IMG/VR virus record: IMGVR_UViG_3300049215_000779
Span: 1 to 31,802 of that record
Reading direction: 5' to 3' (one strand)
DNA from: a virus
Length of the DNA stretch: 31,802 nucleotides
Below the pieces are notes generated by a model. It worked only from the letters and a program-made list of their open reading frames with translations. It was not told the DNA's origin and made no database searches. A program made the translations under genes and the position numbers. Within the stretch, counting starts at the first letter, position 1. Every line of letters begins with the position of its first letter. Positions 1 to 31,802 of the stretch are shown one piece after another.

Positions 1-3000
1 TTAGGCTTCGATCGAGCCTGCGATACCTGAATGCCTTGCAACGGGCGTCCCCGCTGGACCGTAGAACGTGACGGATGTGGCCGTGTTGGCGTATTCCAGC
101 CATGCCCAGTAGTTGTAGCCGGCCGCCGGCGCCATATCGAGCGCGGCCCATGCGGCTTGATAGTAGCCGCTCGCGTTCGACACGGCCTCCATCCCGCTGA
201 CCGTAGCGTCGGGGGCCGTCGTGGAGTTGGTTCCGATACCGATACTGACCCCGACCGTGCCACCGGTCGAGGACATTAAGCAAGCGACTCGCCCGCTGAA
301 CATTACCTCGGCGACGCCCACGACAGCCGCGAGCTGGTTCGCCGTGTTCGCATTGGCCTGCCGCCACGCTTGCGTCGCGTACGTCCATGAAGCCGTGCTC
401 TCAAACCGTGCCATCGGCCGCCGCACGCGGTTGTAGTAATTCCAGCACAGCCGATTGAGCTGGGAATCTTCTGTGGTGCCCGTGCCCGTGGTGTAGAACG
501 TGCCGAGGTAGAGATACCCGGGCGACCCGCTCTTTACGTAAATCCCGTTCTGCGTGGCCAGCGCCGTCGCCCGCGTTGTCGCGTTCGTCCAGGCGACGGC
601 CTGCAAGGTGACGGTGTTGCCTGACAAGTAGGCAAAGACGTCGTAGGGGAGACTTGCGGTCAGCCCGCTGAGCGAGAGGCTGACGCCCCCGGAGGGGATG
701 GTGTTCGTCTGCCAAATCGAGCCGTTAAAAATCGCGACCTTATCGCCGCGGAACGGCAGAAGGTAGAGCGTGCCTGCGCCGGTCACGTCGTTGGTCGTCA
801 CCGGCAGCGTGCTCGACAGCGTAAGCCGGCCCTGCACCATCGCGTTGCTTTGCAGGACAGCCGAAACGGTAATCGGATTGCGTTGCAGCGTGATGTTCGT
901 CCCGAGATCCAGCGTCACGTCAAGCAAGCCGCAATCTGTCAACGTCAACGGGTTCGTAAACGTGATCGTGTCGTTCGGGTCTAGAAACGTGGCCTTGCCC
1001 GTGATCGTGGCGTTGGTCACCGTCTTGGCCCGGGAGTCGTCGGACCGATCGTACGTCGCCCCCGTGCCCACGGTCAGCGCGGTGATCGTGCCCGTCGACA
1101 GGTCAGAGGCATAGCCCCCGATGATGCTCAAGGTCGCGACCGCCGTCGACGTCAGCCCGTCCAAAATACTCAGCGTGCCGTTCTCCATCACCAGGCTCGG
1201 GCAGTTCGCGTTCAACGTGCCCGCGCCGCCGGTCATGTACCACTGCGTGCCGATCGTGGTGCCGGGCCCCACGTAGATATTGCTGTCGCTTTTGACGTTC
1301 TGCTGGTAGCCCTGGTTGATCTGGTCGATCGTGGCCGTCTCGCCGGCAAACAGGGCGATGCCGATCGATCCCTTGTTGATCGTGATCGTGCTCGTGCCGC
1401 TGGCCCGGTTGCCCCGCCACAAAATGGCCGGCAACGTGGGATCCAGACTCGTGCCGCAACCGTTGATCAAAAACGTCGTGGCGTTGGTTCCTGTGTCGAG
1501 CTTGACCAGCGTCGGCCCGCTCCCCTTGCCGTTGCCGATCAACACCGTCCCAGAAACCCCGATCGCCAGGTACTGCTGGCGGTACTCGAAATATTTGCCG
1601 TTCCAGTTGGGCAAGCCGATTTCGCCCCCCACGTAGCTCATGTCGATCTGCAGGTTGGCCAGCGTCGTCGAGGATTGGGCGATGTTGTAAAGACAATCGA
1701 CGTTAGAGTTCTGGAAGTAGACCGAATCACCGTTGGCCGGCACGCCGGTGGGCGACCAGTTTTGGGCGTTGTCCCAGAAGTTGGGGCCGGTGGCCGCTTG
1801 CACCGTGGTCAGGCTGGCCGTCGACGTGCTCGAGCCGACCAGGTTGGTGCTGTTGGCGGCGATGAGGGGCAATGGTGTGCCGGCCAGCGAGCCGGCCGCG
1901 GTGACGGTATAGGGACCGCCCGCGGAGCCGCTGACCGTCAGGTTGCCGGATCCGACCGTCGAGAGGGTTTGGAGCTGCGTCTGCACGTCGGCCGAGGTGT
2001 CGCTGTAGGGCAAGTTTCCGGTCTGCTGCCCCTCAAAGGCCAGCGTGAAGGTGCCGCCCGTAGCCCCGGTGAGCGTGATAAGCTGCTGTTCGTTGACGGC
2101 CGCGGTGCCCTGGGCGATTTCCGTACAAGCGAACGTGGCCGGGACCGTCCCGACGTCGACATAGCTGGTCGTCGACCCCGAGTTGACCTGTCCGACCAGC
2201 ACATTTTCACCGCCAGTGCTGGTGCCGCGATAAATCTTGTAACCGCTGGCCCCGGTGACCGATCCCCAACTGATCGTTACGCTTCCGGTCGGCCCGGTGA
2301 CCGCCGCCGTCTTTTCGTTGCTCGCCGTGGTCTCGCCGGCCGAGTTCGTGGCCGTCACCTCGTAATAGTAAGTATTGCTCGCCAGGTTGCCGCCCGACGA
2401 GCTCGGCGACGTGTTGCTTTGCGTGGGGGCCGAGATGCCGCTGGAGTTGCTGCCCGGCGGGCTGTTGGCGCTGTTCGGTGGCCCGGTGTCTACGATCAGA
2501 GTCGTCGAGTTCGCACCATACAGGGCACTGATGACCTGCACGTTTTCGCCGCCGCTCGATGTGCCACGGTAGACGGTGAGGGTCCCGCCCGCGATACCCG
2601 AAGGGGGCTGGATGGTCACGTAGTCGCCTGCGGTTGGGAGGCTGACGGAAAATTCCGCCGTCTGGCCGCCGAACGACAGCAGGTAGTAATAGGTGCCCGT
2701 CGAGAGGTTGCCGACGCCGTTGAAAAACTGGTTGAGGGGGGCGCCCGCTGATACCGTCCAGCCAGTGAGGTTGCTCGAATTGCTGGGCGGCGTGGCGGTC
2801 GTGTCCGTGCCGCCGTAGTCGATGTAGTAGGGCGATCCACTGCCAAAGATCGTCGCCGCCAGGTTGGCGATCAGCGTGTTCTCGCTGCCGCTCGACGTGC
2901 CACGATACACCTTGTAGCCGGTCGCCCCCGGTACGGCGTTCCACGTCAACGTCGCGCCCGCACTCCCCGGATTGATCGACACCTGGTTGCTGCCGGTCGT

Positions 3001-5205
3001 TTCACCGGCCGAATCATAGGCGGTCACCTTCCAATAGTACGCGCCCGAAAGCATCCCGTAATTGCCATTTAAGCTGGCGGCCGCCGACACCGACGGCGCC
3101 GAGAGGGCCGTCGTGTTGCTGCCTGGCGGCGAGCCGGACACCGAGCTGCCGCCCGTCAGGCTGCTGCTGGCCGTCCAGGTGATGGCCTGACTGGACGCTT
3201 CGCCCACGGCTTCGATCGTGTAGGGGCCGCCGGCGGAGCCTGAAACACTCACCGTGTTGGCCGGGAAATCCCCCTGCAAGGTCGCCGCCGTGGCGTTGTA
3301 GGCCACGCTGCTGGCGCTGATCGTGGTGCCGTTGGCCAGCGTACCGCTGACCCCGAACGTGCCGCCCGTGGGGCCGTTGAGCAGCGTAACCGTGACGGTC
3401 GAGTTGCGGCCGGTCGCCGTCCCTTTTTGGGTGCGGGTCTGATAGGCGGTCACCGTGTCGCCGGCCGCGGCCACCATGCCGGCCACGTTGACTACGGCTT
3501 GCGGTACGGCCTGTAGGCCGAGCGCCCCTTGGTAGGTGATGGCCCACGTATAACTGGCGCTGGTCGCCAACCCCGCCACGACGCTAAAGGCGTTGGCGTA
3601 GGTCGGCCCGGCCGCGGCCACCAGCGCCGCCTGCACGCTGGCGGCCGAGGCGTTGAAGAGGATGGCCGCCGTCGTGACGTTCAGGCCCGGCAAAGTGATG
3701 TTAAACGTGCCGGTGGGCTGCAGCGTGCCGGTGACTTGCTGCCAGCCGATCGTCTGAACCTCGTTCTGCGGCGGGCAGCCGACGGTCACCGTCGAGATCG
3801 AGACGGGGGGCAAAATCGTGACGTTGGCCACATTGCCCGAGACGAGCGCCTGCGAAGCCGACGCCAGTGAGCCGCGGAACTCGATCGTGTAGACGATCGG
3901 GCTGCCGGCCGTGCCGGTCGACGAGCCCAAATCGGTGAAGGTGTAAGCCGTGCCCCCGGCGTCCCCGGAGTTTACCGGGACGCTGCCGACGAGGATGTTT
4001 TCCGCGCCGGGCGAAGAGCCCCGGTAGACGTTGAAGCGGTAGATGGATTGCGCCGTCGTGGCGGTCGAGGTGAAGTTGATCGTCACCGATCCGTTGGGCC
4101 CGGTGACGGCAACGGCTTTTTCGTTGCTGCCGACCGATTCGTACTGATTCTGGCCGCCCACTCCGCCATAAAACACAACCTCGGTGACCACGTAGTAATA
4201 GGTGCCGCCGGCCAGGCTGCCCCCCGTGCTGGCGAAGGGCGCTTGCTGGGTGGGCGGGTTATTAAATTGACCTCCCGTCACGGGCGGGCTGCCGGCGCTA
4301 TATCCGCCGCCGACCTGGCCGGGATAGGCCGCGGCGTTGACTCCGCCCACCTTGACGTTGCCCTGCCCGATGCCCGTCAGGGCTTCCAGCTCGCCCTGGA
4401 GCACGCCGTTGGTGGCCGGCGGCCCGGGGTTCGCGCCGATCGTGGTGTCGCTATTGTTGTCGGTGTAGGTGGTGGTCGTGTTGTCGGCGATCGCGTGCGA
4501 CAGGTAATAGACCGACCCGCCGGCCTTCGTGCGGTAGATTTTGCGGCTGGTGGTGCCGGAAGGTCCCAGCGGGATGTTCGTGAGAGAAGCCTGTTGTGCG
4601 GCCAAGGTCAGCGAGGCGGAGGGCAGGCCGAGCTCCGTTTCGCCGGTCGACGTCACGAAGGTCACCGCCCATTTGTAAGCCCCCGTAAGGGAACCCGACG
4701 AGCCCGTCGCGGACGTTAGCGCCGACGCCGGCGTGGGAATGGCGCCCGTCGTATGGCCGCCCCAGGTGAGCGTAAACGACGAGCCGCTTTCGGCGTTGGG
4801 GCTGATGGTGATTTGCTGCAGTTCGTTGACGCCGGCCTTGCCCGCCACCACGCGCGTGACGTTCGCCTTGGCGGGGTTCGTCAGGCTGATAGACACGGTG
4901 AACGGGACGCCCGCCGTTTTCGACTGCATCGTCAGATACGTGGCGTTCGGCGCCGGGACGGCGGGCGAGGAGACCGTCGCGGTAAAGCTGACTTCCGCGA
5001 ACTCGGGGGCCTGCTGCACGATGTTGCCGATGGCCTTGATCAGGCCGGCAATCAGGTCGTCGTTGGAGCCTGTCGCCGACGTGTAACTCGCCGTCTTGCC
5101 GTTGATGGTGGCCGAGATGGTCGTGTTCGGCAGTTGCGGGCCGGGGGCGTAGGTTTGGATTTGGGGAATGGCAAGTGCATTCGCAGACCAAAGCTTTGTC
5201 GCCAT
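1..5205 (-). CDS. Giant mosaic tail fibre / adhesin-like tail protein (1734 aa)
   Basis: Probably the distal tail or receptor-binding structural protein, as the last gene of the morphogenesis operon. Seen: five FN3-like modules (about residues 158-265, 303-436, 697-800, 812-910 and 922-1022), each with an aromatic YYY strand, a GET/S-NEK segment and a YRGTSxGxEN segment. Between them lies a second repeated domain with a VNExQxIT...GGTFTLxFxG...GSGNLTVSG...GGPYTV pattern, intact at about 1037-1130 and apparently split in the first copy. From about 1140 a segment beginning FWDNAQNWSPTGVPANGD leads into a Gly/Thr-rich beta-structured stretch. The C-terminal part contains YLGTFYTTGTGTTEDS and WNYYNRVRRPM, which I associate with phage tail proteins. 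There is no signal peptide, in line with assembly in the cytoplasm. The start is ATG with GAGG upstream, and the stop codon is the first triplet of the window. The tail assignment is confident from context; exact role is inferred. Confidence 0.8.
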   Translation of the reverse strand: MATKLWSANALAIPQIQTYAPGPQLPNTTISATINGKTASYTSATGSNDDLIAGLIKAIGNIVQQAPEFAEVSFTATVSSPAVPAPNATYLTMQSKTAGVPFTVSISLTNPAKANVTRVVAGKAGVNELQQITISPNAESGSSFTLTWGGHTTGAIPTPASALTSATGSSGSLTGAYKWAVTFVTSTGETELGLPSASLTLAAQQASLTNIPLGPSGTTSRKIYRTKAGGSVYYLSHAIADNTTTTYTDNNSDTTIGANPGPPATNGVLQGELEALTGIGQGNVKVGGVNAAAYPGQVGGGYSAGSPPVTGGQFNNPPTQQAPFASTGGSLAGGTYYYVVTEVVFYGGVGGQNQYESVGSNEKAVAVTGPNGSVTINFTSTATTAQSIYRFNVYRGSSPGAENILVGSVPVNSGDAGGTAYTFTDLGSSTGTAGSPIVYTIEFRGSLASASQALVSGNVANVTILPPVSISTVTVGCPPQNEVQTIGWQQVTGTLQPTGTFNITLPGLNVTTAAILFNASAASVQAALVAAAGPTYANAFSVVAGLATSASYTWAITYQGALGLQAVPQAVVNVAGMVAAAGDTVTAYQTRTQKGTATGRNSTVTVTLLNGPTGGTFGVSGTLANGTTISASSVAYNATAATLQGDFPANTVSVSGSAGGPYTIEAVGEASSQAITWTASSSLTGGSSVSGSPPGSNTTALSAPSVSAAASLNGNYGMLSGAYYWKVTAYDSAGETTGSNQVSINPGSAGATLTWNAVPGATGYKVYRGTSSGSENTLIANLAATIFGSGSPYYIDYGGTDTTATPPSNSSNLTGWTVSAGAPLNQFFNGVGNLSTGTYYYLLSFGGQTAEFSVSLPTAGDYVTIQPPSGIAGGTLTVYRGTSSGGENVQVISALYGANSTTLIVDTGPPNSANSPPGSNSSGISAPTQSNTSPSSSGGNLASNTYYYEVTATNSAGETTASNEKTAAVTGPTGSVTISWGSVTGASGYKIYRGTSTGGENVLVGQVNSGSTTSYVDVGTVPATFACTEIAQGTAAVNEQQLITLTGATGGTFTLAFEGQQTGNLPYSDTSADVQTQLQTLSTVGSGNLTVSGSAGGPYTVTAAGSLAGTPLPLIAANSTNLVGSSTSTASLTTVQAATGPNFWDNAQNWSPTGVPANGDSVYFQNSNVDCLYNIAQSSTTLANLQIDMSYVGGEIGLPNWNGKYFEYRQQYLAIGVSGTVLIGNGKGSGPTLVKLDTGTNATTFLINGCGTSLDPTLPAILWRGNRASGTSTITINKGSIGIALFAGETATIDQINQGYQQNVKSDSNIYVGPGTTIGTQWYMTGGAGTLNANCPSLVMENGTLSILDGLTSTAVATLSIIGGYASDLSTGTITALTVGTGATYDRSDDSRAKTVTNATITGKATFLDPNDTITFTNPLTLTDCGLLDVTLDLGTNITLQRNPITVSAVLQSNAMVQGRLTLSSTLPVTTNDVTGAGTLYLLPFRGDKVAIFNGSIWQTNTIPSGGVSLSLSGLTASLPYDVFAYLSGNTVTLQAVAWTNATTRATALATQNGIYVKSGSPGYLYLGTFYTTGTGTTEDSQLNRLCWNYYNRVRRPMARFESTASWTYATQAWRQANANTANQLAAVVGVAEVMFSGRVACLMSSTGGTVGVSIGIGTNSTTAPDATVSGMEAVSNASGYYQAAWAALDMAPAAGYNYWAWLEYANTATSVTFYGPAGTPVARHSGIAGSIEA

Positions 5206-5225
5206 GAGTGCCTCTGCTGGTTGTC

Positions 5226-5310
5226 AAAAGGATGAAGGATGAAGGATGAAGGATGACAGCGGCGCCGAATTGTCCCCTTTTCATCCTTCATCCTTCCGCC
5301 TTCATCCTTT
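5226..5310. repeat. Heptad inverted repeat A (GGATGAA family)
   Basis: The left arm is four tandem GGATGAA-type heptamers (5226-5256). The right arm (5278-5310) is the complementary TTCATCC series with one CCGCC variant. The arms can form a stem of about 30 bp with a loop of about 20 nt. It fills nearly all of the gap between the 249-aa and 1734-aa genes, leaving only the ribosome-binding region of the latter outside. Confidence 0.9.
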
Positions 5311-6059
5311 CAAAGGGTCAGCGGCCACGGCGTCGGCGTGCCGATGAGGGCCGTCACCGACTCGAATTCATAGTGCCACGTGGCCTTGTAGTTTTTGTAG
5401 GCGGTGACCTGGCGATCAGGCGCCTCGTAATTTATTTCGGTCTGCTGCGGCAGGATGGCCGCCGGCCAGATCGGGATACCCACGTCTTGCCCGATGACGG
5501 GCGCCCAGTTGTAGCCCGTGGCGTTGCCCTCCTGGGTGACCTTGTACGTGCTGGTCTGTTTCCAGGTCTGCGGAACGGGGATCCCGACCGCCGGTTCCAG
5601 GTAGCCGACGACCGGCGTGCCGCCGCGCATCTTGATCGATTCGTGATACTCAACCAGCGTGTTGCTGGTGATGACCGGCACTTCGGCCTCGACCTTGATT
5701 GTGTAGCCGCAGAAGCCGATGCGCTCCGCCGGCCGCCCGCCGGGAAAACTCGGCCGCTGGGTAACCCGCGTGCCGCCCAAGGTGTTGGCGCTGCGCAGCA
5801 CGGTGCTGGAAGGCGTCAGGCCGTCGGGCAAATAGAGCACCAAATCTTGGCGCTCCAGGCTATAGGCCGCGATGAGGCCAGCAATCTGCGCGTCGATGTC
5901 GGCATAGCCAATCTGGCTCGTCAGAAGTCCTTGAATCGTCCAGGTTTCCAGCCAGGCGATGGGCACCTTGGCGGCGTTCTCGATGGCCGTTCGGTCGATC
6001 GAGATATTGCATTCGCCGGGCTGATGCTGGTGCGCCCCGTAGGCAAGGAACATGCTCAT
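5310..6059 (-). CDS. Probable tail structural protein between tape measure and fibre (249 aa)
   Basis: The position directly downstream of the tape measure gene and upstream of the giant fibre gene suggests a distal tail or tail-tip component; I do not recognise a named family. Seen: no signal peptide or membrane segment. There is an N-terminal half with an AWLETWTIQGLL motif and a DIDAQIAGLIAAYSLERQD helix. This is followed by a conserved-looking segment, PSFPGGRPAERI, then beta-rich sequence to the end. The start ATG at 6059 has GGAGGG about 10 nt upstream; a second in-frame ATG lies two codons later. The stop TGA abuts the heptad inverted repeat. The gene is divergent from a plus-strand lipoprotein-like gene with only about 40 bp between the starts, so it is probably expressed by read-through only if transcripts pass that gene in antisense. 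Confidence 0.75.
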   Translation of the reverse strand: MSMFLAYGAHQHQPGECNISIDRTAIENAAKVPIAWLETWTIQGLLTSQIGYADIDAQIAGLIAAYSLERQDLVLYLPDGLTPSSTVLRSANTLGGTRVTQRPSFPGGRPAERIGFCGYTIKVEAEVPVITSNTLVEYHESIKMRGGTPVVGYLEPAVGIPVPQTWKQTSTYKVTQEGNATGYNWAPVIGQDVGIPIWPAAILPQQTEINYEAPDRQVTAYKNYKATWHYEFESVTALIGTPTPWPLTL

Positions 6060-6100
6060 GCTAGAATTCCCTCCTGGTACACCACACGGGGGATGAAGCT

Positions 6101-6526
6101 ATGAAACGCTTGATGTTGGCGGCGGTGTTGGCGACGGTCGGCTGCGGGAAAGGAGATACAGCCCCCTCGACCCCTGATGCAAAAGCGTTGTATGACGCCG
6201 AGTTGGCCGAACTGAATCGCTTGGAAAAAGAGCGCGAGGAAACCGTCCAAAAGCTCAGCGCATCTTACGATTCGTTCGGCAACGCGCTGCGAACTAAATA
6301 CAAATTGAAAGCGACCACAGAACGCATGCAGAAGGAACTGGGGCATGACCCGGATCGGGAAGCGGAGATAGCGGAGATGACAAAAGAGGCTGCTCAGCTT
6401 GAAGAGGCCAAGTCGCAACTGCTCATCAAAATGGGAAAAGCGGATACCGACTACAAGGCGCGCATTGCTGGTCAACAGCAAGCCGTAGAACAGGCCCTTG
6501 AGAGACTGCGTCAGTCGCAACATTAG
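6101..6526 (+). CDS. Small lipoprotein-like coiled-coil protein (141 aa), antiparallel in tail operon
   Basis: Unrecognised family. The N-terminus MKRLMLAAVLATVGCG has a basic start, a hydrophobic core and a Cys at position 15, which resembles a lipoprotein signal, though the residues before the Cys (TVG) fit the lipobox poorly. The remainder is highly charged, with Glu/Lys/Ala/Leu heptads over about residues 28-138, so a long coiled coil is expected. GGGGGA lies about 8 nt upstream of the ATG. It is the only plus-strand gene inside the minus-strand structural module. Its stop overlaps the tape-measure stop by 4 bp on the opposite strand. Codons look less GC-biased than the neighbours. It may be a moron expressed separately from the tail genes, perhaps in the lysogen. 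A spanin-like role is possible but unsupported. The opposite frame here (6056-6523) lacks protein-like features. Confidence 0.65.
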   Translation: MKRLMLAAVLATVGCGKGDTAPSTPDAKALYDAELAELNRLEKEREETVQKLSASYDSFGNALRTKYKLKATTERMQKELGHDPDREAEIAEMTKEAAQLEEAKSQLLIKMGKADTDYKARIAGQQQAVEQALERLRQSQH

Positions 6527-8970
6527 GCCCCCGCCGCTTTGGTCTGATTGCGTTTTTGCGTCGTGCGGTCGCTGGCCTTTTTGCTCGCTTCCTTGGCCTG
6601 CTCGAAAGCTTCCTGAATCCAGCCCTGAATCCGCTCTTCCTGCGACTTCAGATGCTCTTTGGCCGCGGCCAACATGGCTGCTTTGACCTTGGCCTCCATC
6701 TCCGTATCGCCAGTGACCTTGGCCTCTACCTGATTGTTCATGTTGACGCTGAACTTCGTACCGCGGTTGGCGGCCTCGGCCGCACTGTGTTCCCGCTCGT
6801 ACCTGCCGCTCATCTCGTCGTGTTCCTCGTTGGCCTCCCTCGCGCGTGACGTGGCCGATTCAAAAGCCTGGTGCTCCTGGTTGACCACGTTGACGCCCCG
6901 GCCGGCAAGCTGCTTTTGCCGCTCAAGCCCTCGCTGCAAACGCTGACGGCGGAGCAATTCTTTGGTTTCCTCGTCGCCGTACTGCTCGGCGAACTCTTGT
7001 TGCTTTCTGCTCAGTTCCTGGCCGCCGGTCAGCTTCTGCTTGACGTTTCCCAGGCGTTGCGATTCGCCCTGGGTCATTGACCCGAGTCGGACCAGCGCGT
7101 CCTCTTCCTTCTCCTGTGCGGTCTTCGCCTCATCGTTGAGCATCTCGATCAGGGAGCGTTGTTTCTGGATCTGGTCGGCCATCAGTTGCAGCTTTTTCCT
7201 GGCGCCGTCGATCGACACCTGCCGCTCTTCCTGTGCAATCTGCAGTTCGCGCTCGCGCAGCGCCTCGACCCGCTCCTCAAACTGCTCGCGCTCGCGGACC
7301 GCCTGCTGGAAGACGGGTGACTCCTGCCCCTCGCGCTGCGACACCTCGGCCGCCTGCTTGAATCGCTCGTTCACGCCGCCCCGCTCCGATTCGACGGACT
7401 CGCGATCTGCCTCGAGCGCGCGCCGCTTGGCTGCAACTTGCTCCTCTGGACTGGCGAGCGGACTAACGCTGTTGGCCACGGCGTTGTAGCGGGCGGCGGC
7501 GGCGATCCGCTTTTCGCGTGCCTCCGATTCCTTCTGGTTGACCTCCAGCAGACCCTGGATGAATTTCTGCCTGATGTCGAGTTCTTTTTGTCGCGCCTCT
7601 TTTTCCTTGGCCTCGGCCTCATGGGCCTCGCTAAACGACTTGCCACCGAAGAGCTCGGGGAGCTTGTCCAGATGGCCTAGGATCGAGGCGTTAAATACGA
7701 CCTTGCCGACGGTTTTCCCGAGTAGCCCAGTCGTCAGCTCTTTCGCCGAAGAGAGGATCGACACCTCGGTTTCCACGATCTTGTGGCTCAGGCTCGTCAG
7801 GGAAAAACCGAACTGATCGACGGGACCCTTCACCTCACGTAACGATTCGCTGATCACTTTGGCAGCGCTGAGCACGCCGAGGACGGCCGCACCCGCGGAC
7901 GCCAGCGTGACAGCCAGCGGGCTCGCGGCAATCCCCAATAGCCCGGCCGCGCCTGGCCCACGAACCCCAGCGCCTGCCGCATGTCCCGCCGCTTCCACGG
8001 CCTTGCCTCCGCCATGCGCGGCGACGGCCAGCTCCTCCGCCTTGGCGATCAATTCCAGCCGCTCGTGGTAGAGCTTGGCCGCCTCGGTGATCGACTTCCA
8101 GAATTTGATGCCGCCGCTAATCCGGTCCATCGCCTCCTGTATGGAGAGGATCGAATCCTTGATCTTGTTAAAGTCCTCCTCGCTGACCAGGCCCATTTCG
8201 ACGAAGCCGCGGGCGACCTCGGCGGCCGAGTTGCCGACTTCGGCGAGCGACGCGCGAAGGCGGCTGTTCAGTTCCTCGACCTTGCGGGCGGCGCTCTCGT
8301 GCGTTTGCTGGTCCTGTTCGACGGCCTCCCCGCCGCCCGCCACAAACGCCGCCCGCGTCTTGTTGGCCGCCGCGAGCTTGCGGTCTTCGTCCCTTGCGTG
8401 CGCGGCGGTCTCCTTGTCCCAACCGGCGATGCGCTGATCAACCGCTTTCGCCTCGGCCGCGGCCCGTTTGTCAGCCGCCTGCCGTTCGGCGTCGGCCTGC
8501 TTCTCGTTCTCGGCGTCGACCTTCTGCGTCAACGCCGCTTCCTGCTGGGCTTCGACCTTGGCAGCGTGGCCGTTGGCCGCGGCCCGCCTGGCGGCGCCCG
8601 TCGTCGTGGCTGCGTCCATCTTGGCCTCGGCCGCCTCGTGCTGGGCGACGACCTTTTCCAGGGCTGTGTCCGCGCCGGCCGGGGAAGGCAGCGACCTGGC
8701 CCCCGTCGGCTGTTGCGTGGCGATCTGGGAGGTGGCAATCGGCGTGAGGTTAACCGGGCTCATCGCCCGCTGATGAAGTGCATCGAGCCTGGCGTGCTCT
8801 CGGTCCACAGTCGTTTCAAACTCCCCCACATCCAGGCCGCCCAGTTCAAAGTTGCCCAGCATGGCCTGGAGCTGGGCGGCGCGCTCGCCGATGGCGGCAA
8901 ACTCGCGACCCACCGATTCGTCGGTCCGCGCCTTCAGCGTGAAGACTGCGCCGCGTTGTGCTTCAGACAT
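6523..8970 (-). CDS. Tail tape measure protein (815 aa)
   Basis: Sets tail length and sits inside the tail tube. Seen: almost entirely helical, Ala/Glu/Lys/Gln-rich sequence. Coiled coil covers about residues 100-250 and 450-640. One long hydrophobic stretch lies at about 340-373 (GLLGIAASPLAVTLASAGAA region), as is usual in tape measure proteins. It lies immediately after the chaperone pair with the probable frameshift, the hallmark order G-GT-tape measure. At roughly 0.15 nm per residue (a known rule for this family) 815 residues would predict a tail of about 120 nm. The ATG at 8970 is directly preceded by the pyrimidine arm of a heptad repeat (CCACC), with no Shine-Dalgarno sequence visible. 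The stop overlaps the convergent lipoprotein-like gene by 4 bp. Confidence 0.85.
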   Translation of the reverse strand: MSEAQRGAVFTLKARTDESVGREFAAIGERAAQLQAMLGNFELGGLDVGEFETTVDREHARLDALHQRAMSPVNLTPIATSQIATQQPTGARSLPSPAGADTALEKVVAQHEAAEAKMDAATTTGAARRAAANGHAAKVEAQQEAALTQKVDAENEKQADAERQAADKRAAAEAKAVDQRIAGWDKETAAHARDEDRKLAAANKTRAAFVAGGGEAVEQDQQTHESAARKVEELNSRLRASLAEVGNSAAEVARGFVEMGLVSEEDFNKIKDSILSIQEAMDRISGGIKFWKSITEAAKLYHERLELIAKAEELAVAAHGGGKAVEAAGHAAGAGVRGPGAAGLLGIAASPLAVTLASAGAAVLGVLSAAKVISESLREVKGPVDQFGFSLTSLSHKIVETEVSILSSAKELTTGLLGKTVGKVVFNASILGHLDKLPELFGGKSFSEAHEAEAKEKEARQKELDIRQKFIQGLLEVNQKESEAREKRIAAAARYNAVANSVSPLASPEEQVAAKRRALEADRESVESERGGVNERFKQAAEVSQREGQESPVFQQAVREREQFEERVEALRERELQIAQEERQVSIDGARKKLQLMADQIQKQRSLIEMLNDEAKTAQEKEEDALVRLGSMTQGESQRLGNVKQKLTGGQELSRKQQEFAEQYGDEETKELLRRQRLQRGLERQKQLAGRGVNVVNQEHQAFESATSRAREANEEHDEMSGRYEREHSAAEAANRGTKFSVNMNNQVEAKVTGDTEMEAKVKAAMLAAAKEHLKSQEERIQGWIQEAFEQAKEASKKASDRTTQKRNQTKAAGA

Positions 8971-9263
8971 GGTGGCGGGTGGAGGGTGAAGGGTGGAGGG
9001 TGGAGGGTGGAGGGTGGAGGGTGGAGGGTGGAGGGTGGAGGGTGAAGGCTATTGCAAAAGATTGTGGATGCTGCGGATGTAAAACCGGCGACCATCCTGA
9101 AAGAAAGACTCGCCGCTCATCACAAAACAAAACCGCCCGCGGCGGACGAGTTTCCTTAGCTCGGCGGTCAGTTCCTCAATCTCTTTCATCTGTGTTTCAT
9201 CCGCGTTCGATCCGTGGCCTTTTTCTTCGCCCTTCACCCGCCACCCTCCACGCTCCACCCTTT
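8971..9263. repeat. Heptad inverted repeat B (GGGTGGA family) around a small ORF
   Basis: The left arm (8971-9048) contains about ten copies of GGGTGGA or GGGTGAA. The right arm (9230-9263) is the complement, with CCACCCTCCACGCTCCACCC. The long centre holds a 46-codon minus-strand ORF and half of another repeat type (9187-9219, the complement of CCACGGATxxAACxCGGATGAAA). The left arm is much longer than the right, so it may have grown by slippage. Confidence 0.85.
9049..9189 (-). CDS. Small hypothetical protein (46 aa) between chaperone and tape measure
   Basis: Unrecognised. It starts MKEIEELTAELRKLVRRGRF and continues with FCFVMSG and RRFYIRSIHN, ending LLQ. This gives an amphipathic helix followed by two likely beta strands, which looks like real protein rather than repeat translation. 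The ATG at 9189 follows a repeat-derived GCGGATGAAACACAG, so a GGA about 10 nt upstream could serve as ribosome-binding site. It lies inside heptad inverted repeat B, between the chaperone extension and the tape measure, on the same strand as both. It could be cargo carried by the repeat or a small tail gene. The protein-like composition and conserved direction support it, but its length makes this uncertain. Confidence 0.45.
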   Translation of the reverse strand: MKEIEELTAELRKLVRRGRFCFVMSGESFFQDGRRFYIRSIHNLLQ

Positions 9264-9695
9264 TCACCTGACCAGGAACCGCGCCACATTTGCCGCCAGC
9301 TCCCGGCCCAACTGCTGCCGCTCCCGCACGCGGGCCAGCTCGTCGAGCAGGGCCAGGTTCCGCATCAACAGCGCGTCGGCCTTCATGGCGTCCGTCAGGC
9401 AGGCCCCGTTCGTGGCCCGCACCTGGCGGTACAGCTCCCAGGTCTGCCAGTTTTCGGCCGACAAAATGTGTTCGGCCTCTTCCGCCGGCGACCCCTTCGG
9501 GCAGGCCCTTTCGCTTGAGCCAGGCCGATCGAAGGCACAGGGCGGCGGGCTGTTCTTGGTCCGCATCAGCTCGCGCGTGCCGCCCGCGTAGGTCTTGACC
9601 TTGCCGCTGCCCGTGCAACCGTTGGCCCAGTCGACGTCGTGAATCTTGCGCTGACAACTGTCGCAACTGAACTGCGTCAAGGCGGGGTAGAACAA
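9264..9695 (-). CDS. Tail assembly chaperone extension (gpT-like), probably made by -1 frameshift (143+ aa)
   Basis: The open frame runs without a stop from the slip site at about 9719 to 9264, giving 151 residues after the shift; the only start-like codon near its beginning is a TTG at 9695. It contains a CDSC motif near the N-terminus, further cysteines (GCTG, PPCAF, RACPKG) that may bind a metal, a NWQTWELYRQVRA segment and an Ala/Leu/Arg-rich helical C-terminus. In lambda and many siphoviruses the equivalent T domain is only made fused to G and helps wrap the tape measure with tail tube protein. The gene lies in the -1 frame relative to the upstream chaperone gene, with a slippery sequence and stem-loop at the junction, so the fused product would be about 299 residues. 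Separate initiation at TTG is the alternative. The function follows from position and this arrangement, not from recognised homology. Confidence 0.72.
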   Translation of the reverse strand: MFYPALTQFSCDSCQRKIHDVDWANGCTGSGKVKTYAGGTRELMRTKNSPPPCAFDRPGSSERACPKGSPAEEAEHILSAENWQTWELYRQVRATNGACLTDAMKADALLMRNLALLDELARVRERQQLGRELAANVARFLVR

Positions 9696-9725
9696 CAGCA
9701 GCTCTACCCCGGCAATCAGTTTTTT
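9683..9725 (-). promoter_or_regulatory. Programmed -1 frameshift signal (A AAA AAC slippery site + stem-loop)
   Basis: Read on the minus strand, the last codons of the 148-aa gene are CAA AAA AAC TGA, so the heptamer A AAA AAC (9725-9719) is in the exact register needed for a -1 slip and is followed at once by the zero-frame stop. After a 7-nt spacer comes a perfect 9-bp stem, CGGGGTAGA (9711-9703) with TCTACCCCG (9691-9683), and an 11-nt loop. The -1 frame is open through 9264. Heptamer, spacer, hairpin and position upstream of the tape measure all fit the known G/GT recoding arrangement. Confidence 0.85.
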
Positions 9726-10162
9726 TGCTGGGTCACCGTCTGCACGTCGCCCACCGCGGCGCCCGTTTCGGCGGCCTTGCGCAGCGCGGCGGCGTAGCCG
9801 GTTTCTTCCTCGCTGGTCGCGTCCGGCTCGGGATCGCTGGCGTCCATACCGCTCACGATCAGGTACAAGCGATCGTAGAGGGCGGGCGGCAGGCGGCGTA
9901 CGCCTTCCGGGCCGACCTTGATCGACTTGCCCTCGTCGTCGGTCGCCGACCAGTCGACCACGTGCTCGGCGATCGCCGTGCGCAAGATCAGATCGCCCTT
10001 GTCGCCTTTCTCGCCCGACACGAGCCGGCGCACCGCGTTGCGCTGCTCGGGCAGCATCGGGCGATAGCTGAACCGCAGCTCGCCGTGCAAGCCGGGCACT
10101 TCCTTGATAAAACCCGTGCGGGTGAAACCGTCGCGGATGTGGGTGTAGTGACGTTTGGTCAT
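9716..10162 (-). CDS. Tail assembly chaperone (gpG-like, 148 aa)
   Basis: Probably the shorter of the two tail assembly chaperones that keep the tape measure soluble and recruit tail tube protein. Seen: a soluble, mixed alpha/beta protein starting MTKRHYTHIRDGFTRTGFI, with an FSYRPMLPEQRNAVRRLV segment, ILRTAIAEHVVDWSA and LPPALYDRLYLIVSG. These resemble the substrate-side layout of phage tail chaperones that begin with a short beta segment and then a helical domain. The acidic tail (DASDPEPDATSEEE) leads to a final helix and the slip site QQKN. The ATG has GGAGG 7 nt upstream. Downstream the frame shifts to the extension gene. The family assignment rests mainly on position and the recoding signal. 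Confidence 0.75.
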   Translation of the reverse strand: MTKRHYTHIRDGFTRTGFIKEVPGLHGELRFSYRPMLPEQRNAVRRLVSGEKGDKGDLILRTAIAEHVVDWSATDDEGKSIKVGPEGVRRLPPALYDRLYLIVSGMDASDPEPDATSEEETGYAAALRKAAETGAAVGDVQTVTQQKN

Positions 10163-10200
10163 CAGTATCCTCCGTGAATGGTTAGATTGTTTGGTCAGTC

Positions 10201-10297
10201 AAAGGATGAAGGCGGAAGGACGGACGGGAAGGATGAAGGCGGAAGGATGAAGGATGAAGAGCCGGAATGCGTACTTTTTTTCATCCTTCATCCTTCC
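10201..10297. repeat. Heptad inverted repeat C (GGATGAA family, asymmetric)
   Basis: The left arm (10201-10259) is long and degenerate, with GGATGAAGGCGGAAGGA and GGACGGACGGGAAGGATG variants. The right arm (10278-10297) is short, TTTCATCCTTCATCCTTCC. The length difference suggests recent expansion or loss in one arm. It lies between the beta-propeller gene stop and the chaperone start. Confidence 0.85.
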
Positions 10298-10309
10298 AAA
10301 ACTTCTAGC

Positions 10310-12448
10310 CTAGCGTGCCACCGTGATGGCCCCGCTCTGCCGCTGCCAGCCGGTAAACCCGGTGACCTCGTAGAACGGCGTGCTGTTGACACCCATCGAG
10401 CCGAAGTAAACCGTGCCGCTCTTGCCCTGAAGCACCTGCTGCCAGTGCGCGTCGTTGTAGATCAAGCCTTGCTCGGTGTAGGTCGCATTCGTGCCGTAAT
10501 ATGGCCGCTGGTTACCGTAAGCGAGCCACTGCCAGGGCTGCCACTGCATCGAGACGGTGTAGCCGGTGTCGTCCTGAAAGCTTCCCGCGTAGAGGCCGTC
10601 CGACGTCCAGACGCCAGCGTGCCCGGGGTAGGACGAGTCCATGGTCACGAGGCACGGCTTGGCCTCGGTCGTGACGGTGATGCTGCCGAGAATTGCTCGC
10701 GGGTCAGCAAAATTCCCCGGGGGTGGCGCGAGAGCGCTACTCCACTGGCCCGTCGCCGCCAACTGCTGACCAGTCGCAATTGAGAACTGCATCAGCCGCG
10801 CGGCCGTGTTGAGCTGGTTGGGCCAGTCAGCTTGCGTCGCGGGCGGCGCGGGGTTCGTAGCGACGGCCAGGGCCCAAAGCGTGCCGTCGCCCGGTGCATA
10901 GCAGCCGCGGTAGGTGGGCGTCATGCCGTCAGAGACAATCGGCGTTAGCTTCCAGTGATCCCAGTCCCACTTCGGGGCGGTCGCGGTCCCCGTGTTCGCA
11001 ATGGTCGCGATCTGGTTCGCGTTGTTGATGAGCGTGATATTCCAGTTGGCGTCGACCGCGCACACCCGGGCCGCGTTGTACTGGGAGCCCACGCTGGCCA
11101 CGGTGATTTCGCTGATGTCGACGAGCCTATTGCCGTTCGTGTCGGACCACGAGAACGAGAAGTGCGTGTAGCCGACCTTGTTGAAGGTCGTGGTCGCTGG
11201 CAGGTTCTGCGCGGCCAGCCACCAGGTCGGCAGCACCTCGGCGTCAAGCGTTGGGTGCAGGCAGCCGAGATAGGCGACGGGCGTGAGCTGGGCCGCTTCG
11301 ACCCGCAGGACCAGGACGCCGTTTTGTTTGTTCAGGAGATAGGTTTCGCTGCCAACGTGCCGCACCTCGAAGTAGGTTTCGTTCGGCGCGGCCGGCAAAA
11401 TGTCGCGGAAGCTTGTTTTGCCAACCGACCAGGAGGAGCGGTTCACCAGCGGGTAGAGGTTGACGAGCGTCCACGACTTGTTTGCGAAGTCGAGCGTCGC
11501 TTGGCCCCAGTGCTGGTGGTCGATGGGCACGTACGCCGTCGTGGGATTGGCCGGGTCAAACGCTGCCATGCTGCCCCACTGGAGCCCTCCGATCCACTGG
11601 TTCAACAGGTTCCCCTTGGAGTCGAATCGCGCGACCCGGCGGGGAAACTGCTCAACCGTGTAAAAGTTCCCCTGCGAGTCGCAAGCGATCGCCAGAATCG
11701 TATCGAACTGTTGGGGATTAAAAGGGCCGTAAACGCGCGACGAGCCGTGTGTTGCGGCCAGGGAGCCATCGGCGTTGAACCGCTGGATCGTGTTGCCCAC
11801 GACTTTGAGCGTGTGGTTGTTTAGCGTGTCGGTCGCTCGAAGCAGACTCGGGAAGGACTCGCCGGCCGGAAGGGACGTAGGAGGGTGCGGCACCCCATTC
11901 CCCGTGCGCGCGTCGCGCACCAAGATGGACGAGCCGCTTTGCAGGTAGAGCAGCCGGTCGACCACGGCCATGCCGGTGATGCCGTCGGCGCTGCCGTAGG
12001 TGCCGTCGTCCCAGTGTTTCTTTGAGCCATCGGGCGTGATCTTGATGACGTGTGGTGGTCCTTCGCTCGACCTGCTGGCCACGTAAAGAGCGTCGTCGCC
12101 ATCCACGTAAACGAGCGTCGGCCCGGCGTGGTTACCCGGCCAGACGTCGCAGATCGACCAGCGGTGAGTAACGCCGACGTTGACCAGCAGCTCGCGAGAG
12201 AAGCCCGGCGTCTCGAGCAGCCGCCACTGGTAGGCCCCGGCGGGCGCGGGCCGGCCGTAGCGGTCAAGGCCGTCCCAGGAGGTGAAGTGCTCTCCGGCGG
12301 CCTGCGTCTGACCGTAAAGCAGCGGCCGGACCATCTGGCCGGACGAGTTAAAGATCGCCAGCGACACGTTGCCGGCGGTCGGCAGCGTGTAAAAAATCGG
12401 GTCCGCTCCCACCAGGGAAAGGGCCAGGGTGAGGGATAGAAGACTCAT
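10310..12448 (-). CDS. Secreted FlgD-Ig/beta-propeller protein embedded in tail operon (712 aa)
   Basis: Unusual cargo for a tail operon. Seen: a hydrophobic N-terminus of about 15 residues ending LVGA, consistent with a Sec signal peptide. A FlgD-like Ig fold follows at about 17-80, with WDGLDRYGRPAPAG as its hallmark. NHL/SMP-30-like propeller repeats come next (VYVDGDDALYVAS, ILAIACDSQGNFYTVE, VARFDSKGNLL). An EF-hand- or dockerin-like calcium loop (DTNGNRLVDISE, 436-447) and more blade-like segments run to the C-terminus. Such combinations are known in secreted planctomycete proteins, not in standard siphovirus tails. The ATG is preceded by GAGGATCC. It sits between tail tube and tail chaperone, in the same direction, so it is likely co-transcribed. 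It could be a host gene captured as a moron, a surface-modifying protein, or a virion component exported or displayed unusually. No catalytic residues were recognised. Confidence 0.8.
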   Translation of the reverse strand: MSLLSLTLALSLVGADPIFYTLPTAGNVSLAIFNSSGQMVRPLLYGQTQAAGEHFTSWDGLDRYGRPAPAGAYQWRLLETPGFSRELLVNVGVTHRWSICDVWPGNHAGPTLVYVDGDDALYVASRSSEGPPHVIKITPDGSKKHWDDGTYGSADGITGMAVVDRLLYLQSGSSILVRDARTGNGVPHPPTSLPAGESFPSLLRATDTLNNHTLKVVGNTIQRFNADGSLAATHGSSRVYGPFNPQQFDTILAIACDSQGNFYTVEQFPRRVARFDSKGNLLNQWIGGLQWGSMAAFDPANPTTAYVPIDHQHWGQATLDFANKSWTLVNLYPLVNRSSWSVGKTSFRDILPAAPNETYFEVRHVGSETYLLNKQNGVLVLRVEAAQLTPVAYLGCLHPTLDAEVLPTWWLAAQNLPATTTFNKVGYTHFSFSWSDTNGNRLVDISEITVASVGSQYNAARVCAVDANWNITLINNANQIATIANTGTATAPKWDWDHWKLTPIVSDGMTPTYRGCYAPGDGTLWALAVATNPAPPATQADWPNQLNTAARLMQFSIATGQQLAATGQWSSALAPPPGNFADPRAILGSITVTTEAKPCLVTMDSSYPGHAGVWTSDGLYAGSFQDDTGYTVSMQWQPWQWLAYGNQRPYYGTNATYTEQGLIYNDAHWQQVLQGKSGTVYFGSMGVNSTPFYEVTGFTGWQRQSGAITVAR

Positions 12449-12474
12449 GGATCCTCGCTTGATGATTACGTCAA

Positions 12475-12546
12475 TCAGCCACGGATGGCCCGCTTATCGA
12501 AAGCGTCGAGGTCGGTCACAAACCGTTCGGCAATCTGCTGTTCCAT
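12475..12546 (-). CDS. Possible 23-aa peptide upstream of the beta-propeller gene
   Basis: A short ORF starting ATGGAACAGCAG encodes MEQQIAERFVTDLDAFDKR followed by AIRG. GGAGGG lies about 8 nt upstream, a good Shine-Dalgarno match, although it belongs to the repeat on that side; the ORF stop lies just past the opposite arm. It occupies the centre of inverted repeat D, just as the 46-codon ORF occupies the centre of repeat B. It may be a leader peptide or chance. Confidence 0.25.
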   Translation of the reverse strand: MEQQIAERFVTDLDAFDKRAIRG

Positions 12547-12575
12547 CCGTGTTCCCTCCGTGTTTCATCCGTGGC
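12478..12575. repeat. Inverted repeat D (CACGGATGAAA family)
   Basis: The left arm GCCACGGATGG (12478-12488) is complementary to the ends of the right arm (12543-12575), which carries CCATCCGTG, CCTCCGTG and CATCCGTGGC in a series with a period of about 11. The loop is about 54 nt and holds a 23-codon ORF. Confidence 0.7.
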
Positions 12576-12605
12576 GCCGTTTCTTAGGGCTTCCTCTCCG
12601 CCGGC

Positions 12606-13559
12606 CTACATCGAAATCGACAAGCAATCCACGCTCGAGCCCTGCGTCTGTTTGCGGGCCGTGAACTTGGCCTTGGTCGGGATTTCGCCACGGCCGGTGA
12701 TGACGGGCGTTTCGGCCGGCCAGTCAAGCTTGGAGAAGGTGAAGGTGAGCGTGTGCTGCGCGGCGTTGCCCGGGCCGCCGCTGGAGTCGGTGTCGGTGAG
12801 CACCAGCGTGCCGCCCACGTCGGAACCGAGCGCCACGTTGTAGAGGTCGACTTCGTCGGCCGTGAAGGGCAACGTGCACTCCAGGTCGACGGTGAAGTCC
12901 TGAAAGGGGAATTGTGTCGCCGTCTGTGAGTTCTGGAAGCGGTCCGTGATCGGGTGGTTGTCGATCGTGAGCGTCCAGTCTTTCACCGACCGCGTGACGC
13001 TGTTCAGCGTCAGCACGGCACTCGACCACATGAAGGGCGAATCGGTCGGGTAGGTGAGCGACGGGAAGGATCCCGAGCTGCCGATCGTCTCCGTCTGGGC
13101 GACCAGCGAGAGCACGCACTTCATGGCCTGCCCTTGCTGAGCCGAAAAGACCGCCTTGCTCACGTTGACGCCGGTGTACGTAAAGACCTTGGCCTTGCGG
13201 TCGGACGTGACGTAAAAGCCCTGTAAGCCGCTGCCGTAATTGGCGTTCGTCTCGGCGAAGGGGTACGTGTAGGGGTTGCTGGAACCCGTCTTCGTGCCGC
13301 CCATGATAAAGGGCAACAGGGTGACCAGCGGCGTGTAAGTGGGGATGATCTCCACATCGCCGGCAATCGTGATCATTCCGTCGCCGGTCGTTTCGTGGAT
13401 GCGTTGCCGCGTGCCGCGCAAGCCTTCGGTGGGCACGCGAACACGCGTCGCTTTGAGCTGGTCGCCGCCGGGGCCAAGCTCGCACGCAACGGTGACGGGA
13501 TTGGCGGCGCCGAAACCCCACTGCGCCTGAACGCCTAATGACGCGGGTGAGTTGGACAT
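12606..13559 (-). CDS. Major tail tube protein (317 aa)
   Basis: Forms the tail tube. Seen: a soluble, beta-rich sequence with a VPTEGLRGTRQRIHETTGDGMI region typical of long-tail tube proteins, in which a GxRGxR segment precedes a conserved strand. This is followed by GDVEIIPTYTPLVTLLPFIMGG, then SVTRSVKDWTLTIDNHPITDRF, then a C-terminal strand-rich part ending TKAKFTARKQ. Length and predicted fold fit the phage tail tube protein families. The ATG at 13559 has AAAGGA about 8 nt upstream, placed just outside the adjacent heptad repeat. Its position, after the connectors and before the chaperones, supports the call strongly; only the intervening beta-propeller gene is out of place. Confidence 0.85.
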   Translation of the reverse strand: MSNSPASLGVQAQWGFGAANPVTVACELGPGGDQLKATRVRVPTEGLRGTRQRIHETTGDGMITIAGDVEIIPTYTPLVTLLPFIMGGTKTGSSNPYTYPFAETNANYGSGLQGFYVTSDRKAKVFTYTGVNVSKAVFSAQQGQAMKCVLSLVAQTETIGSSGSFPSLTYPTDSPFMWSSAVLTLNSVTRSVKDWTLTIDNHPITDRFQNSQTATQFPFQDFTVDLECTLPFTADEVDLYNVALGSDVGGTLVLTDTDSSGGPGNAAQHTLTFTFSKLDWPAETPVITGRGEIPTKAKFTARKQTQGSSVDCLSISM

Positions 13560-13574
13560 GGTCGGTTCCTTTCC

Positions 13575-13635
13575 AAAGGATGAAGGAGGAAGGATGAAGG
13601 ATGAAGTGTTTTGTTTTCATCCTTCATCCTTTCAA
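13575..13635. repeat. Heptad inverted repeat E (GGATGAA family)
   Basis: The left arm (13575-13606) reads AAAGGATGAAGGAGGAAGG then GATGAAGGATGAAG. The right arm (13615-13635) is TTCATCCTTCATCCTTTCAA. The loop is about 8 nt. The stop codon TGA of the 177-aa gene is part of the right arm. Confidence 0.9.
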
Positions 13636-14165
13636 TTGAGCGGGCTTGAACCGCGGTATTTACGTAACACAAAAACGAGTGTCATCGCGCCCACAAAAAC
13701 CTGGTCTTTCTGCCAGCGGCCCCAGTCGACGATCGGGCCGTATTCCAGGTTGCAGGTCTGGAAGGTGAGCGGGCTGACCACTGCGTAGTTGCTGATCGTG
13801 TAGGGCTGGTTGCGGAAAATGTCGCTGATTTTCTGCCGCCAGGTCAGGTAAAGATCGTCGTTGGCTTCCGGGTCGCTCACGCCGGCGCTGTTCACGTCCT
13901 TGGAGACAAACACGACCGCCAACGGGTAGCCGATGTCGTCGCGGTCGTTGACGCCGGCCAGGTCGCGCTCCTTGTCGCTGTAGATGACAAGGATTCCCGG
14001 ATAGGCGTGCAGGCCCGTGGGCGTGGGCGTTGTGCTTGTGAAGTCAGCCGCGTGGGGGACCTTGCGGACGCGGATGCTGTCGGTGGCAATCCCGCTTAGA
14101 CCGAGGCCGTTAATAGTCGCCTGGACGGAGTGCGCGAGGGCGGCATGCGGGCTGTTGTAGCTCAC
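13632..14165 (-). CDS. Tail terminator / head-tail completion protein candidate (177 aa)
   Basis: The gene immediately before the tail tube gene commonly encodes the tail terminator (lambda gpU position). The sequence fits in size and as a soluble alpha/beta protein. It has an N-terminal helix (AALAHSVQATINGLGLSGI), a strand with YPGILVIYSDKERD, a YPLAVVFVSKDV strand, a TWRQKISDIFRNQPY helix and a final VFVGAMTLVFVLRKYRG strand. The start codon is GTG at 14165 with AAGGG about 8 nt upstream. The terminal TGA lies inside the heptad repeat arm. I have no family-level match beyond order and fold, so terminator is an inference. Confidence 0.65.
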   Translation of the reverse strand: MSYNSPHAALAHSVQATINGLGLSGIATDSIRVRKVPHAADFTSTTPTPTGLHAYPGILVIYSDKERDLAGVNDRDDIGYPLAVVFVSKDVNSAGVSDPEANDDLYLTWRQKISDIFRNQPYTISNYAVVSPLTFQTCNLEYGPIVDWGRWQKDQVFVGAMTLVFVLRKYRGSSPLN

Positions 14166-14184
14166 CTAGATTCCCTTTTTCTCT

Positions 14185-14259
14185 GAGCCACGGATGAAAC
14201 ACCGATTGAACACGAATTTTTCTTTTATCTGTGTTTCATCCGTGTTTGATCGGTGGCTG
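14185..14259. repeat. Inverted repeat F (CACGGATGAAA family)
   Basis: The left arm (14185-14216) reads GAGCCACGGATGAAACACC then GATTGAACACGA. The right arm (14228-14259) is TCTGTGTTTCATCCGTG then TTTGATCGGTGGCT. They pair imperfectly over about 30 bp with a 12-nt A/T-rich loop. This is the same family as repeat D, with an 11-nt period. Confidence 0.85.
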
Positions 14260-14261
14260 CG

Positions 14262-14618
14262 TCACTTCGGCCTCTGGAACATTAAGAAGTATCTGGTCGG
14301 CGTGCCCACGCTGTTCACCAGCGGGTCCGCGTCGACCTTAATCACGTTCCACGGCTGTCCGTCCTTGTCCGTCCACACGTCGTTGATGGCCGGCACGTAC
14401 CCGGTGGTCAGCGTGATCGTCCAAATCTCAAACGTCTGATATTCCGGAGCCAGCCCGATCGACGCCGCCCAATCGACGTTCGCCTTACTGGTCGTGACCT
14501 TGCGGTAGCTGACCGTGGTCTGCTGGCTCAGGCTCGTGTTCGCGGGCTGCAAGGCTCCCTGGAACACGTTCGCCAGGTAGCGGAAACCGTACGCGTACTG
14601 ATCGGTTACATTGGCCAC
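14262..14618 (-). CDS. Head-tail stopper/adaptor candidate (118 aa)
   Basis: A small protein in the head-to-tail connector position. It begins MANVTDQYAYGFRYLANVFQ and has strands around TTVSYRK, FEIWTITLTTGYVP and DVWTDKDGQPWNVIKVD, ending RYFLMFQRPK. A short helical start followed by a beta barrel with a DxxGxxWxV turn fits phage head-closure (stopper) proteins such as SPP1 gp16 or the Mu-like head-tail joining family; this is a fold-level inference. The start is GTG at 14618 with AGGGGGATCCA upstream, a good ribosome-binding site. Heptad repeat G lies upstream and repeat F downstream. Confidence 0.65.
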   Translation of the reverse strand: MANVTDQYAYGFRYLANVFQGALQPANTSLSQQTTVSYRKVTTSKANVDWAASIGLAPEYQTFEIWTITLTTGYVPAINDVWTDKDGQPWNVIKVDADPLVNSVGTPTRYFLMFQRPK

Positions 14619-14636
14619 TGGATCCCCCTGCGGGCC

Positions 14637-14730
14637 GAAGGATGAAGGATGAAGGATGAAGGATGAAAAGAGGGCAAAGCCGGAGCCTGTTTTTCACTTC
14701 ATCCTTCATCCTTCCGCCTTCATCCTTTCT
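14637..14730. repeat. Heptad inverted repeat G (GGATGAA family)
   Basis: The left arm (14637-14670) is four GGATGAA heptamers in perfect tandem. The right arm (14696-14730) is the complement with one CCGCC variant. The stem is about 30 bp and the loop about 25 nt. Confidence 0.9.
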
Positions 14731-14952
14731 TCACGTCTGTCCCTTCACCTGGACTTCCCACGGGCCGACTTCCGTAGCGATGAGCTGATTGATTTGCGCC
14801 AGCTCGTCGAGCAGCGACTTGCGGTAGCTGACGAAGTCAATCACCCCGCCGCCCTGCGCGCTGGGCAGATCCATGCCTTGGCCGGGCGTCGCCGTGCTCA
14901 GCCAGGTTAGGATCGCCGTCTTGCGGGCTTGCAGCAGGTCGATGTTAGCCAT
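14731..14952 (-). CDS. Small head-tail connector candidate (73 aa)
   Basis: A short mostly helical protein: MANIDLLQARKTAILTWL, a turn with GQGMDLPSAQGGG, then a second helix, SYRKSLLDELAQINQLIA. A two-helix layout with a short strand between (GGGVIDFVSYR) is reminiscent of lambda gpW-type head-tail joining proteins, and size and position agree. The ATG at 14952 is preceded by the right-arm end of repeat H (CTTTCGAAC), with no visible Shine-Dalgarno. The stop TGA lies just before repeat G. Confident as a gene, tentative in function. Confidence 0.65.
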   Translation of the reverse strand: MANIDLLQARKTAILTWLSTATPGQGMDLPSAQGGGVIDFVSYRKSLLDELAQINQLIATEVGPWEVQVKGQT

Positions 14953-14956
14953 GTTC

Positions 14957-15041
14957 GAAAGGATGAAGGCGGAAGGATGAAGGATGAAGGCTCGAATTCA
15001 GCCCTTTCCCTTCATCCTTCATCCTTCCTCCTTCATCCTTT
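14957..15041. repeat. Heptad inverted repeat H (GGATGAA family)
   Basis: The left arm (14957-14990) is AAAGGATGAAGGCGGAAGG then ATGAAGGATGAAGG. The right arm (15008-15041) is the complement with a CCTCC variant. The arms' variant heptamers (GGCGGAA and, read on the other strand, GGAGGAA) differ at one base, so they are near-matches rather than perfectly copied. The loop is about 17 nt. Confidence 0.9.
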
Positions 15042-15437
15042 CTGTATGTGCGCGATGTGGTCCGCCCACGCCTTCGTCAACTCCGGCGGGTCGCCGGCCG
15101 CCGGCACGACGTCGTAACGACAGTGCGAATCGGTGAGGCCGATGGCCGCGTTGTAGGCGGCAATCGCCCGCTTCCGCTCGATATCCGCCGCCAGGAAATT
15201 CAGCCGCTTGGCTTCCGCCTCGGCCGATTCTCCGCCCGGCGGCGGCGCCTTCTGCTCGGCCGTCAGGTCGTCGACCGTCGCCGCGTCGACCGTCACGCGC
15301 ACGCGTGGCCAGTGCTCCACGGCGGGGTTGTGCGGGTCAACGAGCGCGACATCGAAGGAGCGGGTGGCGGAGTGGGTGGCGGGTGAATCTGTGTCCACGA
15401 TCGCCGGGTCGCCAGTTGGTTTCGTTTCGTCGCTCAC
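15033..15437 (-). CDS. Hypothetical head/connector-region protein (134 aa)
   Basis: Unrecognised. I chose the GTG at 15437 because GAGGAGC lies 7-8 nt upstream and because the frame further upstream only translates repeat sequence. The protein begins MSDETKPTGDPAIVDTDSPA. It contains a strand-rich part (WPRVRVTVDAATVDD) and an acidic/Ala helix with AEAKRLNFLAADIERKRAIAAYN, ending ADHIAHIQKG. Its stop codon TGA comes from the first GGATGAA heptamer of repeat H (AAA GGA TGA). Part of the 5' coding region (15358-15385) is itself made of GGGTGGC heptamers that complement repeat I. It lies between major capsid and connector genes; a small head or connector role is likely, but nothing more can be said. 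Confidence 0.65.
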   Translation of the reverse strand: MSDETKPTGDPAIVDTDSPATHSATRSFDVALVDPHNPAVEHWPRVRVTVDAATVDDLTAEQKAPPPGGESAEAEAKRLNFLAADIERKRAIAAYNAAIGLTDSHCRYDVVPAAGDPPELTKAWADHIAHIQKG

Positions 15438-15522
15438 CGGTTCGCTCCTCAGAAATTCTTTGCCCGCCACCCACCACGCTCCACCCGTCACGCTTCACCC
15501 GCCACCCGCCACGCACCACCCC
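15358..15522. repeat. Heptad inverted repeat I (GGGTGGC/GGGTGGA family), left arm inside a gene
   Basis: The left arm (15358-15385) is GGGTGGCGGAGTGGGTGG then CGGGTG, and lies inside the 134-aa coding region. The right arm (15463-15522) is a long complement with GCCACCC, CCACCAC and CCACCCGTCACGC units. About 77 nt separate the arms. Here the repeat has entered coding sequence. Confidence 0.7.
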
Positions 15523-15523
15523 T

Positions 15524-15997
15524 TTACGCCGCCGGCGTAATGTCGGCCGGTTTGAAGTCAACCTGGGCTGCCGCGGCCGTACCCACTTCCTGCACCGGCC
15601 CGCCGACCTCCGATACCTGATACTTCAGGTGCGGAGCCGGGGTGACGATCCCCATGTGGGCGTTGTATTTTTTGATCGCTTCCGCGAGGCCGGCCTGACC
15701 TGCTAGCTGCGCGCCGACGACCAGGTGCGGCGCGTGCCGCGGGTGCGTCGTGGCGTAGTTGCCCGGCAGATGAACGTGGAACTTAAACGGCCCGGTCATC
15801 AGGTCGTCGAGCGCCTGCTGCTGCTCGGACCGCTGCCGCTCGAGTTGCTCTTCGATGAGCGAGTCCGGCGACGGCGGGTTCCGCTTGTTCTCGATCTCAA
15901 GCTGGAGCTTAAGGTTTTCGTTTTGCAGGCGAAGTCTTTCGACTTCCAGCTCGGGGCTGAGGGTCGGGGCGTCGGCCGGTTTGGTATCTTTGGCCAT
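15524..15997 (-). CDS. Coiled-coil head-region protein following the major capsid gene (157 aa)
   Basis: Unrecognised. The ATG at 15997 (MAKDTKPADAPTLSPELEVE) has AGGA upstream; a longer in-frame reading to 16108 only translates repeat J and was rejected. Residues of about 13-65 form a coiled coil (LEVERLRLQNENLKLQLEIE), followed by a Gln/Arg-rich region with LIEEQLERQ. The C-terminal half is more globular, with FKFHVHLPGNYATTHPRHAP, and ends KPADITPAA. It lies directly downstream of the major capsid gene, where head accessory or connector proteins are usual. Confidence 0.65.
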   Translation of the reverse strand: MAKDTKPADAPTLSPELEVERLRLQNENLKLQLEIENKRNPPSPDSLIEEQLERQRSEQQQALDDLMTGPFKFHVHLPGNYATTHPRHAPHLVVGAQLAGQAGLAEAIKKYNAHMGIVTPAPHLKYQVSEVGGPVQEVGTAAAAQVDFKPADITPAA

Positions 15998-16012
15998 GTG
16001 GGTCCTTTCAGG

Positions 16013-16155
16013 TAAATGACGAATGTCGGGGGTAAATGACGAATGACGGAATGACGAATGACGAAAGAATGACGAAGCCCGAAACCCGAAGGGGCCGCTT
16101 TTCGTCATTCGTCATTCGGGCTTCTTTCGTCATTCGGATTTCGTCATTCGTCATA
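16013..16155. repeat. Heptad inverted repeat J (AATGACG family)
   Basis: The left arm (16013-16077) has tandem AATGACG heptamers with spacers. The right arm (16099-16155) has the complement CGTCATT series. A second small complementarity at the tip (GAAGCCCGAA with TTCGGGCTTC) extends the hairpin. It separates the 157-aa gene from the major capsid gene. Confidence 0.9.
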
Positions 16156-16168
16156 TTCACGCAGTGGC

Positions 16169-17440
16169 TTAGTTCGTCGACAGGACGACGTATCGCGGGT
16201 CCTTGACCATCGCCGTGCCCATCTCGTCGGCGAACAGGCTGAACATCAAGCCGCGGTCGGCCATCTGGTAATCCGTGGCGGTGGCCCGCACGATGGTGAG
16301 CGGCAGGTTCTGCACCCAGGCGAAGGCCTTCGTGAAGTCGCCCAGCCACCAGTAGACCTGAGCATTCGTCGCCGAGAGGTTGAGGCCCGTGGCGTCCGTG
16401 GCCCGCTTGTAGGCGTATTTGCTCGGCGGCAGGAACTCGTAACGGCCGCCGCCCAGCGGGTTGGGGGCGAAGCCGCGGCGGGTCAGGTCGCTGGAGGTGT
16501 TTTCCAGGCCCGTGAAGTTGAACACGTAGCGGCTCGACATTTCCTTGTAGGGCATGACGAGCACCTGCTTCACGTCGATCTCGATCGGCTGGCCCGTTTC
16601 CTGGTCGGTCATCTGGGCAAAGAGCTGATTGGCAGCGTTGAAATTCGTCCAGTCGCTCAGGGCGTTGCCGGTGATCTTGTTGATCCAGTTGCCGCTGGTC
16701 AGGTACGTGTTGTAAGTCGTACCGTCGTACGTGTAGGTGTTGGTCACACCGATGACGCAGTCGGTGATCAGATACTCCTTGCGAAGCCCCAGCGTCTCGC
16801 TGGCGGTCTCGGCCTGGGTCAGCAGCTCGCGCGTCAGGTCGAACATCACGGCCTCGCGCGTCACGTCGACGCCGTTGCCGCGGTTGATCGTGATCGGGCT
16901 GGTAACGTACCGCTCGCTCACGTTGATCCGATGGTGCGGGTTGCCGGGCTTGCGCTCCTCGGCCGTGTCGCCCACCATGCCGATGCCGATCAGCTTTTCC
17001 TGACGCTTGTTCGACGGGATGGTTTCGACGACGTTGGTGAGCACGAACATCGGGCGCGTGTACATTTCGAGCATGCGGGCTTCGAGCAGCCCCGCCGTGG
17101 CGGCGTTGAACGCGCTGATGTTGGCGAATTGACTAGGGACAATGTCGGCGCCGGCTTCCATCACGTCGCCCGTTTCGCGATGCGCGCGGCACGACTGGCC
17201 CAGCGCCCGGTCGAGCGATTCGCCGTCGCAGCCAAGGAAGCCTTTGGCCAGTTCCTTGACCGAGAGCATCGACGGCTTCCAGGGAGCATCGCTTTCCAGC
17301 ACCGGCTGGTCGAGTTCCTGGTCCCAGTAGCGGGCTCCCGTTTCCGGGTTTTCCAGGCCGAGGAGCTGGTAGACCGTATGGACGGCGCCGACGGCCCCGT
17401 CGCGCTTGACGATCGTGGCAATTTGTTCGCTGTTCAACAT
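16169..17440 (-). CDS. Major capsid protein (423 aa)
   Basis: Builds the icosahedral shell; length and features fit the Mu gpT-like/HK97-fold group. Seen: N-terminal helix and arm (MLNSEQIATIVKRDGAVGA), then a helical NISAFNAATAGLLEARMLEM segment. An ETIPSNKRQEKLIGIGMVGD stretch precedes a long beta-rich body, which includes AEERKPGNPHHRINVSERYV (E-loop-like), a spine helix (FDLTRELLTQAETASETLGL) and LVMPYKEMSSRYVFN. The end is PRYVVLSTN. There is no hydrophobic leader. The ATG is preceded by GGCAAAACC without a clear Shine-Dalgarno. Gene order protease/scaffold, probable decoration protein, major capsid protein supports the call. Confidence 0.85.
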   Translation of the reverse strand: MLNSEQIATIVKRDGAVGAVHTVYQLLGLENPETGARYWDQELDQPVLESDAPWKPSMLSVKELAKGFLGCDGESLDRALGQSCRAHRETGDVMEAGADIVPSQFANISAFNAATAGLLEARMLEMYTRPMFVLTNVVETIPSNKRQEKLIGIGMVGDTAEERKPGNPHHRINVSERYVTSPITINRGNGVDVTREAVMFDLTRELLTQAETASETLGLRKEYLITDCVIGVTNTYTYDGTTYNTYLTSGNWINKITGNALSDWTNFNAANQLFAQMTDQETGQPIEIDVKQVLVMPYKEMSSRYVFNFTGLENTSSDLTRRGFAPNPLGGGRYEFLPPSKYAYKRATDATGLNLSATNAQVYWWLGDFTKAFAWVQNLPLTIVRATATDYQMADRGLMFSLFADEMGTAMVKDPRYVVLSTN

Positions 17441-17469
17441 GGTTTTGCCGTGATGAGTAGGTTGGTGGT

Positions 17470-17550
17470 TAAAGGATGAAGGACGAAGGATGAAGGATGA
17501 AAGGAAGAGGTGAAGTTCAAACCTTCATCCTTCCGCCTTCATCCTTTTTT
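17470..17550. repeat. Heptad inverted repeat K (GGATGAA family)
   Basis: The left arm (17470-17502) is AAAGGATGAAGGACGAAGG then ATGAAGGATGAAA. The right arm (17522-17550) is CCTTCATCCTTCCGCC then TTCATCCTTTTTT. The two arms differ at a few heptamers. It lies between the decoration-candidate and major capsid genes. Confidence 0.9.
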
Positions 17551-17551
17551 G

Positions 17552-18463
17552 TTACGGGCTCATGGGCGGGGTATAGAAGATTTCAAACGTCACGCTCCCC
17601 GCCGTGAGAGCGTTCGCATTGCAGCCCGTCAGGGCGAACGTAGCGACGGGCGACAACTCGCTGGCGACGGCGCCATAGGTGTTGCCCGCCATCGAGCCGA
17701 TCGGCCCGGCCGCGAACACGCTCTGCGAGGTGTTGCCGCTGAAGGCCCCCAGCGTGCCCGTGACGCCCAGCTCGACGGTCGCGGCCGAGAGGCTTGGCCC
17801 GGCCAGGGCGGTTGCCACGTAGGCCCGCCAGCCGGTCGCAACCGCGCCGGCGGGGATCTTGCCGGCGAACGTGTACGTGCCCGTGGTTGAGCTGCCGGTC
17901 AGCGCCGAGTAGGACGCCGTCTCACGCAACACGCCCTCGAACACCTGGGGACTGCTCGGCGCGTAGGTGAACAGGTTGCTAACGAGCAAGCACCGAATCG
18001 TGGTGACCGCCACGCCGCCGCTGTCCGCAATCACCATCCCGATTGCGCAGCAGGGGTCGGTCACTTGCTGGACGCTCTGGCTTTGAATCCCGTTGTTGCC
18101 GCCGTTCTCCGCGACCCCGACCAGCATCCCGGGGATGTACACCTGTGACGGCACGGTGACATCGCCCACCCAGATCGGTGTCACGTCCGTGTTCATTTCG
18201 TCGTTCGTGCTGTTACTCGACGACAAATGCCGTTCGACGGACACGCCCGCAAAATTCTTTGCAAACAGGCGTTGGTTGCGGGCGGCCGTGCCCTGGTCGG
18301 GCATGCTCGCGGCGGGGTAAGCCACGTCGGCGGTGAGTCCGGTCGGCAGCGGGTACGGGCTCGACGGACAGAGAAAGATCAAGTCGTTTTGCTCGATGTC
18401 GACCCCGCCGTCGTACGGCAACGTGATGTTGCCGAGTCGCGGGAACGCGAAGGTCATGGTCAT
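17552..18463 (-). CDS. Capsid decoration protein candidate (303 aa)
   Basis: The place between protease/scaffold and major capsid genes is typical for decoration or head-stabilising proteins. Seen: beta-rich, low-charge sequence starting MTMTFAFPRLGNITLPYDGG, without a signal peptide. The central part has VYIPGMLVGVAENGGNNG, then AIGMVIADSGGVAVTTIRCL. The C-terminus is Gly/Ala/Ser/Thr-rich and ends VTFEIFYTPPMSP, looking like a jelly-roll or Ig-like fold. The ATG has AAAGGA about 8 nt upstream. I do not recognise a named family; decoration protein is inferred from order and composition. Confidence 0.65.
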   Translation of the reverse strand: MTMTFAFPRLGNITLPYDGGVDIEQNDLIFLCPSSPYPLPTGLTADVAYPAASMPDQGTAARNQRLFAKNFAGVSVERHLSSSNSTNDEMNTDVTPIWVGDVTVPSQVYIPGMLVGVAENGGNNGIQSQSVQQVTDPCCAIGMVIADSGGVAVTTIRCLLVSNLFTYAPSSPQVFEGVLRETASYSALTGSSTTGTYTFAGKIPAGAVATGWRAYVATALAGPSLSAATVELGVTGTLGAFSGNTSQSVFAAGPIGSMAGNTYGAVASELSPVATFALTGCNANALTAGSVTFEIFYTPPMSP

Positions 18464-18524
18464 GGGGGGATCCTTTGGTTGCTAGGCCGTCTGGGTCATG
18501 GTGGCGGTTATCAGTTGTTCTTTC

Positions 18525-18603
18525 GTGGAGGGTGGCGGGTGGTGAGTGGAGGGTTGATTTTTCTTCTGTCTCCCTTCACCCTCCACGCTCCACGCTCCAC
18601 CCT
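18525..18603. repeat. Heptad inverted repeat L (GGGTGGA family)
   Basis: The left arm (18525-18553) is GTGGAGGGTGGCGGGTGG then TGAGTGGAGGG. The right arm (18571-18603) is CCCTTCACCCTCCACG then CTCCACGCTCCACC. The loop of about 18 nt is T-rich. It lies between protease/scaffold and the decoration candidate. Confidence 0.9.
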
Positions 18604-18607
18604 GGCT

Positions 18608-19744
18608 TCAGCGTCGCTGCAGGCCGGACGCGAGCCTCTTGAGGTCGTCTTTGGTTCGCGGCTTGAGGCCGGTCGGCAGTTTCTCGGGAGGTTGCTCGCT
18701 CTCCAGCGTGTTGGCCGGAACGCTCTTGGGCTTGGCCTTGCCGGCCGCCGGGGCGGCAGGCAGGTTGGCAAACTCGGCGATCAGCGCCTTGCGGTCGTCC
18801 TCGCTTTCCAGCGCGGCGACGGCCGTGATGCGGGCCTTGGTCGGCTCGACCTTGGCCGCCTCCAGCGCGTCGCGGGCCTTCTCGCGCCGCTCGTATCCGG
18901 CCAGCCGCTGCCTGGCGTCGGCCAGCTCGGAGGCTTGCTGCCTGGCCCTCTTTTCCTTGACGCTCTCCTGCCCTTCGTCCTCGTCGTCGCCGGCGTCTTC
19001 GCCGTTCACCGCGGCGTCGACGTCGTCTTCGACCTGCAGCAGCGTTTTGGCGAGCTGGGCGATGCGGCGGGCCTTGTCGGCCGGGTCGCCCTCGTCTTCG
19101 TCAAAGATTCTGGCGGCGGCGTCCAGGAACATCTGCTTAACCGTGGCCGGCGATTCGGGGGCCGGGTCGAGGTTGGCAACGCCGTCGCCGCCGCCAGGTT
19201 GGGAACCGTCCATGTAACCCTCGCTTTCGCTTTCAAAAATCCCGTTCGTCGTCGCCGGGCGACATACCAGGTCGACGGAGCGAACCGTGTTGATCGACTC
19301 GCACACGCGGCGGCCGTCGTCTGCGACCAGCCAGTCCACGTGGGCGTTGTGGGAGAGCCCAAAATTTTCGGGGAACCGCTCGGCGGCCTCGCAGACCATT
19401 TCCGCCAGGGGGTGCGCCTTGATGTACGGCATGTCGCCGCGCAGTCCGTCGTCGTCGTTTACGTTCTGCAGCCGGCCGAAGAGCGATTCAAACGGGCGGT
19501 CGTCGGCCACCTTTTCGCGCGACGGATGACTGATGTTAACCGAGCGGCCTTCGTATAAAACCTTGGCCTTGGTCAGCACGGACTGCGGGTACGTGCGGTT
19601 GTTTCGCGACTCGTTGCCGATGATCTTGACGCCGTAGATGATCCCCTTCTCGCGATCGACGCGCAACGGCTTGTCGCCCGTGGTGAACTCCAGGGCGTCG
19701 ACACCTTTCTCGTACTTGGGAAACTTTTTGAGTGTTGTTGGCAT
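18608..19744 (-). CDS. Prohead maturation protease fused to scaffold (378 aa)
   Basis: Processes the capsid during maturation and serves as assembly scaffold. Seen: an N-terminal protease domain (about 1-170) whose GLSHNAHVDW (His132 or His135) and NTVRSVDLVCRPAT (Ser156) match the His...Ser pattern of herpesvirus-type (S78/U35-like) prohead proteases. The N-terminus contains VKIIGNESRNNRTYP, and NISHPS around 69-74. The second half (about 180-378) is Ala/Glu/Asp-rich, with an acidic run (EDAGDDEDEGQES) and helical coil segments, as expected for a scaffold. The ATG has AAGGA about 7 nt upstream. A shorter internally initiated scaffold-only product (as lambda Nu3) is possible but not shown. 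Confidence 0.85.
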   Translation of the reverse strand: MPTTLKKFPKYEKGVDALEFTTGDKPLRVDREKGIIYGVKIIGNESRNNRTYPQSVLTKAKVLYEGRSVNISHPSREKVADDRPFESLFGRLQNVNDDDGLRGDMPYIKAHPLAEMVCEAAERFPENFGLSHNAHVDWLVADDGRRVCESINTVRSVDLVCRPATTNGIFESESEGYMDGSQPGGGDGVANLDPAPESPATVKQMFLDAAARIFDEDEGDPADKARRIAQLAKTLLQVEDDVDAAVNGEDAGDDEDEGQESVKEKRARQQASELADARQRLAGYERREKARDALEAAKVEPTKARITAVAALESEDDRKALIAEFANLPAAPAAGKAKPKSVPANTLESEQPPEKLPTGLKPRTKDDLKRLASGLQRR

Positions 19745-19753
19745 GGTTGTCCT

Positions 19754-19806
19754 TCAAAGGATGCAGGCGAAGGATGAAAGTGCTTGTATTCATCCTTCAT
19801 CCTTTT
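19754..19806. repeat. Heptad inverted repeat M (GGATGAA family)
   Basis: The left arm (19754-19779) is CAAAGGATGCAGGCGAAGG then ATGAAAG. The right arm (19789-19806) is TTCATCCTTCATCCTTTT. It is more degraded than the others. The right arm overlaps the 3' end of the portal gene and encodes its last residues. Confidence 0.85.
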
Positions 19807-21442
19807 GTCGCGCGCCGTCGGCGAGCTCCTCCTTAAAGTTCAGCCCGTCGTTGGCGGCCATCGTGGCCGGCGACATGGCGCCCGCCGACACGAGAATCTG
19901 GTCGGCTTGCACCTCTTTCAGCCGGTCCCGCACGGCCACGCGCGGCGGCCTGATGACGAGGTGAACCGCGTGCCGAAGCGTGGGAAAGTCGATCTCGCCT
20001 AGCGTGCCGGCCGCGCAGGCGAACTCGAGCACCTTCCACAGGATGCGTTTGTGCGACCTCGCGTAGAACTGCTGTTTGCGGCGGACGGCTTTTTCAAACG
20101 GGCTGCCCGCCTCCAGGATGCTGGCGTAATCGTTGTTCGCCGCGCTGCCGGTGACCATGTGTTCGGGCATCTGCCAGCGGACGGCGAGCGAGCGCATCAT
20201 GGCCTCATACACGATCACGAAATTGGACGCGTTGGCCGAGCCCATGGGGGCCGCGCGGTAGATGCTGCCGTTGGGCGTGTAGAGCACCGTCCCCGGATCG
20301 TACTTCGCGGTCTGGTTGACCCGCGTTCCCGTCTGGGTCTGCTGGCTGTACGGCCCGGCCGACTGATCGGCGGTCAGGTTGGTGACCGTCGGCGGCAGCG
20401 TGCCGGCCGCCGTCTCGACGATCCAGGCGATGGCCGCCTGGATGCTGGCCCCGGTGCCCATGTTCCGCAGCAGTTTGCGGGCGGCCTCCAGCATCACCTG
20501 GGCGCAAAAGAAATCGCTCAGTCCGCGTTTCACCTTGCGGGCGACGTTCACCTTGGCGTGTTCGACCCAGCAGGCGGATCCGCTGGGCGCCGCGTACCAG
20601 GGGCACTTGCCGCCCGGCAGGTAGTCCCAGTCCTGCGGGTTATTCGTCCACTGGACGTAATAGCCGTGAATGCTCTCGGTGTCGTCGGCCCTGGCGTGAA
20701 CGCCGAAGCTCCAGTTGTCGGCGCCCTCGTAGTCGAGCCACTCGCTGATGTCGTTGCTTTTGGCCGGCTCGGTGACTTGCTCGGGCTCGACGATGCGTCC
20801 CTCCACGCGTCCGTGCCCCTGATGCCAGAGGCCGTAAAAATACTCGCCGTCGGACCGGCTGCGGAAGAACAGCTCGGCGTCGACGTCGCCCACGAAATCG
20901 TTGTCTTCAATGAACCGGTCGACGACGCGTTGGCAGCGGCGGGCCAGCTCGTCGTGTCCGCCGCTGCGGTCGAGGCACTTGTAGTCAAACCCTTCGCCGA
21001 CCGTGTAGTTGGTGAGGTGTTCGAGTATGCCGACCGCGTTGGGGTTAAAGTTCGCCAGGAGGCGGGCCGTGCCGCGGATCGCCGCCAGCTCGGTCTCGGT
21101 GGCGAACATCGGCCGGTTGCGGCCGTCCTGGCGGTCGGATCGCGTCGACAACCAGGACGATTGCTGGGCGGGGCCGTAACCGTAGCCGACTTCTCCGATG
21201 TAGTCGGACGGGTTGACGAAGAGCGAGTCGGGGTCGGCAAAGTCTTCGAGCACGGAGGCTCTCTCGACTCGCGGGCTGGGGAGCGCAGACGGCCCGAACC
21301 TGGCGCAGGCCAGCGCTCGAAGCTGTTGTTCTTGCTGGGCGATTTCCAGCCGCAGCGAGTTTTCGTTGCGGGTGCGTTTCAGCTCCCGCATCCGCTCTCG
21401 TTGGTCGCCGCGCCGCTCAGTTGTCTCGCTCGCACCATTCAT
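19790..21442 (-). CDS. Portal protein (550 aa)
   Basis: Forms the dodecameric packaging vertex. Seen: a long helical N-terminal tract (RRGDQRERMRELKRTRNENS) and RPMFATETELAAIRGTARLL. A central region follows with TNYTVGEGFDYKCLDRSGG, FFRSRSDGEYFYGLWHQGHG and IVEPEQVTEP. Then comes a KVKRGLSDFFCAQVMLEAAR helix, typical of the stem of lambda-type portals. The C-terminal part carries RWQMPEHMVTGSAANNDYAS, EKAVRRKQQFYARSHKRILW and VIRPPRVAVRDRLKEVQADQ. It is first in the operon, before the protease. The ATG at 21442 has no Shine-Dalgarno; an in-frame ATG at 21391 is an alternative start. The last residues (QKDEG) and the stop come from heptad repeat M. Confidence 0.85.
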   Translation of the reverse strand: MNGASETTERRGDQRERMRELKRTRNENSLRLEIAQQEQQLRALACARFGPSALPSPRVERASVLEDFADPDSLFVNPSDYIGEVGYGYGPAQQSSWLSTRSDRQDGRNRPMFATETELAAIRGTARLLANFNPNAVGILEHLTNYTVGEGFDYKCLDRSGGHDELARRCQRVVDRFIEDNDFVGDVDAELFFRSRSDGEYFYGLWHQGHGRVEGRIVEPEQVTEPAKSNDISEWLDYEGADNWSFGVHARADDTESIHGYYVQWTNNPQDWDYLPGGKCPWYAAPSGSACWVEHAKVNVARKVKRGLSDFFCAQVMLEAARKLLRNMGTGASIQAAIAWIVETAAGTLPPTVTNLTADQSAGPYSQQTQTGTRVNQTAKYDPGTVLYTPNGSIYRAAPMGSANASNFVIVYEAMMRSLAVRWQMPEHMVTGSAANNDYASILEAGSPFEKAVRRKQQFYARSHKRILWKVLEFACAAGTLGEIDFPTLRHAVHLVIRPPRVAVRDRLKEVQADQILVSAGAMSPATMAANDGLNFKEELADGARQKDEG

Positions 21443-21519
21443 GATTGGCAGATGTACGAGCGAACTGTGCTACTTTGCAATGGAGCTTTTTCGAGTCTTT
21501 AGCAACAAAAGAGACACTT

Positions 21520-21700
21520 AGGAACGGACAAGAAATAATTTCCGCGTTTGCTACCCAAGGCGAGCGGGAGGCGTCAGCGTCCCGGTAAGTCCGAATCAGG
21601 CGCCGGGTATGGCGTCCCGGACGGTTCGATGGCACTACCGGGAGGCTGACGCCTCCCGCTCGCCAACGCGATTTGCGGAAGTTGTTTTTCGTTCGTTCCT
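21520..21700. repeat. Composite inverted-repeat element (181 bp, MITE/REP-like)
   Basis: Inner arms at 21559-21587 and 21636-21664 match as inverted repeats at 28 of 29 positions, beginning GGCGAGCGGGAGGCGTCAGC. The outer arms are more diverged: AGGAACGGACAAGAAATAA at 21520 against the complement of TCGTTCGTTCCT ending at 21700. The element sits upstream of the portal gene. It looks like a non-autonomous mobile palindrome and does not encode a protein. Confidence 0.75.
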
Positions 21701-21717
21701 TACCTAGTGCGCTCAGA

Positions 21718-21946
21718 CATCCGCCTTGTGCGGATGGTGAACAAGATGGCGAGCTACGCCGGCGCCAAATGTGATTGCTTAGGCCCCATCCAGCTCGCCT
21801 GGATGGTGAATAAGATTGCGCTTTTGGCCACCCATCGCAGAAAATCTGCTTCACCATCCAGGCGAGCTGGATGGGGCCGTGGCTGCGTTGCTGTGGTCGG
21901 TCTAGCTCACCATCTGCTTCGCCATCGAGGCAAGCTCGATGGGGTC
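21718..21946. repeat. Array of palindromic units with a perfect 29-bp inverted pair
   Basis: The arms at 21782-21810 and 21850-21878 are perfect inverted repeats, starting GGCCCCATCCAGCTCGCC. Each arm also contains its own small palindrome (CATCCA...TGGATG). Related units lie at about 21719-21752 (CATCCGCCTTGTGCGGATGG) and 21910-21946 (CATCGAGGCAAGCTCGATGG). The spacer and unit tails share GGTGAA(C/T)AAGAT. No gene was found in this stretch. Confidence 0.7.
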
Positions 21947-22089
21947 GAATCGGCGGCAATTGTTTTTTTCATGCTAAAGAGCTATTTTTCTTTGATATTT
22001 GGGCGTTGCTTGCCATGTGAGTAAGCTCCTCACGGTGGTTGATGCGGAGACCGTTGACCACGGGCAGAGCCGTATGTGGCGCGGGCCGC

Positions 22090-22121
22090 CCTCACCCTAA
22101 CCCTCTCCCAACGGGAGAGGG
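22090..22121. repeat. Short palindrome CCCTCTCCC-AAC-GGGAGAGGG
   Basis: A 9-bp perfect stem with a 3-nt loop (22101-22121), preceded by CCTCACCCTAA. This is a common bacterial intergenic palindrome. With no T-run following on either strand, a terminator role is unclear. Confidence 0.7.
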
Positions 22122-22219
22122 TACTAGCTAGTTGTTCAAAGCGACGTTGACGTTTCGCGCCCCGTCTGGCAGTTTTCGCGAATTGACGTGTAAAACGCAG
22201 AACAAACGGGGAGGAAAAC

Positions 22220-22732
22220 ATGAGGGCGACGAGCGAACGCTCCGAAGCCGAAATCATTCTCGGCGAACTGATCGAACTGCATATGGCGGGGCAAGTGGGC
22301 ACCGTGCAGGAGCGGCTGGGCGAAATCTCCCGCCGGCACTGGGACGGTAAGAACTATGTGCCGACGAGAATGGTCCGAGAGCGGCCGACGGACGCCAGCC
22401 TGATCCTGGTCACCGAGTTGGATGAGTTCGGGCTCGGCTATCGCGAGACGAACACGCTGGCCCACTGGCTCGTCTCGACCGCCAGACAAGCGGGCCGCGG
22501 CGAGGCCGGCATGGAGTGTCTGCAGCTCGATTACCTGTGCCACTTCTCCGCCGACGATCTGCTGGCGATTCCGCAGTTCGGCCCCGGGGCCGTCGAGTCG
22601 GTGCGCGTGGCGCTCGACGCCGCGGGCCGCGCCTGCCGTCCCCGCCGCCTGGTGCGCCTGCGCGGCGACCAGGCGTGGCAGCCCGACATCGCAACCCTCT
22701 GCCGCCGGATCTTGGAGAAACAGAAAAGGTGA
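22220..22732 (+). CDS. Helix-hairpin-helix / RNAP alpha-CTD-like protein (170 aa)
   Basis: A possible DNA-binding or transcription-related protein. Seen: an N-terminal helical region (SEAEIILGELIELHMAGQVG) with a short WDGKNYVPTRM segment, then a domain ending at 109-132 (FSADDLLAIPQFGPGAVESV). That segment reproduces the helix-hairpin-helix pattern of the RNA polymerase alpha C-terminal domain (DLL.I..FG...V..V). The C-terminus is very basic (RACRPRRLVRLRGD). GGGAGG lies about 5 nt upstream of the ATG, a strong ribosome-binding site. It stands alone between repeat-rich stretches and could be host or phage in origin. The fold assignment is from motif reading only. Confidence 0.6.
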   Translation: MRATSERSEAEIILGELIELHMAGQVGTVQERLGEISRRHWDGKNYVPTRMVRERPTDASLILVTELDEFGLGYRETNTLAHWLVSTARQAGRGEAGMECLQLDYLCHFSADDLLAIPQFGPGAVESVRVALDAAGRACRPRRLVRLRGDQAWQPDIATLCRRILEKQKR

Positions 22733-23163
22733 CGGCGGGCGGCGGAAACCGCGCCGTAGGCATCATGCTGGAGAGTGATACATCACGCGACGCGTGATTA
22801 AGCCCTGGCGACAGGCACGCGAAGGGTTCGCTCACGCGGAGTGTGAGGCCTACTATACGCTCTGCTTCCCGCTTGGCACCGAATTCTGCCAGACTTTGTT
22901 GTGGGCCGTACAGTAGCCATCACGCTCCGCGTGATGTAAGCCCGGACAGGCGCCGGGTCCTAACGAACGTTGTCCCCGTTCGCGGCCTCGATTGGAATTC
23001 GCTAAAATCTATCCTCGGGGCCGGCAGGTTTCAGTCAGGCTGCGAAGCCTGTTTCTGCTCACCGCAATGGCGGCCTTCGCGTCGCTGCCCGTGGCCACGC
23101 GAGGGTTCCCTCACGCGGAGCATGAGGCCTACTATACGCTCTGCTTCCCGCCTCGGACTCTTT
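22733..23163. repeat. REP palindromes and long direct repeats left of the RAYT
   Basis: This stretch holds no clear gene. REP-like palindromes lie at 22781-22805 (CATCACGCGACGCGTGAT), 22831-22872 (CTCACGCGGAGTGTGAG followed by GCCTACTATACGC), 22918-22943 (CATCACGCTCCGCGTGATG) and 23109-23151 (CCTCACGCGGAGCATGAGG). A longer unit that includes GCCTACTATACGCTCTGCTT recurs here and again at 23921-23962, right of the transposase. Confidence 0.8.
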
Positions 23164-23844
23164 TCAAAGCGGCCTGGAGTAATGCTTGAACTCGTGGTCT
23201 CGTAAGCGTGCCTTTCGCGGATTGTCGGCAATGTATCGCCGCAAATATGCGAACTGGTCTTCACTCCGCACCAGATGGTCGAAGTCATCTTGCCAGAAAC
23301 GCCCGTGTTGCTTTAGCCGCCTGTTGATGTGGGTTGCGCTGTAGCGTTTCCAAGACTCGCACTGGTTTAGCAGGGCGTCCTCGTCGCGGAACGCCGCCAG
23401 CAAATGAATGTGGTTTGGCATCACGACGAAGTCAAGCATGAGGTAGCGGTCGTTGTCAAAGTGTCGCAAACTCTTGGCGACGATTTCGGCCAGTTCGGGC
23501 GTTCCGAGCACACGCGCCCCATGACAGTCGTCGAGCGTGTCCTGCCAGCGGTTCCAAAACGCTTCCAAAAACGCGCTGACCAGCCGCCGATCGAGTTCAT
23601 AAAGCTTTTCGCGCCAGTTCGGCTGGGCCGGATCGATCGCGTGCGCACGCAGCCAACGATCGCGGTCGGCGAACCACTTCTTGATAACCGTGGCGGGCAT
23701 GGAGTCAAGCGTTCGCCAGGTGATGAACGCCACGGTACCCGGTTGCGACCAATGGGGCAGCTTTCGCTCGACGATGGCGACGTCGGCCTCGCGGTCAAAG
23801 AGGTGAAACGGCAGCAACGGCTCGTGGGGTCGTTCGGCGGTCAT
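23164..23844 (-). CDS. REP-associated tyrosine transposase (RAYT, Y1/HUH family, 226 aa)
   Basis: A single-stranded-DNA HUH nuclease that acts on REP palindromes. Seen: LPHWSQPGTVAFITWRTLDS near the N-terminus, the HUH motif in VVMPNHIHLL (His145, His147) and the C-terminal YIADNPRKARL, whose Tyr204 is the likely catalytic residue. I chose the ATG at 23844 because the longer reading (to 23910) runs into a REP palindrome. GAGGG lies about 9 nt upstream. The gene is surrounded on both sides by REP palindromes with the same core (CACGCGGAGCGTG or its complement), the arrangement called a REPtron. It is a probable host-type element and is not expected to be part of the phage. Confidence 0.88.
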   Translation of the reverse strand: MTAERPHEPLLPFHLFDREADVAIVERKLPHWSQPGTVAFITWRTLDSMPATVIKKWFADRDRWLRAHAIDPAQPNWREKLYELDRRLVSAFLEAFWNRWQDTLDDCHGARVLGTPELAEIVAKSLRHFDNDRYLMLDFVVMPNHIHLLAAFRDEDALLNQCESWKRYSATHINRRLKQHGRFWQDDFDHLVRSEDQFAYLRRYIADNPRKARLRDHEFKHYSRPL

Positions 23845-24061
23845 TCCTGGTTCCCTCACGCGGAGCGTGATCACCGCAAAGGTGGCCTTCGCGTCGCTGC
23901 CCGTGGCCACGCGAAGGGTCCCTCACGCGGAGCGTGAGGCCTACTATACGCTCTGCTTCGCGCCTCGTCCGGCATTCCGCCAGACTTTGTTGTTGGCCGT
24001 ACAGTAGCCATCACGCTCCGCGTGATGTAAGCCCGTGGCGCTCCTGGAATAGACGGCTCGC
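23845..24061. repeat. REP palindromes right of the RAYT
   Basis: Palindromes at 23854-23877 (CCTCACGCGGAGCGTGATC), 23921-23962 (CCTCACGCGGAGCGTGAGG plus the TACTATACGC unit) and 24009-24034 (CATCACGCTCCGCGTGATG). The block from about 23869 to 24034 repeats, with small changes, the sequence at 23058-23155 and 22840-22943. It abuts the methyltransferase stop codon. Confidence 0.8.
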
Positions 24062-24796
24062 TCATGGTTTCGTGGCGACAAAACCGACCACCCCGTCGGC
24101 CAGCCGATGGTCTCCGTAACTCGACATCGTTCGCGCCCGAAAGCCGATGCGCTGCAAAATCTGCACGACCGTCGCCTCCTCCAAAAGTTGCTGGACGTGC
24201 GTCTCTTCGTGGCGGCGGTAGGCGTCGCCCGCCTTTCGAAACGTCACGATGCGGCGGGTGAGCTGACGGTTCGACTCGTCGTGCCGGTATTCCACCAGGC
24301 AGGTCCAGTCGTCACCCTCCGCAAATGCCTGCCGGAGTCCGCGGCAGCGGCCCGGCACGGCCGCGTCGAAAATCAGGCAACCGCCGGGCGACAAACTCTC
24401 GACGAAGATCCTCGTCCAAAGCCCGGTCACCGAGTCGAGCGAATTGCCGGCATCGAACAGGTAGTTAAAGACTTCACCCAACGCCGTGATTGCCCGGCAC
24501 GGCGGAATGCGAAACGACAGGAACGAGCCGACGTGAAACTCGGCCTCGGGAACCTGGCGGCGTGCAATCTCGATCATGGCGGGCGAGAGGTCCACACCCG
24601 TCACCTCAAAGCCGGCGTCGACGAGTTGCCTGGCCCAGATGCCGCTGCCGCAGCCGAGGTCGACGACCCGCCCCGCCGTGATACCGGCCTGGCCCAGCAG
24701 GCTCAACAGGCCCGGGGCCGCGCCGCGGGCGAAGCCGCCGAAGCCCCGATCGTGTACGTAGGCGAGATCGGTTGCGTAGATTTCAGCCTGGCCCAT
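24062..24796 (-). CDS. Class I SAM-dependent methyltransferase (244 aa)
   Basis: A Rossmann-fold methyltransferase, probably acting on a small molecule. Seen: motif I VVDLGCGSG (residues 44-52), acidic residue D69 in VTGVDLSPAMIEIARR (motif II), then a FHVGSFLSFRIP stretch and LGEVFNYLFDAG near motif IV/post-I. It lacks a DNA-methylase catalytic signature (no NPPY/DPPY). A Cys- and Tyr-containing insertion (DWTCLVEYRHDES) is present. AAGGA lies about 7 nt upstream of the ATG. It is convergent with nothing nearby: it diverges from the plus-strand small gene and ends at the REP block. The substrate cannot be inferred. Confidence 0.8.
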   Translation of the reverse strand: MGQAEIYATDLAYVHDRGFGGFARGAAPGLLSLLGQAGITAGRVVDLGCGSGIWARQLVDAGFEVTGVDLSPAMIEIARRQVPEAEFHVGSFLSFRIPPCRAITALGEVFNYLFDAGNSLDSVTGLWTRIFVESLSPGGCLIFDAAVPGRCRGLRQAFAEGDDWTCLVEYRHDESNRQLTRRIVTFRKAGDAYRRHEETHVQQLLEEATVVQILQRIGFRARTMSSYGDHRLADGVVGFVATKP

Positions 24797-24894
24797 TTGC
24801 TTTCCTTCTGGCCGGTGCTACGGTTTACGGGCGGGTAGTCCACCCGCTCCCGCTCTCTTCTGGCGGCCGCCAACGCTGGCGCCGCCTTTCCCCG

Positions 24895-25128
24895 ATGGAT
24901 GACATTCAGTACCACTGCGCGCGCTCGCTGTCTACCGATCCGGACGTTCACTCGGCGGCCCACCAGTGGCTGCGCGACTGCCAGGCGTTTCGCCGCGTTC
25001 TCGACCGGGAGCACGACATGGATCTTTTCGACGTCGCATCCATGTTGACGCCGGAGAGCACGGGCTTCTTCTCGAACATCGCCCTCAAGATGCTCGCGGA
25101 CGAACTCATGGAAGGCATACCATGCTAA
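24895..25128 (+). CDS. Small acidic hypothetical protein (77 aa)
   Basis: Unrecognised. The frame is open further upstream to 24772 but that part overlaps the methyltransferase start; I prefer ATG 24895, giving MDDIQYHCARSLSTDPDVH. The rest is helical and soluble (AAHQWLRDCQAFRRVLDREH, MDLFDVASMLTPEST, SNIALKMLADELMEG). No good Shine-Dalgarno is visible at 24895, so the start is uncertain. Its stop overlaps the start of a 42-aa membrane peptide gene (ATGCTAA), suggesting translational coupling. Confidence 0.55.
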   Translation: MDDIQYHCARSLSTDPDVHSAAHQWLRDCQAFRRVLDREHDMDLFDVASMLTPESTGFFSNIALKMLADELMEGIPC

Positions 25129-25250
25129 GCCCAACGGTCGCGGGACAACCGGCCATGGTCTGGGTCGTGGCGGCGGTGATCGTCGGCGCGCTGGTAGCGG
25201 CGGCCGTGGTGGGATTTATGATGCACCGCCGCCGGCCCTGGTGGCATTGA
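25122..25250 (+). CDS. Small single-span membrane peptide (42 aa)
   Basis: A short gene whose ATG overlaps the stop of the 77-aa gene (ATGCTAA). The product reads MLSPTVAGQPAM, a hydrophobic span (VWVVAAVIVGALVAAAVVGF), then MMHRRRPWWH, so the basic tail should be cytoplasmic. The coupled start and clean membrane-protein composition support it. Function is unknown: it may be a holin-like, toxin-like or regulatory membrane peptide. Confidence 0.5.
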   Translation: MLSPTVAGQPAMVWVVAAVIVGALVAAAVVGFMMHRRRPWWH

Positions 25251-25507
25251 GCGTGCCGCAGGCATTCGTCGAATTCCGCTGCAAGGCGCGCGATCAAGCG
25301 ATCGAGTCGCCTTGTTCTCTCCTGCTTTTTTCCGCAGCTCGCTAGCCATCAACACGGCTTCCTCGAGCTGGGCCGAGCCCATCCGTGGTTCATTCTGCCA
25401 TCCTTCGTTTCTTTGTTGACGTCGCGAAAAACATGTGTTGACCAGGTTTTTTATTCTGGCATTGTGACGTGCGTTCTTGGTGACTTCACGAGTGAGTCGC
25501 ACAGAAG
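25251..25507. other. Intergenic stretch with no clear gene
   Basis: No credible gene on either strand. Minus-strand open frames here have no convincing start or composition. A TTGACC at 25438-25443 with A/T-rich sequence after it could be part of a promoter for the downstream plus-strand genes, but no good -10 box follows at the right distance. A short CACGGAT unit on the minus strand (about 25380-25395) resembles repeats D and F. Confidence 0.4.
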
Positions 25508-26122
25508 ATGCCAGCTATCATTCGAAAACGGTTCGTCGACGCGACACGCCTGATCAAAGACGCTGACCTGCTCTTGTTCCGCCGCGCGCCGCTCTCCCTT
25601 GGCTCTCCTGGCTCGATCATCAGCAAGGTGATCGCCACCAGCGGCCGCAGCGATTACACCCACGCCGCCAAGGCCGTGTGGTGGCGCTGCAACTCCCCGT
25701 CGGTCTTGCTCTGCGTCGAGGTGCGCGAGTTTTACGGCGGACGGGCGGTGACGCTGGACAGCCAGGTGCGCAAGAATCCCGGCCTCATCGACGTGTACAC
25801 GGCCAACGATTCCCTCGCGGTCGAGTACTCACGGTTCGGCGCCGCCGCCTACATGCTCTCGTTCACAGGCCAACCCTACGGCTATGAGGCGATTGCACGA
25901 GCCGCGGGGGCCTATCTGCCCTTTGTGCGGCTGGCCTATCGCACCGACACCGACGACGCCCAAATCGACCATCACGCCGTTTTTTGCAGCGAGGCCGTGA
26001 GCCGGGCCGACCGGCTCGGCGGCGGAGTCGATCCCGTGCCCAACCTGGCGGACCGCGACACCGAGCCGGGCGACCTGGCCCGCAGCGATTTCTACCGATA
26101 CCAGTTCACCTTGGAGCCATGA
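25508..26122 (+). CDS. YiiX-like permuted NlpC/P60 family enzyme (204 aa)
   Basis: A probable amidase/peptidase of the permuted papain-like group (YiiX/DUF830-type). Seen: a start strand ADLLLFRRAPLS, His52 in RSDYTHAAKA, and the later HHAVFCSEAVSRA with Cys160 as the likely nucleophile. In permuted members the His precedes the Cys, as here. The end SDFYRYQFTLEP is compatible. No signal peptide is seen. Position at the start of the plus-strand cluster, before a membrane-anchored Cys-protein and near a holin-like gene, makes a cell-wall lysis role plausible, but known YiiX-like proteins have other substrates. Ribosome-binding site is weak (AGAAG close to the ATG). The next gene overlaps its stop by ATGA. 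Confidence 0.7.
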   Translation: MPAIIRKRFVDATRLIKDADLLLFRRAPLSLGSPGSIISKVIATSGRSDYTHAAKAVWWRCNSPSVLLCVEVREFYGGRAVTLDSQVRKNPGLIDVYTANDSLAVEYSRFGAAAYMLSFTGQPYGYEAIARAAGAYLPFVRLAYRTDTDDAQIDHHAVFCSEAVSRADRLGGGVDPVPNLADRDTEPGDLARSDFYRYQFTLEP

Positions 26123-26340
26123 GCGTGCCAGCGGACAGACACGGCGAACACGGACGTTCTCGCGCGGCAGGGAAGCCGCGGCCGTGGCTGGCCGATCGTA
26201 TGCGGCGGCGGTTGTGGCGGATGCGGATTGAGCCGTGGTGCGTGCATGTCGTGGGGTTGCTGATGCTGGTCGCCGAACTGGAAACGAAATGCTTCAGCCT
26301 TTTGAGGGATCTTGTATGGCATTTACTCGGAATGAATTGA
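26119..26340 (+). CDS. Small basic membrane-associated protein (73 aa)
   Basis: The ATG overlaps the stop of the YiiX-like gene (ATGA), so translational coupling is likely. The N-terminal half is strongly basic (RHGEHGRSRAAGKPRPW, DRMRRRLWRMRIEP). A moderately hydrophobic segment follows (WCVHVVGLLMLVAEL), then a C-terminal amphipathic helix (FSLLRDLVWHLLGMN). Its 3' end overlaps the start of the C39-like gene by 25 nt. I do not recognise it. A lysis accessory or membrane-bound partner of its neighbours is conceivable. Confidence 0.5.
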   Translation: MSVPADRHGEHGRSRAAGKPRPWLADRMRRRLWRMRIEPWCVHVVGLLMLVAELETKCFSLLRDLVWHLLGMN

Positions 26341-27062
26341 AGGCGATTCTGGCCGGCATCGGCGTGTATGCGGTGCTGGTCGGGGCGTCGGCGGTCATCG
26401 CCGCGTTACTCATGGCTTGCACGGGCTGCATCGTGCGGGACGAGCCGGCGCCGCAGGCACGCCGCAACATCAACGTCGACGTGGACGTGAACCTGCGGCG
26501 CCCCTGCCCGCCCGGGCGGCCGTGTCCGCGGGATGATCAGCTCCGGCGGTCGATCGGCCTGCCCGACTCGGCCCTGCTCTCCACCGAGCAGCCGGCGGTC
26601 GACCTGCCCGTCGAGAGCCGTTGTCGTAATTACAACGGCGGGAGCTGCGTCTGTGCCTCGACGATCAGCGTGCTGCGTTGGCAGGGCCGCGAGGATCTGG
26701 CCGACGGGCTGCGAGCGATTTGCTCCGGCGGTCAGTCGTCGGGCTCGATCATCGCCAAGATGGAGCGGCTCGAGCTGCCCTACGCGTATACCAACGACGG
26801 CGATGTGGCGTTTCTCGATTGGTGCTGCCAGACGCGGCGCGGGGCAACCATTTTCTGGAAGCCGGCCCACTCCTGCACGCTGATCGGGCTGACCGAGAGC
26901 GAAGCGATCGTGCTCGACAACAACCACGTCGGGCGCTACGAGCACACGCCGCGGGACGAGTTTATCCGGCGCTGGCGGAGCTACGGCGGCTTCGCGCTCA
27001 CCCCGCTTGCCGGCAGCCCGGCGCCGCCGCCGATGTACACCGGCCGGCGCCGGGGGTCTTAG
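26316..27062 (+). CDS. Membrane-anchored papain/C39-like cysteine protein (248 aa)
   Basis: Seen: a hydrophobic span (about residues 10-33, LAGIGVYAVLVGASAVIAAL) ending LLMACTGC, which may be a lipoprotein or uncleaved anchor. A spacer with Pro/Arg/Cys follows (RRPCPPGRPCPRDD). The globular domain has NGGSCVCASTIS with Cys111, AHSCTLIG with His185, and LDNNHVG (Asp201/Asn202) as a plausible papain-like triad. The order Cys-His-Asn and size fit C39-like or papain-fold families. I chose the ATG at 26316, which has GAGGG about 8 nt upstream; a longer in-frame reading starts at 26235. It overlaps the 73-aa gene. With the YiiX-like gene upstream it may form a two-enzyme lysis or cell-surface unit; the target is unknown. 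Confidence 0.7.
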   Translation: MAFTRNELKAILAGIGVYAVLVGASAVIAALLMACTGCIVRDEPAPQARRNINVDVDVNLRRPCPPGRPCPRDDQLRRSIGLPDSALLSTEQPAVDLPVESRCRNYNGGSCVCASTISVLRWQGREDLADGLRAICSGGQSSGSIIAKMERLELPYAYTNDGDVAFLDWCCQTRRGATIFWKPAHSCTLIGLTESEAIVLDNNHVGRYEHTPRDEFIRRWRSYGGFALTPLAGSPAPPPMYTGRRRGS

Positions 27063-27070
27063 GTCTTATG

Positions 27071-27135
27071 AGTGAAGAGTGATAAGTGAAAAGTGAAGAG
27101 GCGCAAGGGAACGCCTCTCCTTTTCACTTTTCACT
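27071..27135. repeat. Heptad inverted repeat N (AGTGAAA family)
   Basis: The left arm is AGTGAAG, AGTGATA, AGTGAAA, AGTGAAG heptamers (27071-27098) running into GAGGCG. The right arm (27112-27135) is CGCCTCTCC then TTTTCACTTTTCACT. The stem is about 19 bp with a short loop. It is the only heptad repeat in the plus-strand region. Confidence 0.85.
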
Positions 27136-27158
27136 CCCAGCCAAGAATTCACCACCGC

Positions 27159-27911
27159 ATGCCTTTACACATAGTCGGTATCTCTGGTGGAAAGGATTCG
27201 GTCGCGATGGCCCTGCGGCTCAGGGAAGTTGAGCCGCGCGACTATCAGTACATCATCACGCCGACCGGAAATGAGCTTCCAGAAATGTTTGCCCACTGGA
27301 AGCGACTTGAATCGCTGCTGGGCAAGCCGCTCGTCCGTCTCGGCCCATACCAGGAAGGGGACGGCCTGGTTCAGTTGATCGATCGGATGAATGCCCTGCC
27401 AAACTGGCGTCAACGCTGGTGTACGCGAATCCTGAAAATTGAGCCGACTATTGCCTACCTGAAACAGAACGCTCCCTGCGTGCAGTATGTCGGCTTGCGG
27501 GCCGACGAGGATGCTCGCGAAGGAATCTATGGTCGATTTGAAGGCGTGGAACAGAGGTACCCGCTTCGAGAATGGGGATGGGGAATCGACGATGTGTGGG
27601 GGTACCTCGCGGAACGCGGCGTCAAGATACCTCAACGTACCGATTGTGCCTGGTGTTTTGGACAGCGGTTAATCGAGTGGAAAAGGCTGCTGGAAAACTC
27701 TCCGCACGTTTACCAGGCCGGAGTTGAGATCGAAAAGAAGACCGGCCATACGTTTCGCTCGCCGGGCCGTGACACGTGGCCGGCGTCGCTCGAGGAACTG
27801 CGCGAGGCGCTGGCCAGCGGGCGAAAGGTTCGCGGAGATAAGAGGCAGCTTCCGTCTGATATGCACCAGGCCGAAGAAGAAGACGGCCCGTGTCGAGTGT
27901 GCAGGATGTGA
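27159..27911 (+). CDS. PAPS-reductase-like ATP pyrophosphatase (250 aa)
   Basis: A member of the adenine-nucleotide alpha-hydrolase/PAPS-reductase fold. Seen: the SGGKDS PP-loop (residues 9-14), an IITPTGNELPEM strand-helix, RWCTRILK with Cys88, and VGLRADEDARE. YPLREWGWGIDDVWGYL fits the family's signature after the PP-loop. Extra cysteines (DCAWC at 163/166, CRVC at 245/248) may bind Zn or an Fe-S cluster. The family includes sulfate assimilation enzymes, DndC-type DNA phosphorothioation enzymes and unassigned phage proteins. The absence of Dnd partners and of a sulfotransferase-like neighbour leaves the role open; tRNA/nucleotide thiolation or DNA modification are possible. The ATG at 27159 is chosen because the upstream frame only translates repeat N. 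Confidence 0.8.
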   Translation: MPLHIVGISGGKDSVAMALRLREVEPRDYQYIITPTGNELPEMFAHWKRLESLLGKPLVRLGPYQEGDGLVQLIDRMNALPNWRQRWCTRILKIEPTIAYLKQNAPCVQYVGLRADEDAREGIYGRFEGVEQRYPLREWGWGIDDVWGYLAERGVKIPQRTDCAWCFGQRLIEWKRLLENSPHVYQAGVEIEKKTGHTFRSPGRDTWPASLEELREALASGRKVRGDKRQLPSDMHQAEEEDGPCRVCRM

Positions 27912-27930
27912 ACGTGAGAGGATGGCGACG

Positions 27931-28038
27931 ATGACACGTGTTTTGTTACGGGACGGGAAGGCCATCCTCCCGGAGGCGGCGTTTCCAGGCGACCTAAGAA
28001 GGTTGCCTCAGGATAAAAAGTTCCCCCTTTTTCTTTGA
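27931..28038 (+). CDS. Small hypothetical protein (35 aa)
   Basis: The ATG at 27931 has AGAGG 9 nt upstream; the ATG three codons earlier is too close to it. The product is MTRVLLRDGKAILPEAAFPG then DLRRLPQDKKFPLFL. It is basic, with a strand-turn-helix look. It lies between the PAPS-like gene and the next gene, same strand. Composition looks protein-like but its length leaves it uncertain. Confidence 0.4.
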   Translation: MTRVLLRDGKAILPEAAFPGDLRRLPQDKKFPLFL

Positions 28039-28055
28039 TTCGGAGGCGAAATCTC

Positions 28056-28787
28056 ATGAAGCGTTACGGAGCGATTTTTGTTGCGGCGTTGGCGTTCGCC
28101 GCACTCGCCTGGTCGGTGACCATGGCGGGAAGCGTCAAGCACGATGAGCGTGCTATTTACCGGAAATTGGCGCAGGTGAAGGCCACGGCAGACTACGCCG
28201 CTTCGCTGGCCGAGATCGGCGACCGCGTGATCGATTTGCCAAACGACGGCCAGGCGTGGCATACGACCGTGGTAACGCACGAGCAGCCGAGGCCGCAGGA
28301 GCGACAGCTGCTCGCCTGGTTCGACCGCGAGCCCGAGCTGATCCGGCTCAAACGGCAGACGCACTTTCACCACTACACGCCCAAGTCGGCCGTCTACAAA
28401 AACGTCGAGCCGGCTGTCAGCAACGGCCTGCCGGCTGTGATCGTGCAGGACGGCGCCGGCGCGGTGGTCTACAAGGTGAGCGGCGACAACGTGCCGAGCA
28501 CGTCATGGCCGCTCGTGCGAGGCATCATCGACTGCATCCGCGCCCATTGTCCGCATTGCCCGAAGCCGAAGCCCAAGCCGACGCCGGAGCCCGCGCCGCA
28601 GCCGGTCCCCGTCGAACCGCCGAGCGATAAGCCGGTGATTCCGGATGTGATCGGTCCGGACGGCGACACGCCGGAAGATGGGCGTGATGACACAGTCGCA
28701 ATCACGGTCGCCGCGTTCGTGCTGGCCGTGATCGGCGGGTTTGTGATGACGGCGCGGAGCAATTCGACAAGCACCCTGTTCAAGTAA
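28056..28787 (+). CDS. Membrane protein with thioredoxin-like region and Pro-rich linker (243 aa)
   Basis: Unrecognised family. The ATG at 28056 has GGAGG about 9 nt upstream; a TTG at 28035 would lengthen it. Seen: an N-terminal hydrophobic segment (GAIFVAALAFAALAWSVTMA, residues 5-24) acting as signal or anchor. A soluble domain of about 30-155 follows, with LLAWFDREPELIRLKRQTH and GLPAVIVQDGAGAVVYKV, the latter like a thioredoxin-fold cis-Pro region. CPHC at 165-168 lies at the end of this domain rather than at the active-site position. Next are a Pro/Lys linker (PKPKPKPTPEPAPQPVP) and a second membrane span (about 213-232). Two anchors with a long linker suggest an envelope-spanning protein. 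A spanin-like role is possible but not shown. Confidence 0.6.
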   Translation: MKRYGAIFVAALAFAALAWSVTMAGSVKHDERAIYRKLAQVKATADYAASLAEIGDRVIDLPNDGQAWHTTVVTHEQPRPQERQLLAWFDREPELIRLKRQTHFHHYTPKSAVYKNVEPAVSNGLPAVIVQDGAGAVVYKVSGDNVPSTSWPLVRGIIDCIRAHCPHCPKPKPKPTPEPAPQPVPVEPPSDKPVIPDVIGPDGDTPEDGRDDTVAITVAAFVLAVIGGFVMTARSNSTSTLFK

Positions 28788-28850
28788 ACGTGGGGCGAGC
28801 GCCTTTTTGTAGCTTACGAAAGCAACACTTTTTCACAAGGAAGCAAAACC

Positions 28851-29435
28851 ATGAATTTGTTCGGTTTTCAATTGATCGAAATCACGCCCGTCGGCCTGCT
28901 CTGCCTGGTCGGCTGGATCGTCGCCGGCGTGGCCCTCGGCAAGCTGCTCTACAAAGATGATCGCCAGCTCATCGCCCTGAAGCGGGAGGCCAACGAACTG
29001 GCCGAAACGCTGGGCCGCTGGGGCTTCTCGATCATTCCCAAGCTGCTCACCGATTTCGTCGTGAGCGACCCCGTTTCGCTCGTCAACGATTTCCGCGCCG
29101 CGGCCGACCGATTCAAGAACCCCAAAGAGGTTCGCGTGCTGCTGGAAAAACTCCTGAGCAACATGATCAAGGAGGAGCTGAAGGACACGACCACGCGGCA
29201 GGCTTTCCTGGATGGCGTCGTCGCTGAGTTCGCGGCTCAAGGCGTGCATCCGAGCACCAGCGCGGCGGCGGGTACGACCAGCGGGAAGGCCCCCGCCAAC
29301 GGCGCCGCCTCGACCAGCTCGAGCGCTCAGCCGGCTCACGTCACGAACGTGACCGTACACGCCCCGACCGGGACGACCACGACGGCGGATGCGGCCCCGG
29401 TTGCCACTGCGGCTGCCCCGGCGAAGGCGGCGTAG
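28851..29435 (+). CDS. Membrane-anchored protein with low-complexity tail (194 aa)
   Basis: Unrecognised. Seen: an N-terminal transmembrane segment (ITPVGLLCLVGWIVAGVALG, residues 11-30) followed by a basic/helical stretch (KREANELAETLGRWGF) and a helical middle domain (VLLEKLLSNMIKEELKD). The last 60 residues are Ala/Thr/Ser/Pro-rich and probably disordered (STSAAAGTTSGKAPANG). AAGGA lies about 8 nt upstream of the ATG. It lies near a holin-like gene and before a strong terminator, in the same direction, so it probably closes this plus-strand transcription unit. Function unknown. Confidence 0.6.
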   Translation: MNLFGFQLIEITPVGLLCLVGWIVAGVALGKLLYKDDRQLIALKREANELAETLGRWGFSIIPKLLTDFVVSDPVSLVNDFRAAADRFKNPKEVRVLLEKLLSNMIKEELKDTTTRQAFLDGVVAEFAAQGVHPSTSAAAGTTSGKAPANGAASTSSSAQPAHVTNVTVHAPTGTTTTADAAPVATAAAPAKAA

Positions 29436-29477
29436 GAACCACGAGCGAGCCCCACGAAGCGGGCACGGCCCTCCTGG

Positions 29478-29517
29478 CGGCGCCGGGTGAATTGAAACCT
29501 CGCCCGGCGCCGTTTTT
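29478..29517 (+). terminator. Rho-independent terminator
   Basis: A perfect 10-bp G+C stem (CGGCGCCGGG, 29478-29487, with CCCGGCGCCG, 29503-29512) extends to 13 bp with one G-T wobble, leaving a 9-nt loop. TTTTT follows at 29513-29517. It sits between the 194-aa gene and the 67-aa gene, whose start codon begins only 7 nt after the T-run. Confidence 0.85.
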
Positions 29518-29523
29518 CAAATC

Positions 29524-29727
29524 ATGGTCGACATCCGCGACGAACATGGCCGAAAGATCGCAGCCGTTGCCGAAGACGGCCGCATGGTGCTGCTAGGCAT
29601 GGCGGCCCCATCGTCGTTGCTGTCGCCTGACGTTGTCGACGAGTTGGCCGACGCGATGAAGTCGGCGGCTGCCCGCGTGCGGAACAAGATCGCCGTAGCC
29701 CAGAGCGGCAATTCGATGATGGAGTAG
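29524..29727 (+). CDS. Small hypothetical protein (67 aa)
   Basis: Unrecognised. It begins MVDIRDEHGRKIAAVAEDGR and ends RVRNKIAVAQSGNSMME. The C-terminal half is an amphipathic helix (SPDVVDELADAMKSAAARVR). No clear Shine-Dalgarno is present, since the upstream sequence is the terminator T-run. It directly precedes the holin-like gene on the same strand, with about 24 nt between. Confidence 0.5.
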   Translation: MVDIRDEHGRKIAAVAEDGRMVLLGMAAPSSLLSPDVVDELADAMKSAAARVRNKIAVAQSGNSMME

Positions 29728-29751
29728 CGAGCAAGCGACAAAGGAACAGGG

Positions 29752-30096
29752 ATGGAACTATTCGCCTGGCAAGACCCAGCCGCGGCCGCGAACAACGCGG
29801 GGAACTGGATCACCAACCTCTCGGCCAGCGGAGTGCTGATGTGGGTGGTGTGGTATGTGCTGAGCAAGGCGCTGCCCGACATCATCAAGCGGCACGCCGA
29901 GCAGAACGCGGCCGACCGGCAATCGTTTCTGGACGAAATGAAGACGGCCCGCCAGGCGTTCCGCGAAGAGATTGCGGCGGAGCGGGCACACTGTGCCGAC
30001 GAGTTGGCCAAGGCCGACCAGCGTAACAAAGCGGCACTCTCGATCGTGGCGTCGCTCCACAAATCGGTGGCCAAGGAAGGGCCAAATGCCGGGTGA
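29752..30096 (+). CDS. Holin-like membrane protein with coiled coil (114 aa)
   Basis: Possible holin or lysis accessory protein. Seen: a single hydrophobic segment at about residues 24-41 (SASGVLMWVVWYVLSKAL), then a long charged helix (AEQNAADRQSFLDEMKTARQ and EIAAERAHCADELAKAD) to the end. One N-terminal span plus a cytoplasmic coiled coil resembles small XhlA-type or class III holins, but the family was not recognised by name. AAAGGA lies about 8 nt upstream. It overlaps the start of the terminase small subunit gene by 11 bp, so the unit flows holin-like to terminase, as in many siphovirus maps. Confidence 0.6.
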   Translation: MELFAWQDPAAAANNAGNWITNLSASGVLMWVVWYVLSKALPDIIKRHAEQNAADRQSFLDEMKTARQAFREEIAAERAHCADELAKADQRNKAALSIVASLHKSVAKEGPNAG

Positions 30097-30607
30097 CGAC
30101 ACGTCGACGCAGCTTGCTCAGACCCGATTCTTGGCCGCCTACGTGCGGACGGGCGCCAACGTCGCGGCGGCCTGCCGCATGGCGGGCATTTCCCGCCCGT
30201 GCCACTACAACTGGCTGAAGCTCGACGCCAGCTATAAGGAGCGTTTTGAGGCGGCCCATGCCGACGCGTGCGACGCGGTCGAAGAGGAAATCAAGCGTCG
30301 CGGTCAGGACGGCTATGACCAGCCCGTCGTCTACCGGGGCGTCATCAGCCGCGACGAGCAGGGGCAACCGGTGGTCGTGCGCAAATACAGCGACGGACTG
30401 CTCATGTTCCGGGCGCGGGCCTTGATGCCCGAGAAATATGGCGAGCGGGCGAGGAAAGAAGTGGACGACTCGCCGCCGCGGGTGGTGGTAATCGAGGACG
30501 AGGGATGGTATGGCAATGACGCACACCAACGGCAAGCTGCGCGTGATCGGGGTGCCCAAGGCGCTGGCCCACCAGATGCCGATTCTGCTCTCGCCGGCCC
30601 GCTTTAA
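30086..30607 (+). CDS. Terminase small subunit (173 aa)
   Basis: Recognises the packaging site and recruits the large subunit. Seen: an N-terminal helix-turn-helix with ANVAAACRMAGISRPCHYNW (residues 25-43), a recognisable small-terminase-style HTH, followed by a helical stretch (YKERFEAAHADACDAVEEEI) and a beta-like middle (YDQPVVYRGVISRDEQGQP), then ARALMPEKYGERAR. The ATG has AAGGAAGGG upstream. The C-terminal residues from about 142 overlap the large subunit gene by about 98 bp, an unusually long overlap, so the true end of the small subunit may be functionally shorter. Adjacent to the large subunit, as expected. Confidence 0.75.
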   Translation: MPGDDTSTQLAQTRFLAAYVRTGANVAAACRMAGISRPCHYNWLKLDASYKERFEAAHADACDAVEEEIKRRGQDGYDQPVVYRGVISRDEQGQPVVVRKYSDGLLMFRARALMPEKYGERARKEVDDSPPRVVVIEDEGWYGNDAHQRQAARDRGAQGAGPPDADSALAGPL

Positions 30608-31802
30608 GCTGGCGATTTGCGGGCGGCGTTTCGGCAAGAGCGCGGTCGGCCTGCTGGCGGCCGTGCGGGGCCACGGGCCGTGGCGCGGGGCGCGGCGGGG
30701 GGCGATCGACGGGGCACAAATTTGGTGGGTCGCCCCGACGTTCAAAATCGCGGCGGAGATCTGGCGGGACCTGAAGCGGGCCACCCACGAGGTCTGGACC
30801 GACAAGAGCGAAGTCGAGAGGCGGATCGAGCTGCCCGGCGGGGGCAGCGTCGGCGTGCGCTCGGCCGACAACCCCGACAGCCTGCGGGCCGTGGGGCTCG
30901 ACGGCGTGGTGGTCGACGAAGTCGGATTTGTGTCCGAGGCGGCCTGGAAGCAATCGCTGCGTCCGGCCCTGACCGACAAAAGAGGCTGGGCCCTGCAGAT
31001 CGGCACGCCCAACGGCTGCAACTGGGTTTACGACCTGTTCGAATCGGCGCCGACCCGCCAGGACTGGGCGCGGTGGCAGCTTCCAACCTTGTGCAATCCG
31101 CTGGTCGACCAGGCCGAGATGGACGAGGCGTTGCTCGACGTCGGCCCGCGCGCGTTCAGCCAGGAATACGGCGCCCAGTTCACCGACGTGGAGGGGGCCG
31201 AGTTCAGCGGCGCCTATTTCGGCGAACGGATCTGGTTTGACGACTGGCCCAGGCCGGACCAGATTCGCTTTCGCTCGATCGCACTCGATCCGTCGCTGGG
31301 CGAGACCGAAGCTGGCGACTACTCGGCTTTCGTGCTGATGGCGCTCGACTGGTCGGGCACGATGTGGGTCGACGCCGAGATCGGCCGACGCGACGCGGCG
31401 CAGATGGTGACGGACGGCCTGCGGCTCTGCCGCTCGTTCGCCCCCCACGCCTTCGGCGTGGAGATCAACCAGTTCCAGAAGCTGCTGGCCGGCATGTTTG
31501 CCGAGCGGTCGAAGGCGGCCGGGTTCATGGTGCCGCTGCACGGCATCTACAACGCCGAGAACAAGCGGACCCGCATCCGCCAGACGCTGACGCCGTATTT
31601 GTCGCGGGAGACGTTCCGATTTAAGCGCGGGTCGCAGGGGGCCAAGCTGCTGGTGGCCCAGTTGCGTGCCTTTCCGACCGACAAGCACGACGACGGTCCG
31701 GACGCTCTGGAGATGGCCGTGCGTTTGATGCAGCATCTCTACGCGCAGCAATGGGAGGCGCCCGGACCGGAGCAACGGGGACCTTTGCGAGTGGTGACGT
31801 GA
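30510..31802 (+). CDS. terL: Terminase large subunit (430 aa)
   Basis: The packaging motor ATPase and nuclease. Seen: Walker A CGRRFGKS (residues 37-44), Walker B GVVVDE (132-137), a coupling motif IGTPNG (164-169) and a C-terminal RNase H-like nuclease with Asp260 in IALDPSLGE, Glu318 in FGVEINQF and Asp398 in DDGPDALE. The order and spacing fit TerL. The ATG at 30510 (MAMTHTNGKL) has AGGG nearby; the in-frame ATG at 30516 has the same site. It ends with TGA on the last bases of the window, so what follows is not visible. In most siphoviruses the portal follows directly; here the portal is on the other strand, about 9 kb away. Confidence 0.92.
   Translation: MAMTHTNGKLRVIGVPKALAHQMPILLSPARFKLAICGRRFGKSAVGLLAAVRGHGPWRGARRGAIDGAQIWWVAPTFKIAAEIWRDLKRATHEVWTDKSEVERRIELPGGGSVGVRSADNPDSLRAVGLDGVVVDEVGFVSEAAWKQSLRPALTDKRGWALQIGTPNGCNWVYDLFESAPTRQDWARWQLPTLCNPLVDQAEMDEALLDVGPRAFSQEYGAQFTDVEGAEFSGAYFGERIWFDDWPRPDQIRFRSIALDPSLGETEAGDYSAFVLMALDWSGTMWVDAEIGRRDAAQMVTDGLRLCRSFAPHAFGVEINQFQKLLAGMFAERSKAAGFMVPLHGIYNAENKRTRIRQTLTPYLSRETFRFKRGSQGAKLLVAQLRAFPTDKHDDGPDALEMAVRLMQHLYAQQWEAPGPEQRGPLRVVT

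Follow-up and report, generated by a model that had tools for sequence, protein, structure and literature searches.

Hairpins processed by RNase III occur between bacteriophage T7 genes, and the STRRs of cyanobacteria are intergenic heptamer direct repeats. Other intergenic heptamer direct repeats include TAACTGA in Beggiatoaceae and cyanobacteria (PMC4679880), and GGGAATC in Xanthomonas and GGGGATT in Nostoc (PMC4692102). REP palindromes of the GTAG and CGTC families are dispersed outside genes in several phyla, including Planctomycetes, and some are transcribed (PMC3733652). In the trnL (tRNA-Leu UAA) intron of Nostoc, the P6b stem-loop is built of complementary heptads of Class I (TDNGATT) or Class II (NNTGAGT), and one motif class has repeatedly been replaced in place by the other, and the study's authors infer that both can serve the same role (PMC4476775). 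The open-access literature searched did not yield any account of hairpins with heptad arms as a class spread over whole genomes, nor anything on heptameric repeats in planctomycetes or on STRRs.

The window, the whole stretch of DNA analysed here, is a 31.8-kb IMG/VR virus record whose structural operon runs on the minus strand from the portal gene (19790-21391) through the capsid (16169-17440) and tail tube (12606-13559) genes to 1-5205. No phage nearly identical to the window was found in GenBank; judged from its capsid relatives, its host is likely a planctomycete. Between positions 5227 and 19806 on the minus strand, tandem-armed inverted repeats occupy 13 of the 15 same-strand junctions of this operon, 11 strongly and 2 weakly, a count that combines our own inverted-repeat scan with a reading of the junctions, which added 12478-12575 and 19756-19806. 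Junctions 9695/9716 (a 20-nt gap) and 6059/6523 (a 463-nt gap with an antisense ORF inside) are without a hairpin. An earlier model-made reading of the window (hereafter the sequence-only reading) had described 13 such loci at nearly every junction, with units mostly of 7 nt and of 11 nt at two loci; our scan and junction reading agree. It had also named the unit families correctly: GGATGAA is used at 7 junctions, GGGTGGA/GGTGGCG at 3, AATGACG at 1 and the 11-nt CACGGATGAAA at 2. Its judgement that the repeats are too regular for chance holds as well, since a strict scan of 5000-20000 found 8 periodic hairpins, against a mean of 0.04 and a maximum of 1 in 100 first-order shuffles.

All of these operon hairpins lie on the minus strand. 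The GGATGAA family provides those at 5227-5310 (arms 5227-5256 and 5281-5310; RNA z -8.95), which abuts the stop codon of gene 5310-6059; at 10202-10297 (stem 10241-10258 and 10280-10297, the scan interval being 10241-10297, with extra repeats at 10202-10240; z -4.25); at 13575-13631 upstream of the tail tube gene (stem 13590-13605 and 13616-13631, scan interval 13590-13631; z -6.05); at 14638-14729 (arms 14638-14667 and 14698-14727; z -7.5); at 14957-15042 (z -11.3); at 17471-17547 upstream of the capsid gene (z -10.3); and at 19756-19806 behind the portal gene (z -4.0). The last of these came from junction reading and the others from the scan. The hairpin at 14957-15042 has the longest stem, 34 bp at 97% complementarity, in keeping with the stems of about 30 bp reported before.

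The remaining families were found chiefly by the scan. A GGGTGGA-family hairpin spans 18525-18603 (stem 18529-18554 and 18578-18603, scan interval 18529-18603; z -3.8), and another spans 8971-9261 (scan interval 9011-9261), where an 11-copy array at 8971-9048 pairs with 9225-9261 around a loop of ~177 nt; this long-loop locus is rated by its 37-nt arms (89%), not by folding. Behind the capsid gene stands the AATGACG-family hairpin (16011-16154, scan interval 16049-16117; z -7.1), and an 11-nt family hairpin (CACGGATGAAACACCGAT) occupies 14187-14255 (stem 14189-14206 and 14227-14244, a shorter scan hit at 14189-14244; z -5.5). RNA z-scores thus run from -3.8 to -11.3 over the 10 strong loci folded. 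Two loci, 12466-12590 and 15370-15519, are rated weak because their RNA z-scores are -2.3 and -0.15. The first holds an 11-nt family hairpin (CACGGATGG) at 12478-12575 (arms 12478-12487 and 12566-12575, array 12539-12573), and the second a GGGTGGC-family hairpin at 15374-15507, a shorter scan hit with 14-bp arms (15374-15387 and 15494-15507), the inner one inside the coding start of gene 15033-15470.

Outside the structural operon, the scan found an AAGTGAA-family hairpin at 27077-27136 on the plus strand, between plus-strand genes (z -6.7). Occupancy within the window is therefore 13 of 15 junctions in the operon versus 1 of 9 elsewhere (p 0.0005, eye and scan counts combined), or 8 of 15 versus 1 of 9 by the strict scan alone. 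The sequence-only reading had further held that each left arm complements its own right arm and not those of other families. This specificity exists only between families, because GGATGAA-family arms are interchangeable across loci: in a pairing matrix, a left arm pairs equally well or better with the right arms of other loci. That reading knew of no named family for these elements, and nothing in the window matched Rfam at gathering score.

Read along the coding strand, a junction opens with the stop codon, continues with a purine-rich arm, a short loop and a pyrimidine-rich arm, and ends with the start codon, usually preceded by a Shine-Dalgarno sequence. The TGA stop of the portal gene falls within a hairpin arm, as does the one at 15033, which the 34-bp hairpin provides for gene 15033-15470, and the starts at 14952 (the ATG that follows this same hairpin) and 8970 come after an arm with no intervening Shine-Dalgarno. 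Among 200 periodic hairpins from all sources, the period is 7 in 127 and the 5' arm averages 65% purine; because a palindrome reads alike on both strands, this bias is a property of the element and not of gene orientation. The arms form hairpins that are 81-100% complementary, and in relatives too the complementarity is far beyond chance, contrary to what would have refuted the sequence-only reading.

We surveyed placement with our own gene caller in fetched stretches totalling ~1.5 Mb of five genomes, plus individual loci, after excluding from the statistics 43 of the 200 hairpins, which lie within called genes and of which many belong to a G+C-rich cluster resembling coding noise. The 119 periodic hairpins between same-strand genes lie a median of 7 nt after the stop (lower quartile 0). 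Within 10 nt behind a stop we counted 58 of 108 hairpins versus 28 expected (maximum 40 in 2000 random placements), and within 10 nt of the next start 9 versus 28 expected. The hairpins thus stand right after stops and keep clear of starts and of divergent promoters; this placement and the family swapping described below go beyond the sequence-only reading. Divergent gaps in the acidobacterial genome G007 are depleted (5 versus 14.6 expected), and hairpins between convergent genes mostly sit snug against a stop. This pattern is expected both of a 3'-end function and of harmless landing sites.

Hairpins between convergent stops would suit bidirectional transcription terminators or attenuators, as would the heptad hairpin of L326, which is followed by a run of T, and the GGATGAA hairpin at atpG in G007, where relatives keep a GGGAAGC..GCTTCCCTTTTT terminator. 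Such a role is nonetheless very unlikely for the class. Post-stem T-runs of at least 4 follow 8 of 119 hairpins in the sense direction and 8 in the antisense direction, the window hairpins coincide with no terminator-like site, and in L319 an intact terminator follows downstream of the hairpin. The operon also shows no internal promoter-like excess, and strong termination at each of the 13 hairpins would therefore shut it down. Intrinsic termination is thus unlikely, there being no T-run and no sense bias. Of the roles proposed in the sequence-only reading, one in RNA stability is possible, the RNA-level tests being neutral, and an influence on expression ratios is conjectural.

The elements extend far beyond this phage. 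An exact 25-mer of the commonest family, AAGGATGAAGGCGGAAGGATGAAGG, is shared by 13 other viral contigs and over 120 bacterial genome stretches from about a dozen phyla, mostly as hairpins, which excludes the assembly artefact that had been considered. These stretches come from Chloroflexota, Acidobacteriota, Planctomycetota, Cyanobacteriota, Betaproteobacteria, Nitrospirota, Gemmatimonadota, Verrucomicrobiota, Calditrichota, Armatimonadota and others, and the isolate Leptolyngbya PCC 7375 (Cyanobacteriota) holds the exact 25-mer. MAG binning errors may inflate the phylum count, though heptad hairpins also occur in an isolate and in a complete genome. The tandem word was present in 17 of 17 records with the 25-mer that were tested, usually in many copies, versus zero for reversed control words in all but one, and the same loci also hold heptad hairpins of other units (for example GTGATAA, GGGTGCT, AGTAGGC, AAACCAG and AGTGGTC). 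The word likewise occurs in planctomycete genomes, where its distribution is patchy and multi-copy: 5 of 199 genomes were positive, two with 15-21 matches each. Words of 17-19 nt from three families did not co-occur in these 199 genomes, exact words being a harsh test, and on this result a common genome-level factor behind all families was rejected. Heptad hairpins are thus not confined to morphogenesis genes but are a genome-wide, cross-phylum class of intergenic repeat.

Being palindromic, dispersed and associated with 3' ends, the hairpins recall REP elements mobilised by a RAYT (Y1) transposase, and the window does contain a Y1 transposase gene (23164-23910). That gene, however, is flanked by different, non-heptad palindromes. 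Outward GTAG and CGTC tags stand at 6 and 3 of 157 stems, against 2-12 for control tetramers, and no Y1_Tnp match was found in the two genomes richest in heptad hairpins, the acidobacterial G007 and G443, which are possibly incomplete MAGs. With the tags absent and no Y1 in either genome, RAYT-driven REPs were rejected as a highly improbable explanation.

Similar to the window, the related phage contig L140 (5.2 kb, capsid 92% identical, gene order the same with one extra gene) has heptad repeats at every homologous junction, yet in this comparison, which covers that one contig, the family differs from that of the window at 6 of 7. Only the junction behind the capsid gene keeps its family (AATGACG). 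Before the tail tube gene GGATGAA in the window faces AATGACG in L140, at 14638 GGATGAA faces GGTGGAG, and at 14189 CACGGATGAAAC faces CAGTTGCCGGTTGA; after the tail tube gene one arm is seen in L140 before the contig ends. Different families at the same gap in relatives indicate that position and shape outlast sequence. The relatives L141, L208 and L210 have hairpins at 0 of 39 junctions; L141 and L208 are more distant (capsid ~50%), and L208 has gaps near zero at most junctions. Hairpins must accordingly have been gained in the window's lineage or lost in those.

Chromosomal phage modules gave a related picture. The single-contig planctomycete genome G390 carries a terminase-portal-capsid-neck-tail module with hairpins at 7 of 16 junctions (three heptad, the others REP-like) versus 10 of 184 in the chromosome (p 6e-5). 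The corresponding counts are 4 of 13 versus 1 of 40 in G356 (p 0.01, REP-like only) and 3 of 14 versus 2 of 48 in G138 (p 0.07), and three other genomes with phage modules showed no significant enrichment. Phage late operons thus tend to collect the palindromes of their host, though not always.

Functional intercistronic RNA stem-loops, which would block 3'-5' exonucleases or be cut by an RNase III-type enzyme and so give each structural cistron its own half-life, are the main rival to copying at the DNA level, and we regard them as a possible but lesser explanation. Under such a role structure alone would matter, so families would be interchangeable. The module counts in G390 and, weakly, G356 agree with it, as do the strongly negative z-scores and long near-perfect stems of the strong loci, the occupancy of nearly all late junctions in two related phages of different hairpin sequence, and the Shine-Dalgarno kept between hairpin and start at most junctions. 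Against it, mismatches that would read as G-U or A-C in the sense RNA stand at 58:49 (p 0.44) and give no sense-strand signature. Sense RNA is no stabler than antisense (p 0.10 for phage hairpins, with the difference in the wrong direction, and p 0.19 for genomic ones), the hairpins are absent from the 39 junctions of the three phage relatives, and hairpins of the same class lie between convergent genes.

Turnover could be followed in the related acidobacteria G007 and G443 (proteins mostly 75-98% identical) at 40 orthologous junctions, with families judged by eye. Heptad hairpins occupy 14 junctions in G007 and 12 in G443, with 10 occupied in both (4.2 expected, P 6e-5); without divergent and overlapping junctions, 9 are occupied in both versus 4.6 expected (P 0.001). 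At the 10 shared junctions the family is kept in 3 and different in 7; at junction 186, which is not among these, a REP-like palindrome in one genome faces a heptad hairpin in the other. Downstream of purN in G007, an AGTAGGC hairpin is immediately followed by a 33-nt segment that agrees at 30 of 33 positions with the 3' arm of G443's AAGTTCA hairpin, the next best match in 300 kb being 21 of 33. This segment is a remnant of the old 3' arm next to the new hairpin. Gain or loss can also be clean: junction 164 measures 12 nt in G007 versus 98 nt with a hairpin in G443, and in the reverse direction the hairpins at junctions 167 and 170 are present in G007 and absent in G443.

These comparisons bear on a further alternative, in which each hairpin arose in place at its own junction by replication slippage and template switching, with no mobility. 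The number of tandem units does vary, and earlier work cited in PMC4679880 reports that, among long SSRs, heptanucleotide repeats are the commonest class in most of the genomes examined. An independent origin at every junction is nevertheless unlikely, given that an identical 25-mer with an internal AAGGCGG variant recurs exactly across many phyla and that orthologous sites either have or lack an entire hairpin.

In aggregate, the words recur across phyla in hairpin form and close behind stops, whole elements are present or absent between relatives, and orthologous junctions hold different families. With RNA-level tests neutral, no T-run and no promoter or terminator excess, copying and replacement at the DNA level is the best-supported explanation of their persistence. 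We therefore consider it probable that this late operon has been filled by heptad palindromes of a dispersed, REP-like class that are copied as DNA and replace one another at sites close to stops. The elements would be dispersed intergenic DNA palindromes, each with two mutually complementary arms made of tandem copies of a 7-nt word (8-11 nt in sub-families), with many word families, several per genome, each proliferating independently. Copies would arrive and spread as DNA and settle directly behind stop codons, where they would spare both the reading frame and the next ribosome-binding site, and a copy from a different family would often take the place of the hairpin resident at a junction. 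The same process would have filled the 13 of 15 late-operon junctions of the window phage. In the copying step, replication slippage may keep the units tandem and palindrome templating may keep the arms matched; neither a copying enzyme nor a target duplication was identified for heptad hairpins. Late-operon enrichment might reflect strong tolerance behind stop codons, possibly together with an mRNA effect of structure alone. Counting against this account, the enrichment (13/15 versus 1/9 in the window, 7/16 versus 10/184 in G390) exceeds what pure tolerance readily predicts.

More tentatively, and with some doubt on our part, a DNA process may swap palindrome for palindrome in place, for example if a cruciform is cleaved and its repair draws on a further copy of a palindrome. 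Such hairpin-for-hairpin exchange would account for conserved positions, changing families, left-over arms and the mixed REP/heptad exchange at junction 186, and if true would establish heptad hairpins as a novel kind of mobile DNA that is transposase-free and common to bacteria and their phages. Should copying and replacement hold, many bacteria and their phages share a large class of intergenic DNA in which place and hairpin form persist and the sequence family changes by exchange. Such DNA would be mobile with no visible transposase, in a form open to testing. It would also carry a warning that conserved gene-end hairpins need not show conserved sequence or covariation. The system could further serve as a natural experiment to ask if hairpins between cistrons adjust the ratios of phage structural proteins.

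Set beside the described systems, heptad hairpins may be likened to the RNase III hairpins of T7 in standing at successive junctions of a phage operon; the T7 arms, however, are not tandem repeats and are not dispersed in host chromosomes. With REPs they share dispersed extragenic palindromes, but they lack the GTAG/CGTC tag, have tandem-heptad arms and come without a Y1 transposase in the two acidobacterial genomes compared. Like heptamer direct repeats and STRRs, they are phylogenetically scattered intergenic 7-nt tandem units with no known copying mechanism. The direct repeats, however, are described without a complementary partner array, whereas heptad hairpins have an inverted one, with arms 81-100% complementary, and TAACTGA lies near start codons (PMC4679880) whereas heptad hairpins lie at stop codons. 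The closest precedent is the heptad-motif replacement in the Nostoc trnL intron, where P6b likewise has complementary arms made of heptads and one motif gives way to another at a constant place (PMC4476775). P6b, however, is one locus in a group I intron with two classes, in cyanobacteria only, whereas the hairpins described here comprise many families in intergenic DNA of many phyla and their phages.

Repeat arms in the window also reach into genes. In the GGGTGGC hairpin at 15374-15507, the inner arm codes for an N-terminal extension, DSPATHSATRS, that is missing from the homologue in L140, a related 5.2-kb phage contig; from this comparison, the arm appears to be a repeat recruited into coding sequence. 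On the plus strand, the longest ORF for a phage-borne PAPS-reductase-domain protein (PF01507; 27093-27911) starts within a heptad hairpin. One of the two operon junctions that have no hairpin, a gap separating two minus-strand structural genes, is occupied by an antisense ORF for a lipoprotein-like product of 141 aa (MKRLMLAAVLATVGCGKG...; 6101-6526, plus strand).

Hairpins likewise occupy gene junctions in chromosomes. In G390, a single-contig planctomycete genome, many junctions of a phage structural module (L211; G390:C1 6016000-6035999) encoding terminase, portal, protease-like, capsid, neck and tape measure proteins hold heptad and REP-like hairpins. Another cluster with a capsid gene (L220, genome G356) carries many REP-like, non-heptad palindromes between its genes (GTAGGGTCCGCTGTGCGGACC, CACTAGCCCGCTGCGCAAGCGAGGG). 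Behind atpG, many members of an acidobacterial family (loci L301-L330) keep a GGGAAGC...GCTTCCC-TTTT terminator; in G007, a heptad-rich genome of this family, it is lost, and a GGATGAA hairpin stands in its place.

Two long, near-perfect non-heptad inverted repeats (21559-21664, 29 nt at 97%; 21782-21878, 36 nt at 94%) sit just upstream of the window's portal gene.

To either side of a RAYT-like Y1_Tnp gene (23164-23910) in the window lie copies of one palindrome (22832-22934, 23088-23138 and 23923-24025); it is not of the heptad type, reads CGTACAGTAGCC..TCACGCGGAGCGTGAGGCCTACTATACG and contains GTAG/CTAC. Judged by this arrangement, gene and palindromes would together form a REPtron-like element within a phage record.
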